This document shows, one piece after another, positions 1 to 64,000 of a DNA stretch of 64,000 nucleotides; position 1 is the stretch's first letter, and each line of letters begins with the position of its first letter. The stretch covers positions 186,001 to 250,000 of the forward strand of contig CANSEY010000002.1 in assembly GCA_947646015.1 (NCBI GenBank), given 5' to 3'. The notes beneath the pieces are model-generated. The model saw nothing but the letters and a program-made list of their open reading frames with translations, searched no databases and was not told the origin of the DNA. The DNA comes from an uncultured Bacteroides sp. (GTDB taxonomy: Bacteria; Bacteroidota; Bacteroidia; Bacteroidales; Bacteroidaceae). The translations under genes and the position numbers were made by a program.

Positions 1-944
1 ACAGTGATCTTTACTTTCGTATCCAGTGAGTTGTCCATAGCTACACCCCAGATCACTTCCACACCTTCGCGGAATTTGCTCATGAACTCGTGTACTTCGT
101 TCATTTCTTCCATCATCAATTCGGAAGCAGGACAGAAGGAGACGTTCAGCATTACCTTCTTGGCGTTGAAAATATCATTATTATTGAGCAGAGGTGAATG
201 CAGTGCATCGTCTATTGCTTTGGTCACACGGTTTTCTCCTTCGCCGAATCCGGTACTCATGATGGCTACACCGCCGTCCTTGAGAATCGTTTTCACATCT
301 GCAAAGTCCAGGTTGACCGTACCTCGCATGGTGATAATTTCGGCTATGCTCTTGGCTGCGATTGATAACGTATCATCTGCCTTGCCGAATGCATTCATAA
401 AAGTCAGGTCGGAGTAGATTTCACGCAGGCGTTCGTTGTTGATCACCAGCAAAGCATCTACATGTTGTGCGATGCGTTCTACACCGTCCAGAGCCTGAAT
501 AATTTTCTTTTCGCCTTCAAAAATGAAAGGGATGGTAACGATTCCGACAGTCAGGATGTCCATCTCTTTAGCGATACGGGCGATGACGGGAGCGGCTCCG
601 GTTCCGGTTCCTCCACCCATTCCGGCAGTGATAAACACCATTTTGGTACCATCGTTCAGCAGAGTTTTGATGTCTTCGATGCTCTCTTCGGCAGCATCAC
701 GTGCACGCTCCGGACGGTTTCCGGCACCGAGTCCTTGTGTGATGGAACGTCCCAGTTGCAGTTTGACCGGTACGGGAGACTCAGCCAATGCTTGGTTGTC
801 GGTATTGCAGAGAACGAATGTTACGTCGTGTATGCCTTCCCGGTACATGTGGTTGACGGCGTTACCTCCACCACCTCCTACACCAATCACTTTGATGATT
901 TTCGGTGAATCTGTAGGGAAATCGAATTGTACTATCTCGTCCAT
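1..944 (-). CDS. ftsZ: Cell division protein FtsZ (3' end cut by window edge)
   Basis: Tubulin-like GTPase that polymerises into the cytoplasmic Z ring and recruits the division machinery. The reading frame starts at an ATG (942-944) and stays open to the window edge, giving about 314 residues. The N-terminal glycine-rich nucleotide loop (GVGGGGGNAV) and the tubulin signature GGGTGTG followed by AAPVIA are intact, as is the later NxxR/DF region of the GTPase domain. The C-terminal linker and FtsA-binding tail lie outside the window. It is the last gene of the dcw cluster seen here, 26 bp after ftsA, and is probably co-transcribed with it. Identification is secure; only the 3' end is missing. 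Confidence 0.97.
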   Translation of the reverse strand, partial: MDEIVQFDFPTDSPKIIKVIGVGGGGGNAVNHMYREGIHDVTFVLCNTDNQALAESPVPVKLQLGRSITQGLGAGNRPERARDAAEESIEDIKTLLNDGTKMVFITAGMGGGTGTGAAPVIARIAKEMDILTVGIVTIPFIFEGEKKIIQALDGVERIAQHVDALLVINNERLREIYSDLTFMNAFGKADDTLSIAAKSIAEIITMRGTVNLDFADVKTILKDGGVAIMSTGFGEGENRVTKAIDDALHSPLLNNNDIFNAKKVMLNVSFCPASELMMEEMNEVHEFMSKFREGVEVIWGVAMDNSLDTKVKIT

Positions 945-970
945 ATTATATTGTATTATGAATTATCACT

Positions 971-2401
971 TTATTTCATATCTTCGTCAGAGAAAATTTC
1001 ATTAGAAAGTTTGTCGAAAGTCGATTTAAACCAGTTAGGTTTATTTCTTCTCTCTTCTTCCCTTCTTTTCTTCTCTTCCAGCTTGCGTTGCTTTTCTTCT
1101 TCTTTCCGCTTTTTCTCTTCTTCTTCTTTCTTCTTCTTGGCAGCGCGGGCAGCGGCTTCCTGTTCCTTCAGACTTTCGTCTTCTTCAAACATGTTCACCG
1201 GTTCGGGCTGGGGCTGAGGTTGTATATGCGGCTGTGGAGCGGGTGTTTCCAATAAACAACAGTTTTCGTTGCCCGCAATAAGCAGTCCGAATAAAGTGTT
1301 TTGTGTACCGTCTTTCTTCACAACGTCTTCGTCTGCATGGATGGTATTGCGTACGAAACGTGCGTTTCTCACCTTCTCTATTTTACTCCGTTTGCGTAGA
1401 ACCTCGTCCAGGTCTTTCAGGTTGGCGGCCCCTCCGGTGATGATGAGTCCGGCCAGAAGTTTGTCGTCATATCCCGAAAGTTGAATCTGATTCCATACGT
1501 TCGCGATAATCTCTTCGGTACGTGCCTCGATGATATTATTCAGTTTACCTAACTCTATCGTTCTATTTCCGTCTTCCAATTGGCAAGTAGCAGGTTCTTC
1601 GCCTTCTTCCTCTTCGTAGAAAGCATTGCCATATCTGATTTTCAGGCGTTCGGCCTCTTCTTCTTCCATCTGAAGAGAGACGAGGTCATGGGTAATACTG
1701 TTTCCTCCTAACGGCAGCACAGTGAGGAAGCGGAGGATATTATTCTTATAAATGGAAATGGTAGATGTGTCGGCACCAAAGTCGATCAGTGCGCAGCCGG
1801 AGCGTCTTTCACTTTCCGTCAGTACTGCATCGGCAGTAACCAGAGGTGAGATCAATAGGTCTGCTATTTCTATTTTAGCCTGTTCGAAGCAGCGTTCCAG
1901 ATTTTTCTTGAGCGAAGCACGTGCTACAATATTCAGAAAACGCCCTTCAATGTGGCTTCCGGCTACACCGACAGGGTCGGCTTGAAGATTGTTTCCTATT
2001 TTGTATTCTTGTGGAGCAACGTCCAGTATATCCATATCGATCAGTGGTATCTCGAGGTTCTCATCACAGATTGAGTCGACCAGTTCCTGAGAAATAATGG
2101 TTTCTTCTTCAAGATCGCGACTTACCACATTGCGCACCGTACGGAGCGATTGTCCGCCGATACCCACATAGATCTTGGCAATTGAGTTATTGAGAGCCCC
2201 CTCCAGTTTATTGATGATTGAAGTCAGGCTTTGTGCCGTTTTATCCAGATTATAGATCACTCCTTTCCGGATGAAAGAAGACGAATCCTCCCTGGCATAA
2301 GCTAATACCTGTATACTTCCATCACTATTCTTCTTTCCGGCTATACCGGCTATCTTCGATGAACCCAGTTCAATAGCGGCGATAAAATCTGTTGTTGCCA
2401 T
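971..2401 (-). CDS. ftsA: Cell division protein FtsA
   Basis: Actin-like ATPase that tethers FtsZ filaments to the inner membrane. The start MATTDFIAAIELGSSK carries the phosphate-1 motif of the actin/Hsp70 fold, and the ATP-binding segments ALIDFGADTSTISIY and GLIITGGAANLKDL follow in order. The protein has 476 residues, longer than the roughly 420 usual in proteobacteria. The extra length is a proline/glutamine patch and then about 45 residues almost entirely Lys, Glu and Arg, placed before the last helix NWFKSTFDKLSNEIF. That helix is amphipathic and fits the membrane-targeting sequence. A consensus promoter box lies just upstream, so ftsA-ftsZ may be transcribed separately from the cluster promoter. 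Confidence 0.96.
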   Translation of the reverse strand: MATTDFIAAIELGSSKIAGIAGKKNSDGSIQVLAYAREDSSSFIRKGVIYNLDKTAQSLTSIINKLEGALNNSIAKIYVGIGGQSLRTVRNVVSRDLEEETIISQELVDSICDENLEIPLIDMDILDVAPQEYKIGNNLQADPVGVAGSHIEGRFLNIVARASLKKNLERCFEQAKIEIADLLISPLVTADAVLTESERRSGCALIDFGADTSTISIYKNNILRFLTVLPLGGNSITHDLVSLQMEEEEAERLKIRYGNAFYEEEEGEEPATCQLEDGNRTIELGKLNNIIEARTEEIIANVWNQIQLSGYDDKLLAGLIITGGAANLKDLDEVLRKRSKIEKVRNARFVRNTIHADEDVVKKDGTQNTLFGLLIAGNENCCLLETPAPQPHIQPQPQPEPVNMFEEDESLKEQEAAARAAKKKKEEEEKKRKEEEKQRKLEEKKRREEERRNKPNWFKSTFDKLSNEIFSDEDMK

Positions 2402-2451
2402 ATAAAATCCTATTTTATTCCCTTTCGTATTATAGACTTATCTCTTTAACA

Positions 2452-2459
2452 CAAAGGTA
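2452..2459 (-). promoter_or_regulatory. Candidate internal promoter for ftsA-ftsZ
   Basis: On the minus strand the ftsQ-ftsA gap contains TACCTTTG, an exact match to the Bacteroides -7 box TAnnTTTG, about 50 bp before the ftsA start codon. A TTTG lies upstream but only 14 bp away, closer than the usual 19-21, so the -33 element is doubtful. Confidence 0.5.
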
Positions 2460-2477
2460 CGTTTAGCTGTTTACAAA

Positions 2478-3218
2478 TTATTGTTTCTTTTTTGTGCAGA
2501 TAATCTGATTTCCAAATTCCAGGCTGATACGCGAATACTTATTCCATCCCACCTGGTTGAGCCCTTTTTCGTAAAAGGTCTTCAAGCGTTTCAGTTTATC
2601 CTCAAAATGTTCCAGTTTACCCAAATAGATAATATGATTGCCTACCCGGGGAACCAATTCGATTTCTTTTCCGGGCAGCACGTTAATCTGTACAATCTGG
2701 GCTTCCCAGAACGGATTGTTTTGCAAAAATACACCAAACTTATATAAATCCTTCATTGCAAACGACTTTTCTACATTTCCGGTGACAATTGCCCGGTGTG
2801 CTACGCATTTTGCATCGGGCGGCATCATTTTTCCTTTGTTATCCAAATAGTAGTTTTCACCGTTGCTGCTCATGATGTGGAGAATCGGTACGCGTTGGGT
2901 TACTTCCACACAAATTTTGCCGTTTGGCGTTTTATAGCATTGAGCTTCATTGATGAGTGGATGTTTATCCAACTCTTTTTCTAATGTTTTGGTGTGTACC
3001 CGGTCCATTTTCTTTCCAACGGGATAAATGCCTTTCTTCTGCAGGATGGCAGCCACCTCGTTCTTGGTAACGAAACCGGCATTGAGTGTATCCTTGATCA
3101 CTAATTCCATGTCACGGCATACCTGATGGGCAGGTTTGTCGTTGAACACTGTCACAGCTGCTACAAGGTAGGCTATGAGAAGTAACATGACGATGGTCAG
3201 AAGAATTCTTTTTATCAT
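2478..3218 (-). CDS. ftsQ: Cell division protein FtsQ/DivIB
   Basis: Bitopic inner-membrane division protein that links early and late divisome parts. Residues 4-26 form one transmembrane segment (ILLTIVMLLLIAYLVAAVTVF). A periplasmic POTRA-type region follows (strands around VTKNEVAAILQKKGIY and HPLINEAQCYKTPNGKICVEV), then a beta-rich domain (QRVPILHIM, YYLDNKGKMM, IVTGNV). Length (246 residues) is normal. Sequence conservation of FtsQ is low in Bacteroidota, so the call rests on the membrane topology, the POTRA pattern and the position between murC and ftsA. It lies 31 bp after murC. Confidence 0.9.
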   Translation of the reverse strand: MIKRILLTIVMLLLIAYLVAAVTVFNDKPAHQVCRDMELVIKDTLNAGFVTKNEVAAILQKKGIYPVGKKMDRVHTKTLEKELDKHPLINEAQCYKTPNGKICVEVTQRVPILHIMSSNGENYYLDNKGKMMPPDAKCVAHRAIVTGNVEKSFAMKDLYKFGVFLQNNPFWEAQIVQINVLPGKEIELVPRVGNHIIYLGKLEHFEDKLKRLKTFYEKGLNQVGWNKYSRISLEFGNQIICTKKKQ

Positions 3219-3249
3219 AAGGAAATTTATTGTTTTGACGATTTACAAA

Positions 3250-4644
3250 TTAATTGTCCGAAGGAACCATTCTTCGGGACAATAAGTCACAAATACCCGG
3301 AACATAGTTGTCTATGTCTCCTGCTCCCAATGTAATTAATACTTCGATATGTTTTGCTTTCAGTACATCGAGTATTTCTTCTTTCTTGCACATGCTTTTT
3401 TCAATACCCGGACGTAGGTTGTCATATATCAGCCGGCTGCTTACTCCCGGAATAGGTTGCTCGCGCGCCGGATAGATATCTACCAATATCACTTCATCGA
3501 GTAAAGACAGACTGTCGGCAAAATCTTTGTAGAAGTCGCGGGTACGGGTATAGAGGTGTGGCTGAAAAACCGCAGTGATCTTTTTGTCCCGGTACAACTC
3601 ACGCATGGACATCACGCTTTGTTTAATCTCGGATGGATGATGTGCGTAGTCACTCAGGAATACAATCCGGTTATTCTTGATTTTAAAGTCGAACCGGCGG
3701 TCCACACCCCGGAAACTGGCCATTCCCTGTTTGATCTCTTCAGGTGTGACTCCGTTAAGGTGGGCAAGTGCCATCGCAGCGACACCATTCTCTATATTTA
3801 TACTTACCGGTACTCCTAGCTGAATGTTGTCGATACGAATGTCAGGCCCTACGAAGTCAATGAAGATTTCTCCGTTTCCGATGCGAATGTTCTCAGCATG
3901 AAAGTCTCCCTCGTCACGTGAGTAAGTATACATCTTCACTCCTTCTTTCACTTTCGGCTGTAGGGAAATGCCTTTGCGGATAATCAGTGCTCCTCCGGGC
4001 TGAATCAGTGTGGTGTAGTGTTCAAAGCTTTCCAGATAAGCCTGTTCGGTGCCATAAATATCCAGATGATCCGGATCGGTTGCGGTAATGACAGACATAT
4101 AAGGAGACAACCAATGGAATGAACGGTCAAATTCGTCTGCTTCAATCACCGTATAAGGGCTGGTTGAAGAGAGTAGTAGATTCGTTCCGTAATTTTTGGA
4201 AATACCTCCCAGAAAAGCAGTACAACCTACATGTGACTGATGAAACAAGTGGGCTGTCATCGTTGAGGTAGTGGTTTTACCATGTGTGCCGGCTACACAA
4301 AGTCCTTTGCTGGAACGGGTAATGGTGCCCAGTACTTGTGCACGTTTCTGTATTTCGAATCCATTATCACGGAAGTAAGTTAATTCGGCATGTTCCTGAG
4401 GTACGGCAGGGGTCAGGACTACCAATGTGGTAGCTTTGTTTTTGCAAGCCTCCGGTATGAGATCGATATTCTCTTCGTAATGGATCTGTGCTCCTTCTTC
4501 TATAAGATGTTGAGTCAGTTCACTGGGAGTACGGTCATAGCCTGCCACTACTTTTCCTTTAGAAAGAAAATAGCGGACGAGGGCACTCATTCCGATACCG
4601 CCTGCCCCGACAAAATATACAGATTGAATCGTTTCTATATTCAT
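3250..4644 (-). CDS. murC: UDP-N-acetylmuramate--L-alanine ligase MurC
   Basis: Adds L-alanine to UDP-MurNAc with ATP, the first amino-acid step of cytoplasmic peptidoglycan precursor synthesis. Three Mur-ligase domains are visible: an N-terminal Rossmann segment (YFVGAGGIGMSALVRYF), a central ATPase domain with P-loop GTHGKTTT near residue 119, and the C-terminal domain with DYAHHPSEI and QPHLYTRTRDF. The length of 464 residues is typical. The start codon overlaps the murG stop in an ATGA, which indicates translational coupling. Confidence 0.97.
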   Translation of the reverse strand: MNIETIQSVYFVGAGGIGMSALVRYFLSKGKVVAGYDRTPSELTQHLIEEGAQIHYEENIDLIPEACKNKATTLVVLTPAVPQEHAELTYFRDNGFEIQKRAQVLGTITRSSKGLCVAGTHGKTTTSTMTAHLFHQSHVGCTAFLGGISKNYGTNLLLSSTSPYTVIEADEFDRSFHWLSPYMSVITATDPDHLDIYGTEQAYLESFEHYTTLIQPGGALIIRKGISLQPKVKEGVKMYTYSRDEGDFHAENIRIGNGEIFIDFVGPDIRIDNIQLGVPVSINIENGVAAMALAHLNGVTPEEIKQGMASFRGVDRRFDFKIKNNRIVFLSDYAHHPSEIKQSVMSMRELYRDKKITAVFQPHLYTRTRDFYKDFADSLSLLDEVILVDIYPAREQPIPGVSSRLIYDNLRPGIEKSMCKKEEILDVLKAKHIEVLITLGAGDIDNYVPGICDLLSRRMVPSDN

Positions 4645-5783
4645 GATTGTTGCGCTAATTTTATAACTTCTTTTGCAATAACGACAGCGGAATCCGGTAA
4701 AGCCAGGTGTGCAATGTTTTCACTGAGTTCGCTCAGCTTCTCGGCATTGGCGATCGTTTCCAGTGCTACCGGTAATAGCTTGTTTTCTGCTTCCGCATCC
4801 TTTACGTAGATGGCTGCTTGTTTATTCACCAAAGCCAAAGCATTTTTGGTCTGATGGTCTTCTGCCACATTAGGGGACGGAACCAGGATAACGGGCTTAT
4901 TCAGCAGGCAGAACTCGGAAATAGACCCTGCACCGGCACGTGAAATAACCAGGTCGGCAGCAGCATAAGCGGCAGCCATATCTTTGATGAAGTCCGTTAC
5001 AAACAGATTGGGTATCTCTCCCGCTGCTTTTACAGCTTCTGTCACTTGTTGATGATAAATCTTTCCCGTTTGCCAGATGAACTGCACGTCTGTAGTCCGG
5101 CGAATCAGTTGCAATCCCGCAATCAATGTGTTATTGATGGTGCGTGCCCCCAGGCTTCCACCCAAAATCAGAATGGTCTTCTTTTCCGGATTCAGCCCGA
5201 AAGAACGAATAGCCTGTTCACGTTCCGGTTTTTCCGCCAGCAGATTCTGACGTACCGGGTTACCTGTCATAATGATTTTATTGGCAGGAAAGAATTTCTC
5301 CATTCCGTCATACGCCACACAAATTCTTCGTGCTTTCTGTGCCAATAGTTTATTGGTTACTCCGGCGTATGAATTCTGCTCTTGTATTAAAGTAGGTACT
5401 CCCATCATTCCCGCCATTTTTAAAGTAGGACCGCTTGCATATCCGCCTACTCCTACTGCTACCTGAGGACGGAATTGCCGGATAATGTTTCGTGCTTTCC
5501 ATTGGCTGCGTACCAATTTTAATAATACGGCGACATTTTTCCACAGATGTTTACGATCGAATCCTGCTACAGGCAATCCGATAATCTGATAGCCTGCATC
5601 CGGTACTCGTTGCATTTCCATTCTGCCTTCGGCTCCTACAAACAGGATTTGTGCATCGGGACGTAACTCTTTTATGGCGTTTGCAATGGATACGGCCGGA
5701 AAGATATGCCCTCCGGTACCACCACCGCTGATGATGACTCTTAAGGCATCACTCTGTCCTTCTTTATTATTTTCTTTATTCAT
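4641..5783 (-). CDS. murG: UDP-GlcNAc:lipid I GlcNAc transferase MurG
   Basis: GT28 glycosyltransferase that adds GlcNAc to lipid I on the inner face of the membrane, giving lipid II. The N-terminal membrane-side motif SGGGTGGHIFPAV, the hinge-region ILGGSLGARTIN, and the donor-site motif ISRAGAGSISEF are all present. I place the start at MNKENNKEG (ATG at 5781-5783), 1 bp after the ftsW stop codon. An upstream in-frame ATG at 5807 would put the start inside ftsW and adds eight residues with no family counterpart. The protein is then 380 residues. It is coupled to murC by a 4-bp overlap. Confidence 0.95.
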   Translation of the reverse strand: MNKENNKEGQSDALRVIISGGGTGGHIFPAVSIANAIKELRPDAQILFVGAEGRMEMQRVPDAGYQIIGLPVAGFDRKHLWKNVAVLLKLVRSQWKARNIIRQFRPQVAVGVGGYASGPTLKMAGMMGVPTLIQEQNSYAGVTNKLLAQKARRICVAYDGMEKFFPANKIIMTGNPVRQNLLAEKPEREQAIRSFGLNPEKKTILILGGSLGARTINNTLIAGLQLIRRTTDVQFIWQTGKIYHQQVTEAVKAAGEIPNLFVTDFIKDMAAAYAAADLVISRAGAGSISEFCLLNKPVILVPSPNVAEDHQTKNALALVNKQAAIYVKDAEAENKLLPVALETIANAEKLSELSENIAHLALPDSAVVIAKEVIKLAQQS

Positions 5784-5784
5784 A

Positions 5785-7080
5785 TTACTCTTCAAATTTA
5801 GCATCACTGTTTAAAACTTCTGCTGTAGGTTCGGCCGCAGTCTGTGCCTCACTTGCAATCGCCTCATTTCCTTCACTCTGGGTGAGCAGAGGAGCAGGAT
5901 TTTCTTTTTTCTCTTCCAGATAAGCGGTATAGCGGCTGACACTCAGTATCATGCCAATGTAGGCACAGTTGATCAGTGTACTTGTACCTCCTTTACTGAT
6001 TAGCGGTAAAGGTTGTCCTGTTACAGGAAATAGTCCGACGGCTACCATCATGTTCAATATGGCTTGTGATACCAACATCAAGGCAATACCCATGACGAGG
6101 AATGCCGGGAATGTACGTTCGCACTTTTGGGCGATTCGGCCTGTCCGGACCAATAGCCAGATGTAGAGTATGACTACAAAGGCGCCTCCTACCAGCCCCA
6201 ACTCTTCAATGATAATGGCAAAGATGAAATCGGAGAATGCCTGGCTCAGGAAGTCACGCTGAATGGAATTTCCCGGTGCCTTACCTATCACGTTACTGGT
6301 AGCGATGGCAATGCGTGCATGAGCTATCTGGGCATCTTTGTCAATATCGAATTTGGCTGCCGGAACTTCTTCTTTCTCCGTAAAGTTGGTAATACGACTT
6401 TTCCAAGTGTCAAACCGGTGGAGGAACGGGATGTCGGTATCCTTCGGTATAGCCAGCAGAAATACTGCTCCCAGACAGCCAACCAATGCCAGACCGCCCA
6501 ATAACATGGCTAACTTCTTGAATGCAACACGTCCGATGAACATCATCAATACTACTACTCCGAACAACAGCATAGCTGTCGAAAGGTTTTCAGGAGCGAT
6601 AAGCATACATACCAGTCCGGTCAGTATCATGATATACTTAAAAGCTTTCGGATTGGCCCCTTCATCATCCTGCTTTTTGGATAGAATGAAAGAAACCGCG
6701 ATGATTACTGCCATCTTGGCCAGTTCTGAAGGCTGGAACTGTAACCCCATAAAACTCATCCAGCGGGCGGCTCCGTTCACACGGTCACCTGTGATGACTC
6801 CCATTAAAGTTACGAAAGCCAGCAATACTACCGAAATAGGGTAGAGGAAAACCGGAAACACCTGAAACCACTTATAAGGGATGTTGTGCATCAGGACCAC
6901 TACGACCGCACCTACCATCAGGATGATGGAATGTTGTGTGATGGGTCCCCAGTGGTCGCCACTTTTATAAGTCAGCGTACTGGCAGCACTAAACACCTCT
7001 ATGATAGAGATGAGGCAGAGGCAAAGGAAAATAATCCAGATTACCTTATCACCTTTGAATATATTCTTTAATAGATCCAC
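5785..7080 (-). CDS. ftsW: Septal peptidoglycan glycosyltransferase FtsW
   Basis: SEDS-family polytopic membrane enzyme that polymerises lipid II at the septum together with the transpeptidase FtsI. Ten or so hydrophobic segments are visible. SEDS landmarks include NGAARWMSFMGLQFQPSELAK, a periplasmic loop with HRFDTWKSRI, the segment AFSDFIFAIIIEELG, and TGQPLPLISKGGTS near the end. The 431-residue protein ends in an Ala/Glu-rich cytoplasmic tail. It sits between murD and murG, as in other Bacteroidota. Confidence 0.95.
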   Translation of the reverse strand: MDLLKNIFKGDKVIWIIFLCLCLISIIEVFSAASTLTYKSGDHWGPITQHSIILMVGAVVVVLMHNIPYKWFQVFPVFLYPISVVLLAFVTLMGVITGDRVNGAARWMSFMGLQFQPSELAKMAVIIAVSFILSKKQDDEGANPKAFKYIMILTGLVCMLIAPENLSTAMLLFGVVVLMMFIGRVAFKKLAMLLGGLALVGCLGAVFLLAIPKDTDIPFLHRFDTWKSRITNFTEKEEVPAAKFDIDKDAQIAHARIAIATSNVIGKAPGNSIQRDFLSQAFSDFIFAIIIEELGLVGGAFVVILYIWLLVRTGRIAQKCERTFPAFLVMGIALMLVSQAILNMMVAVGLFPVTGQPLPLISKGGTSTLINCAYIGMILSVSRYTAYLEEKKENPAPLLTQSEGNEAIASEAQTAAEPTAEVLNSDAKFEE

Positions 7081-7138
7081 TGCTTTAAGTTTTTAGCTCT
7101 TCGGAGCCTGAACCTTTTATGGCTCAGGACTCTGATTT

Positions 7139-8473
7139 TTATAATTCTCTTACATACTTCTTAAACTGTTCGCCACGGTCTTCATAGCTCTTGAAAAGGT
7201 CAAAGGAGGCGCAACATGGACTCAACAATACTGTTTCGCCCTTTTTCGCCAGCTTGTAAGCCGCTTCTACGGCATCCTTCATGCCGGTCTGTACTTCGGC
7301 TACAGGGAGTCCGAGACGGTCGAAAAACTCATGAAGCTTTTCGTTGTGCAATCCCAGGTAGACCAGTGCCGAGCATTTTTCCCGTACCAGTTCTTCTATT
7401 TCCGTATAATCGTTTCCCTTGTCTTTTCCTCCGAGAATCAATACCGTTTTAGTAGTCATACTCTGCAAGGCATACCAGCAAGAGTTTACATTGGTTGCTT
7501 TGGAGTCATTGATAAAATCAATGCCACGTACGCGTGCCACCTTCTCCAGGCGGTGTTCTACCCCCTGAAAGTCACTGAGCGCTTTCCTTATATCTTCTTT
7601 GGTGATACCGGCAAGGTTGGCGGAGATACCGGCGGCTAAAGAGTTATAAAGATTGTGTTGGCCGGTCAGGGCCAACTGTTCCTGTTCCATATTGAAAGCG
7701 ATCGGTTCGGTAATTACTACTTCATGGTCTTCCACATAGGCGATAGATCCTTCTTCTTTGATTGCCGAGAATGGATACAGGTGGGCACGAATGCCATGTT
7801 TGTCCAGTTCACGTTTGATGATAGGGTCATCGTTCCAGAAGATAAACGCGTCTTCCGAAGTCTGATTCTGCGTAATACGAAACTTTGCATTAATATAGTT
7901 CTGCATACAATGGTCGTACCGGTCCAGATGGTCCGGCGTAATGTTCATCAATACAGCGATATCGGCACGGAAGTTATACATGTTATCCAACTGGAATGAA
8001 CTCAATTCGATTACATAATAATCATGTTTCTCTTCGGCCACTTGCAATGCCAGGCTTTTACCGATGTTTCCGGCAAGTCCCACATTTAGTCCTGCGCTTT
8101 TAAAAATGTGATAGATAAGCGAGGTTGTGGTCGTCTTTCCGTTCGAGCCGGTGATACAGATCATTTTGGCATCGGTGTATCTGCCGGCAAATTCTATTTC
8201 CGAGATGATAGGTGTGCCCTGTTCTCTCAATTTCAGAATCAGTGGGGCGTCATTAGGAATTCCGGGGCTTTTCACAACTTCGTCAGCATTCAAAATCTGT
8301 TCTTCTGTGTGTCGGCCTTCTTCCCAGGCAATGCCATGGCCGTCAAGGAGAGTTTTATACTTATCCTTGATAGCAGACATATCCGATACGAAAGTATCGA
8401 ATCCTTTTACTTTGGCCAGAACGGCTGCTCCCGCACCGCTTTCACCGGCTCCTAATACTACAATTCTTTTCAT
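7139..8473 (-). CDS. murD: UDP-MurNAc-L-alanine--D-glutamate ligase MurD
   Basis: ATP-dependent ligase adding D-glutamate to UDP-MurNAc-L-Ala. The chosen start, MKRIVVLGAGESGAGAA at 8473, puts the N-terminal Rossmann loop at the correct place. An upstream in-frame ATG at 8590 would add 39 residues of basic, low-complexity sequence with no family match. The P-loop GSNGKTTTT, the HLDRYDHCMQNYINAK segment of the central domain, and the C-terminal DSKATN and LLSPCCASFDLF motifs are present. The result is 444 residues, normal for MurD. The gap to mraY is 139 bp, the largest within the cluster. Confidence 0.95.
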   Translation of the reverse strand: MKRIVVLGAGESGAGAAVLAKVKGFDTFVSDMSAIKDKYKTLLDGHGIAWEEGRHTEEQILNADEVVKSPGIPNDAPLILKLREQGTPIISEIEFAGRYTDAKMICITGSNGKTTTTSLIYHIFKSAGLNVGLAGNIGKSLALQVAEEKHDYYVIELSSFQLDNMYNFRADIAVLMNITPDHLDRYDHCMQNYINAKFRITQNQTSEDAFIFWNDDPIIKRELDKHGIRAHLYPFSAIKEEGSIAYVEDHEVVITEPIAFNMEQEQLALTGQHNLYNSLAAGISANLAGITKEDIRKALSDFQGVEHRLEKVARVRGIDFINDSKATNVNSCWYALQSMTTKTVLILGGKDKGNDYTEIEELVREKCSALVYLGLHNEKLHEFFDRLGLPVAEVQTGMKDAVEAAYKLAKKGETVLLSPCCASFDLFKSYEDRGEQFKKYVREL

Positions 8474-8612
8474 GATTTTTAGGTTTCGATTTATCAACCG
8501 GAATTTGTCGATCCGTCGATAGATCTTTTTCTTTATGCTACAAGTTTTAGGTTCATACTTTGTGATTAGCGGCAGGCACTTGTAGCTCATAGCCTGTTGC
8601 TCGTCACTTCTG

Positions 8613-9881
8613 TTATCTAATCTTCAGCGTTATAATCGTAATAGCTGCCAGCACGATGGTTACAATCCAGAAGCGGACTGTGATTTTTGATTCGTGGAAC
8701 AACTGATCGGGCTTCGTAAACTTTACGCTGCATCCCGGCTCTACCAGACTCATCGAAGTACGGAAATGGTCGTGTATCGGGGCCCGCTTAAAGAGGCGTT
8801 GTTTTACACCCTTTCTTTTTCCGGCTTTATAATAGAAGCGCTGCAGAAGTACTGAAAGGTTTTCAACCAGAAATATACCGCAGAGAATCGGGATTAGCAA
8901 TTCTTTGTGAATAATAATGGCAAATACCGCAATGATACCTCCAATGGTCAGACTGCCTGTATCCCCCATGAATACCTGGGCCGGATAGGCATTGTACCAT
9001 AAGAAACCGATCAATGCTCCGATAAAGGCGCATATAAAGATTACCAGTTCCTCACTTCCGGGAATATACATGATATTCAGGTAACCCGCAAACTCGATGT
9101 GGCTCGATACATAAGCCAATATGCCCAGCGTTAGTCCGATGATGGCGGAATTGCCTGCTGCCATACCATCCATACCATCATTCAGGTTGGCTCCGTTTGA
9201 CACGGCTGTCACGACAAAGATGGTGATAATGACAAACAAAATCCATCCGGCTGTTTGAGCGTGTTCTCCCATAAAGCCTACAAGGTCGGCATAGTCCAGG
9301 TTGTTACTTTTGAAAAAAGGAATCGTGGTCTGGGTAGATTTCAGATCGTGAGTGCCATGTATTACTTCGATTTCGTTTTCCGATTTCTGAACTTCTATGT
9401 TTTCACGAATCACTACGTCCGGACTCAGATATAGAGTCAGTCCGACAATTAAGCCGAGACCCACCTGACCGATAATTTTGAATTTACCGTGGAGCCCTTC
9501 TTTATCCTTTTTGAATATCTTTATATAATCGTCTGCAAATCCTAAAGATCCCAGCCAGACGGTGGTGATCAGCATCAGTATCATATAGATATTATGCAGT
9601 TTTCCCAATAACAGACAGGGGATCAGGATTGCTACGATAATGATGACACCCCCCATGCTGGGCACTCCTACTTTATTGACGCCGAACGGATCGATTTTGG
9701 CGTCACGCTGCGTCTCGGTGATCTGTTTCCGTTTCAGCAGATTGATGAACTTATCTCCCCAGATACTGGAAATAAGCAGTGCCAGGATGATAGCCATCAA
9801 TGCACGGAACGAGGTGTACCCAAACATTCCGGCACCCGGAAAGTTGAGTTTGTGTAGCCATTCAAACAGATAGTATAACAT
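8613..9881 (-). CDS. mraY: Phospho-MurNAc-pentapeptide transferase MraY
   Basis: Inner-membrane enzyme that transfers phospho-MurNAc-pentapeptide to undecaprenyl phosphate to form lipid I. Ten hydrophobic segments are predicted by eye. Catalytic and substrate motifs are intact: FADDYIKIFKKDKEGL with the paired aspartates, NLNDGMDGMAAG, and the histidine motif APIHDHF. Between the FADDY region and the NLNDG motif is an extra hydrophilic stretch of about 45 residues (around VQKSENEIEVIHGTHDLK). I believe such an insert is usual in Bacteroidota MraY, so it is probably a surface loop. Length is 422 residues. Confidence 0.96.
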   Translation of the reverse strand: MLYYLFEWLHKLNFPGAGMFGYTSFRALMAIILALLISSIWGDKFINLLKRKQITETQRDAKIDPFGVNKVGVPSMGGVIIIVAILIPCLLLGKLHNIYMILMLITTVWLGSLGFADDYIKIFKKDKEGLHGKFKIIGQVGLGLIVGLTLYLSPDVVIRENIEVQKSENEIEVIHGTHDLKSTQTTIPFFKSNNLDYADLVGFMGEHAQTAGWILFVIITIFVVTAVSNGANLNDGMDGMAAGNSAIIGLTLGILAYVSSHIEFAGYLNIMYIPGSEELVIFICAFIGALIGFLWYNAYPAQVFMGDTGSLTIGGIIAVFAIIIHKELLIPILCGIFLVENLSVLLQRFYYKAGKRKGVKQRLFKRAPIHDHFRTSMSLVEPGCSVKFTKPDQLFHESKITVRFWIVTIVLAAITIITLKIR

Positions 9882-9966
9882 AACTTTATTTACGGTTAGA
9901 CGATTTACGCTTTTCGATTGAATAACATCCGGTGCTTATAAGCGGGGGTGTTTCAATCAGATCTGC

Positions 9967-11424
9967 TTAAACAGTCAATGAAAAAATCTCTTTTAAAACT
10001 TCTTTATCATCAAAGTGATGCTTCACTCCTTTGATGTCCTGATAATTCTCGTGCCCTTTTCCGGCAACCAGAATCACATCTCCTTTTTCTGCAAGCATAC
10101 AAGCCGTGCGAATAGCTTCTTTACGGTCTGCGATGCTTAGCGTTTTTTTCTTATCCTCGGTATCCAGTCCTGCCAGCATGTCGTTGATGATATCCTGCGG
10201 CTCTTCGAAACGGGGATTATCCGAAGTTATGATGACCCGGTCGCTTGCCCGGGCTGCTTCTTTTGCCATGATAGGGCGTTTCCCTTTATCGCGGTTACCG
10301 CCTGCACCTACTACGGTAATTACCTTGCCTTTTCCTTCGAGTACTCCATGTATGGCGTTCAAGACATTGACCAGGGCATCCGGTGTGTGTGCATAGTCTA
10401 CAATGGCTGTATATCCTTGTGGAGAACGGATGGCATCGAAGCGTCCGGCAACCGGATGCAGCGTACTGAGAGCAACCAGCACGTCCTCTTCTTTCTTGCC
10501 CAGCAATACGGCAGCACCAAATACAGCCAGTAAGTTTGATGCATTAAATTTTCCGATAAACTGAACTGCGAGTTCATGGTTGTTAAAGTCGAGAAGCATC
10601 CCCTCGAAATGAGATTCCAGTACTCTTCCTTTGAAGTCGCTCAGACTGCGGAGAGAGTAAGTATATACTTTCGACTTGGTGTTCTGTGTCATCACCAGTC
10701 CGTTTTTATCGTCCAGGTTGGTCAGACTGAAAGAGTTCTTAGGCATATCGTCGAAGAACTTCTTCTTTGCTTTCAGGTAGTTCTCTACTGTTTTATGATA
10801 GTCCAGATGATCGCGTGTCAGGTTGGTGAAGATGCCGCCGGCAAATTTCAGTCCGCTGATTCTTTTTTGTGCGATGGAGTGTGAACTGACCTCCATGAAA
10901 ACATATTTGCAACCTTCGTCCGCCATGCGTCCCAATAAACGATTCAATGTGATCGGGTCGGGAGTGGTATGTTCGGTAGGAATGGCTTCATCATCTATAT
11001 AATTGCATACCGTGGAGATTAATCCCACTTTATAGCCGAAGTATCGGAACGTATTATATAATAAGGTGGCAATCGTTGTCTTTCCGTTTGTTCCGGTAAC
11101 GCCTACCAGTTCCAATTTTGAGCTCGGATTTCCGTAGAAAGTCGTAGCTGCTTTTCCTACGGCATCTTCGCTGTCGGCAACCTGAATGTAGGTAACTCCT
11201 TCTACAAGTTCTGCAGGTAACTCTTCACAAAGAATGGCCGTGGCACCTTTTTCAACCGCTGCCGGAATGTAGGCATGTCCGTCGGTCTGTGTGCCGCGCA
11301 TGGCCATAAACAGATGACCGGACTCTACCTGTCTGGAGTCGATGTCAACCCCGGTTATCTCGATATCCTGATTTCCGGTAATTTTCACCGGTTGGATAGA
11401 TGTTAGAATCTCTTTTAGTTTCAT
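9967..11424 (-). CDS. murE: UDP-MurNAc-tripeptide ligase MurE (meso-DAP type)
   Basis: Adds the third amino acid of the peptidoglycan stem. The ATPase P-loop GTNGKTTIA is near residue 110, DYAHTPDAL marks the C-terminal domain boundary, and near residue 405 the motif DNPR follows VIITS. DNPR is the established signature for meso-diaminopimelate rather than lysine, so this predicts a DAP-type cell wall. Length is 485 residues. murF, which often follows murE, is not present between murE and mraY. Confidence 0.96.
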
Positions 11425-11441
11425 ACCTTAATCTATAATAA

Positions 11442-13565
11442 TCAATTCAGATGGATACTGATGGTTTGTCCCTTCTTGATGGTAGTTCCCTGGGGCAACG
11501 ACTGGCTCTTTACTTTGCCGACTCCCGACAGGGTTACTTTCAATCCTTTACTTTCCAGCAGGTATACAGCGTCTTTGGCACCCATACCTATTACGCTGGG
11601 CACAAAGTTGCGTAATTGTTCTTTTCCCTGCAGGATAACTGCTTTGGGGGCTGCCTGTGCATGTCCCCACACCTCTTTGTTCTTTTTAGCCTTAAATTCA
11701 GCCTGTGTCTGGATGTTTAGGCCTTCCAATACTTGTCTTGCTTCTATCATTTCGCCTGCTTTTACATCGGGAATCACTACCGTATTGGTATCGATTGCAT
11801 TCCTGATGTCCAAGCGTAAATCTTTGGCATACACTCTTTCGGCTATTTTGCTGAATACGCTACCTGCCATTAAACCTCCCGAAGCGGGAAGTCCCGGTTT
11901 CTGTATAGAAACGATGCAGCTGTATTTCGGAGCTTCCGAAGGGAAATATCCGCAGAAGCTGACCAGATAGTTCACCCGTCCCGATTTATATCCGGCGGCA
12001 CCTTGTGAGATCTGTGCCGTACCAGTTTTACCCGAAACGGCAAATTGCTTGGAACCTGCCGGAGCAGCCAGACCTTCGTGTACTACCTTATAAAGAATTT
12101 CCTGAATCTGCTTCAAGGTCCGCTCCGAACAGATTTTCGGATTGATGATTTCCGTAGGATACTCTTTCACTATTTCTCCGTTCTTAATGGCTGCTTTCAC
12201 AAACTTCGGCCGTACCATAACTCCGTTGTTGGCAATGGCGTTATAGAATGTCAGTATATTCATGGGAGGTACCTGAGTTTCATAGCCGATACTCATCCAT
12301 GGCAGAGTGGTCTTTGCAAAATAGCGCTCTTTAGGACCTTTTATGTTGGGTTTGCCTTCTCCTGCTATTTGCAGTTGGAGGGGCTGGTCGATACTCATTC
12401 GTTTCAGTCCGTCGACAAACTTTTGCGGATTACTTCCATAATATTTTTCGATAATGCTCGAAGTTCCTATATTGGAAGATACTTCCAGAATTTGCGTAAC
12501 CGTCAGGTAGCCATATCCTCCTTTATACCAGTTCCAGTCTTTCATGGGCCGACCGTGCATCATCTTGATACCGTTTCCCGTATCTATACCGTCTTCCGGA
12601 GTGATCTTGCCATCTTCAAGGGCCACCATGATAGAAGCTGTTTTAAATGTTGATCCCGGCTCGAGCATATCGCTGATAGCGTTATTCCTCATTTCGTAAT
12701 AATTGCCATCTCCGGCTTTCGTCATGTTGACAATGGCTTTTACTTCGCCGGTTGCCACTTCCATCAATACGGCCACACCTACGCTGGCATTCAGCTCTTT
12801 TAGTTTATCGGTCAATGCCTTCTCGCAGATATCCTGCATGCCTACGTCGATGGTAGAAAGCAGGTCACAACCGTCTACCGGAGGAATATCCACAATGTTC
12901 AGGTATTTATTCATCACCTTTTGCCGGTGAGTAATTCCGTCATGTCCTTTGAGGATAGAATCAAAAGCCAACTCGATACCATTTTTAGCTCCCTGGGCCG
13001 TATCGGCATATAAGTCACCCAACGTACGGGCGGCAAGTGAACCAAAAGGTTTCTTTCTTTGGTTATAAGCCAATTCATGGAATCCGCCTTTGTATTTGTT
13101 GAGGTTAAACACCGGAAGGCGTTTAGCTTCTTTATATTGAATATATGAAATACGCTTCGGATAAATCAGATAGTTACGGCTTCCCTGTTTGCGCCCTTTC
13201 TTAAGGTGAGTCTTAAATTCCGAAGCGCTTTTATCAGGGAATATTTTATGAAGTCCTTCGCATATCTCGTCCAGATGATTCATCAGCATGGTGTCTTTTT
13301 TTACTCCACCGGCTTTGAAGTCCATATATATACGGTATTCCGGCAGCGAACTGGCCATCAGTTTGCCGTCGGACGAAATGATGTTTCCGCGGTTGGGTTT
13401 CACCGTTACATTCTCCTTGACGAAACGGTCGGCCACATCCTGCCAGTATTGTCGTTCGGCAAACATCGTGATGCCTGCTTTGACAACAATGGCTACTCCT
13501 ATCAGTCCCATCAACAGGATGACGAAGAAGTAGCGGGTCATTATATTTTTCTTGTTTACAGCCAT
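11442..13565 (-). CDS. ftsI: Septal transpeptidase FtsI (class B PBP) with PASTA repeats
   Basis: Cross-links septal peptidoglycan as partner of FtsW. It has one N-terminal membrane segment (residues 10-30), a PBP dimer domain (NRGNIISSDGKLMASSLPEYRIYMD), and a transpeptidase domain with all three penicillin-binding motifs: STFK, SSN and KTGTA. At 707 residues it is longer than E. coli FtsI because of the C-terminus, where two PASTA-like segments are recognisable (about residues 600-630, VIPDVKAGEMIEARQVL, and 655-707, FVPSVIGMGAKDAVYLLES). PASTA repeats can bind peptidoglycan. It starts 3 bp after ftsL. Confidence 0.95.
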   Translation of the reverse strand: MAVNKKNIMTRYFFVILLMGLIGVAIVVKAGITMFAERQYWQDVADRFVKENVTVKPNRGNIISSDGKLMASSLPEYRIYMDFKAGGVKKDTMLMNHLDEICEGLHKIFPDKSASEFKTHLKKGRKQGSRNYLIYPKRISYIQYKEAKRLPVFNLNKYKGGFHELAYNQRKKPFGSLAARTLGDLYADTAQGAKNGIELAFDSILKGHDGITHRQKVMNKYLNIVDIPPVDGCDLLSTIDVGMQDICEKALTDKLKELNASVGVAVLMEVATGEVKAIVNMTKAGDGNYYEMRNNAISDMLEPGSTFKTASIMVALEDGKITPEDGIDTGNGIKMMHGRPMKDWNWYKGGYGYLTVTQILEVSSNIGTSSIIEKYYGSNPQKFVDGLKRMSIDQPLQLQIAGEGKPNIKGPKERYFAKTTLPWMSIGYETQVPPMNILTFYNAIANNGVMVRPKFVKAAIKNGEIVKEYPTEIINPKICSERTLKQIQEILYKVVHEGLAAPAGSKQFAVSGKTGTAQISQGAAGYKSGRVNYLVSFCGYFPSEAPKYSCIVSIQKPGLPASGGLMAGSVFSKIAERVYAKDLRLDIRNAIDTNTVVIPDVKAGEMIEARQVLEGLNIQTQAEFKAKKNKEVWGHAQAAPKAVILQGKEQLRNFVPSVIGMGAKDAVYLLESKGLKVTLSGVGKVKSQSLPQGTTIKKGQTISIHLN

Positions 13566-13568
13566 CTT

Positions 13569-13910
13569 CTATTTCGTACTGATTAAATAAGGTGGATGGG
13601 TTGATGTCTGCAAGTCACTTTCTTTGGTCGATATATAATCCTCTATCCGCGACTGACGGCTTTTTTCCATCAATTCCGAACTTCGTGTCAGTGCATCATA
13701 TTTTATGTCGATCAGTTCTTTTTTCAACTTATCTATTTCGATTTGCTGTTGCTGGCTTGCGTAGCGATTATGAATGTAGAAAATGATGAGCACCATAATC
13801 AGTACCAGCAATTTAGTCTGGCGGCGAAAAAAGTCGGTAGCCAGAATATCACCTCCCAGAATACTTTTCAGGGAGTTGCTTTTCTTCTTTTTTGCTTCTT
13901 TATCTTCCAT
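13569..13910 (-). CDS. ftsL: FtsL-like division protein
   Basis: Small bitopic protein of 113 residues between rsmH and ftsI, the standard position of ftsL. A basic cytoplasmic N-terminus is followed by one membrane segment (about residues 33-48, KLLVLIMVLIIFYIHN) and a heptad-like coiled coil (QQQQIEIDKLKKELIDIKYDAL). FtsL sequences diverge strongly, so the call depends on topology, coiled coil and neighbours. Its family role is to form a subcomplex with FtsQ and FtsB; no ftsB is seen in this cluster. Confidence 0.88.
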   Translation of the reverse strand: MEDKEAKKKKSNSLKSILGGDILATDFFRRQTKLLVLIMVLIIFYIHNRYASQQQQIEIDKLKKELIDIKYDALTRSSELMEKSRQSRIEDYISTKESDLQTSTHPPYLISTK

Positions 13911-13938
13911 TTCACTTCTCTTGTTTCACTCTGTTCCC

Positions 13939-14853
13939 TTACTTCTTCTCGGCTATTCTCAACTTGGCACTGCGCGACCGGGGATTGCGTGTTATCTCAT
14001 CCTCGTCGGGTACGATCACTTTATTGTTTACCAGGCGGAAAGGTGTCTGTAAATTGCCAAAAAAGTCCTGTGTGGCCTTGCCTTCTACATTGCCGGTTTT
14101 CATGATGTTTTTCACCATGCGGTCTTCCAGTGAGTGGTAAGTGATTACCATCAGTCGTCCTCCGGGCTTTAATGCTTCTGTCGCGGCCATCAGCATCTCT
14201 TTCAGGGCTTCCATCTCCTGGTTCACTTCAATGCGGAGTGCCTGAAAAACTTTAGCTAACTCTTTTTTCTCTCTTTCGCGGCCGAAGAGAGGCTTTATGA
14301 TTTCAAGAAACTCACCGATCGTTTCTATTTTCTGTCCGGTACGTGCCTTCACAATGACGGATGCCAGTTTGCGGCTGTTCTTCAGTTCGCCATACAAGTA
14401 GAAAATGTCGGCAAGGCGTTCCTCCTCATATGTATTTACCACATCGGCAGCCGTAATGCCTGCACGTTTGTTCATGCGCATGTCCAGTTTCCCGTCAAAG
14501 CGGAAAGAGAATCCCCGTTCGCTGTCGTCAAAGTGGTGGGAAGAGACGCCGAGATCGGCCAATATAGCGTCTACCTCTCCGATATCGTGATAACGTAGAA
14601 AATTGTGCAGGTAACGAAAGTTGCTTCGTACAAAAGTAAAATGCGGATCATTTACAATGTTGCGCTCGGCATCTTCGTCCTGGTCGAATCCTAGCAGGCG
14701 TCCTCCGTCTCCGAGCCGTGAAAGTATCTCGCGGGAATGTCCGCCACCGCCAAAGGTGACATCTACGTAAGTCCCATCGGGAGATATGTTCATGGCATCT
14801 ACACTTTCTTTTAGCAGTACCGGTACGTGATATGTTGTTTCTTCTTCTTTCAT
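13939..14853 (-). CDS. rsmH: 16S rRNA m4C1402 methyltransferase RsmH
   Basis: SAM-dependent enzyme that methylates N4 of C1402 in 16S rRNA. The SAM site DVTFGGGGHSREIL follows VPVLLKESVDAMN, and LADLGVSSHHFDDSERGFSFR is the family hallmark. Near the C-terminus are YHSLEDRMVKN and NPRSRSAKLR. Length of 304 residues is typical. Its start overlaps the mraZ stop in an ATGA, the usual coupling of these two genes at the head of dcw clusters. Confidence 0.96.
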   Translation of the reverse strand: MKEEETTYHVPVLLKESVDAMNISPDGTYVDVTFGGGGHSREILSRLGDGGRLLGFDQDEDAERNIVNDPHFTFVRSNFRYLHNFLRYHDIGEVDAILADLGVSSHHFDDSERGFSFRFDGKLDMRMNKRAGITAADVVNTYEEERLADIFYLYGELKNSRKLASVIVKARTGQKIETIGEFLEIIKPLFGREREKKELAKVFQALRIEVNQEMEALKEMLMAATEALKPGGRLMVITYHSLEDRMVKNIMKTGNVEGKATQDFFGNLQTPFRLVNNKVIVPDEDEITRNPRSRSAKLRIAEKK

Positions 14854-15326
14854 TTTAGCTCGTTGTTCGTTGTTCTCCGTTCTTCTTTCATAATCTCTTC
14901 CAAGGCTGCTCCGAATGCTTCGGGTTCCATAAAGAGTTTTTCCGCACGTTCTTTCGCCCAGATTTCTATCTTATTGTCTACCCCGATAAAGCGTACGTCG
15001 CTTTGTATACCGGTGATTTGCAGATAGCGTTTCGGTATCAGTATACGTCCGTTGCCGTCCATCGTGATGATTTCGACGTCACTGACGAACTGGCGGAAGA
15101 TAAGTTGGTGGTTGGCGTTCCATTTATTCAGTCGCTGCCGAAGTTCGTCCAGTTCTTCATTCCAGACCTCTTCCGGATAGAGCACCAGGCAGTCTTGAAA
15201 TACGTCTTTGCGCATGATGAGCTTGTCTTCAGAGCCGGACTGTAGTTGCCGTCTGAATTGGGCGGGGATAAAAACTCTTCCTTTCGCGTCCGCCTTTGCT
15301 TCAATATTTCCTAAAAAACGTATCAT
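14850..15326 (-). CDS. mraZ: Transcriptional regulator MraZ
   Basis: First gene of the cluster and the known repressor of dcw operons in other bacteria. It contains two SpoVT/AbrB-like half-domains (about residues 5-50, IEAKADAKGRVFIPAQFR, and 80-125, IITMDGNGRILIPKRYL), each with a D-x-K/N-GR-hxIP core. Length is 158 residues with a charged Glu/Lys tail. Three 10-bp direct repeats lie 37-66 bp upstream of its start codon and are a plausible binding site for autoregulation. Confidence 0.95.
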   Translation of the reverse strand: MIRFLGNIEAKADAKGRVFIPAQFRRQLQSGSEDKLIMRKDVFQDCLVLYPEEVWNEELDELRQRLNKWNANHQLIFRQFVSDVEIITMDGNGRILIPKRYLQITGIQSDVRFIGVDNKIEIWAKERAEKLFMEPEAFGAALEEIMKEERRTTNNELK

Positions 15327-15362
15327 TTCACCTTATTATAATAAGCGACCGTAAAAGTAGGT

Positions 15363-15392
15363 ATTTCCCCACAATTCCCCACAATTTTCCAC
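15363..15392 (-). promoter_or_regulatory. Putative MraZ operator (three 10-bp repeats) overlapping the dcw promoter
   Basis: Read on the minus strand, three consecutive 10-mers occur: GTGGAAAATT, GTGGGGAATT and GTGGGGAAAT. MraZ is known to bind tandem TGGG-containing repeats upstream of mraZ, so the spacing and core fit. Just downstream (15352-15359) is TACTTTTA, one mismatch from the TAnnTTTG -7 box. A TTG inside the repeats is about 22 bp away, so binding would block the promoter. Confidence 0.72.
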
Positions 15393-15432
15393 CAAAAACT
15401 TTTTGAGAAGTTTTCAACCGATTGTTAATTGC

Positions 15433-15933
15433 TTATTCGTCTGATAATGAAGAATCTTCAGAGATGCTTTGCTGGTGGGGGATAGCATCGGTTGTTTCCT
15501 TGTCGGAACCGTTTTGTGACTTTGCAGACTTGGGTCCGTATTTAAGTTGCAGGCTGACAAAATCGGTTTTCCGCACATTGTTCAGGAAAGCGGGTGCGGC
15601 CTTAAAGCAAATACGGGATACCCATACTTTGTTGGCGGTGCATTCTTCCGGTTTGTCCACTGCTTCACTGGTGATACTGGGGTAGAAATTGCCCAATCCA
15701 TCGATGGAAACAGTACGCCCTTCCTTCAGGTGAGCGGCAATAATATCCGATAATTGAGTAAGTGCAGAGAGTACGTCTCCGTTTTGAAGAGAGCTTCTTT
15801 CTGCGAGTTGATTAGCAATTTGTACACTGTTTACGGGTTTTTTCTGTAAAGCGCGTGTAGTGGCATAATATCGTTCTTTGGCGATACCTTTGCTCTTGTC
15901 TACTTTCTTGGTAACTGCGTAATTGATGGACAT
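15433..15933 (-). CDS. HU-family DNA-binding protein (Bacteroidota type)
   Basis: HU/IHF-related nucleoid protein of 166 residues. It starts with MSINYAVTKKVDKSKGIAKERYYATTRA, typical of the HU-like group common in Bacteroides. The HU core follows with SVQIANQLAERSSLQNGDVLSALTQLSDIIAAHLKEGRTVSIDGLGNFYPSI, then a beta-arm-like segment. The last 30 or so residues are a Ser/Glu-rich tail. It may bend DNA or bind RNA; its specific role is unknown. It is transcribed toward mraZ but separated by about 106 bp and has its own upstream region containing the palindromic repeat array. Confidence 0.85.
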   Translation of the reverse strand: MSINYAVTKKVDKSKGIAKERYYATTRALQKKPVNSVQIANQLAERSSLQNGDVLSALTQLSDIIAAHLKEGRTVSIDGLGNFYPSITSEAVDKPEECTANKVWVSRICFKAAPAFLNNVRKTDFVSLQLKYGPKSAKSQNGSDKETTDAIPHQQSISEDSSLSDE

Positions 15934-16017
15934 TAGTATTTTAGGTTTTTAATATGAATACATTTCCTTTTTGCCTCTTATTATATAGGTATATAACATC
16001 TATAAGTTATGTCTGAA

Positions 16018-16100
16018 AACATCCGGATGTTTTAATAGATAACATCCGGATGTTCTGATATAAAACATCCGGGTGTTTTGATATATAACATCCGGATGTT
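16018..16100. repeat. Four 23-bp tandem repeats with palindromic core
   Basis: The 14-bp palindrome AACATCCGGATGTT occurs at 16018-16031, 16041-16054 and 16087-16100. A one-base variant (AACATCCGGGTGTT) lies at 16064-16077. Start-to-start distance is exactly 23 bp each time, and the 9-bp spacers are AT-rich and less conserved. The array lies 85-167 bp upstream of the HU-like gene. It could be a multi-operator for a dimeric regulator or a simple repeat tract. Confidence 0.9.
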
Positions 16101-16243
16101 TTAATACTTTAATTTTAGACAAAGGTATGTGAAATAATGGAGATATACAAGGAAGGTGTAGGTTTAATTAGTTGAAGTGTTAGGCTTAATGATTCGTTTT
16201 GCTTATTTGGCAGGACTTATATTCAGTAAGCGCATTGATGTAG

Positions 16244-16378
16244 ATGTTCGATGTTATATTGTCTCCGGATTCTCCTGTGAAAGAAAAATATAGAGCAGGG
16301 TTTGATTCTTTGAGAGAGGTCATTAGTCAAGATAGTAATCCTGTGTTATTGAAGTATCGTTTAAAAAATGCCGGATAA
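16244..16378 (+). pseudogene. Short orphan ORF, possible gene remnant
   Basis: A 44-codon frame (MFDVILSPDSPVKEKYRAG to KYRLKNAG) lies between the repeat array and the sigma-factor terminator. Its composition looks protein-like, and its end resembles the C-terminus of Bacteroides beta-propeller lipoproteins, but that is from memory and weak. A stop codon sits immediately before the ATG and no promoter or longer frame is visible. It is either a decayed gene end or chance. The rest of 16101-16243 shows nothing I can name. Confidence 0.3.
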
Positions 16379-16415
16379 TAAAAAGAGCAGAAAGGGAATC
16401 ACTCTCTTTCTGCTC
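16373..16415 (-). terminator. Terminator of the sigma-factor gene
   Basis: A perfect 10-bp stem (GAGCAGAAAG at 16385-16394 with CTTTCTGCTC at 16406-16415) is followed on the minus strand by TTTTTATTAT. It lies about 60 bp past the sigma-factor stop codon. Confidence 0.85.
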
Positions 16416-16476
16416 CTTGATACACAACTAAAAATCTGCACTAAAATGATTTATAGAAATCGACAATGCATGTGGC

Positions 16477-16983
16477 CTATTGTCTAAAGTCTTTCAGTTC
16501 TTCCTGTAAACGCTGGCGGGTGAAAAAGATACGGCTCTTTACTGTCCCGAGCGGCAAGTCCAGTTTCTCAGCTATTTCACGGTATTTGAATCCGGAAACG
16601 TGCATAGAGAAAGGCACTTTATATTCTTTGGGTAATGAATTGACGATGCGGTGCATCTCTTTTAAGTCGTAACGACTTTCGGTACTGTCGAGTCCTGATT
16701 CTTGCGGAAGGCTCAGATGATAAAGATTATCGGTCTGATCTACAAAAGTCTGATCGCGTACTACTTTGCGATAATTATTGATGAAGATGTTGCGCATGAT
16801 GGTGTACATCCATCCTTTAAAGTTAGTGTCGGGAGTATATTTATCTTCGTTATCTAACGCTTTAAGAGAGGTTTCCTGCAACAAATCGTTTGCTTCTTCA
16901 CGGTCGGTTGTTAGTTTGTATGCAAAGCGAAGTAGCTCTTCCTGAACTCCAATTAAATCTTTTCTGAAGCTTAAACTTTTCAT
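16477..16983 (-). CDS. ECF RNA polymerase sigma factor
   Basis: Sigma-70 family protein with only regions 2 and 4, as in extracytoplasmic-function sigma factors. Region 2 covers about residues 10-75 (LLRFAYKLTTDREEANDLLQET and FKGWMYTIMRNIFINNYRK). Region 4 covers about 110-165 (VNSLPKEYKVPFSMHVSGFKYREIAEKLDLPLGTVKSRIFFTR). The start chosen at 16983 (MKSLSFRKDL) gives 168 residues; an upstream ATG at 17031 would lie at or before the expected transcription start. No anti-sigma or receptor gene is adjacent, so the signal and targets are unknown. It is divergent from the metal-uptake-like unit. Confidence 0.92.
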   Translation of the reverse strand: MKSLSFRKDLIGVQEELLRFAYKLTTDREEANDLLQETSLKALDNEDKYTPDTNFKGWMYTIMRNIFINNYRKVVRDQTFVDQTDNLYHLSLPQESGLDSTESRYDLKEMHRIVNSLPKEYKVPFSMHVSGFKYREIAEKLDLPLGTVKSRIFFTRQRLQEELKDFRQ

Positions 16984-17028
16984 AACGTTGCTTTTTAAAT
17001 TGTGAATATTCGTTGTTTTTCGATGATG

Positions 17029-17036
17029 CAAGTTTA
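17029..17036 (-). promoter_or_regulatory. Candidate -7 box of the sigma-factor gene
   Basis: TAAACTTG on the minus strand is one base from TAnnTTTG and lies 45 bp before the chosen start codon. It supports the shorter sigma-factor reading frame. Confidence 0.4.
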
Positions 17037-17155
17037 CGGTATTTTTTAGACAGTGACGGGGGAAAATTAAGCTTTAAACAGGGTAAAAACTGTCAAATGA
17101 TAGATTTTAGGTGTATTTTGATAGTTTTTGGGTGTTTTTGGGACGCTGGGTTTTC

Positions 17156-17163
17156 TATCTTTG
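17156..17163 (+). promoter_or_regulatory. -7 box of the TonB receptor unit
   Basis: TATCTTTG is an exact TAnnTTTG match 17 bp before the ATG at 17181. TTTG copies upstream (17127 and 17137) are spaced 25 and 15 bp away, neither ideal, so the -33 element is uncertain. Confidence 0.6.
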
Positions 17164-17180
17164 CGTCGGTTTAAATATAA

Positions 17181-17522
17181 ATGGGTGTGAAGAGAAATAC
17201 TAGACATAGGATTTGGCTTGCATGGATGTTACTGATGACATTTATGCCCTTGTCTGTCGTGAAGGTTTTTCATAATCATTCCGAAGAAACTTCGATAACC
17301 TGTACAGACGCACATTCCGGAAAGTCCCATCACACATGTGAGACTTGTCCCATCTGTCAGTTTATGCTTTCTCCATTTATTGAAACCCCTTCTACTCTTC
17401 TGACTTATACGCCCCTTTACGTAAAATGGGAGAGTGGAACTTTTCAGGATAAAAAGCTTTCTATCGCTTTCTATCCGCATTATCTTCGCGGACCTCCTCC
17501 TGTTTTTTATCATATCGTTTAA
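17181..17522 (+). CDS. Small Cys/His-rich membrane or secreted protein
   Basis: A 113-residue protein of unknown function that opens the TonB-receptor unit. A basic N-terminus is followed by a hydrophobic segment (residues 11-29, IWLAWMLLMTFMPLSVVKV), which is a signal or anchor. Next comes a cluster of possible metal ligands: HNH at 31-33, then Cys and His residues and CETCPICQ around 52-60. The rest is neutral and ends with a Pro-rich stretch. It lies 74 bp ahead of the receptor gene, and together with the His-tailed lipoprotein this suggests a role in metal handling. I do not recognise a named family. Confidence 0.75.
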   Translation: MGVKRNTRHRIWLAWMLLMTFMPLSVVKVFHNHSEETSITCTDAHSGKSHHTCETCPICQFMLSPFIETPSTLLTYTPLYVKWESGTFQDKKLSIAFYPHYLRGPPPVFYHIV

Positions 17523-17596
17523 ATTGCGAAGGCAGACTGGATTTATTTTACCGTTTGTCTTCTTACTCTGTTTTATTTAACTAAGACGATTTAAGT

Positions 17597-19756
17597 ATGC
17601 GTATCGGATTTTTTTCGGGTATGCTGGGAGGGTTATGTTTAATCTCTACCTTGCATGCTCAAGAGCCCGATTCACTGAAAGCCGTGTCCTTATCTGAAGT
17701 GGTGGTGACGGAGAGTTATCAGCATCTGAAGAATAAGAACTCCACATGGCGTATGGAGGTGGTAGGGAAAGAGTTTCTGCGTGAACACTTCACGGGGAAC
17801 TTGATACAAACTCTTGGAACACTTCCGGGAGTACATTCCATGGATATCGGTTCGGGCTTTTCTAAACCTATGATTCGCGGAATGGGATTCAACCGGATTT
17901 CGGTTGTAGAAAATGGGATTAAACAGGAGGGACAACAATGGGGAGCCGATCATGGACTCGAGCTGGATGCATTTAATGCCGGTCAGGTAAGTATTCGCAA
18001 AGGTCCTGCTTCCTTATTGTATGGTAGTGATGCAATGGGAGGGGCTATTGAACTTGTTCCATTACCATTGCCTGCGGGTAACCGGTTATTCGGTGAAGCG
18101 AGCTTGTTGGGGAAATCCGTCAACGGTACATTGGGAGGTTCACTGATGCTTGGGGTCAAAAAAGATGCCTGGTATACCTGGGCAAGGTATTCGGAACAAC
18201 ACTTTGGGGATTATCGTATTCCGACGGATACTATTGTCTACCTCACCCAACGTATGCCTGTTTATCACCGAAGGCTTAAAAATACAGCCGGTTTTGAGAG
18301 AGATGTCAGTTGGGCTGCCGGATTTAGAAAAGAACGGTATGTCTCTTCTTATTGGGTGAGTAATGTTTTTCAGAAAACAGGGTTCTTTCCCGGTGCACAT
18401 GGCATTCCCGATGTGTCGCGTTTGCAGGATGACGGGGACAGCCGTAACATAGAACTTCCGTACAGCCAGGTGAATCACTTGAAAGTTTCTACCCGGCAGA
18501 GCCTTTTGTACGATAAATGGGCGCTGACGTGGGATATTGGCTTTCAGAAGAATCATCGCGAGGAGTGGAGCCGGTTTCATACTCATTATGATGCTCAGCC
18601 TGTACCGGACAAAGATCCGGATAAGGAACTGGCTTTTACGTTGAACACTTATAGTTCTGCTGTTAAGCTGAAGTTGTTTGCTTCTGCCGTATGGCAACAC
18701 ACGGCAGGATGGGATGTACAATATCAGAGGAATACGATTGCCGGTTATTCATTTCTTTTGCCTGCTTACCGGAGATTTACCACAGGGGCTTTCTGGATGA
18801 CCACTTATCGTACGGGGCCCACTCTGTCCTTCAGTGGAGGACTTCGCTATGATTACGGAAAGATAGATGCATCCGCTTATACCGACCCTTACTTGGTAAT
18901 ATATCTGCGGGAGCAGGGTTATGGTGATGAATTTATCCGGAAGTATGAATGGCGTAGTTACCCCGTTCGTCGCCATTTTGGCGATTATTCCGGTTCACTG
19001 GGGTTGGTATGGAGTCCTTCCGGAGGTCATCTTCTTCAGGTAAATGTCGGCCATAGCTTCCGGTTGCCGGGAGCCAATGAATTGGCATCGAACGGAGTTC
19101 ATCACGGCACTTTCCGGCATGAACAGGGAGATGCAGCGCTTGCTTCCGAACGCGGTTGGCAGTTTGATGTTTCATATACCTATGAAAATGGGCCGTTGTC
19201 GGTAAGTTTGTCACCATTTGTCAGCTGGTTCAGCAATTATATTTTTCTTCGGCCTACCGGAGAATGGTCGATACTGCCCCATGCCGGACAGATTTACCGG
19301 TACACCGGTGCGGAAGCCCTGTTTGCGGGCGGTGAGGCTGCAGTGGGCATTGACTTCCTCCGACACTTTAACTATCGTGTCAGTGGAGAATATGTCTATA
19401 CTTATAATTGCGATGAACATATTCCTCTAAGTTTCTCGCCTCCTGCTTCACTCCGCAATACACTGACGTGGCGATATAAAGAGTTCAGCATTTATGGTGA
19501 GGTACAGCATATTGCCGCACAACACCGGGTGGCACGAAATGAAGATCCCACTCCCGGAGCGCAGCTGTTGAATGCCGGAGTATCTGCCAACCTCCGGATA
19601 GGGGGTATATGGGCCGAGGTGACTTTATCAGCCCGGAATTTATCCGGTGCCAAATACTTTAATCATCTTAGTTTTTACCGGAAAGTAGAAATCCCCGAAC
19701 CGGGACGGAACTTTCAGATTTTAATTAAAGTACCATTTAAAAGTTTATTAAAATGA
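17597..19756 (+). CDS. TonB-dependent outer-membrane receptor, probably for a metal or metal complex
   Basis: A 719-residue outer-membrane transporter energised by TonB. Residues 1-21 are a signal peptide ending at LHAQ. A TonB-box-like segment (LSEVVVTE) follows at about 32-39. The plug domain spans roughly 50-160 (LIQTLGTLPGVHSMDIGSGFSKPMIRG, VSIRKGPASLLYGSDAMGG) and a beta-barrel follows. There is no SusC-type N-terminal carboxypeptidase-like domain, so it is of the siderophore/heme/zinc receptor type and not a glycan porin. The stop overlaps the next start in an ATGA. The substrate is inferred only from the His- and Cys-rich neighbours. Confidence 0.9.
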   Translation: MRIGFFSGMLGGLCLISTLHAQEPDSLKAVSLSEVVVTESYQHLKNKNSTWRMEVVGKEFLREHFTGNLIQTLGTLPGVHSMDIGSGFSKPMIRGMGFNRISVVENGIKQEGQQWGADHGLELDAFNAGQVSIRKGPASLLYGSDAMGGAIELVPLPLPAGNRLFGEASLLGKSVNGTLGGSLMLGVKKDAWYTWARYSEQHFGDYRIPTDTIVYLTQRMPVYHRRLKNTAGFERDVSWAAGFRKERYVSSYWVSNVFQKTGFFPGAHGIPDVSRLQDDGDSRNIELPYSQVNHLKVSTRQSLLYDKWALTWDIGFQKNHREEWSRFHTHYDAQPVPDKDPDKELAFTLNTYSSAVKLKLFASAVWQHTAGWDVQYQRNTIAGYSFLLPAYRRFTTGAFWMTTYRTGPTLSFSGGLRYDYGKIDASAYTDPYLVIYLREQGYGDEFIRKYEWRSYPVRRHFGDYSGSLGLVWSPSGGHLLQVNVGHSFRLPGANELASNGVHHGTFRHEQGDAALASERGWQFDVSYTYENGPLSVSLSPFVSWFSNYIFLRPTGEWSILPHAGQIYRYTGAEALFAGGEAAVGIDFLRHFNYRVSGEYVYTYNCDEHIPLSFSPPASLRNTLTWRYKEFSIYGEVQHIAAQHRVARNEDPTPGAQLLNAGVSANLRIGGIWAEVTLSARNLSGAKYFNHLSFYRKVEIPEPGRNFQILIKVPFKSLLK

Positions 19757-20256
19757 AAACAAAAAATTATTTGTCAATAATCAGTATCTTATTTTTTTCT
19801 TTTCTGTTCGTGTCATGCTCTAAAGAAGACGAAGGTGATACGATAAAACCCGTCATTGATCTGCTGGAACCTGAAGAAGGCGCTATATTAAGGATCGGAA
19901 GTTCTCATGGAGTACATTTTGAGATGAATCTTCACGATAATGAAGCGATTGCTTCCTATAAGATTAATATTCACAACAACTTTGACGGTCATTCGCATAC
20001 CAGGGCATCGGAAGCAGGAATAACCAAGCCTTTTACATTTGAAAGGACCTATACGGATAAGGCCGGACAGAAAGATGCATACGTACATAACCATGATATT
20101 AAAATACCGGCTGACGCCACTCCGGGAAACTATCACCTGATGGTTTACTGTTTAGATCAGTCGGGCAATGAAACTTATGTAGTACGTAATATTGTGTTAA
20201 GCGTGGAAGGAGGTGAAGAGGGAGAACATCACCATGATGAACATCACCATGATTAA
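19753..20256 (+). CDS. DUF4625-type lipoprotein with His-rich tail
   Basis: A 167-residue lipoprotein, translationally coupled to the receptor by a 4-bp overlap. The signal peptide ends in the lipobox LFVSC with Cys22. The body is one beta-sandwich-like domain (KPVIDLLEPEEGAILRIGSSHG to NETYVVRNIVLSVEG) of the DUF4625 type. It is rich in internal His (HNNFDGHSHTR, YVHNHDIKI) and ends in EHHHDEHHHD. The natural His tail and the inner His pairs suggest metal binding at the cell surface, supplying the coupled receptor. The metal is not determined; zinc is the first guess. Confidence 0.82.
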   Translation: MKTKNYLSIISILFFSFLFVSCSKEDEGDTIKPVIDLLEPEEGAILRIGSSHGVHFEMNLHDNEAIASYKINIHNNFDGHSHTRASEAGITKPFTFERTYTDKAGQKDAYVHNHDIKIPADATPGNYHLMVYCLDQSGNETYVVRNIVLSVEGGEEGEHHHDEHHHD

Positions 20257-20287
20257 ATAGAATACCTGAGCCTGAATATGAGTGGGG

Positions 20288-20333
20288 CCATACCGACGGA
20301 TGAGGAGTTAGAAAATCCCGTCCCCAGGTATGG
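20288..20333 (+). terminator. Hairpin at the end of the TonB receptor unit
   Basis: CCATACC (20288-20294) pairs with GGTATGG (20327-20333). Inside it GACGG (20295-20299) pairs with CCGTC (20318-20322), leaving a small bulge. A T-rich tract (TCTTCTTTTG) follows on the plus strand. It lies 32 bp after the lipoprotein stop codon. Confidence 0.6.
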
Positions 20334-20466
20334 TCTTCTTTTGTGTGTCGTTCTTTATTGCTTGATAATTAGCCTTCTCACCTCTCTTTTTTCATCCTCT
20401 TTTTCTGATAAACGACCTCTTTTACCCTTTTTTGATGGGACAAAATCTGTATTTTCTACCGATTTA

Positions 20467-20498
20467 TTGCGATTAATAAAAAAGAACAGTTAATTTTG
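20467..20498 (+). promoter_or_regulatory. Promoter of glsA-glsB
   Basis: TAATTTTG at 20491-20498 matches the -7 box exactly. A TTG at 20467-20469 sits 21 bp upstream, the correct spacing for the -33 element. The start codon follows 23 bp downstream. Confidence 0.75.
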
Positions 20499-20521
20499 CG
20501 CAATCATTTCATCTAAAAAGA

Positions 20522-21340
20522 ATGGCTGACGACTCTTTATTTTTAATAGATATTGATAAGATACTTCAGACGAAAGCTCCGAAGCACTACAAGTACATAC
20601 CAAAGTTTGTCGTCTCCTATCTGAAGAGAATTGTACATCAGGAAGAATTAAATGTTTTTCTGCGCGATTCGAAAGATAAAGTGGGAGTCGATTTTCTGGG
20701 GGCTTGTCTTGAGTTTCTGGATGCAAAGTTGGAGGTGAAAGGTCTGGAAAATATTCCGAAAGACGGTTTATATACGTTCGTGTCCAATCATCCGCTGGGA
20801 GGACAGGACGGTGTTTCTCTCGGATATATTTTGGGACGTCATTTCGATGGGAAGGTGAAGTATCTGGTGAATGATTTGCTGATGAACCTTCATGGCTTGG
20901 CACCGTTGTGCATTCCTATTAATAAAACAGGCAAACAGGCAAAAGATTTTCCTAAGATGGTAGAAGCCGGATTCAAGTCGGACGATCAACTGATAATGTT
21001 TCCCGCTGGACTTTGTTCCCGGCGGCAGAACGGAGTGATTCGCGATCTTGACTGGAAGAAAACATTTATCGTAAAAAGTGTTCAGTTTCAGCGCGATGTG
21101 ATTCCTGTCCATTTTGAAGGGCGTAACTCTGATTTCTTTTATAATTTGGCTAATTTATGCAAGGCACTGGGGATTAAGTTTAATATTGCTATGCTTTACC
21201 TGGCGGACGAGATGCTGAAAAATCGCCATAAAACATTCACCGTCACTTTCGGAAAACCCATTCCGTGGCAAACATTCGATAAGTCGAAAACTCCGGCAGA
21301 GTGGGCACAATATGTGAAAGATATCGTGTATAAACTGTAA
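20522..21340 (+). CDS. glsA: Glycine lipid O-acyltransferase GlsA (PlsC-like)
   Basis: Membrane-associated acyltransferase of the lysophospholipid acyltransferase superfamily, 272 residues. The catalytic region reads FVSNHPLGGQDG around residue 85-95. His and Asp are separated by five residues and not the textbook four. A second block, MFPAGLCSRR, is the acyl-acceptor motif region. In B. thetaiotaomicron the homologous pair makes glycine lipids: GlsB N-acylates glycine and GlsA adds the second acyl chain to the hydroxyl of the first. The adjacent GNAT gene 30 bp downstream gives the same pairing. General acyltransferase function is certain; the glycine-lipid role is by homology. Confidence 0.87.
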   Translation: MADDSLFLIDIDKILQTKAPKHYKYIPKFVVSYLKRIVHQEELNVFLRDSKDKVGVDFLGACLEFLDAKLEVKGLENIPKDGLYTFVSNHPLGGQDGVSLGYILGRHFDGKVKYLVNDLLMNLHGLAPLCIPINKTGKQAKDFPKMVEAGFKSDDQLIMFPAGLCSRRQNGVIRDLDWKKTFIVKSVQFQRDVIPVHFEGRNSDFFYNLANLCKALGIKFNIAMLYLADEMLKNRHKTFTVTFGKPIPWQTFDKSKTPAEWAQYVKDIVYKL

Positions 21341-21370
21341 CAGATTAAGGAACAACTACTAACAAAGTAT

Positions 21371-22384
21371 ATGGAAGAAGTTATTGAACCGGTAAGCAAG
21401 GAGCTGATTATAGCTGAGTTGACTGAAGACAAGCGGTTGCGTATGACCAATAAGAGTAATAATCAGATATACATTATTACTTATCAGGACTCTCCTAATA
21501 TTATGCGGGAGATCGGGCGTCTGCGTGAGATTGCCTTTCGGGCTGCAGGAGGCGGTACGGGGCTGTCAATGGATATCGATGAGTATGATACGATGGAGAA
21601 TCCGTATAAACAATTGATTGTATGGAATCCTGAGGCAGAAGAAATTTTAGGAGGTTATCGGTATATTCTGGGGACGGATGTGCGTTTTGACGAGCATGGT
21701 GCTCCGGTTCTTGCTACTTCGCACATGTTCAATTTTTCGGATAGATTTGTGAAGGAATTCCTGCCTACCACTATTGAACTCGGGCGTTCGTTCGTTACAT
21801 TGGAATATCAGTCAACCCGTGCCGGGAGCAAGGGGCTATTTGCTTTGGATAATCTGTGGGACGGATTGGGGGCATTGACGGTTGTGATGCCAAATGTAAA
21901 ATATTTCTTTGGTAAAGTAACGATGTATCCCAGTTACCACCGTCAGGGAAGAGACATGATCCTTTACTTCCTGAAGAAGCATTTTGGAGATAAAGACGGA
22001 CTTATCACTCCGATGAAACCGCTGGAAATGGAGACGGATGAGGCTGAACTGGCAAGGATTTTCTGCAAAGATTCATTTAAGGATGACTACCGGATACTTA
22101 ACGGTGAGATCCGTAAACTCGGTTTTAATATTCCACCGTTAGTGAATGCTTATATGAGTCTCAGTCCGACCATGCGTATGTTTGGTACGGCTATCAATTA
22201 CGGTTTTGGAGATGTAGAAGAGACCGGTATCCTGATTGCCGTTGACGAAATCCTTGAAGAGAAACGGATGCGTCATATCGAATCGTTCGTGAAAAACGAT
22301 CCGGAAGATTGCCAGATAACTTCCGGGGTGAATAAGGTTTTCACACCGAAAGTCGTTACACCGCAGGAAGACTGTTCCCGTTGA
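21371..22384 (+). CDS. glsB: Glycine N-acyltransferase GlsB (GNAT family)
   Basis: A 337-residue protein of the hemolysin-like GNAT acyltransferase group. Visible blocks are REIGRLREIAFRAAGGGTGLSMDIDEYD (about residues 45-75), LIVWNPEAEEILGGYRYILG (about 80-100) and ELGRSFVTLEYQSTRAGSKGLFALDNLWDGL (about 135-170), the acyl-carrier binding core. By homology it makes the mono-acylated glycine lipid that GlsA completes. Its last 29 bp overlap the 3' end of the convergent dgt gene, and no terminator is seen between them. Confidence 0.87.
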   Translation: MEEVIEPVSKELIIAELTEDKRLRMTNKSNNQIYIITYQDSPNIMREIGRLREIAFRAAGGGTGLSMDIDEYDTMENPYKQLIVWNPEAEEILGGYRYILGTDVRFDEHGAPVLATSHMFNFSDRFVKEFLPTTIELGRSFVTLEYQSTRAGSKGLFALDNLWDGLGALTVVMPNVKYFFGKVTMYPSYHRQGRDMILYFLKKHFGDKDGLITPMKPLEMETDEAELARIFCKDSFKDDYRILNGEIRKLGFNIPPLVNAYMSLSPTMRMFGTAINYGFGDVEETGILIAVDEILEEKRMRHIESFVKNDPEDCQITSGVNKVFTPKVVTPQEDCSR

Positions 22385-23684
22385 TTTTGCGATAAAGATC
22401 CAGGGCAAAGACATCGGTCATGCCCGAAATATAATCGAGCACCGCCTGTACTCTCTCGTAGAGTGCAGGCGCTTTTATATTATATTGTCCCGATACGCGG
22501 TTAATGAGCAGCTGTGAGTAAGCCTTCTCCGGCGAAGTGACGGCATCGATCATCAATTCAAGGAGTGTATTGATAACCCTGAACCCCGCCAGCTCAATGT
22601 CCAATACATCCCGTGAACGGTAAATCTTGCTGAAAGATACCTCCGAACAATGCTTGTATGCTTTTCCCGGACGTTCTGATATATGCTTGATCAGAGCCCC
22701 TTCAAAAGTTCCTGAAAGTATTTCGGTTTCGTTATTTAAAAATACCTGAGTGCACTCCTTTATCAACAACCCGATAACTGATGAGCGGAGGTAAGCGATC
22801 TGTTCGTTCGTGTCTTTGACAATATCGAACGTTTTTCGGATATGTGTCTGGCGTTCATCTGCGAAATAAGCTAACAACAGTTCTTTGGTTTCTTCTGTAG
22901 TGAGGATTTTCAATTTATGGGCATCCTCGATATCCATCATCTGGTAACAGATGTCATCGGCAGCTTCTACCAGATAGACCAACGGGTGGCGTGCGTATTT
23001 TAAAGGACGGTCGCTGAGCTGAATAAGACCTAGTTCCGTTGCGATACGGCGAAATCCCTCTTCTTCGGTGGTGAAGAATCCGAATTTGGACTTATTTCCT
23101 GCGAGGCTTGATGAAAAAGGGTATTTTACGATAGAGGCCAAGGTTGAATAAGTCAGGACAAATCCACCTTTCCGACGTCCTTCGAATTGGTGTGTCAACA
23201 ATCGGAATGCATTTGCGTTCCCCTCAAAATGTGTCAAATCATTCCATTCCATCGGTGAGAGCTTCTCTTGGAGCTGGGCTCCTTTTCCTTCTGAAAAGAA
23301 GGTAGAAATGGCCTTTTCACCGGAGTGACCGAAAGGAGGGTTACCCAGGTCGTGCGCCAGACAGGCGGCAGAGACGATGGAACCGATCTCGGGCAGGAAA
23401 GAGTCTTGCAGTTCGGGCTGTCGGGCGAGGATCGCTTTCGATACATCGTTGCCTAACGAACGTCCTACACAAGATACTTCAAGGCTATGTGTCAGTCGGT
23501 TGTGAACAAAAATACTGCCCGGAAGGGGAAAAACCTGGGTTTTGTTCTGAAGCCTTCTGAAAGGGGCGGAGAAGACAAGACGGTCATAGTCCCGCTGAAA
23601 CTCCGAACGGTTTTCCTGACGCTCTTCGTGAAACTCTTCCATGCCGAAACGCTTAGCTGAAATCAATCTTTTCCAGTCCATCAT
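22356..23684 (-). CDS. dgt: Deoxyguanosinetriphosphate triphosphohydrolase (dGTPase)
   Basis: Hydrolyses dGTP to deoxyguanosine and triphosphate, affecting dNTP pools. HD-domain features are intact: RLTHSLEVSCVGRSLG, the metal-binding AACLAHDLGNPPFGHSGE, and VEAADDICYQMMDIEDA. The C-terminal half completes a Dgt-type protein of about 442 residues. I use the ATG at 23684 (MMDWKRLISAKRFG). The in-frame ATG at 23711 is nearly at the expected transcription start of the upstream promoter box. The gene is convergent with glsB and divergent from dut, which makes dUTPase and dGTPase neighbours in nucleotide-pool control. Confidence 0.93.
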   Translation of the reverse strand: MMDWKRLISAKRFGMEEFHEERQENRSEFQRDYDRLVFSAPFRRLQNKTQVFPLPGSIFVHNRLTHSLEVSCVGRSLGNDVSKAILARQPELQDSFLPEIGSIVSAACLAHDLGNPPFGHSGEKAISTFFSEGKGAQLQEKLSPMEWNDLTHFEGNANAFRLLTHQFEGRRKGGFVLTYSTLASIVKYPFSSSLAGNKSKFGFFTTEEEGFRRIATELGLIQLSDRPLKYARHPLVYLVEAADDICYQMMDIEDAHKLKILTTEETKELLLAYFADERQTHIRKTFDIVKDTNEQIAYLRSSVIGLLIKECTQVFLNNETEILSGTFEGALIKHISERPGKAYKHCSEVSFSKIYRSRDVLDIELAGFRVINTLLELMIDAVTSPEKAYSQLLINRVSGQYNIKAPALYERVQAVLDYISGMTDVFALDLYRKINGNSLPAV

Positions 23685-23721
23685 GATCTTTACAATTTGG
23701 TATTTGCACATTATTTAACTG

Positions 23722-23729
23722 CAAAAGTA
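23722..23729 (-). promoter_or_regulatory. -7 box of dgt
   Basis: TACTTTTG on the minus strand is an exact TAnnTTTG match 37 bp before the chosen dgt start. The -33 element is unclear. Confidence 0.5.
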
Positions 23730-23785
23730 TGAATTTTAGGCTCAAATTGCGTATTTTCGCCCGTTAAATAGTAAACAGACTGAAT

Positions 23786-24220
23786 ATGAACATACAAGTA
23801 ATCAATAAATCGAAGCACCCGCTTCCCGCATACGCGACCGAACTTTCTGCAGGAATGGATATCCGCGCTAATATTTCCGAACCTATCTCTTTGGCTCCCA
23901 TGCAACGATGCCTGGTTCCTACAGGACTGCTCATAGCTCTGCCACAGGGATTTGAGGCGCAAATTCGTCCTCGGAGCGGACTGGCTTTGAAGAAAGGGAT
24001 TACTGTGCTGAATTCTCCCGGTACCATCGATGCAGATTACCGTGGTGAGATTTGCATCATCCTGGTAAATCTTTCGGCTGAGACGTTTGTCATAGAAGAT
24101 GGGGAGCGTATTGCACAGATGGTCATTGCGCGCCACGAACAAGCTGTATGGAAAGAAGTTGAGGTACTGGACGAAACGGAACGCGGCGCGGGTGGTTTCG
24201 GACATACCGGAAGAGGATAG
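23786..24220 (+). CDS. dut: Deoxyuridine 5'-triphosphate nucleotidohydrolase (dUTPase)
   Basis: Converts dUTP to dUMP and pyrophosphate, keeping uracil out of DNA and feeding thymidylate synthesis. All five motifs of the trimeric dUTPase family are visible in 144 residues: [43 protein letters not shown], and the glycine-rich C-terminal [12 protein letters not shown]. It heads a run of four plus-strand genes; the TPR gene follows after 30 bp. Confidence 0.97.
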
Positions 24221-24250
24221 ATGTTCGGTCGAATCAATAATTGTAGTAAA

Positions 24251-26008
24251 ATGAAAATAAATAAATTGCTTTTCGGAATGCTGCTGCTTCTGTTGGCTTC
24301 CTGCGGTTCATCCCGCAAGGTGGAGAAACAATCGGAGCAAGTTGCCGTTCAGGAAATAAATCTCACTCCGGAGCAGCAACGTAAATATGACTATTTCTTT
24401 CTTGAAGCATCGCGCCTGAAAGTGAAAAAGGAGTATACGGCTGCTTTCGACCTGTTGCAGCATTGCCTGGCCATCAATCCGACCGGTTCGGCAGCTCTAT
24501 ACGAGATTGCCCAGTATTATCTTTTCCTTAAACAAGTGCCGCAAGGACAAGAGGCATTGGAGAAAGCAGTCGCTTATGCCCCTGATAATTATTGGTATAG
24601 TCAGGCATTGGCCGGTCTGTACCAACAGCAGGATCAGAAAGAAAAAGCGATAGGAATACTCGAAAAGATGGCAACGCGTTTTCCCGCTAAACAAGATCCG
24701 TTGTTCAACCTGCTCGATTTATATAATCAGAAGGAAGACTATGGTAAAGTTATTTCTACCCTGAACCGTATAGAGGAAAAAACGGGAAAGAATGAGCAGA
24801 TCACCATGGAGAAGTTTCGTATCTATCTGCAAATGAAGGACGACAAAAAGGCTTTTGAAGAAATAGAGAGCCTGGTCAATGAGTATCCGATGGACTACCG
24901 CTATCAGGTGATTCTGGGAGATGTCTATATGCAGAATGGCAAGAAGCAGGAAGCTTATGATACTTATAAGAAAGTACTTGCCGCAGAACCGGACAATCCG
25001 ATGGCATTGTTTTCATTGGCTTCGTATTACGAGCAGACCGGACAGAAAGAACTGTTTGAACAACAAATGGATACTTTGCTACTGAACCGGAAAGTTCCTT
25101 CGGATACAAAGGTGAATGTGATGAGGCAGTTTATCGTCCAGAGCGAACAGGAGGGAAAAGACAGTACACAGGTTATCGGACTCTTTGACCGGATGATGCA
25201 GATGGATATGGATGATGTGCAAATTCCGATGCTTTATGCACAGTATCTGCTATCCAAAGGAATGGAGGCACAGTCTATTCCGGTATTGGAGCAAGTAGTA
25301 CAGATAGATCCTACCAATAAAGCAGCACGCATGACTTTATTAGGTTTCGCCATCCGGAAGAATGATTATGAGCAGGTGATTAAGATCTGTGAGCCGGGGA
25401 TTGAGGCAACTCCGGATGCTTTGGAGTTTTATTTTTATCTGGTTATTGCATATAATCAGGCCGAACATTGGGACGATGTACTGGAAGTCAGCCGGAAAGC
25501 ACTGGAACATGTCACTCCGGAGAGTGACAAGCAAATGGTCTCCGATTTCTATACAATTATAGGTGATGTATATCATACCAAGAAGTTGATGAAGGAGGCA
25601 TATGCAGCGTATGATTCAGCTTTGGTTTACAACCCGTCCAATATAGGTGCACTAAATAATTATGCTTATTATTTATCGGTAGAGCGCAGAGATCTCGATA
25701 AGGCAGAGGAGATGAGCTATAAAACCGTAAAAGCCGCACCGAACAATGCTACTTATCTGGATACTTATGCTTGGATTCTTTTTGAGAAGGGAAACTATGC
25801 TGAGGCCCGTATCTATATTGACGATGCCATCAAGAATACCAAACCGGAAGAAGAGAGCAGCGTGGTGTTTGAACATTGCGGGGATATCTATTTTATGACC
25901 GGTGACGTAGAAGGTGCTTTGAAATATTGGAAGAAAGCACTGGAACTGGGCACTGAATCGAAAACACTTAAACAGAAAATAGAAAAAAAGAAATACATTG
26001 CAGAATGA
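24251..26008 (+). CDS. TPR-repeat outer-membrane lipoprotein
   Basis: A 585-residue lipoprotein made mostly of tetratricopeptide repeats. The start MKINKLLFGM at 24251 gives a clean lipoprotein signal with lipobox LLASC. An upstream ATG at 24221 would add ten residues before the signal. Repeats recur about every 34 residues, for example AAFDLLQHCLAINPTGSAALYEIAQYY, EAYDTYKKVLAAEPDNPMALFSLASYY, AYAAYDSALVYNPSNIGALNNYAYYL and GALKYWKKALELGTESKTLK. The protein is likely a scaffold for envelope proteins. It overlaps the DUF4292 gene by 4 bp, so the two products probably act together. Confidence 0.9.
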   Translation: MKINKLLFGMLLLLLASCGSSRKVEKQSEQVAVQEINLTPEQQRKYDYFFLEASRLKVKKEYTAAFDLLQHCLAINPTGSAALYEIAQYYLFLKQVPQGQEALEKAVAYAPDNYWYSQALAGLYQQQDQKEKAIGILEKMATRFPAKQDPLFNLLDLYNQKEDYGKVISTLNRIEEKTGKNEQITMEKFRIYLQMKDDKKAFEEIESLVNEYPMDYRYQVILGDVYMQNGKKQEAYDTYKKVLAAEPDNPMALFSLASYYEQTGQKELFEQQMDTLLLNRKVPSDTKVNVMRQFIVQSEQEGKDSTQVIGLFDRMMQMDMDDVQIPMLYAQYLLSKGMEAQSIPVLEQVVQIDPTNKAARMTLLGFAIRKNDYEQVIKICEPGIEATPDALEFYFYLVIAYNQAEHWDDVLEVSRKALEHVTPESDKQMVSDFYTIIGDVYHTKKLMKEAYAAYDSALVYNPSNIGALNNYAYYLSVERRDLDKAEEMSYKTVKAAPNNATYLDTYAWILFEKGNYAEARIYIDDAIKNTKPEEESSVVFEHCGDIYFMTGDVEGALKYWKKALELGTESKTLKQKIEKKKYIAE

Positions 26009-26592
26009 AAGGAAGTAAGTTGAAACAAACTGTCATTAAACAGTCGTACCTGCTGCCTTTGCTACTTATGGTAGTTCTGCTTGCAGGTTGTAAAACATCA
26101 AAGGTGGGCAAGACTACACCGGTAGAACCGGCTTATCTGTCATCTAAACTGCAACTGACAGTGCCCAACAAAAACGGCAGTATGACCGTAAGTGGCAGCA
26201 TGAAGATGAAAAGCGGTGAACGGATACAGTTATCTGTCCTGATGCCGGTATTCCGCTCGGAAGTAATGCGTATGGAAGTTACCCCGGATGAGGTGTTACT
26301 GATTGACCGTATGAATAAACGTTATGTGCGGGCAACCCGTGATGAGCTAAAGGGAATACTGCCCGAGAATGCTGATTTTGACCGATTGGAGAAACTTTTG
26401 TTCAAAGCTTCACTTCCGGGTGAGAAAAAGGAGCTCACAGGACGTGAATTGGGAATTCCATCTCTGGAAAAGGCAAAGGTGAGACTATCTGATTTCTCGA
26501 CTGCCGAATTCGAATTAATACCTACTGAGGTATCGTCCAGATACACTCAAGTAGCATTGGAGGATCTGCTAAAAATGCTGATGAAACTATGA
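26005..26592 (+). CDS. DUF4292 lipoprotein, possibly LolB-like
   Basis: A 195-residue lipoprotein with lipobox LLAGC (Cys29). The body looks like a curved beta-sheet with short helices: SKLQLTVPNKNGSMTVSGSMKMKSGERIQLSVLMP, RMEVTPDEVLLIDRMNKRYVRAT, and TAEFELIPTEVSSRY. This order of strands resembles LolA/LolB lipoprotein carriers, which is my inference and not a sequence match. Overlapping stop/start codons couple it to both neighbours (TPR lipoprotein and EnvC-like protein), placing it in an envelope-assembly unit. Confidence 0.82.
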   Translation: MKGSKLKQTVIKQSYLLPLLLMVVLLAGCKTSKVGKTTPVEPAYLSSKLQLTVPNKNGSMTVSGSMKMKSGERIQLSVLMPVFRSEVMRMEVTPDEVLLIDRMNKRYVRATRDELKGILPENADFDRLEKLLFKASLPGEKKELTGRELGIPSLEKAKVRLSDFSTAEFELIPTEVSSRYTQVALEDLLKMLMKL

Positions 26593-27902
26593 ACCGCTTT
26601 CTTTTGATTCTGATAAGCTGTCTCTGTCTGACAACTACGATTTCAGCTCAGTCCAATAAACTGATCAAAGAGCTGGAAAGTAAACGTGGTGCCCTGCAAC
26701 AACAGATTGCGGAGACTGAGTCATTGCTGAAGAACACAAAGAAAGATGTGGGTAGCCAGTTGAACGGACTTGCTGCCCTTACCGGACAAATAGAGGAGAG
26801 AAAGCGCTATATCATTGCCATAAACAATGATGTGGAGGCTGTAGGCCGAGAGATTGCCGGATTAGAGCGGCAGCTCAGGGGACTCCAGCGGGATCTGAAG
26901 GATAAGAAGAAGAAGTATGAATCTTCTGTACAGTATTTGTATAAGAATAAGTCGGTTGAGGAGAAGTTGATGTTTATCTTTTCTGCCAAAAGTCTCGGGC
27001 AGACCTATCGTCGCCTTCGTTATGTGAGGGAGTATGCCACTTATCAGCGTTTGCAGGGGGAGGAGATCCTGAAGAAGCAAGAACAGGTGAATCGTAAAAA
27101 GAAAGAGCTTCAGCAGGTGAAGGTTGCTAAAGAAAATCTGTTGCGCGAACGGGAAGGTGAAAAGGCTAAACTGGAAGCACAGGAAAAAGAAAAACGTGAG
27201 ATCGTTGCCGGTTTGCAAAAGAAACAGAAAGGATTGCAAAGTGAGATTAGTAAGAAACGGCGTGAGGCCAACCAACTAAATGCAAAAATTGATAAGCTGA
27301 TTGCCGAAGAGATAGAACGTGCACGTAAGCGTGCTGAAGAGGAAGCTCGTCGGGAAGCGGCGGCCCGTCGGAAAGCAGCTGCCAAAGAAAGTAAATCGTC
27401 TTCGACGGGAGGCGGTACGGTTCCAGCAAAGAAGAAAGCAGAACCTTTGGAACGTTTCACCATGAGCAAGGCCGACCGTGAACTCTCGGGTAATTTTGTA
27501 AGTAACAGAGGTAAATTGCCGATGCCTATTACAGGACCCTACATTATTACCAGCCACTACGGACAATATGCTGTGGAAGGATTACGTAACGTAAAACTTG
27601 ATAATAAAGGAATTGATATACAAGGGAAACCGGGTGCACAGGCCCGTGCTATTTTTGATGGAAAAGTGGCTGCCGTGTTCCAATTGAACGGACTTTTCAA
27701 TGTACTGATACGCCATGGTGATTATATCTCGGTATATTGTAATCTTTCATCCGCTTCCGTGAAATCCGGTGATACGGTAACGACCCGGCAGGCTATCGGT
27801 CCGATTTTCTCGGATGGTAGTGACAATGGACGGACTGTTCTTCATTTCCAGTTGCGCAGGGAGAGGGACAAACTGAATCCGGAGCCATGGCTGAACCGAT
27901 AA
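26589..27902 (+). CDS. EnvC-like murein hydrolase activator (degenerate M23/LytM domain)
   Basis: A 437-residue periplasmic protein with a signal peptide (cleavage near TTISAQ). A long coiled coil spans about 22-255 (Lys/Glu-rich heptads), and a C-terminal LytM domain covers about 305-437. The zinc ligands are largely lost: the first His-x3-Asp region reads DNKGIDIQ with no His, and the middle motif is VYCNLSS in place of the usual His-containing one. Only the last LHFQLRR His remains. Loss of these ligands is known in EnvC, which activates amidases and does not cut peptidoglycan itself. This unit is coupled by a 4-bp overlap to the DUF4292 lipoprotein. Confidence 0.88.
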   Translation: MNRFLLILISCLCLTTTISAQSNKLIKELESKRGALQQQIAETESLLKNTKKDVGSQLNGLAALTGQIEERKRYIIAINNDVEAVGREIAGLERQLRGLQRDLKDKKKKYESSVQYLYKNKSVEEKLMFIFSAKSLGQTYRRLRYVREYATYQRLQGEEILKKQEQVNRKKKELQQVKVAKENLLREREGEKAKLEAQEKEKREIVAGLQKKQKGLQSEISKKRREANQLNAKIDKLIAEEIERARKRAEEEARREAAARRKAAAKESKSSSTGGGTVPAKKKAEPLERFTMSKADRELSGNFVSNRGKLPMPITGPYIITSHYGQYAVEGLRNVKLDNKGIDIQGKPGAQARAIFDGKVAAVFQLNGLFNVLIRHGDYISVYCNLSSASVKSGDTVTTRQAIGPIFSDGSDNGRTVLHFQLRRERDKLNPEPWLNR

Positions 27903-27971
27903 ATGCTTTCAGACAGATTATGCACATACATAACAACAAGTCGTTTTTTTAATCTTAAATGAATACAACAC

Positions 27972-30900
27972 ATGCGAATCATCACTCTACTAATTACCTT
28001 ATTTGCTTTTGGGATAACACCGTTACAGGCATTCTCCTATTTTTCTTTTAAGAAGTATCAGGTAGAAGACGGATTATCACATAACACAGTCTGGTGCGCC
28101 ATGCAAGATAGCTATGGCTTTATATGGCTGGGAACGAGCGACGGTTTAAATTGCTATAACGGACGTGGTAACAAGGTTTACAGAAATGTCCTGAATGATA
28201 AGTTTTCGCTAGAGAACAACTTTGTGCAGGCACTTTTTGAGGAAGAGAACCACAATATATGGGTCGGAACCAACTGGGGACTTTATATCTACGACCGTGA
28301 ATACGATCGTTTCACTTATTTTGATAAGAAGACCCGCTATGGCGTTTTTATCAGTAGTGAGATAAAGAAAATAATAAAGTCCGAAAGCGGTTTGATCTGG
28401 ATTGCCACTTTGGGACAAGGATTATTTGTTTATAATCCTCAAACGGATGTGTTGACACAGAATAGTCTTCAGACCTCTTTCGTATGGGACGTTTGTGAGA
28501 ATAACTCTGGACATATCTATGCCTCTTCTTTACAGGAAGGTTTGCTTTGCTTCGATGAAAACGGTAAATTCCTGCAATCCTATCCTCTTTTGTCTGCCGG
28601 CAATAATCCCGATAATTATCGTATCAACTGTTTGCTCGATATCCGGAGTGATATCTGGTTCGGTGCGGGGAGCAACTTGTTGTACTGTCTGAACGAGCGT
28701 ACCGGCAACCTGGACTGCTATAATGCATCCCATCTGAATTTCGGTGCGATCCGTTGTCTGCTGAATTACTCGGAAACAGAGCTTCTGGTGGGTACCGACA
28801 ATGGGCTCTACCTTTTTGACTTACATGATAAAAACTTCTCACGAATCGATAATCCGTCAGATCCCAGAAGCTTGAGCGACCAGTCTATCAATGCAATGAT
28901 GCGCGATGCAGAAGGTGGAATCTGGGTGTTGACTAATTTGGGAGGAGTGAATTATCTGGCTAAACCGACTAAAAGATTCGATTATTATCCTCCTGTTTAT
29001 CGGGATGGAGGTGTGGCTGCCGGAAAAGTAGTAGGTCCTTTTTGCGAAAATGCTGCTGGGGATATCTGGGTGGGTACTCGTGATGGGTTGTGTTTCTTCG
29101 ATGTCTCCACTCATCAACTGACCGCTTATCCGATAGGCGGAGGCGTGGATAAGAAGTACGACATACGTTCTTTGTTGTTGGATGGCGAGCGTTTGTGGAT
29201 TGGTACTTATGCCGAAGGGTTGAAGGTACTCGACCTCCGGACCGGCCATGTGAAATCGTACAATCATCTGCAGGATACTCCGAACACAATTTGCAGTGAC
29301 GATGTCCTGGCAGTATATAAAGATCGAAGCGGGGATATTTTTGTAGGAACCAGTTGGGGACTGTGTCGTTACAATCCCCGGGAAGACAATTTCTCGACAA
29401 TTACCACAGTAGGGTCAATGGTCTCTGTGGTTGATATTCTGGAAGACATGTACGACAATCTTTGGATTGGTACATCCAACAGCGGTGTGTTTCGTTTTAA
29501 TACCCGGAACGGGCATTGGAAACATTTCCAGCATGAAAGGAATGATTCGACTACCATCACTAATAATTCCGTAATTACATTATTTGAAGATCTGAAAGGT
29601 ACCATGTGGGTTGGTACCAATGGAGGCGGACTTTGTTCGTTCGATCCGAAGACTGAAACATTTATTGATTTCGATCCGGATAATACAATATTGCCCAACC
29701 GGGTCATCTACTCCATTGAACAAGACAAGACCGGTGACTTCTGGATATCCAGTAATGCCGGGTTGATAACGATCAATCCGATCACAAAGCAGCATTTCCG
29801 CCAATTTACGGTGAATGACGGACTGCAAGGCAATCAGTTTACAGCCCAATCTTCATTGAAAACAGCAAGTGGTAAACTCTATTTCGGCGGAATCAGTGGC
29901 TTCAATTCTTTTGTCCCCGATCAATTCATGGATAATCAGTACATCCCTTCCGTATATATTACGGAAATACGTCTGCCTTATACGACGGATGAACGGCTGG
30001 TGCAGGATATTCTTCATCTGGAAGGTCCCCTCTATCGTGCGGAAACCATAACGTTACCTTACGAACATAATACTTTCTCTGTGAGCTTTGTAGCCTTGAG
30101 TTACGAAGATCCTTTGAAAAACCGTTATTCTTACCGCCTGAAAGGAGTAGATAAAGAGTGGGTTATTAACTCCGAACAGAATACGGCTTCTTATACCAAT
30201 TTGCCTCCGGGCAAGTATGAGTTTGAGGTACGGGGTTCGAACAACGATCATAAATGGAATGACCAGACTACTTCCTTGCTGATTGTAGTCACGCCTCCAT
30301 GGTGGCTGACTACATGGGCATATTGTGTCTATACACTTCTCCTCCTCGGTCTTGCCTATTATGCAGGCTGGCATTGGAACCGGCATGTGAAGAAGAAATA
30401 CAAACGTCGTATGGAAGAGTACCAGACTACGAAAGAAAAAGAGGTCTACAAGTCGAAGATCAGTTTCTTTATTAATCTGGTGCATGAAATCCGTACTCCA
30501 CTGAGTCTGATCCGGCTTCCTCTTGAGAAACTATTGGAAGATAAACGAGAAGGGCGGGATGCCAAGTACTTATCGGTAATCGACCGGAATGTCAATTACC
30601 TTTTGGGGATTACCAACCAGTTGCTCGACTTTCAAAAAATGGAAAATGGTGGGGTGCAGTTGAGTCTGAAGAAGTGTGATATCAACCAATTGGTAAGTGA
30701 TGTTCACAGCCAGTTTACGAGTCCCGCCGAACTGAAAGGCATCTCAGTGATGCTTGATCTGCCGGAAGGCGAGATCTTTGCTTCGGTCGATCGTGAAAAG
30801 GTCTGCAAAATTATCGTCAACCTGATAGGTAATGCAGTAAAATATGCCCAAAGCCGTATCGATATCAAATTAGTCTCTTCCGATGAAGGCTTCCGGGTTT

Positions 30901-31961
30901 CGGTGAGTGATGACGGTCCGGGTATTCCGGATGTTGAAAAGCGGAAAGTATTTGAGGCGTTCTACCAGGTGAAAGACGGAAAATCGGGAGCAGTAGGTAC
31001 AGGTATCGGTTTGGCTTTCTCCAAATCACTGGCTGAAGCACACCATGGTACGTTGAGCCTTGAAGATAGTGTATATGGTGGATCCTCTTTTGTCCTCACT
31101 TTGCCTTGGGGTGAAGAGGCTGTATCCGAAGAACCGGAAGTAGTGATACCGGATGGTCGGGAAGCGGCTGACGAAGAACAGGGTACCGAGTTATCGGGCA
31201 GTAAATTTACCATTCTGTTGGTGGAAGATAATGTCGACTTGCTGAATCTGACCCGGGAATCTCTGAGTACCTGGTTTAAAGTCTTGAAAGCTCAGAATGG
31301 CCGGCAGGCACTTGAGGTACTTGCCAACGAGACAGTGGATGTGATTGTCAGTGATGTGATGATGCCGGAGATGAACGGTCTGGAGTTAACGGCAAAAGTT
31401 AAGTCGGACATTGAATACTCCCATATACCTGTCATCCTGTTAACTGCAAAAACGACACTGGAAGCCAAGGTGGAAGGCTTCGAGTGTGGTGCCGACGTAT
31501 ATATTGAAAAACCGTTCTCTATCCGTCAGTTACGCAAGCAGATTGAGAATTTGCTGAAGCTGCGCCAAGCCTTCCATAAAATGATAGCTGAATTATCAGG
31601 TGGCAATGGGGCTTCCCCTATCAGCCCGGTAGAATATTCTGTGTCTCAGAAAGATTGTGAATTGATGGCTAAGGTTCGGGCAGCGGTCGAGGCACAGCTT
31701 TCGGACGAGAACTTCTCTGTCGATACACTGGCAGAGTCACTCAATATGAGCCGTTCCAATTTCTATCGTAAGATAAAGGCCTTGGCCGGTATGCCGCCCA
31801 ATGATTACCTGAAGACTATCCGTTTGAATAAAGCTGCCGAGCTGCTGAAAAGCGGAGTGCGCATAACCGAAGTGTGTGAGAAAATCGGCTTCAGTTCTTC
31901 GTCCTATTTTGCCAAATGCTTTAAGATTCAGTTTGGAGTATTGCCGAAAGATTATCATTGA
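27972..31961 (+). CDS. Hybrid two-component system regulator (PUL sensor, histidine kinase, receiver, AraC output)
   Basis: One-polypeptide sensor and transcription factor, 1329 residues, typical of Bacteroides glycan loci. A signal peptide (1-20) is followed by a periplasmic sensor of repeated two-component propeller motifs (WLGTSDGLN, WVGTNWGLY, WIATLGQGL and many others). A Y_Y_Y domain lies at about 695-765 and one membrane segment at about 775-798. The HisKA domain has phospho-acceptor His838 in FFINLVHEIRTPLS, then an ATPase domain (SDDGPGIP, GTGIGLAFSK). The receiver domain has phospho-acceptor Asp1128 in VSDVMMPEMNG, and an AraC helix-turn-helix ends the protein. It is expected to sense a breakdown product of the target glycan and to activate the five promoters listed below. 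Confidence 0.95.
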   Translation: MRIITLLITLFAFGITPLQAFSYFSFKKYQVEDGLSHNTVWCAMQDSYGFIWLGTSDGLNCYNGRGNKVYRNVLNDKFSLENNFVQALFEEENHNIWVGTNWGLYIYDREYDRFTYFDKKTRYGVFISSEIKKIIKSESGLIWIATLGQGLFVYNPQTDVLTQNSLQTSFVWDVCENNSGHIYASSLQEGLLCFDENGKFLQSYPLLSAGNNPDNYRINCLLDIRSDIWFGAGSNLLYCLNERTGNLDCYNASHLNFGAIRCLLNYSETELLVGTDNGLYLFDLHDKNFSRIDNPSDPRSLSDQSINAMMRDAEGGIWVLTNLGGVNYLAKPTKRFDYYPPVYRDGGVAAGKVVGPFCENAAGDIWVGTRDGLCFFDVSTHQLTAYPIGGGVDKKYDIRSLLLDGERLWIGTYAEGLKVLDLRTGHVKSYNHLQDTPNTICSDDVLAVYKDRSGDIFVGTSWGLCRYNPREDNFSTITTVGSMVSVVDILEDMYDNLWIGTSNSGVFRFNTRNGHWKHFQHERNDSTTITNNSVITLFEDLKGTMWVGTNGGGLCSFDPKTETFIDFDPDNTILPNRVIYSIEQDKTGDFWISSNAGLITINPITKQHFRQFTVNDGLQGNQFTAQSSLKTASGKLYFGGISGFNSFVPDQFMDNQYIPSVYITEIRLPYTTDERLVQDILHLEGPLYRAETITLPYEHNTFSVSFVALSYEDPLKNRYSYRLKGVDKEWVINSEQNTASYTNLPPGKYEFEVRGSNNDHKWNDQTTSLLIVVTPPWWLTTWAYCVYTLLLLGLAYYAGWHWNRHVKKKYKRRMEEYQTTKEKEVYKSKISFFINLVHEIRTPLSLIRLPLEKLLEDKREGRDAKYLSVIDRNVNYLLGITNQLLDFQKMENGGVQLSLKKCDINQLVSDVHSQFTSPAELKGISVMLDLPEGEIFASVDREKVCKIIVNLIGNAVKYAQSRIDIKLVSSDEGFRVSVSDDGPGIPDVEKRKVFEAFYQVKDGKSGAVGTGIGLAFSKSLAEAHHGTLSLEDSVYGGSSFVLTLPWGEEAVSEEPEVVIPDGREAADEEQGTELSGSKFTILLVEDNVDLLNLTRESLSTWFKVLKAQNGRQALEVLANETVDVIVSDVMMPEMNGLELTAKVKSDIEYSHIPVILLTAKTTLEAKVEGFECGADVYIEKPFSIRQLRKQIENLLKLRQAFHKMIAELSGGNGASPISPVEYSVSQKDCELMAKVRAAVEAQLSDENFSVDTLAESLNMSRSNFYRKIKALAGMPPNDYLKTIRLNKAAELLKSGVRITEVCEKIGFSSSSYFAKCFKIQFGVLPKDYH

Positions 31962-32041
31962 TACAAGTGCGGACTCCGCATTATCCCAAGATATATGATG
32001 CACCACAGGGGATAGATGACTGTCATCGCTTAAACAATCAG

Positions 32042-32090
32042 TACCCTCTTTACTCTCCTTTCAGTTGATGGAAAAAGAGTAAAGAGGGTA
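32042..32090. terminator. Bidirectional terminator between the regulator and the leftward enzyme block
   Basis: A perfect 15-bp inverted repeat (TACCCTCTTTACTCT at 32042-32056, complement at 32076-32090) with a 19-nt loop separates the convergent regulator and GH43 genes. The U-tracts are short on both sides. Nothing else is recognised in the 181-bp gap. Confidence 0.75.
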
Positions 32091-32142
32091 TTGACAAAGA
32101 GGGGATGTATAACTGTGTATACAATAGATCGATCGGATTGTA

Positions 32143-33219
32143 CTATTTAATTTGCGTTCCTTCTTTGCAAGGTTTTCCCAAAACAGGCATCCCGTTTGCA
32201 TCCCAGCTTATTTTTTGCAGACGGGGACTACGGGAGTCTGTTGCTCCCGGTGCATCGTTGGGGATTTTTCGGGCATGATAAAGCATGTACCATTCCTTTT
32301 CATCCGGTGTAGGGACAAAAGAGGGACTACCCGGTCCGAAAACACTGTCTTCGGGTTGCTGCTCAAAGACAGGAGTATCCTGTTTCTTCCAGGATGCCGC
32401 ATTGGTCAGGTCACTTCCGGCATCAGCAGTCAGCAGTCCGATGCAATAGTAGGGAGTCCAGCTTCCACTGGCACAGTAGTATATCAGCACTTTGTCCTTG
32501 TTCTTCGATTCAAAGAATTGTGGGGACTCGTTGACGTGGATTGGGTAAGCTGTTTTACTGCCATCAGGTGAGATCCATTGACGTTCCCATTCATATTCCG
32601 GTTCCGCAATCATCACCCTGTCCGACGAGAGTGTCCACGGATTTTCCATCCTGGCAATATAGATACATTGAGTTTCTGTTTCAATCCGGCGCTTAGGCCA
32701 TCCACACCAAATGAGATAACGCTGACCCTGATGCTCGAATGTACTAGCATGGATTGCCCAATTATCGTCTTTGTCAGTTTTAATTCGTCCTTTCATCACA
32801 AATTCACCTTCCAACGGGTTGGGAGAACTGTTTTCTATGACATAGATGTGGTGATTGTCCATGTTGCCGTCATCTGCTGCGAAATAAACATACCATTTCC
32901 CGTCAATCCGGTGTATCTCCGGTCCCCAGAGGTGATAAGAGTTGGAGATTTCTTTTGGAATCCATACTTCTTTCCGGGCAGCATGTTCCAGGTCGGTGAT
33001 GTCATTGGTTTCCCAAAGGATAATTTTATTCTCGGCTCCTTGCGTGTAATAATATTTGCCTTCGTGAAAGACAGCCCATGGTTCTGCTCCTACTGCCAAT
33101 AGTGGATTGGTATAAGTAGCTTCGGAAGGAATCTCTTTAGTGGCAGAAGCTTTCTTGTTTTGACAAGCCGGACAGCAGGTCAGTACCAACAGGAGTAAGG
33201 GGATATGTTTGAGTTTCAT
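32143..33219 (-). CDS. GH43-family lipoprotein with altered catalytic residues
   Basis: Five-bladed propeller glycosidase homologue, 358 residues, probably lipid-anchored (CPAC, Cys19). The blade-one motif reads NPLLAVGAEPWAVFHEGKYY, with Glu46 where GH43 enzymes carry the catalytic base Asp. The position expected for the pKa-modulating Asp reads NWAIHAST, so His157 replaces it. The general acid region VNESPQFF (Glu231) is kept. The paralogue at 43641-44747 has the normal base Asp. This protein may therefore have changed specificity, be slow, or act as a binding protein. It is the last gene of the leftward block. Confidence 0.87.
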   Translation of the reverse strand: MKLKHIPLLLLVLTCCPACQNKKASATKEIPSEATYTNPLLAVGAEPWAVFHEGKYYYTQGAENKIILWETNDITDLEHAARKEVWIPKEISNSYHLWGPEIHRIDGKWYVYFAADDGNMDNHHIYVIENSSPNPLEGEFVMKGRIKTDKDDNWAIHASTFEHQGQRYLIWCGWPKRRIETETQCIYIARMENPWTLSSDRVMIAEPEYEWERQWISPDGSKTAYPIHVNESPQFFESKNKDKVLIYYCASGSWTPYYCIGLLTADAGSDLTNAASWKKQDTPVFEQQPEDSVFGPGSPSFVPTPDEKEWYMLYHARKIPNDAPGATDSRSPRLQKISWDANGMPVLGKPCKEGTQIK

Positions 33220-33300
33220 AGGCTTTGGGTTTTAACAATATTGCAAATTAAACACGTTTTGGGACGAACGGAGACACGTCCGGCTCAAGTTTAGACTATT

Positions 33301-35799
33301 TTAACGTGAGATCCCGACCGACATCTTTGCTTTGATATCCCGGGAAGAAAATCCTAACAAGATGTCGTGGCTACCCCGGTCGATGACAAATCTCCGGCTA
33401 CCCGTATCATAATGTGAGAATGCTTCTGCCGGAACAGTAATTTCTATACTCTTTGTTTCGCCCGGTTCCAGATATACTTTCCGGAAGCCTTTCAGTTCTT
33501 TTTCCGGATGTTCCACTGTCGTATCTTTGTTGGATACATAAAGTTGTACGACTTCTGCGCCTGCCGTTCTTCCGGTGTTGGTGAGTTTACAGGTGACTGT
33601 TACCGAACCGTCCGTTTTCGGAGTACCGACAGTCGGTGCCGAAAGTTTAAAACGGGTATACGACAATCCGTAACCAAATGGATATTGTACTTCTCGTTTC
33701 AGTTTATCGTATCCACGATATCCGACAAATATACCTTCGGTGTACTCTACATGCTTGTCTCCGTCCGGATCGTAGTAGCTGTGAAAAGTGGGATTGTCTT
33801 CCCATCGTTTCTCAAAAGTGACAGGTAATTTCCCCGAAGGATTGAGCTCCCCGAAGAGTGTACGTGCGATTGCCGTTCCGGCTTCCTGGCCTCCGTACCA
33901 TGCCCATAGTAGTCCTTTCAGGGAAGGTTCCCAGCTTTGCATCTCTACATTGCCCCCTGCATTGACGATACCTACTACGGGACGTTTAGATTGCAGCGTA
34001 TTCTGCAGTAATTGTGCTTCGTCTTCGGGGAGTTCGAAGGTACGGTCTCGTCCTTCTCCTTCCGTATCTGAGTTGAATCCGATGCAAGCCACTACCAGGT
34101 CGTTTCGGTTCAGTGCTTCAACGAATAAATTGTTTGAGGCATTCTTCTGTTTCCATATAAAATTGACAGCAGCACCTCCGCCTTTCTGGAAGTATTCTAT
34201 CTTCAGGTCATACTTTTTACCGGCTTCCAGCATGCAACGATAAGTGGAATTGCGGAAAGCACCTTCGTGCCATTCGTCTGCGATGAGTTTTCCATCGATA
34301 TATAGTCTGTATCCATCGTCTCCGCCAAGGGTGAACAGGTATTCATCTGTTTCCTGTGGACAGATGGTTCCATTCCATCGGACGGAGAATTGCTCTTTGG
34401 GCATCTCTTTTAATCCCGTACCACTCGACCAGGAATAGTTTATTTTCGTCTCAGTCTGTTCCACTCTCGGAGTGCCTTCCAAATTCATGTTATCGAAGTA
34501 CTGAGCACGGAAGCCTTTTTGCTTTCTTTCAGTATCGGTAAAAATAATAGCCGGTAAATAGTCGTATACATCCAGATATTCTACCCGGATGCCTCTTTCG
34601 GCGGCTTCTTTGCGTATACCGTCCAATACGGATACATATTGGAACGGATGTACTTCACCACTGCCGCCTCCGCAAACATATCCTTGTGCGTTTTTACCTA
34701 CTACTGCGATTGTTTTCACTTTGCCGGAGCGGATCGGAAGGATCTGGTTGGTATTCTTCAGCAATACCAAGCCTTCACTCGCCACGTTCAAAGCGGTTTG
34801 GGCGCATTGCGGATTCTTCAGTGGGATATGAGTATCCGGCTGCTGTGTTTCCCGGAATCCGAAAGCAAGGAGAGTTTGCAGGATGTGGCGTACCTTTTCG
34901 TCTATCATTTCGATTGTGATATCACCTGTTCGTAAGTAGTACTTCAGTTCTTCGGGTTGCATCTTGCTTCCGGCAGGCATCTCGAGATCGAGCCCCCCTT
35001 TTACGGCAGGGATGCAATGATGAGTCGATCCCCAGTCGGACATCAGGATTCCCTTGAAGCCCCATTGCTGTCTTAGTACATCTTTCAGCAGCCACGGGTG
35101 TTCGGTAGTATAAATTCCGTTCAGCAGATTGTAGCTTGACATCACTGCACCTACTTCGGCTTCTTGTACGGCTGCCCGAAAAGAAGGGAAATAAATTTCG
35201 TTTAGAGTTCGTTCATCAATATCCGAACTGATATGATCACGATCATAATCCGAGTTATTGGCGATAAAGTGTTTGATGGTAGCCATGACCCCTTGCCCTT
35301 GTACGCCTTTTATATATCCGGTTGCCATGCGTGAAGTGAGATACGGGTCTTCTCCCATATATTCGAAATTACGTCCACACATCGGAGTACGGTAAATGTT
35401 GACTGCGGGACCTAAAACGACATGTACTCCTCGTGCGCGGCAATCTTTACCCAGGGCGCTTCCGTATTCCGTAGCCAATTGTTCGTTCCAGGTGGCAGCC
35501 AGCATCAGTGCACACGGATAAGCAGTAGAGGGCCCGTGTGTTCCCAGCCCTTGTGGGCCATCGCTCATCTTCAGTTGGGGGATGCCGAAACGTTCCAGCG
35601 GACGGGTATACATCCAATTGATGCCCCCTATATAAGACAGTTTCTCGTCAAGGGTCATTTGTGAGAGTATTTTTTCCGCTTGTTGTTCCACATCGGCAGT
35701 GAATCGTTTTTGGGCGGTGCTAAAAAGACATTGAAGGGTGAGTACTCCCCATAACAGGAGTCGGCGGCAAGAAGTTGCCAAGGAGGTAGTTGCTTTCAT
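33301..35799 (-). CDS. GH3 glycosidase with PA14 insert
   Basis: Beta-glycosidase of family 3, 832 residues, exported by a signal peptide (about 1-29). The N-terminal barrel ends with the nucleophile Asp255 in ILMSDWGSTH. The substrate-site blocks KHFIANN and RDHISSDIDERTL are intact. The second alpha/beta domain (EGLVLLKNTNQILPI) is interrupted by a PA14 domain (about 425-570, FRAQYFDNMNLEGTPR to AAVNFIWKQ), often linked to sugar binding at the active-site rim. A fibronectin-III-like domain closes the protein. Typical activities are beta-glucosidase, beta-xylosidase or beta-galactosidase; the sequence alone does not decide. Confidence 0.92.
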   Translation of the reverse strand: MKATTSLATSCRRLLLWGVLTLQCLFSTAQKRFTADVEQQAEKILSQMTLDEKLSYIGGINWMYTRPLERFGIPQLKMSDGPQGLGTHGPSTAYPCALMLAATWNEQLATEYGSALGKDCRARGVHVVLGPAVNIYRTPMCGRNFEYMGEDPYLTSRMATGYIKGVQGQGVMATIKHFIANNSDYDRDHISSDIDERTLNEIYFPSFRAAVQEAEVGAVMSSYNLLNGIYTTEHPWLLKDVLRQQWGFKGILMSDWGSTHHCIPAVKGGLDLEMPAGSKMQPEELKYYLRTGDITIEMIDEKVRHILQTLLAFGFRETQQPDTHIPLKNPQCAQTALNVASEGLVLLKNTNQILPIRSGKVKTIAVVGKNAQGYVCGGGSGEVHPFQYVSVLDGIRKEAAERGIRVEYLDVYDYLPAIIFTDTERKQKGFRAQYFDNMNLEGTPRVEQTETKINYSWSSGTGLKEMPKEQFSVRWNGTICPQETDEYLFTLGGDDGYRLYIDGKLIADEWHEGAFRNSTYRCMLEAGKKYDLKIEYFQKGGGAAVNFIWKQKNASNNLFVEALNRNDLVVACIGFNSDTEGEGRDRTFELPEDEAQLLQNTLQSKRPVVGIVNAGGNVEMQSWEPSLKGLLWAWYGGQEAGTAIARTLFGELNPSGKLPVTFEKRWEDNPTFHSYYDPDGDKHVEYTEGIFVGYRGYDKLKREVQYPFGYGLSYTRFKLSAPTVGTPKTDGSVTVTCKLTNTGRTAGAEVVQLYVSNKDTTVEHPEKELKGFRKVYLEPGETKSIEITVPAEAFSHYDTGSRRFVIDRGSHDILLGFSSRDIKAKMSVGISR

Positions 35800-35836
35800 T
35801 TTAGTAAGATTATTGGTTTGTGCAGGTCTGTTGTGA

Positions 35837-35936
35837 ATTTACCACAAAGTGCACGGAGAGCATGAGAGGAAATCTTCTTTGAGATATGCTGACTTGTTTA
35901 ACAGTAAGCTACAACTCCGTGTCCTCTGTGGTAAAT
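35837..35936. repeat. 22-bp imperfect inverted repeat between GH76 and GH3 genes
   Basis: ATTTACCACA followed 5 bp later by CACGGAG (35837-35858) is mirrored at 35915-35936 by CTCCGTG and TGTGGTAAAT. Seventeen of 22 positions pair at the two ends, around a 56-bp loop. The CTCCGTG/CTCTGTG words recur at 61906-61937, so it may belong to a dispersed repeat family. Confidence 0.7.
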
Positions 35937-35941
35937 CTATA

Positions 35942-37108
35942 TTAGAGTTCGCTGATTTCCGAGTACAGTTCAATCATGCAGGAATTTTCCAGCAAGCTTT
36001 TGAACTTGTCTTTCCGGTTGCCCGACCAGTCGTTGTTCAGCAGCCCGTTTTCATCGCGGGTGTACTGCCAGGCATAGTCTGCATTGTCGATCATAGCTTT
36101 TACATAAGTATCGTTTTTGTCAACTTCGTAAAGGGCTTTCAGACCACGGAAAAGGATGACGTTGAACCATGGGCTAGACGGGAAAAACTTCATTTCTCCT
36201 TTTACCGTTGGTTGCGGTTTCAGGAAATGCTCGTAAGATCCCTTGGCCGTTTGTTGTGCATCTTTCAGGTATTGTTCGTCACCGGTGGCCTGATAGAGCA
36301 GTACACCTGCCTGAATCATCTGTCCGCTGTTGTACGTATATTTGGCATAACCGATCTTGCCTTGCAGGTTCTTGTTGTCCCAATAGACAAAATCCGACGG
36401 ATCGCGCAAATTATCGCGTGTCCACTGGTAAGTTGCCATTGCCTGGTCGAGGTATTTTTTATCTTTGGTCAACTTGTAGAGCTTCATGCAAAGAACCGTT
36501 GCAGGTGCGTTCGAGCAAGTATTCTTTGATTCCTTTTTCTGTTCGCACCAGTAGATTCCACCTCCCAGTTCGTCCGACCACCCGGAGTAGATGTAGTCGT
36601 GCAGGGCGATGGCTTTCTTTAAGTACTCTTTGTTCTTTGTCACGGCATAATAGTCGCAAAAGTCAATCGCTACCCAATCGTTGTCATCATAGTAACGGTC
36701 GTTTTGTCCGGCGAAGGCCGGATAAGACTGATAACATTCCGGCTGGCGGGTGGTATCCCAGTACAAGTCGAGTCCGGGCTTGATCTGTTTGTCCATCAGT
36801 TTTTTGTACTTCTTGTTGCCGGATGTTTTATAAAGCGATACGCAACCTGACACCATTGCCGAATAAGGCCATAAGAAGGATACTTCTTGTTGAGTAACTT
36901 CCGAACCGGTGTTGGCTGTATATGTAATTTGTTGTTTGGGATTCCGTGGATAAGTCTCCATCAGCAATCCATACTTCTTTACCTCATAAAGAGACAGTAC
37001 TCGTTGAAGGAGTGAATCGGCTCTCTGAAGGTAGATTTTACCTCCCAACTGTGCCGACAGACAAGCCGGAACGAGCAGGAAGGTGAGGGCAATGAATAAT
37101 TTTCTCAT
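35942..37108 (-). CDS. GH76 alpha-1,6-mannanase-type enzyme
   Basis: Exported (alpha/alpha)6-barrel glycosidase, 388 residues. The start at 37108 ([10 protein letters not shown]) begins a signal peptide cut after LSAQ; an ATG 60 bp upstream would add 20 residues of unrelated sequence. The catalytic pair of family 76 is seen in [13 protein letters not shown] (Asp141, Asp142). Further barrel helices ([32 protein letters not shown]) match the family. GH76 members characterised in Bacteroides cut the alpha-1,6-mannan backbone of yeast mannan. A second, quite different GH76 lies at 62186-63304. Confidence 0.88.
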
Positions 37109-37323
37109 ACTTGTATTTAAATAATAGCAATCAGTAGTTGAGTCGGGGGTACGGTCTTTACAGGCCACTATCCGGTTGTATACCCTACACCCGACAACGA
37201 CTCAACTATTGATTTGCAAAATAATAAAATAGCAGATAACAGTTGAAAGCCTCCCTTTCATGAAAGTATCCCATCACAGGTAAACAGATTTCTGCAATGT
37301 CCCCTTATAGGGAGGCACTCCTT
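37109..37323. other. Intergenic region with two inverted repeats between GH2 and GH76
   Basis: TAGTTGAGTCG (37135-37145) and its exact complement (37198-37208) enclose 52 bp. GCCTCCCT (37249-37256) and AGGGAGGC (37309-37316) enclose a second loop that contains the palindrome CTTTCATGAAAG (37255-37266). The second could end or slow leftward transcription after the GH2 gene. No promoter or copy of the PUL operator was found here. Confidence 0.55.
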
Positions 37324-39108
37324 TTATTTTATTTTCTCAAAAATAGCTTTGATTCGTTTCATATCCAATTTCGGAGTACGGTCATAATAGTAGATACCGT
37401 TTTTCTCCTGTTCCACGTCAGTCAGCTGAGTATAGCAGAAACCTGTCACATGCGGTGAGTCGATAAAAGCATCGATCTGACCTTCCAGACGCTTGTAGAA
37501 TGCTTCTGCATTTTCAGGCATACCACCGTATCCCCATGAGTTTTTGCGGTCTTTCTCTGCCATCCAGGGGATACCGCCGAATTCGTCAACCATGTAAGGT
37601 TGTCCCTCGTAAACGGCCAGGAAGTCCTTGTCACGCGCATTGCGGTAAGGCTCTTTACCTTCTTCCATTTTTAGCTGTTCAGTCAGTTTAGCACGATCCT
37701 GCTCGTAGTTGTGTACGCTCCAGATATCTGTTATCACATGGTTATCACCACTGGCGTCGTTTACCGGACGAGTCGGGTCGATGGCTTTGGTAATGTTGTA
37801 TACGTCACGTACCAAGCGGACATAAGCATCCGGACCGCCACCCCAGGTTTCATTGAAAGGAGTCCAGGTTACGAGTGAGGGATGATTGCGGTCACGAACC
37901 ACTACTTCGCTCCATTCACCCAGGAAGTTACGCGCAGCCAGCTCCTTGTTTACATCGAGCATCCAGCTTGCCGATTCTCCCCAGGTGATGTATCCCAGTT
38001 TGTCGGCCCAGTAATAATATCTCTCTTCAAATACTTTCTGGTGAAGACGTGCCCCGTTGAAACCGGCTTCTTTTCCCAATACGATATCGTTCTTCAGATC
38101 TTCATCGCTCGGAGCTGTCCAGATACCTTCCGGATAGAATCCCTGATCGAGTACCAGACGTTGGAAGTAAGGCTGGTTGTTCAGATAGAAACGTCCGTTG
38201 GCTGTGTGCACTTTGCGCATACCGGCGTATGATTTCACCTCGTCCAGTACGTTGCCTTTGGCATCTTTTACCTGATAAACGAGATCGTATAAGAACGGAT
38301 CTTCCGGCGACCACAGTTTCATATTCTTCACCGGCAGAACTACTACCGAACTGTTGGCACAATTTACACTTTTCTTGGCAACGGTTTTATTTCCGTCTTT
38401 CAAGGTGATTTCCAATGTGTTGGCCGATTCATTATAAAATTCCGGTTCGATGACCAACTGTTTTTGGTCGATGTCCGGGCGTACGAATACTGACTTCAGA
38501 CCGTCGGCTGAGACAGCTTCCATCCATACAGTCTGCCAGATACCGGTAGTACGGGTATAAGAGCAGCCTCCCGAATAATAGTTACCGCATTGCTTTCCTC
38601 CGGTTTGTAGTCCGGAACGGAGATCATCTTGTACGAATACCACCAGATTGTGAGTCTTTCCGGGGGTAACATAGCGAGTCAGATCTACGGCAAACGAAGA
38701 CGAACCGCCGAAATGACGTTGTACGAATTTACCATCGACGTAGATCTCCGCACAATAATCCACAGCACCGAAGTTCAGGAATATCTTTTTTCCATTCCAG
38801 TCCGATGGGATGGTAATATTGCGTTGATACCACATCTGTTCGATGAAATCGGTATAGCCTACTCCCGAAAGTTTACTTTCCGGGCAGAAGGGTACAGTGA
38901 TGTTCTTATCAAACTTCTCTGCCGACTGCAGACGGCGGTCTTTTCCTGATTTACCAAAATCGAAATCGAATGTCCAAGTCCCGTTCAGGTTTACCCATTG
39001 TTCCCGTTCGAACTGTGGACGGGGATACTCCGCTCGCGGAGTATCTGCACTGAAACAGGACCAGCTGTTCAGCATGAATAGCATTGCTGCTGCTAAAAGT
39101 TTTTTCAT
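37324..39108 (-). CDS. GH2 glycosidase
   Basis: Exported family-2 enzyme of 594 residues with the usual order. A sugar-binding jelly roll (about 35-200, FEREQWVNLNGTWTFDFD, TGIWQTVWMEAV) precedes an immunoglobulin-like domain (about 205-300) and a TIM barrel. The acid/base is Glu420 in PFNETWG, preceded by Asn as required, and the nucleophile is Glu509 in MVDEFGG. The start at 39108 places the signal peptide correctly; an ATG 36 bp upstream is unlikely. It is short for GH2, lacking extra C-terminal domains. Specificity (beta-galactosidase, glucuronidase or furanosidase) cannot be read from the sequence. A paralogue is at 44850-46664. Confidence 0.92.
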   Translation of the reverse strand: MKKLLAAAMLFMLNSWSCFSADTPRAEYPRPQFEREQWVNLNGTWTFDFDFGKSGKDRRLQSAEKFDKNITVPFCPESKLSGVGYTDFIEQMWYQRNITIPSDWNGKKIFLNFGAVDYCAEIYVDGKFVQRHFGGSSSFAVDLTRYVTPGKTHNLVVFVQDDLRSGLQTGGKQCGNYYSGGCSYTRTTGIWQTVWMEAVSADGLKSVFVRPDIDQKQLVIEPEFYNESANTLEITLKDGNKTVAKKSVNCANSSVVVLPVKNMKLWSPEDPFLYDLVYQVKDAKGNVLDEVKSYAGMRKVHTANGRFYLNNQPYFQRLVLDQGFYPEGIWTAPSDEDLKNDIVLGKEAGFNGARLHQKVFEERYYYWADKLGYITWGESASWMLDVNKELAARNFLGEWSEVVVRDRNHPSLVTWTPFNETWGGGPDAYVRLVRDVYNITKAIDPTRPVNDASGDNHVITDIWSVHNYEQDRAKLTEQLKMEEGKEPYRNARDKDFLAVYEGQPYMVDEFGGIPWMAEKDRKNSWGYGGMPENAEAFYKRLEGQIDAFIDSPHVTGFCYTQLTDVEQEKNGIYYYDRTPKLDMKRIKAIFEKIK

Positions 39109-39224
39109 TGTAATTGTGTGTTTGAGTCTTTCTTTCCCCTCCACTTGCAGGCAGGAGAGAAAGGAGGACTTGTGTATGAATATTGAGTTATTATTATAAT
39201 GGTTCGGAGTGATTATTCACCTCT

Positions 39225-41261
39225 CTATCGGGAGGCTCCCACTACCGGAAATTCCGTTATTCTTAATGTAGTGCATCCATAAGGAATCAGGGTGATTTCT
39301 GTTTCCGGCCCTTCGCCTCCGCTACAGAAAGAATAAGGTTGAGGCCCTGCCATTTCGTTGTAAAGTTTCCATGAAGGTACCAATCTTGCTTTCATCCGTA
39401 TTTCTATCGGGGCATTTTCCTTATTCCAGGGGAATACGGAAGATTGCTTTTCCGTATGAATCGTTACACGGGCATGTTCGTTCGCTTTGTTACGATTGAA
39501 ATCAACCAATCCATAGTTCCATGGTTCGGTAGGAGTCACTGAGTAATAATACGGACCATACCACGGCTCTTCAAACTCTTTCTTCTCCCATTTTTCTTCC
39601 ATCTTCAAGGCAAATACCAACGGACCGCGTTCAATGGTTACCGAATTTTCATACCAGGTGCTGGCAGTGACTTCCATCGGCAGATGGAGTTCCACCCGGT
39701 CCCCTTTTTTCCAGTTGCGGTTGACAATGGCCATCCGGCCTCCTTCGGCATGTTGAAGAAGTTGTCCGTTGACTGATATTCCGGCTTGTCTACACCATTT
39801 CGGGATACGTAATTGGAGAGCGAAGTTTACTTCTTTCCGTTTTTTGTCCATCGATTGGAGGGTGAAACTTATTTTGTCATCCATCGGATAATAGGTTTCT
39901 TCACTGAAAGTTACCGTACACCCATCCGCTACTTTGGCCGTCACTTCCGATGGAGCGTATGCTGTAACAGCCAGTCCGCCGTCAGGAGTGGCATACCAGA
40001 GGCTTTGGGTGAATTTAGGCCAACCTTGGTGCATGTTCGATGCACAACAAGGATATCCCGTCAGCAGCCCGAAACAGTTGTCCGTTCCTCCGTGATCCTG
40101 ATCGAAATTGCGACGATGGCGTGATACCATCACCTGGTTGGCTTGTTGGAAATATTGTTTTGTCATAAAATCGTCTGAAATCTGGGTGGGCAGTGCGTTG
40201 AATGCAATCCTTTCCAGATGGTCGGCGAAGTCGATATCTCCCGTAATCTCTACCATTTTTTCCAGCGAGTACATCAGTTCCACAGCTGAGCAGAGTTCTG
40301 AACCTTGGGTCGGATTGTTGCCATGCAATGCCTCGTCACCACCATACATACCCTGCGGTTGTCCGTGGAACTGGCGAATGTCACGAAAAGCACATTTAAC
40401 CGCATCGAGATACATTTTGTCGGGCTCTTGCTGATAATAGATGACAGGCTCTTTGATACCTTGTGCCAGGTTGACACAGTGAATCGTATTGATACGTTTC
40501 AGGTCTCCCCGGTTCACCATATCTACAAAGCTGAAACTTTGTTGATGAATCAGTTTGCCGAGATCGAGTAGGAATGAATCACCGGTGATATTATAGAGCC
40601 AGTATACGGCCTGAAGATTATCGCAGGCACGGAACTCTGCCCAAAAAGTCCAGTTGCCGAGCGGCTTTTCCGGTAACGTTTTCAGTTGATAACGGAAATA
40701 GTCGGTCATAAACCGGATGACCCGTTGATCGTTCGTGGCAGAATAATATTGCTGGAGTATTTTCAGCATCACCATACGCGGCCACCAGTCGTGAGAGTTA
40801 TCCCGTTGTATGCCGGCCTCTCCGGGATAGTCTTTGGCCGGACCAAAGAAACCGTCTTCCCGCTGACTTTTTAAAGCCCATTCTATCCAAGGTTGCACTT
40901 TAGCTTTCAGTTGCGCATCGTCCAGGATATATGCCAGAGGAAGTAAACCGTCAATCCAGTATGGTCCTCTTTCCCACTGATCACCGTCGCCGCCGAGCCA
41001 GCCGTTGCGTTCGCCCATCACCAGCGGATACAGTTTGTCCATTTGCCCGGTTGCCCCGTTTTTCTGCCTTACCAACATTTCCTGCAACCATCCTTTTGCC
41101 TTAATGCTGCCTAATGGTAGTTCCATCAAAGGTTTGCGTACCAATGGATAGCGGTTGTTGGTATAGTTCTCGGGGGTATCGGCCCGGAGCCCGCTTCCCA
41201 AGGAAGAGAAGCAGAGGCCCAGTCCGATGAGCAGATATGTAAATGTATTTTTTTTCTTCAT
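39225..41261 (-). CDS. GH127-superfamily (DUF1680) enzyme, putative beta-L-arabinofuranosidase
   Basis: Exported 678-residue (alpha/alpha)6-barrel enzyme with a C-terminal beta-sandwich. The catalytic metal site of GH127 is conserved: Glu322 and Cys324 in SELCSAVE, and the Cys pair 405-406 in GYPCCASN. In the studied enzyme a zinc-bound Cys is the nucleophile. The closing motif LIPYGCTTLRIT is typical. The gene follows its paralogue (41300-43363) by 38 bp. Family 127 members usually release beta-L-arabinofuranose, but the superfamily covers other furanosides and acidic sugars. Confidence 0.9.
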   Translation of the reverse strand: MKKKNTFTYLLIGLGLCFSSLGSGLRADTPENYTNNRYPLVRKPLMELPLGSIKAKGWLQEMLVRQKNGATGQMDKLYPLVMGERNGWLGGDGDQWERGPYWIDGLLPLAYILDDAQLKAKVQPWIEWALKSQREDGFFGPAKDYPGEAGIQRDNSHDWWPRMVMLKILQQYYSATNDQRVIRFMTDYFRYQLKTLPEKPLGNWTFWAEFRACDNLQAVYWLYNITGDSFLLDLGKLIHQQSFSFVDMVNRGDLKRINTIHCVNLAQGIKEPVIYYQQEPDKMYLDAVKCAFRDIRQFHGQPQGMYGGDEALHGNNPTQGSELCSAVELMYSLEKMVEITGDIDFADHLERIAFNALPTQISDDFMTKQYFQQANQVMVSRHRRNFDQDHGGTDNCFGLLTGYPCCASNMHQGWPKFTQSLWYATPDGGLAVTAYAPSEVTAKVADGCTVTFSEETYYPMDDKISFTLQSMDKKRKEVNFALQLRIPKWCRQAGISVNGQLLQHAEGGRMAIVNRNWKKGDRVELHLPMEVTASTWYENSVTIERGPLVFALKMEEKWEKKEFEEPWYGPYYYSVTPTEPWNYGLVDFNRNKANEHARVTIHTEKQSSVFPWNKENAPIEIRMKARLVPSWKLYNEMAGPQPYSFCSGGEGPETEITLIPYGCTTLRITEFPVVGASR

Positions 41262-41299
41262 GAGTGTCTTTCGATTAATGCTTTATCACCGGGTATCTT

Positions 41300-43363
41300 T
41301 TACTCTCTTGTGTTCGGGAAAGCCGAAACCCGCAGTCTGGCTACTCCCATCGGAATCAGGGTGATTTCTTCTTTTTCCCCTTTCGGAGCGTCCATTTCAG
41401 GAAGTTCGCTACACAAGTCGTATTGATCGATAACCCATGAAGGAACCTTGCGTCCGATAGCTTTTACCTCGATAGGTGTACTTGCGACCGTGAACGGGAA
41501 GTTGTCAGCCGGCCATTCTTTGTGTACTACTTTAAAGTCTTTCAAAGGTTCGTTCTTACCGAGTACCAATGCGTAGTTCCAAGGAGTTTTTGCATAGATC
41601 TCGTATGTCGGCCATTGGCTGGCGTCAGCGCCTTCCTGCCATTTAGAGTCACCGATAGCCGTAGCGCGGCTGTCCTTTTTCACATAATCTTCGTCAATTT
41701 TCAGTGACATTGTCAACGGACCGTAGTCTACGCTTACACTGTTTTTGTTCACTTGCCATGTACGCATCGAAAGTTGCATCGGCAGTTGAATCTCCACTTG
41801 GTCATTGTCTTTCCATTCGCGATTGATGCAGGCATATTGTCCGGCTTCGGGGTTAGCCGCTACTTTTTTGCCGTTAACAAAGATAGTCGCACCCTCTGTC
41901 CATGAAGGGATTCTCAGATAGAACGGGAAACTTACAGCTTTCGGAGTATTTACCGTAAACCGGATGGTTTCCTCGAAAGGATAATTCGTCTGCTCGTGAA
42001 GGCTTATTTCGTTTCCGTCACCCACTTTCACCGTTGCTTTGCAGGCGGCATACATGGCGGCCGCTACACCATTATCCGGAGTAGCCAGAATCAGATGCTC
42101 GGCATAATAAGGCCATCCCTGTGCGTGGTTATGCTGGCAGCAACGGCTGCTGAACGGGTTCATTGCCAGGAAAGGTCCCCGGTTGTCGATGCCCGGATGA
42201 TGATTCTTTGAGTCGCTGACCGTTTGGTTAGGGCAAGTGATGTAACGTAATCCTTTGAAATCCGGCATCACGGCAGCCGGATAACTGTTGAAAGCCACTT
42301 CTTCGCAGTGTTCTGCCCAAAGCGGATCACCCGTCATACAAAGCATCAATTCATCGGAAGCCATCTGTTCTACCAATCCGCAGGTCTCTACTCCCTGACG
42401 TGGGTCGATAGAACCCATGCGGGCATTTTCGTCGGCACCGAACATACCGCCCGGCACTTGTCCGAAAGTACGGCGTATCAGATTGTGTACATTATAAGAT
42501 GCTTTCAGCATGGCTGAATCTCCTGTCATCATATAATAGGTAGCCGGTTCGCGGAAACATTGTGCGATGTTTACATTGTGCCAGTTCGGCAGTGCCGACG
42601 GACGGGTCCAGTCTGCTGTGTTCCGGTGTATCTTCTCAGCCAGTTCCAGTAAGAATTGATCTCCTGTGCGGTTATAAAGCCAATATACGCTTAACAGGTT
42701 ATCTCCGCCACGGCTGTTTTCCCAATAGTCCTCCAGGAATTGTTCGTCCGGTACACTTAACTGCCATTTAAAGTAATTGGTCATCAGGTCGATTACCCGT
42801 TGGTCATTTGAATATTCATAATAGGATTGCAGACACCAGAGCATAATCATCTGTGCCCATAATTCTCTTTTTCCGTTCCGCTCGTTGATGGGACCAAAGT
42901 ATCCGTCGGGTTGTTGGCTGGCGAATGCTCCTTCGAGCCATACTTTAGCTTCATCAATCATTTTCTGATCCTTTAATATATAAGCCAGGTTTCCGTATCC
43001 TTTCAGCCAATAGGGGACTTCTTCCCATCCGTGATCTCCTCCTTTGGTCAGCCAGGCATTATTCTCTTTGCCCAGCCATGCACTGATTTCATTCAGGTGA
43101 CCGGTCAGACCGTCTTTCTGTAATTCGAGATATTTCTTCAACCATCCTTCGGGCTGAATACTTCCGACGGGCAGTTTAATGAAATTCATCGGTTTCAGTG
43201 GCAAGCGGTTTCCTACATAGTTTACGTTGGTTTGTGTACAGTCGGGGCGGTTCACGATGGTTACTGCCGACGATGATTGATCGGAAGTACACGATGCTGC
43301 CAGTAATCCGGCTGTAAATAGGATTCCGGCCAAGCCTCCTTTCAGACTTTTCATCTTTTTCAT
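41300..43363 (-). CDS. GH127-superfamily (DUF1680) lipoprotein, putative beta-L-arabinofuranosidase
   Basis: First gene of the leftward enzyme block, 687 residues, with lipobox LAASC (Cys25), so probably anchored to the outer membrane. Catalytic residues match the family: Glu326 and Cys328 in GVETCGLV, and the Cys pair 408-409 in SSRCCQHN. It shares the framework GSI-x3-GWL-x-YLQ-like start and PYW-x-G with the next gene but is clearly diverged, so the two probably act on different linkages. Its start lies 78 bp from the operator-linked CTTTG element. Confidence 0.9.
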   Translation of the reverse strand: MKKMKSLKGGLAGILFTAGLLAASCTSDQSSSAVTIVNRPDCTQTNVNYVGNRLPLKPMNFIKLPVGSIQPEGWLKKYLELQKDGLTGHLNEISAWLGKENNAWLTKGGDHGWEEVPYWLKGYGNLAYILKDQKMIDEAKVWLEGAFASQQPDGYFGPINERNGKRELWAQMIMLWCLQSYYEYSNDQRVIDLMTNYFKWQLSVPDEQFLEDYWENSRGGDNLLSVYWLYNRTGDQFLLELAEKIHRNTADWTRPSALPNWHNVNIAQCFREPATYYMMTGDSAMLKASYNVHNLIRRTFGQVPGGMFGADENARMGSIDPRQGVETCGLVEQMASDELMLCMTGDPLWAEHCEEVAFNSYPAAVMPDFKGLRYITCPNQTVSDSKNHHPGIDNRGPFLAMNPFSSRCCQHNHAQGWPYYAEHLILATPDNGVAAAMYAACKATVKVGDGNEISLHEQTNYPFEETIRFTVNTPKAVSFPFYLRIPSWTEGATIFVNGKKVAANPEAGQYACINREWKDNDQVEIQLPMQLSMRTWQVNKNSVSVDYGPLTMSLKIDEDYVKKDSRATAIGDSKWQEGADASQWPTYEIYAKTPWNYALVLGKNEPLKDFKVVHKEWPADNFPFTVASTPIEVKAIGRKVPSWVIDQYDLCSELPEMDAPKGEKEEITLIPMGVARLRVSAFPNTRE

Positions 43364-43441
43364 GTTTGGGTGTTTTTACTTATGGTTATTATTTAGGGGT
43401 TATTTCAATACAAATCAGTAGCTTCATCTGATATCATGCTA

Positions 43442-43506
43442 CAAAGTTTGTGAATTCTGTATGAAATGTGCGACACAAACTATTCAATAAATAGCAATTA
43501 CTGACC
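43442..43506 (-). promoter_or_regulatory. PUL operator/promoter of the leftward enzyme block
   Basis: On the minus strand, half-sites GGTCAG and GAATAG lie 21 bp apart around TTTATTGA (43484-43491). CTTTG (43442-43446) follows after exactly 37 bp. The -7 octamer is AAACTTTG, lacking the TA of the consensus, as expected for an activator-dependent promoter. It drives the GH127 gene at 43363. Confidence 0.75.
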
Positions 43507-43552
43507 AATACGATGCGAAATGCGGGTTATGTGAATATTAGAAGTATAAAAA

Positions 43553-43617
43553 GAACAGATTCTTTTGTTTATTGAGCAGTATTTATCCCTTTATTCAACG
43601 AAAATGTTTTTTCTTTG
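43553..43617 (+). promoter_or_regulatory. PUL operator/promoter of the GH43-GH2 rightward block
   Basis: Half-sites GAACAG and GAGCAG lie 21 bp apart around TTTATTGA (43568-43575), and CTTTG (43613-43617) follows after 37 bp. The -7 octamer is TTTCTTTG. The start codon of the GH43 gene is 23 bp further on. Confidence 0.78.
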
Positions 43618-43640
43618 TAGCATCTTAATAACAGAAAGCT

Positions 43641-44747
43641 ATGAAAACAAAGATCTACCTGCTATTTATTACTACCTTATTCTTCTGCGCCGGTTGTGGC
43701 AACAAGAGCGGCGGGCAGAAACAGGAGTCGGTAAGTGCGGCAAAGGATACATATGTAAATCCTTTGTTTCCGGAAGGGGCCGATCCGAGTGCTCTTTTCC
43801 ATAATGGTAAGTATTATTATACCCATGGAACGGAAGATAAGATCATGCTTTGGGAAACGTCCGATATCACTGATATGGCTCATGCGGTTTGCAAGATAGT
43901 GTGGAAGCCTCAGGATCCATCCAACAGTTGTCATCTCTGGGCACCGGAGATTCACTATATCAATGATAAATGGTATATATATTATGCAGCCGACGACGGC
44001 AATACGGATAATCACCAGTTGTACGTACTTGAAAACTCTTCACCCAACCCGATGGAGGGAAAGTTCGAAATGAAAGGAAGTATCATAACCAATCCCGAAT
44101 GGAATTGGGGGATACAGGCCACCACTTTCGAACATAAGGGAGTCCGCTATCTGGTCTGGTCCGGATGGCCCAAGAGGAGAACCAATGCCGAAACTCAATG
44201 TATCTATATTGCCAGGATGAAAAATCCGTGGACACTCGATTCACCCCGTGTCCTGATATCCAAACCCGAGTATGAATGGGAACGGCAGTGGGTCAATCCG
44301 GATGGCAGCCGTACGGCTTACCCCATTTATGTGAATGAAGGGCCTCAGTTCTTCCATTCGAAAGATAATAAGACGTTGATTCTATATTACGCTGCCAGCG
44401 GTTCGTGGTCACCCTATTACTGTGTCGGGATGTTGACTGCCGATGCCGAGAGTGATTTGTTAGATCCGGCTTCCTGGACAAAGAGTTCGGTTCCGGTATT
44501 TCAGCAATCGTTGGAGAATGAAGTTTATGGTCCGGGTGGACTCTCCTTTGTTCCCTCGCCCGATGGGACTGAATGGTATATGATTTACCATGCCCGTCAG
44601 GTGACCAATGGAGACACCGGGAGTCCTGAAACCCGTAATCCGCGAATACAAAAAATAGGATGGGATGCCCATGGAATGCCCGATTTGGGGATTCCGGTTC
44701 GTGCAGGGGTTGCCTTGCCGAAACCTTCGGGTACTCTTTTGAAATAA
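43641..44747 (+). CDS. GH43-family lipoprotein
   Basis: A 368-residue propeller glycosidase homologue with lipobox FCAGC (Cys19). The catalytic base is present (Asp48 in EGADPSALF) and so is the general acid (Glu233 in VNEGPQFF). The position where I expect the pKa-modulating Asp reads NWGIQATT, with Gln159. It is clearly paralogous to the GH43 gene at 32143-33219 along its whole length (HLWxPEIH, YAADDGN, SGWPKRR, YEWERQW). The two copies flank the leftward enzyme block. Arabinofuranosidase, xylosidase or galactofuranosidase activity are all possible. Confidence 0.89.
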   Translation: MKTKIYLLFITTLFFCAGCGNKSGGQKQESVSAAKDTYVNPLFPEGADPSALFHNGKYYYTHGTEDKIMLWETSDITDMAHAVCKIVWKPQDPSNSCHLWAPEIHYINDKWYIYYAADDGNTDNHQLYVLENSSPNPMEGKFEMKGSIITNPEWNWGIQATTFEHKGVRYLVWSGWPKRRTNAETQCIYIARMKNPWTLDSPRVLISKPEYEWERQWVNPDGSRTAYPIYVNEGPQFFHSKDNKTLILYYAASGSWSPYYCVGMLTADAESDLLDPASWTKSSVPVFQQSLENEVYGPGGLSFVPSPDGTEWYMIYHARQVTNGDTGSPETRNPRIQKIGWDAHGMPDLGIPVRAGVALPKPSGTLLK

Positions 44748-44779
44748 AATAGTCATTTAGAACATTTTTTCCTTAGTCT

Positions 44780-44801
44780 GACAGGTAGCCGCCTACCTGT
44801 C
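44780..44801. other. Perfect hairpin between GH43 and GH2 genes
   Basis: GACAGGTAG (44780-44788) and CTACCTGTC (44793-44801) form a 9-bp stem with a 4-nt loop. No T-tract follows, so it is more likely an RNA-processing or attenuating stem than a full terminator. Confidence 0.55.
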
Positions 44802-44849
44802 CCGGGGATCGTATTGCATCATTAATAGGTTAAACATAATTTGAAGACA

Positions 44850-46664
44850 ATGAAAAAGAGCATTTTAATTGCAGTTCTGACAGCGTCGATAGCTACTTCC
44901 GCTTTTGCACAATGGAAACCGGCAGGAGACAAAATCAAGACAAAGTGGGCTGAGCAGGTGAATCCTGAAAATGTATTGCCCGAGTATCCACGTCCGGTGA
45001 TGGAACGGGGAGAGTGGAAGAACCTGAATGGTTTGTGGAATTATGCCATCACCGAGAAAGGAGCTGCTCCTTCAGCTTACGAAGGTCAGATTCTGGTTCC
45101 TTTTGCCATAGAGTCCAGCCTTTCGGGTGTTGGTAAGAAAGTCGGCCCCGACAAAGAACTCTGGTATCAGCGTACTTTCACAGTACCCGCTTCCTGGAAA
45201 GGTAAAAAAGTGATGCTGAACTTCGGTGCTGTAGACTGGAAAGCTGATATTTGGGTCAATGACATTAAGGTGGGACAACACACCGGAGGATTTACTCCTT
45301 TTTCACTCGATATTACGGCTGCTTTGGCTACTAAAGGAGACAATAAACTTGTTGTGAAGGTATGGGACCCGACAGATCGCGGACCTCAGCCTCGTGGCAA
45401 ACAGGTAAACCGTCCGGAAGGCATCTGGTATACGGCTGTTACCGGTATCTGGCAAACTGTCTGGATGGAGCCTGTGGCCGAACGTCATATTACTAATGTT
45501 CGTACGACTTCGGACATCGACCGTAAGAAACTCACAGTGGACGTTACTACCAGTACCAGCTGTCCTTCGGAAGTTGTCGAAGTAAAGGTCTTCGATGGTA
45601 AACAGCTGGTTGCTACCGGAAAAGGATTGAACGGCCAGACTATTGACATTCAGATGCCTGCTGATGCCAAACTGTGGAGTCCTGCTTCTCCGACTCTTTA
45701 TTCTATGCAGATTGCCCTATTGAGCAATGGTAAAGTGACCGATAAAGTAGATAGCTATACAGCTATGCGCAAATACTCTACCCGCCGTGACAAGGACGGA
45801 ATTGTACGTTTGCAGCTGAACAATGAAGATGTGTTCCAGTTCGGTCCTCTCGATCAAGGATGGTGGCCCGACGGACTGTATACAGCTCCGACAGACGAAG
45901 CGTTGGTTTATGATATTCAGAAAACCAAAGACTTCGGATTTAACATGATCCGTAAACACGTGAAGGTGGAACCGGCACGTTGGTATACACACTGTGATAA
46001 ACTGGGTATCATCGTATGGCAGGATATGCCGAACGGCGACCGTGAACCGGAGTGGCAGATGTACAACTACTTCACCGGCAATGAACTGAATCGTAGCGAG
46101 GAGTCGGAACAGATCTATCGCAAAGAGTGGAAGGAAATCATGGATTATCTGTACAACTATCCTTGTATCGGTGTATGGGTTCCGTTTAACGAGCGTTGGG
46201 GACAGTTCAAGACTGAAGATATCGCGACATGGACAAAGAAGTATGATCCTTCACGCCTGGTGAACCCGGCAAGTGGCGGCAATCACTTCCCTTGCGGTGA
46301 TATTCTTGACCTGCATCATTATCCCAATCCGTCACTTGACTTCTACGATGCCGGACGTGCTACCGTGTTGGGTGAATATGGCGGCATCGGCCTGGCACTG
46401 AATGAACATCTTTGGGAACCGAACCACAACTGGGGATACGTGAAGTTCAATTCACCCGAAGAAGTAACCAAACAATACGTTGAATACGGCAATGAACTGT
46501 ATCGGTTGATTTCAAGAGGTTTCTCAGCTGCTGTCTATACACAGACTACGGATGTAGAAATGGAGGTGAACGGACTGATGACATACGACCGTAAAGTGAT
46601 TAAGGTGAATGAAGCTCAGGTGAAAGCTATCAATACAAAGATATGCAATTCTTTAAATAAGTGA
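44850..46664 (+). CDS. GH2 glycosidase
   Basis: Exported family-2 enzyme, 604 residues, signal peptide cut after AFAQ. The first ATG giving a proper signal peptide is at 44850 (MKKSILIAVL). The jelly roll (about 45-210, ERGEWKNLNGLWNYAI, TGIWQTVWMEPV), the immunoglobulin-like domain and the TIM barrel are in the usual order. The acid/base is Glu448 in PFNERWG and the nucleophile Glu509 in VLGEYGG. It has the same architecture as the GH2 at 37324-39108 but differs in the loops around the active site. It follows the GH43 gene by 102 bp. Confidence 0.92.
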   Translation: MKKSILIAVLTASIATSAFAQWKPAGDKIKTKWAEQVNPENVLPEYPRPVMERGEWKNLNGLWNYAITEKGAAPSAYEGQILVPFAIESSLSGVGKKVGPDKELWYQRTFTVPASWKGKKVMLNFGAVDWKADIWVNDIKVGQHTGGFTPFSLDITAALATKGDNKLVVKVWDPTDRGPQPRGKQVNRPEGIWYTAVTGIWQTVWMEPVAERHITNVRTTSDIDRKKLTVDVTTSTSCPSEVVEVKVFDGKQLVATGKGLNGQTIDIQMPADAKLWSPASPTLYSMQIALLSNGKVTDKVDSYTAMRKYSTRRDKDGIVRLQLNNEDVFQFGPLDQGWWPDGLYTAPTDEALVYDIQKTKDFGFNMIRKHVKVEPARWYTHCDKLGIIVWQDMPNGDREPEWQMYNYFTGNELNRSEESEQIYRKEWKEIMDYLYNYPCIGVWVPFNERWGQFKTEDIATWTKKYDPSRLVNPASGGNHFPCGDILDLHHYPNPSLDFYDAGRATVLGEYGGIGLALNEHLWEPNHNWGYVKFNSPEEVTKQYVEYGNELYRLISRGFSAAVYTQTTDVEMEVNGLMTYDRKVIKVNEAQVKAINTKICNSLNK

Positions 46665-46759
46665 TTAGAGTAGGGTGTCGATAGGTACACAGGTTTTTGA
46701 TTAAGGTAAAGATTGTTGAAGGATACTATTTAGATTGAAACATACTAATAAATAAAATA

Positions 46760-49270
46760 ATGAAAAAACTATTCACAATGGCTTTAGCAGTCGGTATGCT
46801 GTGCAATGCGCAGGCAGCCGACCTGTATAAGGCAAGTAGAAATGTTGCTTTGCGTGCGCCGGCGGTGCCTCTCATCACTTCCGACCCCTATCTGTCCATC
46901 TGGTCGCCCACAGATGCGCTGAACGAAAGCAGCACTATGCACTGGACCGGAACGGAACATCCTTTGTTGGGTGCTATCCGTGTAGACGGGAAGACTTACC
47001 GCTTTATGGGGAAAGATAAATTGAATCTTGAAACCCTTGTACCCATGACCGATACCGATACCTGGCAGGGGAGTTATACTTTCGATGAGCCGGCTGCGGG
47101 ATGGAACGCCCTTTCGTTCAATGCTGCCGGATGGAAAGAGGGACAAGGTGCTTTCGGTACTCCCGATATGCCTCGTGTCCATACTCGCTGGACTACTCCG
47201 GACATCTGGGTTCGCCGCGATTTCCAGATTAACGATGATATGAACGGAGAAACCATCTATCTGAAATATTCGCACGACGATGTATTCGAACTCTACCTGA
47301 ATGGTGAAAAGCTGGTTGCTACAGACTATTCATGGAACAACGACGTATTACTCGAACTATCGGATGCAGCCAAGAAGAAGCTGCAAAAAGGAAAAAACGT
47401 ACTTGCCGCACACTGTCACAACACAACAGGAGGTGCTTATGTAGATTTCGGCCTTTATCGCCTGAACAAACAGACGACAGGTTTTGAGACGGCAGCCGTC
47501 CAGAAATCGGTAAGCGTACTCCCCACACAAACTTACTACACGTTTACTTGCGGTCCGGTGGAACTGGACCTGGTGTTTACCGCACCTTTGATGATGGACG
47601 ACCTCGATTTGTTGTCTACTCCCGTTAATTATATTTCTTATCGCGTTCGTTCGCTGGACAAAAAGCAACATGATGTGCAGATGTATGTGGAGACCACTCC
47701 GCAGCTTGCCATCAATGAACTGACGCAACCTACCCGTTCGAAAGTGATCCGCCGTAACGGTATCAATTATGTACAGGCAGGGACTATCGACCAGCCTATC
47801 CTCGCACGAAAAGGAGACGGTATCTGTATTGATTGGGGATATGCTTATCTGGCAGGAAATATAGGTGCCAATACAGCTGTCAGCCTGGGTAACTATTATG
47901 GTATGAAGAACGAGTTTGCTACCAAGGGTTCTTTGTTGCCTACACAAGCCGAGTGCGTGACCCGTCGTGCCGACCAGATGCCGGCTATGGCCTATACTGA
48001 CGATCTGGGTGAAGTAGGTACCGATGGCAAATCCGGCTTCCTGATGTTGGGTTACGATGATATTTATGCTATCGAATACTTCTATCAACCTCGCATGGCC
48101 TACTGGAAGCATGATGGTAAGGTAAGCATCTTCGATGCCTTTGAGCGTGCCAAAGCAAACTATGCGTCTGTCATGGAACGTTGCCGTGCTTACGACGAAA
48201 TGATTCTGAACGATGCAGAAAAAGCAGGTGGCAAAGAATACTCTGAACTGTGTGCATTGGCTTACCGTCAGGTGATTGCCGCCCATAAGCTGTTCAAGGA
48301 TGCGGATGGTAACTTGCTCTTCTTCTCTAAAGAGAACAATAGTAACGGTTGTATCAATACTGTCGACCTGACTTATCCGTCTGCTCCGCTCTTCCTGGCT
48401 TATAACCCCGAATTGCAGAAAGGCATGATGACCAGTATCTTTGAATATAGTGCCAGCGGACGTTGGAACAAGCCTTTCCCGGCTCACGACCTGGGAACTT
48501 ATCCAATTGCTAACGGACAGGTATACGGTGGTGACATGCCGATTGAAGAAGGCGGAAATATGGTAGTCCTGGCTGCTGCTATTGCCAAGGTAGAAGGTAA
48601 CGCCAACTATGCTAAAAAGTATTGGGATTTACTGACCATTTGGACTGATTATCTGGCGGAATACGGACAAGATCCCGAGAACCAACTCTGTACTGATGAC
48701 TTTGCCGGACACTGGGCACATAACGCCAACCTTTCGGTAAAAGCGATCATGGGTGTAGCTGCCTACAGTGAAATGGCCCGTATGCTCGGTATGGATGATG
48801 TAGCCGACCGATATGCTGCCAAAGCCAAAGCAATGGCTACCAAATGGGAACAAATGGCTCGTGAGGGTGATCATTATCGTCTGGCATTCGACCGTGAGAA
48901 TACCTGGAGCCAGAAGTACAATATGGTTTGGGACAAGATGTGGAATCTGAACCTTTTCCCCAATAATGTGATTGAGAAAGAAATTTCTTATTATCAGACC
49001 AAACTGCAAAACCCTTATGGACTTCCGTTGGATTCCCGCAAGGAATATACTAAATCCGACTGGATTATGTGGACTGCTGCCATGTCTTCTGATAAGGCTA
49101 CTTTCGAGAAATTTATTTCTCCGGTATATAAGTATGCTAATGAAACCGTATCACGTGTTCCGCTGAGCGACTGGCATCATACCGATAGCGGTAAGTTTGT
49201 CGGTTTCAAGGCACGTTCCGTGATCGGTGGTTATTGGATGAAGGTATTAATGGATAAAATGCAGAAGTAA
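46760..49270 (+). CDS. Glutaminase A-like protein (DUF4964/DUF5127/DUF4965/DUF1793)
   Basis: Exported 836-residue protein of the group named after fungal glutaminase A; members are frequent in Bacteroides glycan loci. It begins with a DUF4964-like segment (APAVPLITSDPYLSIWSPTD, LLGAIRVDGKTYRFMG). An inserted jelly-roll sugar-binding-like module (about 95-235, FNAAGWKEGQGAFG, DIWVRRDF, LKYSHDDVFELYLNG) follows. Then come the DUF5127 and DUF4965 parts and the (alpha/alpha)-barrel C-terminus (YPSAPLFLAYNPELQKGM, WTDYLAEYGQDPENQLCTDDFAGHWAHNANL). The glutaminase name should not be taken as its function here; a glycan role is more likely from context. Confidence 0.85.
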   Translation: MKKLFTMALAVGMLCNAQAADLYKASRNVALRAPAVPLITSDPYLSIWSPTDALNESSTMHWTGTEHPLLGAIRVDGKTYRFMGKDKLNLETLVPMTDTDTWQGSYTFDEPAAGWNALSFNAAGWKEGQGAFGTPDMPRVHTRWTTPDIWVRRDFQINDDMNGETIYLKYSHDDVFELYLNGEKLVATDYSWNNDVLLELSDAAKKKLQKGKNVLAAHCHNTTGGAYVDFGLYRLNKQTTGFETAAVQKSVSVLPTQTYYTFTCGPVELDLVFTAPLMMDDLDLLSTPVNYISYRVRSLDKKQHDVQMYVETTPQLAINELTQPTRSKVIRRNGINYVQAGTIDQPILARKGDGICIDWGYAYLAGNIGANTAVSLGNYYGMKNEFATKGSLLPTQAECVTRRADQMPAMAYTDDLGEVGTDGKSGFLMLGYDDIYAIEYFYQPRMAYWKHDGKVSIFDAFERAKANYASVMERCRAYDEMILNDAEKAGGKEYSELCALAYRQVIAAHKLFKDADGNLLFFSKENNSNGCINTVDLTYPSAPLFLAYNPELQKGMMTSIFEYSASGRWNKPFPAHDLGTYPIANGQVYGGDMPIEEGGNMVVLAAAIAKVEGNANYAKKYWDLLTIWTDYLAEYGQDPENQLCTDDFAGHWAHNANLSVKAIMGVAAYSEMARMLGMDDVADRYAAKAKAMATKWEQMAREGDHYRLAFDRENTWSQKYNMVWDKMWNLNLFPNNVIEKEISYYQTKLQNPYGLPLDSRKEYTKSDWIMWTAAMSSDKATFEKFISPVYKYANETVSRVPLSDWHHTDSGKFVGFKARSVIGGYWMKVLMDKMQK

Positions 49271-49302
49271 TAAGAACCGGTATATAATTAGGGTTTATTA
49301 TC

Positions 49303-49348
49303 AAGGGTTGTATCAAAAGCTTGTTTTGCTTGGATACAACCCTTTTTT
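49303..49348 (+). terminator. Terminator of the GH43-GH2-glutaminase-like block
   Basis: AAGGGTTGTATC (49303-49314) pairs perfectly with GATACAACCCTT (49333-49344), and TTTT follows. It begins 32 bp after the stop codon. Confidence 0.92.
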
Positions 49349-49418
49349 CTTTCCAAGAGATGTTATGTTGCCTGCCTGTTCTACTTAAGTTGGTGTCGGT
49401 TTAAGCATGAAGTGGCTG

Positions 49419-49735
49419 TCAAGGGTGTTCCGGCACCTCTGTAACCCGGAAGTCCGTACCAATCAATCCCTCTTCCGAGTAGCCTTCACAATGAATCACG
49501 TATTCTCCGTCCTCCTGATCGTTTAGAAAGAAGGATACTTGACTTGTTTTATAATTTCCCCTTTACTATTTGACAGATCTATGTATGCAATCCTGCTGGC
49601 TTCGGTTGCTGAGGAAGAGAGTATTCGGTTGAACCGGGCTGACAAAAGAGTATCGCTTACGGCTTTTTGTGGAGTTGCTATGCAATGGATGGTGCATAAT
49701 AGACAAAGAATAGTTAATGCTGAATGTGTTTTCAT
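49419..49735 (-). pseudogene. Frameshifted gene for a small secreted MG2-like protein
   Basis: From the ATG at 49735 a signal-peptide-like start (MKTHSALTILCLLCTIHCIA) runs into SRIAYIDLSNSKGEIIK and then stops. One base off, the frame continues as TSQVSFFLNDQEDGEYVIHC to a stop at 49419. Adding one A to the AAAA run (49547-49550) joins the two parts into about 105 residues. The strand pattern resembles the start of a macroglobulin-type MG2 domain, so it may be the front of a once larger protein. It could also be a sequencing error. The TACCTTTG at 49742-49749 fits a promoter box but would leave almost no leader. Confidence 0.55.
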
Positions 49736-49751
49736 AATGAACAAAGGTAGT

Positions 49752-49799
49752 GAAAAAAGATAATAGTGACTGACAGTATTCCAACTATCAGCCACTATT
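49752..49799 (-). terminator. Terminator of the GH38 gene
   Basis: Arms at 49762-49777 and 49784-49799 form a 16-bp stem with a 6-nt loop. The two imperfect positions are G-U pairs only in the minus-strand RNA and mismatches in the plus-strand RNA. TCTTTTTTC follows in the minus direction. It therefore acts on leftward transcription. Confidence 0.88.
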
Positions 49800-49823
49800 G
49801 TCATTGAATTTACAGTTTTCTGT

Positions 49824-52800
49824 TTATTTATAAACTTCCAGTTCGTAGATACGTGTATCTCTGCCTCCGGTGCTCTGTGTAGGACGAGTCACAAGCAGAC
49901 GGATGTAACGTACTTTTCCGTCATAGTTCAGCGGACGTGAAACGACATTTGCATGGTTACCGTCGATAGCATCCAGAGTCGTCCATTCATCGCCCGGGTT
50001 CATTTTACCTTGCAGGAAGCAACCATTGGTGATGTATGAGTGACTTTCCTGTCCGGCGTTCACCATCTTCCAACCACTGATGTTTTGTGCTTCACCCAGA
50101 TCGAAGTCTACGTAGTTCGGAGTCTGCGAAACGTCACACCACTTTGTATCCGTTTTACCATCCAGCAGGAAGTCCGGTTTTTCTTCGTCGTTGGTATATC
50201 CGGAGCAAGCAATGATTTTAGCTCTTTTCAGGATATTTTCGCGTACTGCTTCTTCATCATTTCCGGCAGTAGCTGCATTACTTACGTTATTGGTGCGGAA
50301 AAGAGTGCCGGAAACGGTTGTAGCCGGTTCATTTTCGGCAACCAGAGTAGCAGCAAACAAAACCACTTTCTCATTTCGGGGCAAGATTACGCTGGTAGCT
50401 CCCTTCGGAATATCCATACCAAATTTGAACATATAAGTGAATTCATAAGGCTGATCACCGTTGGATGCATGGCGGTGTGTACCTACATAGGCAATCTCAG
50501 CATCTTTCAGATATCCTTCGGTGTGTCCTTTATGTCCCCATTGGCCGATGAAGCCGGTATAAGAAGGTACAACGAATGAAGCGGTCTGCTTGCCAATGCG
50601 GAAGTCGGCCTGATTGTCTCCTTCGGTAGAGGCGGCGAGGATATAGAGACGGTTGTATTTGTTTCCCGCAGGCAGTTGCAAGGTATCACCTTCACAAGTC
50701 ATTCCGTTCGCAATCTCTTTTTCTCCCAAGCGGAAAGTGATCTGACCGGCTATCAGTGAGTCCGGCAGAAGTTCGGCTGCAAAAGAATAGCCCGATTCGA
50801 AGTCGCCTTCTCCACGGAATTCATTATAAGAAGCACATTTGCGGTCGTAGTCAAGCGGTAAAGCGGCATATTCGATCGGAGACGCCTCACGTCCCGATGG
50901 TTTGAGGCGTACTTTGTAAGTTCTTACAGAATAAGGAGTGATGTTTACCTGCAACTTGTTTCCTTTGAAAGTTGCATTGCCGATTGTCTTTTCTGTACCG
51001 TTGGCTTCGCTGGCACTGATGATTTCCCCTGCAAAGGTCAGTGTGGCGCTCTGTGCTTTCCGGCCTTCGGTTTCGTATACGCGTACTACATACTCATCGG
51101 TTTCTTCCGCTTTCTTCAGTGCCTTGATCAATACATTGCGGTTGTCCGAAGCGACAAACGAGAACGATTTTCCAGCATTTCCTTTGTGTTTTTCCGTACG
51201 GAAGGCTTTCAGTTGCTGGTTCAGCTTTTCGGCTTTCTCTACAGTGGCAGGTTTATCCAAGGCTCCCTGATGTGGTATCAGGCTGTAGGTGAAGGTATGA
51301 TGACCGAGATCCTGATGATCCTGATATGCGTAACCTCCGCGTGTTTCCGGTGTGTGGAGCAGGGTGAGACGGATCGTATGGTTATCCGGCTTGTCCCATC
51401 CATATTTGCTGTCGTTCATCACCGATACACCATAACTTCCGTCATGATCGGTCAGGTCGGCCCAATATTGTGCATATACTTCGTAAGCTGTTTCGGTATT
51501 GTTGCCACGTTGTATGCTGCCGATACCCAAGTCGTACGTAGCCTTTTCGTTTTCAATATTGAGCGGGAATTCGGCTTTTAACAATGCGTTGGTCGATTGC
51601 CAGTCTATTTCGTTATAGAAGTCGATGCGTTCTGCACGGCTACCTTCATACAGACGTATGTATTGACGGAAGACAGATTCTCCGTGACGTTTCTCGACAC
51701 AAAGCGATTTACGTAAAGTTCCGTCTTCAACCAAAGTTATTTTCACGTCATCCGTAATCGAAACCGGAGTACGGTCGGTTGTCTCTTTCAACACTTCCCA
51801 TGCCGGCCAATTGTATGACTTGTTCTGAGTGAAGAGTGCCAGGCGGATTGCTTTCCCGGCTTTCACCAGCTCTTTGCCGTTCTTTTTGTCAGTCAGAGAG
51901 ACGATATCTCCATTTTTATCCAATGTAATCTTGTACAGAGAGTTTTCCAAGGTATTGACGTTCGTCGAGACGTTGCTTGCACCGGTTCCTGATGTGCGTA
52001 CGTCATATACCACATATCCTGTAGCCGGAACTGTTGCTTCTACCAGGATGCGTGCTTTTCCGTCGGTATAAGAAATGAGCTGAGCCGATACTTTTTTGCC
52101 TTTTTCATCGTACACCGTTATCCCTTTGGGGGCTTTTGGAAGGTCAAGTTCTATTTCCGCAATATCTGTAACCGCAAATCCGAGTGCATTATAAAGGATT
52201 ACCGGAATACCACTGACCCGTGTATCCAATTCCCTGCCGATACCATGAATGGAAGAAGTCAGTACATTGGAGAACTGTTTCAGTGAGATCAGTTCATCGT
52301 TCCATGAAAATTCATAGGCACGCGGTATACTGGTTCCTGTCAGGTCATCGTGGAACTGATGATAAATGAAGCGTTTCCATGCTTCATTGATGGTGCTTCC
52401 CGGATATTTGGCCTGATTCAGCCATTCGGCAGTTACGGCAGCTCTTTCGGCCGCATCTCCCAGTAATTCGTTCTGGCGGTTGTACAATTTCATGGTAGCC
52501 TGTGAGGTGTAGCATCCTGTACCGTGAACATCCATCAACAGTTCACCGTCGAATACCGGTAATTCCGGATGATTCTTATAAGGAAGGTAATCTTTGTAAA
52601 GCTGGTCGCTGGTTGCACTGACAATTTCTACCGGACCGTTTCCGCGAAGTCCTTTTTCCACTGAACGGACAGAGGCCAGTGTCGGTGATCCGCCGATATC
52701 GCCTGTACCGTAATATCTGTATACTGTATTAAGAGGTGTACGGCCTGCCAGTTCTTTCAGTTGTTCGTTTTCTGAAAGGTCTTCGTCGTTCCATCTTCTG

Positions 52801-53441
52801 CCATAATCATATCCATGTGCCAGCATGATAGACGATCCGTCTATTCCTTTCCACAAGCCGATTGTAAACGGATGCTTGCTCTTACCATAGAACGGATGCA
52901 CACGCCAGTCCAGCTTTTGTGAAGAGAAACCAATCAGGCCGCAGTGCGAAGCGATAGTAGGCAGTGTCCAGCCAAATCCGAAACAGTCGGGCAGGAAGAT
53001 GTCCGTGCTTTCCACTCCGAATTCTTGTCTGTAATACTGTTGTCCCAGCATAATATTGCGGATGAACGATTCAGTCGAAGGTACCAGAGCGTCCGTTGCG
53101 TCCCAGCTACTTCCGGAAATGTGCCAGCGGCCTTCCCCGATGTACTTCTTCATTTCTTCGTATTGTGCAGGATAGTACTCCTTCATCCAGGCATATTTCA
53201 CTCCGCCTTCAAAGTTGAATACATAGTTCGGATACTTTTTCAGCAGAAACAGGTTCTGGTTGATCGTGTTCCATACATACTCTTTAATGGTAGTCTGTAC
53301 ATCCCAGTTCCACTGAGTGTCCAGATGGGCATCTGCCACCATGTAGGCTTTCGCCTTTTTCTCCTGTTTGTTCCCTTGGGCGTACGAGGCTCCTCCGGAC
53401 AACAGCAGGGTAGCTGCCAGCATAGCAATGTGTAATTTCAT
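49824..53441 (-). CDS. GH38 alpha-mannosidase with C-terminal F5/8-type (CBM32-like) domain
   Basis: Exported retaining alpha-mannosidase, 1205 residues, signal peptide cut after SYAQ. Zinc ligands and nucleophile of family 38 are intact: His39 and Asp41 in AHLDTQWNW, the nucleophile Asp152 in LPDCFGFGW, and His364 in FHDDLTGTS. The helical bundle and large beta-sandwich region follow to about residue 850. A later beta domain comes next, and a discoidin-type module (about 1075-1205, IACSGYTNDEEKPDFLLDGKTDTKW to IYELEVY) that probably binds sugar. It acts on terminal alpha-mannose and supports a mannan-containing substrate. It has its own promoter, divergent from susC, and a strong terminator. 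Confidence 0.94.
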   Translation of the reverse strand: MKLHIAMLAATLLLSGGASYAQGNKQEKKAKAYMVADAHLDTQWNWDVQTTIKEYVWNTINQNLFLLKKYPNYVFNFEGGVKYAWMKEYYPAQYEEMKKYIGEGRWHISGSSWDATDALVPSTESFIRNIMLGQQYYRQEFGVESTDIFLPDCFGFGWTLPTIASHCGLIGFSSQKLDWRVHPFYGKSKHPFTIGLWKGIDGSSIMLAHGYDYGRRWNDEDLSENEQLKELAGRTPLNTVYRYYGTGDIGGSPTLASVRSVEKGLRGNGPVEIVSATSDQLYKDYLPYKNHPELPVFDGELLMDVHGTGCYTSQATMKLYNRQNELLGDAAERAAVTAEWLNQAKYPGSTINEAWKRFIYHQFHDDLTGTSIPRAYEFSWNDELISLKQFSNVLTSSIHGIGRELDTRVSGIPVILYNALGFAVTDIAEIELDLPKAPKGITVYDEKGKKVSAQLISYTDGKARILVEATVPATGYVVYDVRTSGTGASNVSTNVNTLENSLYKITLDKNGDIVSLTDKKNGKELVKAGKAIRLALFTQNKSYNWPAWEVLKETTDRTPVSITDDVKITLVEDGTLRKSLCVEKRHGESVFRQYIRLYEGSRAERIDFYNEIDWQSTNALLKAEFPLNIENEKATYDLGIGSIQRGNNTETAYEVYAQYWADLTDHDGSYGVSVMNDSKYGWDKPDNHTIRLTLLHTPETRGGYAYQDHQDLGHHTFTYSLIPHQGALDKPATVEKAEKLNQQLKAFRTEKHKGNAGKSFSFVASDNRNVLIKALKKAEETDEYVVRVYETEGRKAQSATLTFAGEIISASEANGTEKTIGNATFKGNKLQVNITPYSVRTYKVRLKPSGREASPIEYAALPLDYDRKCASYNEFRGEGDFESGYSFAAELLPDSLIAGQITFRLGEKEIANGMTCEGDTLQLPAGNKYNRLYILAASTEGDNQADFRIGKQTASFVVPSYTGFIGQWGHKGHTEGYLKDAEIAYVGTHRHASNGDQPYEFTYMFKFGMDIPKGATSVILPRNEKVVLFAATLVAENEPATTVSGTLFRTNNVSNAATAGNDEEAVRENILKRAKIIACSGYTNDEEKPDFLLDGKTDTKWCDVSQTPNYVDFDLGEAQNISGWKMVNAGQESHSYITNGCFLQGKMNPGDEWTTLDAIDGNHANVVSRPLNYDGKVRYIRLLVTRPTQSTGGRDTRIYELEVYK

Positions 53442-53483
53442 GTTTGCTTAATACATTATTTAATTAATAAATGAGGAATTATA

Positions 53484-53548
53484 CAAAGGTGACCAAATTC
53501 GCAGAAAGGAGATGAAAAATACTGTTCAATAAATAGCAGAATCTGTTC
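53484..53548 (-). promoter_or_regulatory. PUL operator/promoter of the GH38 gene
   Basis: On the minus strand two perfect GAACAG half-sites lie 21 bp apart around TTTATTGA (53526-53533). CTTTG (53484-53488) follows after 37 bp, within the octamer CACCTTTG. The start codon is 42 bp further on. Confidence 0.78.
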
Positions 53549-53593
53549 AGATGTGCTTTTAGAGCTCTGTGAGGGGGATTGAAATGTTGAAAA

Positions 53594-53658
53594 GAACAGA
53601 TTTTGTTGTTTATTGAACGGAAATTATCGTCTTATTAGTTAAAAATAACTTTCCTTTG
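53594..53658 (+). promoter_or_regulatory. PUL operator/promoter of susC-susD
   Basis: Half-sites GAACAG and GAACGG lie 21 bp apart around TTTATTGA (53609-53616), and CTTTG (53654-53658) follows after 37 bp. The -7 octamer is TTCCTTTG. The leader to the susC-like start is 126 nt. Confidence 0.78.
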
Positions 53659-53687
53659 CAATGTTTCGAAACCGTAAAAGCTATACT

Positions 53688-53759
53688 ATGAAATACATCC
53701 CGTCTTATATTCCGAGGATTATTTCCATAACGATGCTTTTATACATTAAAGATTTATAG
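53688..53759 (+). CDS. Possible 23-codon leader ORF before susC-like gene
   Basis: Within the 126-nt leader an ATG opens a frame of 23 codons (MKYIPSYIPRIISITMLLYI and three more), ending 25 bp before the susC-like start. It is rich in Ile and Tyr. No attenuator structure was recognised, so it may be chance or a translated leader. Confidence 0.25.
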   Translation: MKYIPSYIPRIISITMLLYIKDL

Positions 53760-53784
53760 AACCTGTTTTTTAAATTTATGTACT

Positions 53785-56700
53785 ATGCGTAAAAAAGAAC
53801 AAATGTTTTGGCTCGCAAGTCGTAGCAGAATGTGGCGCATACCACTTTGTATGGCTGCCTTTTCGCTTTTGCCAAGTGCCTACAGTTTCGCCAGTGCCGA
53901 AAACCCGGCAACAGAAACTGTATTGGCAGTGAACTCCGTTCAACAACAACGGACTGTAAAGGGTATAGTTATCGACGCCAATGGCGAAGCGGTAATTGGT
54001 GCTAACGTAAAAGAGCCGGGAAGTACAACTGGTACCATCACCGATATGAACGGTGAATTCTCGCTGAGTGTCGGCCCTAAAGCTACACTTGAAATCTCAT
54101 TTATTGGTTACACAACACAAAAAGTAAACGTAGGCGCATCAAACACAGTTAAAGTTATTCTAAAGGAAGACACAAAAGTACTCGATGAAGTCGTTATTAC
54201 CGGTTTCGGTATGTCACAGAAAAAAGCTACTTTGACAGGTGCAGTTTCTGCAATTAAGTCCACAGATATTGAACGCTCGAGTGCAGCGACTGCTTCAGGA
54301 GCTTTAGTTGGTAAAATGGCGGGTTTGAATACTCGTCAGAATGACGGGCGTCCGGGTGCATCCACACAGTTGCAGATTCGTAATATGGGTGATCCATTGT
54401 ATGTAATTGACGGTGTACAATCTGATGGAGGACAATTTAATAACTTGGATTTTAATGATATTGAAAACATTTCCATATTGAAAGATGCGTCTGCTGCCAT
54501 TTATGGTATTCGTGCGGCAAATGGTGTAGTAGTGGTTACTACTAAGAAAGGGCATCGTAATAGTAAAAACACCGTATCCGTGAATGCTTATTATGGTTGG
54601 CAGAAAAATTCAGTATGGATTAAACCTTCAGATACTAAGACTTATGTAAATGCTTATGTTGCAGCTGAAACTTGGGCTAGAAAGTCAGAAGGTGATCGTC
54701 GCTATCCGAAATCTGAATACGATAAATGGATGGATGGTACTGAAACAGGCTATAAAGGATTCAATTGGCGTGATTATATTTGGACTTCTGCTCCTCAGTA
54801 TTATATCAACACTAATTTCCAGGGAGGTTCAGATAAGTCAAATTATTATGTTGCTATTTCTCATTTGGGACAAGATGCTACAGTACGTAATTATGGTGGC
54901 TTCAAACGTACCAATGTTCAGATGAATATTGATATGAATGTGAATGAAAGATTCAAGATTGGTGCTACTATGAATGGGCGTATTGAGGCTCGTAGAAACC
55001 CAGGTGTACCAGGGGGAGATGACTATTGGCTACCTCGTTTTGCTGTGATGAAGAATCAGCCGACAAAAGGTCCGTATGCTAATGATAATCCTCTTTACCC
55101 GCAAAAGGTTTCATCAGATGATGCTACGAACTTTGCCATTTTGAACTATGACAAGTCTGGTCGTTTGAGTGATGTATGGCGTGTTATCCAGATGCAAGCG
55201 ACTGCGGAATATGAGCTTATGAAAGGCTTGAAAGCTAAGGGTATGGTAGGTTATTATTTTGCTTATCGTGAAATGGATAACCATGAATATACTTATAAAT
55301 TGTATCGTTATGATGCTGCTACAGATACGTATCCGGTAGATGTGAATATGAGTAACCCTTATCGTGAACGTATACGTGAGAGAAAAGAAGATATTTTTTC
55401 TAATTTTCAGTTGAATTACGATAATAAATTTGGAGATCATTCTATTAATGCTGTAGCTGCTTTTGAAGCTTCTAAGCGTGATGAACCGTTTACGAAAGTA
55501 CACTCTATTCCTGTTGCCAATAATATGGACCTGATAAACTTCAAAGAAATGGACACTTACGAAGATCTGGGAAATAGAACTCAGGCACGTTTAGGTTGGT
55601 TAGGGCGTATTAATTATAGTTATGCCGATAAATATCTTGTTGAGGTTATTGGTCGCTGGGACGGCTCTTGGAAATTTAAACCAAGTAAACGCTGGGGATT
55701 TTTCCCTTCGGCGTCTTTGGGTTGGAGAATCTCTCAGGAAAATTTCTGGCAAGAGAGTAAGATGGTAAATGTTTTCTCAGATTTTAAGATACGTGGATCT
55801 TATGGAGTTGTCGGTGATGATGATATGGGAGGAGATTATAGTGCTTTTGGTTATATGCCGGGTTACAATTATAACAATGGTGGTGCGGTAATTGACGGGC
55901 AATATGTAGTAGGTTCTGATCCGCGTGGATTACCTAATACTACTATATCATGGAAGAAGGCGAAGATTCTTGATATTGGTGTAGATATGGGATTCTTCAA
56001 TAATCGTTTAAATGCGCAAGTGGATTTCTTCCGTCGCGTGCGTACCGGTTTACCAGCAGGACGTTATGACGTATTACTTCCTTCAGAATTGGGATTTAGT
56101 TTACCGAAAGAGAATCTAAACTCAGATGTACATATTGGTTATGATGCTATGGTACGTTGGACGGATAATATTAATGATTTCAACTATAGTGTTGCTGGTA
56201 ATGTAACCTATTCTCGCTTCTACGATTGGGAACAGTATGATGATCGTCGTAGCAACTCTTGGGATAGATACCGGAATAGTATTTGGCATCGTGTAGGTTA
56301 TATCAATTGGGGACATGAAGTTGTTGGTCGTTTTAAAGATTGGGAAGATATTGCTAATTATCCTATTGATAATGACCGTAAAGGTAATACAACTATTGTT
56401 CCGGGTGACTTTAAATATAAAGATGTCAATGGTGACGGTGTAATCAACGGTATGGACGAACGTCCTATCGGTTATCGCTCTGACTCGACTCCGAACTTAA
56501 ATTATGGTATTAATGTGGCTGCATCGTGGAAAGGATTTGACTTTGCTATGGATTGGACTGGCTCAGGGCTTAGCTCTTGGGCACAGAGATATGAAACAGC
56601 TCGCCCGTTCCAAAACGACGGTAATAGCCCGAGTGAAGTGTTCAAGGATGCTTGGCATTTAGCTGATATCTGGGATGCTGATAGTGAATTAATCCCAGGT

Positions 56701-56985
56701 AAATATCCATTAGTTCGTTTGGGTGATAACGATAGTAGCTATTGGACGAGTGATTTCTGGTTGCATAATGTACGCTATATCAAATTACGTAATCTGGAAT
56801 TGGGATATACTTTACCGAAGGTGATTACAACTAAAGCCGGTATAAGCAGCATGCGTGTATATTTGTCGGGAACTAATCTGTTAACGTTCTCTAATGTACC
56901 GGTTGATCCGGAAGGCATTGCTGATAATGGTTTGGACTATCCGACTATGCGCGTGATTAATATTGGTGTGAACCTCAAATTTTGA
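53785..56985 (+). CDS. SusC/RagA-type TonB-dependent glycan transporter
   Basis: Outer-membrane beta-barrel of 1066 residues that imports oligosaccharides with TonB energy. A long signal peptide ends near SFASAENPA. A carboxypeptidase-regulatory-like domain (about 58-135, VKGIVIDANGEAVIGANV, FSLSVGPKATLEISFIGY) is followed by the TonB box VLDEVVITGFG. The plug domain (ASGALVGKMAGLNTRQNDGRPG, DPLYVIDGV, ILKDASAAIYGIRAANGVVVVTTKKG) precedes the barrel, which ends in VNLKF with the terminal Phe needed for assembly. Past about 54350 the gene is visibly richer in A/T than the enzymes around it. It pairs with the SusD-like lipoprotein 7 bp downstream. Confidence 0.96.
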   Translation: MRKKEQMFWLASRSRMWRIPLCMAAFSLLPSAYSFASAENPATETVLAVNSVQQQRTVKGIVIDANGEAVIGANVKEPGSTTGTITDMNGEFSLSVGPKATLEISFIGYTTQKVNVGASNTVKVILKEDTKVLDEVVITGFGMSQKKATLTGAVSAIKSTDIERSSAATASGALVGKMAGLNTRQNDGRPGASTQLQIRNMGDPLYVIDGVQSDGGQFNNLDFNDIENISILKDASAAIYGIRAANGVVVVTTKKGHRNSKNTVSVNAYYGWQKNSVWIKPSDTKTYVNAYVAAETWARKSEGDRRYPKSEYDKWMDGTETGYKGFNWRDYIWTSAPQYYINTNFQGGSDKSNYYVAISHLGQDATVRNYGGFKRTNVQMNIDMNVNERFKIGATMNGRIEARRNPGVPGGDDYWLPRFAVMKNQPTKGPYANDNPLYPQKVSSDDATNFAILNYDKSGRLSDVWRVIQMQATAEYELMKGLKAKGMVGYYFAYREMDNHEYTYKLYRYDAATDTYPVDVNMSNPYRERIRERKEDIFSNFQLNYDNKFGDHSINAVAAFEASKRDEPFTKVHSIPVANNMDLINFKEMDTYEDLGNRTQARLGWLGRINYSYADKYLVEVIGRWDGSWKFKPSKRWGFFPSASLGWRISQENFWQESKMVNVFSDFKIRGSYGVVGDDDMGGDYSAFGYMPGYNYNNGGAVIDGQYVVGSDPRGLPNTTISWKKAKILDIGVDMGFFNNRLNAQVDFFRRVRTGLPAGRYDVLLPSELGFSLPKENLNSDVHIGYDAMVRWTDNINDFNYSVAGNVTYSRFYDWEQYDDRRSNSWDRYRNSIWHRVGYINWGHEVVGRFKDWEDIANYPIDNDRKGNTTIVPGDFKYKDVNGDGVINGMDERPIGYRSDSTPNLNYGINVAASWKGFDFAMDWTGSGLSSWAQRYETARPFQNDGNSPSEVFKDAWHLADIWDADSELIPGKYPLVRLGDNDSSYWTSDFWLHNVRYIKLRNLELGYTLPKVITTKAGISSMRVYLSGTNLLTFSNVPVDPEGIADNGLDYPTMRVINIGVNLKF

Positions 56986-56992
56986 TTAAAGT

Positions 56993-58840
56993 ATGAAGAA
57001 GAAATATTTATTTTCGGTTATTGCTGCAGGACTTTTGTCATTGAGTAGCTGTAGTGGCTTTCTGGACCAAGATCCGGATACAATTATAACCAATGATCAA
57101 TTATATAGTGATCCGGTTTTGATTAAATCTGCACTAGCCAAGTTGTACGGAGATATTACTTTTGGACAGAGATTAGATGCTCCAGAAGATTATACTTTTT
57201 TGGATGAATCTATTCGCTATTGGCGTGAAGAACGCCAAGACCAAGGACGTAATTGGTGGATACAATACAATTATGATTTGGTTAGAAAGATGAATCAATT
57301 TTTACAGGGATTAAGAGAGTCTACTGCACTTTCTGATACAGAAAAAGCTCCATTGGAAGGTGAAGTACGGTTGATGCGTGCTTGGTACTATTTCTGTTCT
57401 TGCCGCGTATTAGGCGGGGTGCCTATAGTAGGTGATGAAGTGTTTGATTATACACCGGGTATGGATATTACTACTGTCCAGATTCCACGATCAACAGAGG
57501 CTGCGACTTATGATTATATCATAAACGAATGTCATACTATTGCAGATATGATGAGCAGAGAGACAAATAAAAATTCTGCTCGTGCTAATAGATGGACCGC
57601 TAAAATGCTAGAGGCTCGTGCTGCTTTGTATGCTGCTTCAATAGCTAAGTATAATGCTATGATGGTAAATCCTTTAAAAACAGAAGGTGCTGAGGTGGGT
57701 ATTGATGCTAGTAAAGCAAATAGTTATTATGAAATAGCTTTAACTGCTGCTCAAGAGGTTATTACTTCCTCTCCTTATTCTTTGATGAAAACCAATTCTA
57801 CAAAGTGGCAGGACTTAGCTGATAATTTCTATAACGCGATCTGTGAAAAGAATGGCAATACTGAGGTTATGTGGGTGCGTGATTATGTATATCCCGGTCA
57901 GACACACGGGTTTACAAAGTCCTGTATACCTCGTAATATGAATCAAGATGTGGAATCATCTATGATGTCTGTTCTGTTGAATCTGGTAGAAGCATATGAA
58001 CCATTGTCTACTTCTACTCCGGGTGTAGCTGCTAAATTTGAAACGGGTAATGTACAAGATCCTGTTTTCTTTGATACCCCGACTGAATTGTTTACGGCCC
58101 GTGATCCTCGTTTAGGAGGTACTGTGCTTTATCCTGGGTCATTCTTTAATGGGATGGAAACGGAACTGCAGGGTGGCCAGTTAAATAAAGAAAATGGAGC
58201 ATGGACGATTAAAACAAGTACAAGAGGTACGCAAGACAGTGATGGCAATGTCATTACAGCTATTAGTGGACCTTACGAACCACGTGATGACCGTCAATGT
58301 AATAGAACGGGTTTTTATATTCGTAAATTCTTGGATACTACTCCGTCTGCGGGTACAATAGGTCGTGGTTCTGAGATGTGGTCACCTTATTTCCGTTTAG
58401 CAGAAGCATACTTGATAGCTGCAGAGGCCTCCTTTGAATTAAAAGGTAGTACAACTGAATCTTTGGGTTATATCAATGCTATACGTGAACGTGCCGGTGT
58501 ACAACCATTGACGGCTTTGACTTTTGAGAATATAGTTCACGAGAATCAAGTTGAGTTTGCTTTTGAAGGACATCGTTGGTGGGATTTGAAACGTTGGCGT
58601 TTGGCTGATAAAATTTGGAATGGTGATAGCAATAATCCTTCTGCACAACGTCGTGGCTTATGGCCTTATTTAGTGGTAGATAAAGGAGACGCAAATCATG
58701 GAAAGTGGGTTTTCTTTGAGAAGAATATGACCGAAATTTATCCTTATCCGTTGAAATTTGAACTTAGACATTATTATGGTGAGTTTGAGAATGGTTGGTT
58801 GAATAATAACCCGAAATTGGTGAAAAACCCGTATCAATAA
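56993..58840 (+). CDS. SusD/RagB-type surface glycan-binding lipoprotein
   Basis: A 615-residue lipoprotein that caps the SusC barrel and binds glycan. The lipobox is LSSC (Cys20). Helical TPR-like segments typical of SusD are seen (LYGDITFGQ, EVRLMRAWYYFCSCRVLGGVPIV, MLEARAALYAASIAKYN). Near the C-terminus come the family hallmarks RLAEAYLIAAEASFEL, INAIRERAGVQPL and VEFAFEGHRWWDLKRW. The start is 7 bp after the SusC stop. Codon use is A/T-rich, as in the end of susC. Confidence 0.96.
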   Translation: MKKKYLFSVIAAGLLSLSSCSGFLDQDPDTIITNDQLYSDPVLIKSALAKLYGDITFGQRLDAPEDYTFLDESIRYWREERQDQGRNWWIQYNYDLVRKMNQFLQGLRESTALSDTEKAPLEGEVRLMRAWYYFCSCRVLGGVPIVGDEVFDYTPGMDITTVQIPRSTEAATYDYIINECHTIADMMSRETNKNSARANRWTAKMLEARAALYAASIAKYNAMMVNPLKTEGAEVGIDASKANSYYEIALTAAQEVITSSPYSLMKTNSTKWQDLADNFYNAICEKNGNTEVMWVRDYVYPGQTHGFTKSCIPRNMNQDVESSMMSVLLNLVEAYEPLSTSTPGVAAKFETGNVQDPVFFDTPTELFTARDPRLGGTVLYPGSFFNGMETELQGGQLNKENGAWTIKTSTRGTQDSDGNVITAISGPYEPRDDRQCNRTGFYIRKFLDTTPSAGTIGRGSEMWSPYFRLAEAYLIAAEASFELKGSTTESLGYINAIRERAGVQPLTALTFENIVHENQVEFAFEGHRWWDLKRWRLADKIWNGDSNNPSAQRRGLWPYLVVDKGDANHGKWVFFEKNMTEIYPYPLKFELRHYYGEFENGWLNNNPKLVKNPYQ

Positions 58841-58860
58841 TTTTTAATTCGTGGAATACA

Positions 58861-59553
58861 ATGAAAATCAAAACTATATTTTCGACACTGCTGTTAGGCT
58901 TGATAGTAACTACTACAAGTTGTACAAAAGATAACTACGATGCTCCGGAATCTACATTGATGGGACGTATCGTTTACAAGGGAGAACCTTTGCAGTTGCG
59001 TGGTACTAGTGAAGCTATCCAACTTCAGCTTTATCAAGATGGATACGAGAAACATGATCCAATCAATGTTTTTGTTGGTCAGGATGGTGTGTACTCTGCC
59101 AAACTATTTGACGGTGAGTATAAAATGGTAACTAGAGATCATAATGGTCCTTGGGTGAATAGCCGTGATACTACCATTATTCAAGTAAAAGGTAATACTA
59201 CGCATGATGTAGAAGTAACTCCATTCTATACTATTTCTAATGCTGATATTTCATTGGCAGGTAATACAGTTAAGGCTAACTTTACTATTAATAAAGTTGC
59301 CGGAACTAAAATTGATCGTATCATTTTGTTGATGAATACCACTAATTTTGTAGATGATGTTTGGCATAATATTCTGCGTGCAGATGATGCTGACAGAGAA
59401 AGTGTATGGAATGCAGAAGGGGCTTATTCTATGGAGCAAGATCTGACAAATAACGATGCTTTCCAAAAAGCCAAAACAGTTTTCGCTCGTGTATGTGTTT
59501 GGTCTTCTGGCGCAGATCAGGGAATTTACTCTCCTGTGGTCCGACTGAAATAA
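58861..59553 (+). CDS. DUF3823 lipoprotein, probable surface glycan-binding protein
   Basis: A 230-residue lipoprotein (lipobox TTSC, Cys21) 20 bp after the SusD gene. An N-terminal beta-domain (MGRIVYKGEPLQLRGTSEAIQLQLYQ, YSAKLFDGEYKMVTRDHNGPW) is followed by a second beta-sandwich (ISNADISLAGNTVKANFTINK, FARVCVWSSGADQG). DUF3823 proteins commonly follow SusD in Bacteroides loci and are thought to bind glycan. No ligand can be inferred from sequence. Confidence 0.86.
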   Translation: MKIKTIFSTLLLGLIVTTTSCTKDNYDAPESTLMGRIVYKGEPLQLRGTSEAIQLQLYQDGYEKHDPINVFVGQDGVYSAKLFDGEYKMVTRDHNGPWVNSRDTTIIQVKGNTTHDVEVTPFYTISNADISLAGNTVKANFTINKVAGTKIDRIILLMNTTNFVDDVWHNILRADDADRESVWNAEGAYSMEQDLTNNDAFQKAKTVFARVCVWSSGADQGIYSPVVRLK

Positions 59554-59575
59554 TTCATATCAATGTTTAATAGGG

Positions 59576-59612
59576 AAAAGGGTATCGGGCTTTCCTGATA
59601 CCTTTTTCTTTT
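59576..59612 (+). terminator. Terminator after the SusC-SusD-DUF3823 genes
   Basis: A stem of about 14 bp (59576-59589 with 59594-59607, including GGTATC/GATACC and two G-U pairs) with a CTTT loop is followed by CTTTTTT. It separates the uptake genes from the downstream part of the block. Confidence 0.9.
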
Positions 59613-59651
59613 TTAGTAAACTTTTTATTAATCTTTAAATTTTATGTTATC

Positions 59652-60080
59652 ATGAATAAGAAATTTTTTATAACTGCGTTAGTGTTAGTATCTTTAGGTA
59701 TGACAAATGTGATGGCTAATACGTCGGATAATGAACAAATCGAGGTAAGTAGTGTGGATAAAGTGGCTACTACCGAATATTATTTGGAGATTGGTACTCA
59801 GAGTGGTTCCGGTTTGTTTGAAGAAATAGAATTATTGGATCCTACTAAGAAAGTCTTGAGAATTAAAACAAAACGTGGTGGAAGAGTAGAGCTATTCTGT
59901 TATGTAGATAATGGTGAATCTTATAGATTGTGGTATACGGCAGATAGTTGGACCGGGGAGATAATAACCGAGGAAATAAAAGCAAATCGTTTTACTATAA
60001 GTACTAGTTATAATGAAAGTGCTGGTAGTAGCTCTACGACTAAATATGAAACTCGGTATTATTATATCAGAGAGAGATAA
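59652..60080 (+). CDS. Small secreted protein of unknown function
   Basis: A 142-residue protein with a clear signal peptide (MNKKFFITALVLVSLGMTNVMA). The mature part is acidic at first (SDNEQIEVSSVDK) and then beta-rich (TEYYLEIGTQSGSGLFEEIELL, VLRIKTKRGGRVELFCYV, YRLWYTADSWTGEII) and ends in YETRYYYIRER. I recognise no family. It lies between two strong terminators inside the PUL, so it may have its own weak promoter or depend on read-through. Composition is A/T-rich like the SusC/SusD genes. Confidence 0.75.
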   Translation: MNKKFFITALVLVSLGMTNVMANTSDNEQIEVSSVDKVATTEYYLEIGTQSGSGLFEEIELLDPTKKVLRIKTKRGGRVELFCYVDNGESYRLWYTADSWTGEIITEEIKANRFTISTSYNESAGSSSTTKYETRYYYIRER

Positions 60081-60100
60081 CTTGATAACTGGTTAAAACT

Positions 60101-60152
60101 AAAGTCCCCTATATTTGGGTTTATTTTTGATAAACTGAATAAGGGGACTTTT
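60101..60152 (+). terminator. Two-stem terminator between the small unknown gene and GH43
   Basis: AAAGTCCCCT (60101-60110) pairs with AGGGGACTTT (60142-60151), and inside it GTTTAT pairs with ATAAAC (60119-60124 with 60130-60135). A TTCTT tract follows. The GH43 start codon is only 20 bp downstream. Confidence 0.88.
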
Positions 60153-60171
60153 CTTAATTTATATATTCAGC

Positions 60172-61149
60172 ATGAAGAAACTTTTATTTTCCCTTTTTAC
60201 TGTTTTTTCTTTCTGTGTTCCTTCCATTGCACAGCAGTATTCCAACCCCGTTATTAATTACAGTCTTCCCGACCCTACGGTTATCAAGGCAGATGATGGT
60301 TATTATTACCTGTACGCAACGGAAAATATCAGAAATCTTCCTATTCACCGATCGAAAGATATGGTAAACTGGAGCTTTGTGGGTACTGCTTTTACCAATG
60401 AAACCCGCCCTACATTTGAGCCGAAAGGAAATCTTTGGGCACCGGATATAAATAAAATCGGTGATCGGTATGTGATGTATTACTCCATGTCTGTTTGGGG
60501 TGGAGAGTGGACCTGCGGGATTGGTGTGGCTACGGCAGATAAACCTGAGGGACCTTTTACCGATCATGGAAAACTGTTCCGGAGCAATGAAATAGGGATT
60601 CAGAATTGTATCGATCCTTTCTATATAGAAGATGGTGGTAAGAAATACCTTTTTTGGGGAAGCTTTCATGGCATTTATGGAGCAGAACTAAGTGATGACG
60701 GGCTCTCCCTGAAAGAAGGAATGAAACCACAGCAGGTGGCAGGCACAGCCTATGAAGGAACTTATATTCACAAACGGGGAGGCTATTACTATTTGTTTGC
60801 CTCTATCGGTCGTTGCTGTGAAGGATTAAAGAGTACGTATACCACAGTGGTGGGGCGGTCGAAATACTTATTTGGCCCTTATGTAGATAAAAAAGGGGAA
60901 TCGATGCTGGAGAATCATCATGAAGTGCTGATTGATAAAAATGAAGCATTCGTGGGTCCCGGGCACAACTCGGAGATCGTAACAGATGATAAAGGAGCGG
61001 ATTGGGTGTTTTATCACGCTGTCAGTGTGGCCAATCCTGAAGGAAGAGTGTTGATGCTCGACCGTGTAAACTGGAAAAAAGGGTGGCCTGTTGTAGAGGG
61101 TGATACACCGTCGTTGCAAGCAAAAGCACCTGTTATCCGGCACAAATAA
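60172..61149 (+). CDS. GH43 glycosidase, arabinanase/arabinofuranosidase-like
   Basis: Exported family-43 enzyme, 325 residues, signal peptide cut near SIAQQ. The three catalytic positions are canonical: base Asp34 in SLPDPTVIK, pKa-modulating Asp148 in NCIDPFY, and acid Glu195 in YEGTYIHK. The sequence APDINKIGDRYVMYYS and the later GPGHNSEIV match arabinan-acting members. This contrasts with the two altered GH43 paralogues elsewhere in the locus, which belong to another subgroup. No operator copy was found upstream, so it probably depends on read-through from susC. Confidence 0.93.
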   Translation: MKKLLFSLFTVFSFCVPSIAQQYSNPVINYSLPDPTVIKADDGYYYLYATENIRNLPIHRSKDMVNWSFVGTAFTNETRPTFEPKGNLWAPDINKIGDRYVMYYSMSVWGGEWTCGIGVATADKPEGPFTDHGKLFRSNEIGIQNCIDPFYIEDGGKKYLFWGSFHGIYGAELSDDGLSLKEGMKPQQVAGTAYEGTYIHKRGGYYYLFASIGRCCEGLKSTYTTVVGRSKYLFGPYVDKKGESMLENHHEVLIDKNEAFVGPGHNSEIVTDDKGADWVFYHAVSVANPEGRVLMLDRVNWKKGWPVVEGDTPSLQAKAPVIRHK

Positions 61150-61217
61150 GGGAGTAAACATCAGTATGCTACCTACTTCTAATGGTATGGATACCTATAT
61201 ATTACGTCTTATTCCGT

Positions 61218-61325
61218 AATCTTTATCTTGTCCCGCGTACCTGGGCTGCCGTGCCCGAGTACGTGGATTCATGGGCACAGGCACCCGGACTCATGGGCCC
61301 GGGTATACAGGACGAAGTAAAGATT
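61218..61325. repeat. GC-rich complex dyad after the GH43 gene
   Basis: Two 29-bp arms (61218-61246 and 61297-61325) are imperfectly complementary. Both ends start with AATCTTTA and close with GGGC, and all differences are transitions. Smaller nested stems (GTGCCC/GGGCAC, GGGC/GCCC) lie inside. The block is strongly GC-rich in an otherwise AT-rich gap. It could be a folded RNA, a terminator or a repetitive extragenic element. Confidence 0.6.
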
Positions 61326-61357
61326 GCACTATTTCCAACTAATTAATAGAGAAAAAC

Positions 61358-61875
61358 AAAATGGTTCTTCTTCAAATTTGGTGGTAAGTTTTCTTTTACT
61401 CATGGAATCTAATTCAGTTTTCGGACGTGTAAGCCCTCTTTTATAGTTGACAAAAAAGCAGGTATCCCGGCTTTCTCCCGAAGAGTCCATCCGTGAGGTG
61501 AAGAAGCTAATCTTAGACTAAACCATCTGAAAATCAATATCTTTAAGAAGTAAGATTTCTGTCCTCAAAAGCTTTGTTTTAACACAGAGTTAAAGCTTGT
61601 TCTTTGGATGTGAATAAGAAGTTCTTTAAATGCAAAAGACTTGTTATTTGCGCACAAGAACCTGACAACCTGCAAAAGGCGTTAACAATGTTAATTGAAA
61701 AAAGGTATAAGGATGAAGATACCGGTTCAGACGGCGTAAACTCACTTCCGAAACTTGAGCTATCTTATTCAGCCAGTGTCTGTTTTTTCTTATTAAAGCA
61801 AGCAAAAAGGACAATTATCAACTTGAAAATAAAAAAATAAAGAATTGACCACCAAATTTGAAGAAGAACCATTTT
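61358..61875. mobile_element. 518-bp element with perfect 28-bp terminal inverted repeats (decayed IS or MITE)
   Basis: The left end (61358-61385, beginning AAAATGGTTCTTCTTC and ending TTTGGTGGT) is repeated exactly in reverse complement at 61848-61875. The GGTTCTT end resembles ISL3-family ends, from memory. The interior has only short frames, such as the plus-strand run ending SRLSPEESIREVKKLILD and a later run ending LKQAKRTIINLKIKK, which may be transposase scraps. No target-site duplication is obvious. It lies in the roughly 1-kb gap between the GH43 and GH76 genes. Confidence 0.8.
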
Positions 61876-61905
61876 TCGTATGAGAGACGTCCGGTTTCGG
61901 AAGAT

Positions 61906-61937
61906 TCTGTGGAACTCTGTGTGGCTCTGTGGTGAAT
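61906..61937 (+). repeat. Short TCTGTG direct repeat (three units)
   Basis: TCTGTG occurs at 61906, 61916 and 61926, a strict 10-bp period, ending in GGTGAAT. Similar CTCCGTG/TCTGTGGT words form the inverted repeat at 35837-35936. Confidence 0.6.
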
Positions 61938-62088
61938 GATGCCACACCCTCAGTCGTGAGAACCACAAATGAATTCTTTTAATATTACCGTATGTTTCCT
62001 GACCTTACGGATGGAATGGACAAATTCCGGTCAAAAGCCTGTTACATATGTTCCATTATTGATAGTAACCGGTTTATCCCCCGTTTTT

Positions 62089-62153
62089 GGTCAGTTTTTG
62101 CTATTTATTGAATAATAATTATCCTCCTTTCTCCAATATTTCCCCAATCTTTG
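62089..62153 (+). promoter_or_regulatory. PUL operator/promoter of the second GH76 unit
   Basis: Half-sites GGTCAG and GAATAA lie 21 bp apart around TTTATTGA (62104-62111), and CTTTG (62149-62153) follows after 37 bp. The -7 octamer is AATCTTTG. It is nearly identical to the site at 43442-43506. The start codon follows after 32 bp. Confidence 0.78.
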
Positions 62154-62185
62154 TAACATGAAAATTTAAAATCTGAGGCAAAAAC

Positions 62186-63304
62186 ATGAAAAACAAAGTA
62201 CTGACCATAGTAGCTATCTTATTACTTCTTCCCAATGCAATGGCATGGGCACATCAGCCCGCAGACGGAAACCTGAAGCATTTTACAAAGAAAGACGCGA
62301 CGACGGCGATGGATGCTTTTCATTCTACTTTTTATAATCCGGATATGAAGTTGTATGCCATATCTTCGGATATGAAAGGAAGAGCTGCCATCTGGGTGCA
62401 GGCTATCTATTGGGATATGATTATGAACGCGTATAAACGTACGAAGGCTCCTAAATATCGCCAGTTGATAGAAGAGGTGTATCAGGGAGGATACGAACAA
62501 TACGATAAATACAATTGGGACAATAAAATCGAATGGTTTATTTATGATGATATGATGTGGTGGATTATTTCGCTGGCACGTGCTTACGAAATCACGAATG
62601 ACCCGAAATACCTGGCACATGCCTCTTCGGGATTCTACCATGTCTGGAAAGAGTCGTATGATAAAGAAAGGGGGGGCCTGTGGTGGAACTTCAAGCACGA
62701 TGGAAAGATGGCTTGCATCAACTATCCGACTACGGTGGGCGCCATGACTCTTTATAATGTGACCAAAGATCCCGATTATCTGGAAAAGGCAAAAAGTGTA
62801 TATGCATGGTCGAGGGATGTTTTTTTCGACAAGGAGAAAGGCCGCATAGCAGACAATATGCACTATCATTTCCAAAGACAGAACGGTATGGACATAGACT
62901 GGACAACCCAACTTTATAATCAGGCTACATTTATCGGTTCGGCCGTGATGCTGTACAAAGCAACCGGCGAGAAAGCTTATCTGGACGATGCCGTTCTGGC
63001 TGCCGACTACGTCCGCAACGAGATGTGTGATGCCGATGGATTGCTTCCGTTCAAAAATGGCGTGGAACAGGGAATTTATGCTGCCATCTTTGCACAGTAC
63101 ATCATTCGCCTGATAGAAGATGGCAATCAGCCCCAATATATGGACTGGCTTCGTCACAACATAGACGTGGCGTGGAACAACCGGGATGTAAACCGTAATG
63201 TGACATTCAAGGATGCAGCCAAACCCTGCCCGACAGGTGTGATGGAAAGCTATGATGCCAGCGGATGTCCCGCACTGATGCAAGTGATTTCTCCATTCAA
63301 ATAA
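62186..63304 (+). CDS. GH76 alpha-1,6-mannanase-type enzyme
   Basis: Exported 372-residue (alpha/alpha)6-barrel enzyme, signal peptide cut near AMAWA. The catalytic Asp pair lies in WFIYDDMMWWIISLARAY (Asp121, Asp122). Conserved barrel helices include GGLWWNFKHDGKMACINYPTTVGAM and TTQLYNQATFIGSAVMLYKATGE. It is closer to the yeast-mannan GH76 type known in Bacteroides than the copy at 35942-37108. An in-frame upstream ATG was not used because the signal peptide begins here. It opens a further rightward unit with its own operator. Confidence 0.92.
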   Translation: MKNKVLTIVAILLLLPNAMAWAHQPADGNLKHFTKKDATTAMDAFHSTFYNPDMKLYAISSDMKGRAAIWVQAIYWDMIMNAYKRTKAPKYRQLIEEVYQGGYEQYDKYNWDNKIEWFIYDDMMWWIISLARAYEITNDPKYLAHASSGFYHVWKESYDKERGGLWWNFKHDGKMACINYPTTVGAMTLYNVTKDPDYLEKAKSVYAWSRDVFFDKEKGRIADNMHYHFQRQNGMDIDWTTQLYNQATFIGSAVMLYKATGEKAYLDDAVLAADYVRNEMCDADGLLPFKNGVEQGIYAAIFAQYIIRLIEDGNQPQYMDWLRHNIDVAWNNRDVNRNVTFKDAAKPCPTGVMESYDASGCPALMQVISPFK

Positions 63305-63335
63305 CAACACAAACACGTGACAACACAAACACATG
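63304..63335 (+). repeat. 16-bp tandem duplication at the start of the last gene
   Basis: ACAACACAAACACGTG (63304-63319) is followed directly by ACAACACAAACACATG (63320-63335). They differ at one base; the second copy supplies the ATG start codon, the first a GTG out of frame. Confidence 0.75.
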
Positions 63336-64000
63336 AGTAAGAGGGTATTAGTTTTGATTGGTTTGTTTTTGGCCTGTGGCGGCGTCTATTCTCAAACCGC
63401 CACAGGCACAAAAACGAATTTCCAGACAGCAGAGTCGTGGAAACCGGAAACAGATGTGCGTGCCGATGCCGTGATGGTATACGGAACGCTGGATAAGAAA
63501 GGCGTTACTTTTGAGCAACGCGTTCAATCGTGGAGAGACAAAGGGTACCGGGCCGAGTTTATGACAGGGGTAGCCTGGGGAGATTATCAGGATTATTTTC
63601 TTGGAAAATGGGATGGGGTGAAAGATCACCTCAAAGAGGGCCAGCGCGACCGCGAGGGGCGGGAGATTGCGCACGGGCACTTGATCCCCTATATTGTGCC
63701 TACTGAGAGTTTCATCCGTTACATGCAGGAGAAGCAGATCAAACGGGTGATCGATGCGGGCATTACTTCTATTTATCTGGAAGAACCGGAATTCTGGATG
63801 CGGGGCGGATACAGTGAAGCCTTCAAATCCGAATGGCAAAAATATTATGGATTCCCGTGGAGAGCTCAACATGAATCTCCTGAGAATACATACTTATCGA
63901 ATAAACTGAAATATTATCTGTACTACAACGCGCTTAATCAGATATTCACGTATGCCAAAACGTACGGCAAATCGAAAGGACTGGATGTGAAGTGCTTTGT
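63333..64000 (+). CDS. Secreted protein of unknown function, 5' part only
   Basis: The frame opens at ATG 63333 and runs off the window after about 222 codons. A signal peptide (MSKRVLVLIGLFLACGGVYS) is followed by alternating strands and helices: AVMVYGTLDKKGVTFEQRVQ, YRAEFMTGVAWGDY, HLIPYIVPTESFIRYMQE, VIDAGITSIYLEEPEFWM. This looks like the front of a TIM barrel, with acidic residues in LEEPEFW at a strand end where catalytic Glu often sit. I do not recognise the family. Its place right after GH76, 28 bp downstream, suggests a new or distant glycosidase of the same pathway. Confidence 0.75.
   Translation, partial: MSKRVLVLIGLFLACGGVYSQTATGTKTNFQTAESWKPETDVRADAVMVYGTLDKKGVTFEQRVQSWRDKGYRAEFMTGVAWGDYQDYFLGKWDGVKDHLKEGQRDREGREIAHGHLIPYIVPTESFIRYMQEKQIKRVIDAGITSIYLEEPEFWMRGGYSEAFKSEWQKYYGFPWRAQHESPENTYLSNKLKYYLYYNALNQIFTYAKTYGKSKGLDVKCF

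Follow-up and report, generated by a model that had tools for sequence, protein, structure and literature searches.

Hybrid two-component systems (HTCSs) form a major regulator class for polysaccharide use in Bacteroides (PMC3878776). Prediction of their regulons drew on B. thetaiotaomicron plus 10 further genomes, with B. fragilis NCTC 9343 among the genomes used, and the operators predicted in this way are direct repeats averaging 21 bp, with dimers inferred to bind along a single face of the helix (Ravcheev et al. 2013, PMC3878776). In the same 2013 reconstruction, 20 of the 36 HTCSs of B. thetaiotaomicron had no predicted motif. The closest described systems are HTCS_Man-1, -2 and -3 (BT2628, BT3302 and BT3786), which are found in alpha-mannan loci and whose operators comprise two sites of 16 bp each and a spacer of 5 bp (PMC3878776). 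Other HTCS operators have been studied by EMSA with the receiver-HTH parts of BT4124 and BT4663 (PMC11253607); these operators also occur upstream of PUL operons, as do the sites reported below, but the glycans and promoters concerned are different.

The right half of the window, that is, of the whole 64,000-nucleotide stretch of an uncultured Bacteroides sp. assembly that was analysed, corresponds to a polysaccharide utilization locus (PUL). An HTCS gene (27972..31961, + strand, 1329 aa) stands next to a leftward enzyme block encoding two GH127, a GH2, a GH76, a GH3 and a GH43 (32143..43363, - strand). Further along the window are a rightward block for a GH43, a GH2 and a GtaA-like protein (43641..49270, + strand), a leftward GH38 alpha-mannosidase gene (49824..53441, - strand), a rightward block for SusC, SusD, a DUF3823 protein, a 142-aa ORF and a GH43 (53785..61149, + strand) and a GH76 gene (62186..63304, + strand). 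All were assigned with Pfam, and for the product of the last gene the closest solved relatives in the PDB are alpha-1,6-mannanases. Beyond the window end, genes for a GtaA-like protein, a GH92, a GH125, an aldose epimerase, a DUF418 protein and two GH43 are found. With this content the cluster looks as if it were built for alpha-mannan digestion, the GH76, GH38, GH92 and GH125 families presumably pointing to an alpha-mannan backbone as its target.

Like HTCS_Man-1, -2 and -3, the HTCS of this locus occurs in an alpha-mannan cluster together with repeats of 21-bp period that are located upstream of mannosidase and SusC/SusD genes, the likeness being one of period and layout as described (PMC3878776). 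For these three systems no mention of a fixed distance to the promoter, or of a rule for back-to-back operators, was found. The probable kind of site, an HTCS operator, is already known, and the rigid geometry appears to go beyond the published accounts that were found: in the literature covered, mostly non-subscription papers, no statement was found on a fixed operator-to-promoter distance or on a fixed divergent gap.

Five sites of common layout in the window

A preliminary description of this DNA had placed five gap-free sites of 65 bp in the PUL, one before every structural unit, and both their coordinates and their strands were found to be correct. Site 1 (43442..43506, - strand; operator 43471-43506, CTTTG 43442-43446) is located upstream of the leftward enzyme block, and site 2 (43553..43617, + strand; operator 43553-43588, CTTTG 43613-43617) upstream of the GH43, GH2 and GtaA-like genes; the two operators are divergent and separated by 46 bp (43507..43552). 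In the same way, site 3 (53484..53548, - strand; operator 53513-53548, CTTTG 53484-53488) precedes the GH38 gene and site 4 (53594..53658, + strand; operator 53594-53629, CTTTG 53654-53658) the block that begins with SusC, with 45 bp (53549..53593) between their divergent operators. Site 5 (62089..62153, + strand; operator 62089-62124, CTTTG 62149-62153) occurs before the GH76 gene and the genes beyond the window end. Five sites therefore precede five operon-like blocks.

The distance from TTTATTGA to CTTTG is 37 bp in all five sites, again as described, and of the 10 occurrences of TTTATTGA in the window five have CTTTG at this distance. The pattern TTTATTGA-N37-CTTTG gives five matches in the window versus a mean of 0.00 in 100 dinucleotide-preserving shuffles, and the upstream part, GRWCAG-N9-TTTATTGA-NYR, retrieves the same five matches with an equally null shuffle mean (0.00), so that a chance origin of the five sites was ruled out by both patterns. 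When the window was scanned with an 81-column profile, the five sites scored 71.0-79.6 and the next-best place 13.4; with a 36-column profile restricted to the operator, the scores were 39.0-46.9 and 16.9, respectively. These gaps in score agree with the earlier observation that neither the region before the regulator gene nor the left, dcw half has a copy.

In the five sites the operator takes the form GRWCAG-N9-TTTATTGANYR, in which GRWCAG and GANYRG repeat at a distance of 21 bp. Self-matching indeed peaks at lag 21 (57 of 120), the second best of the 25 lags tried being lag 10 (49). Each site consists of a 21-bp direct repeat upstream of a Bacteroides -7 box, with TTTG at offset 61 when counted from where the first half-site begins and at offset 40 when counted from the second.

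Since several families are repeated among the neighbouring genes of the window (two GH76, two GH2, three GH43 and two GH127), the five sites might be seen as recent, undiverged copies of a single promoter that have no common function. Such an origin is hardly credible: the sequence between the operator and the -7 box differs from site to site while both ends are retained, and differences between the window and B. fragilis Q1F2 amount to 5/50 in the upstream flank, 6/180 in the operator, 5/105 in the gap and 0/50 in the box. Conservation of the sites across genera also disfavours recent copying.

The adjacent HTCS as candidate binder

The product of the gene at 27972-31961 combines, in one chain and above Pfam cut-offs, the Reg_prop repeats of a sensor propeller, Y_Y_Y, HisKA, HATPase_c, Response_reg and an AraC-type HTH (HTH_18). 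Its best relatives in the PDB include 4a2l, a solved HTCS sensor, and 12aw, a receiver-HTH entry. The residues SHIP at position 1150 correspond to the S/CHIP motif of HTCSs, which sits at the receiver-HTH interface (PMC11253607); the D-K pair that partners SHIP was not located in this regulator.

Co-occurrence of regulator and site was assessed in 99 genomes of the genus, which were searched with the regulator protein and with the site profile (E <= 0.001), sites being counted anywhere in the genome and not just near the regulator. Orthologs were defined by at least 50% identity, six candidates at most being scored per genome. Among these candidates an ortholog was found in 17 of the 99 genomes, including G207 in which it is split in two pieces. 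The site is present in 16 of these 17, a number that includes the training genome and its own species, versus 7 of the 82 genomes having no 50% ortholog among the candidates scored (Fisher p 3e-12, relatedness being ignored). In G244, which has an ortholog at 62% identity, no site was detected, the best match reaching 18.5 bits. Sites also recur in regulator-ortholog loci of other genera. The preliminary description had named this HTCS as the natural binder, and these data support that prediction: the regulator is the best candidate for binding the five sites, and these are very probably its operators, each located at one fixed position upstream of a sigma-ABfr promoter.

In two of the seven site-bearing genomes that have no 50% ortholog (G162 and G210), the match stands upstream of another HTCS gene, and among the five remaining genomes the DNA-binding domain nearest to that of the regulator shows 44-52% identity to it. 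Together with the strong similarity of motifs reported for three alpha-mannan HTCSs of B. thetaiotaomicron (PMC3878776), this raises the question of whether the main reader of the operators is a different alpha-mannan HTCS, or a number of such HTCSs in common, and not the adjacent one. Such a reading is unlikely in view of the strong co-occurrence of the sites with the ortholog group of the adjacent regulator, and because no other HTCS of the same species exceeds 49% identity to it in the DNA-binding domain, 49% being the value of the next domain after the regulator's own in G231, a genome of the same species. Moreover, in the HTCS loci of contigs C16 and C21 of the own assembly no operator scored above 9.9. 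The adjacent HTCS thus remains the preferred binder, and since sites occur in seven of the 82 genomes without a 50% ortholog, its relatives probably read similar motifs.

A second regulator, 69% identical to the first, was found in the own assembly on contig C62 (L076:1-15481, G000:C62), which also has further copies of the neighbouring TPR (76%) and M23 (83%) genes. It was considered as a paralog sharing the operators, an option that was dropped given its likeness to a locus of another species (G154, 86.8% DNA identity over 7,004 bp) and the lack of any counterpart of this copy in G231. Taken with the TPR and M23 copies, these features indicate that the assembly is probably mixed and C62 foreign to it. 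No operator was found on C62, where the best operator score is 6.6, and this counts against a strict regulator-site rule. Together with G244, the contig also speaks against the adjacent HTCS as the binder.

Operator-to-promoter distance and divergent pairs

The spacing was analysed with the 36 operator columns only, at a threshold of 16, in 86 loci (1.71 Mb) that had been picked by the regulator protein and that correspond to 8 of the 16 stretches of one set and 78 of the 80 loci of another; eight stretches with best operator scores of 3.7-9.9, a contig that duplicated one in the set, and B. fragilis Q1F2 were excluded. The scan yielded 23 distinct matches, with TTTG at offset 61 in 14 and at offset 62 in one, and every other offset within 36-89 was represented by two matches at most. 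Nine of the 23 have no TTTG at 61, and the excess at this offset corresponds to a binomial value of 9e-22 for an assumed rate of 0.012. In another 40 stretches TTTG was found at 61 in 66 of 79 operator matches, a proportion that is biased to such spacing because these stretches were chosen around full-profile matches. When distinct operators of the window and of the scanned loci are pooled, 79 of 89 have TTTG at offset 61. The operator-to-gene distance varies more: before GH127 it is 143 bp in the window and, to the aligned start, 173-275 bp in three relatives.

The consensus of the 79 sites reads tGa.cAGtTTTT.TT.TTTATTGAacagt.atTtTCcT, then ctatcTTTGtA, with a T (57%) four positions and an A (68%) three positions before the TTTG for which these sites were selected, and single sites deviate from it. 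The end of the consensus agrees with TAnnTTTG, the -7 box of sigma-ABfr (PMC7366714). Near -33 only isolated T-rich columns are seen; the spacing of sigma-ABfr boxes varies in general (PMC7366714), and weakness of TTTG at this place would be expected if an activator occupied it. As the conserved block is largely T-rich and has a -7 box at its end, always equally far away, it might instead be a core promoter whose upstream element is recognized by RNA polymerase itself. This is very improbable, since -7 promoters are present at 81% of the primary starts of B. thetaiotaomicron (PMC7366714) and the full block occurs only at six PUL places in the own genome, and since a 21-bp repeat is a regulator-type feature.

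From the observed sites, with their 21-bp repeat, fixed spacing, conservation and co-occurrence with the regulator, the following mechanism can be proposed for an activator that binds the operators. A mannan fragment, as the inducing glycan, would be bound by the periplasmic sensor of the regulator, whose kinase part would then phosphorylate the receiver within the same chain, and a dimer would place its two AraC-type domains on the direct half-sites, which lie 21 bp apart along the same face of the helix. Because the second half-site starts 40 bp before the TTTG of the -7 box, the operator would end at about -36 relative to the predicted transcription start, and the bound protein would meet RNA polymerase at the position of the -33 element, in a class-II-like activation. 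At the araBAD promoter of E. coli, AraC likewise binds through an AraC-type HTH to two direct half-sites that are 21 bp apart and adjoin the core promoter; it differs from an HTCS in its sigma factor and promoter and in being soluble and not phosphorylated. A paper on direct repeats of a xylan regulator was considered as another parallel and set aside, as it concerns a Vibrio XylR-like protein (PMC12125979).

A test that makes no use of motif letters was applied to 377 upstream regions of 78 HTCS loci of Bacteroidota (L094-L171) and revealed 60 repeats at lag 21; lag 22 was also in excess (38), versus 13-18 at lags 19, 20, 23 and 24. The accompanying TTTG peak was weak, with 9 in the 40-44 bin and 1-5 in the other bins, and the antisense strand has 5 in the same 40-44 bin, so that for HTCSs in general such a distance rule is no more than suggested.

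Divergent operators were surveyed with a threshold of 14 and a gap of less than 200 bp, which gave the two pairs of the window and 17 pairs in the 40 stretches. In 13 of these 19, the 5' ends of the operators lie 45-47 bp apart, the remaining gaps being of 35, 36, 53, 53, 95 and 98 bp; several pairs are orthologous and are therefore not independent. A further pair, between SusC and the regulator gene of G097, also has a gap of 45 bp, one of its operators scoring merely 8.6. For the two pairs common to the window, L270 and L271, spacer identity is 30-44% and spacer length 45-47 bp, and between the close relatives L269 and L270 the identity is 96-98%. Gap lengths vary for a third gene pair (45, 46, 36 and 35), in which one pair of relatives is 47-62% identical. 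Retention of the length while the spacer sequence diverged suggests selection on gap length. Two features argue against a strict rule: some divergent partners, including the GH38 sides of L269 and L270, have no TTTG at 61, and if whole 10.5-bp turns are counted around 46, gaps of 35, 36 and 98 bp fit but those of 53, 53 and 95 bp do not. A common mid-gap motif was also considered, as TGTGA occurs in both gaps of the window, and was dropped since other gaps have no TGTGA.

A rigid HTCS promoter rule, in which the second half-site would start exactly 40 bp before TTTG and divergent 5' ends would lie 45-47 bp apart whatever the spacer sequence, is put forward here tentatively, with the odds leaning slightly against it; its 40-bp part may apply to HTCSs across Bacteroidota. 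If the rule is true, the two membrane-bound regulator dimers on a divergent promoter would touch or share a partner, and a constant gap, if confirmed, would itself point to such contact between two bound regulators; expression of transporter and enzymes would then be tied together. Were the distance between repeat and -7 box fixed, operators could also be found by position with no need of their letters, and it would be easier to assign regulators to gene clusters and to design inducible promoters.

Sites beyond the window

In the 4.9-Mb assembly, the exact pattern TTTATTGA-N37-CTTTG returned eight matches, namely the five of the window, C2:264960 and one match each on C19 and C40, and the reversed pattern used as a control returned none. 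C2:264960 (L009:15960), ca. 15 kb beyond the window end, is a sixth exact copy, and the C19 and C40 matches do not carry the operator (operator scores of -12.4 and 0.7, respectively). With one mismatch allowed, 23 matches were obtained in the own assembly versus 14 for the reversed control, indicating that such looser matches of a short pattern are mostly noise. In the region L009:15945-17136 the sixth site is located upstream of an ORF of 97-99 aa that has no Pfam family and of a 6-bladed propeller gene. The product of this ORF, of 97 aa in the own assembly, appears to be secreted and may be of the NVEALA type.

A sequence-only profile built from the six sites scored them at 51.7-62.4 bits in the own assembly, where they are the training set, and the next place at 17.1. 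The own assembly is rated 74.7% complete. The same-species G231, rated 99% complete, matches the window with 99.4% identity across 6,988 bp in the regulator region. In G231 the same profile found six sites at 51.7-62.4 bits, a seventh at C1:3485201 with 27.3 and the next at 16.0. In B. fragilis Q1F2, whose regulator is 95% identical to that of the window, counterparts of the five sites scored 51.7-62.5, that of the sixth site 28.9, a distant site 27.2 and the next place 16.9. The idea of a local regulon needs to be qualified, as not all sites are local: the sixth lies beyond the window end and the seventh elsewhere on the G231 chromosome. In a family-wide search of 151 genomes with the profile, 22 had a site at E <= 0.01, many of them near the threshold, and no weight is placed on this number.

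The weaker distant sites (L306:2569, which is C1:3485201 of G231; L307:2599 of G167; L192:10885-10957 of B. fragilis Q1F2) stand upstream of lipoprotein genes, and a glycan enzyme is not evident there; the lipoprotein of G231 has weak transglutaminase and F5/8 matches and that of G167 a TolB-like propeller. Finally, like operators were detected in relatives (L272, L276, L289 and L296) upstream of a sulfatase gene, of GH115 genes and of a GH67 gene, indicating that the set of genes controlled would differ between species.
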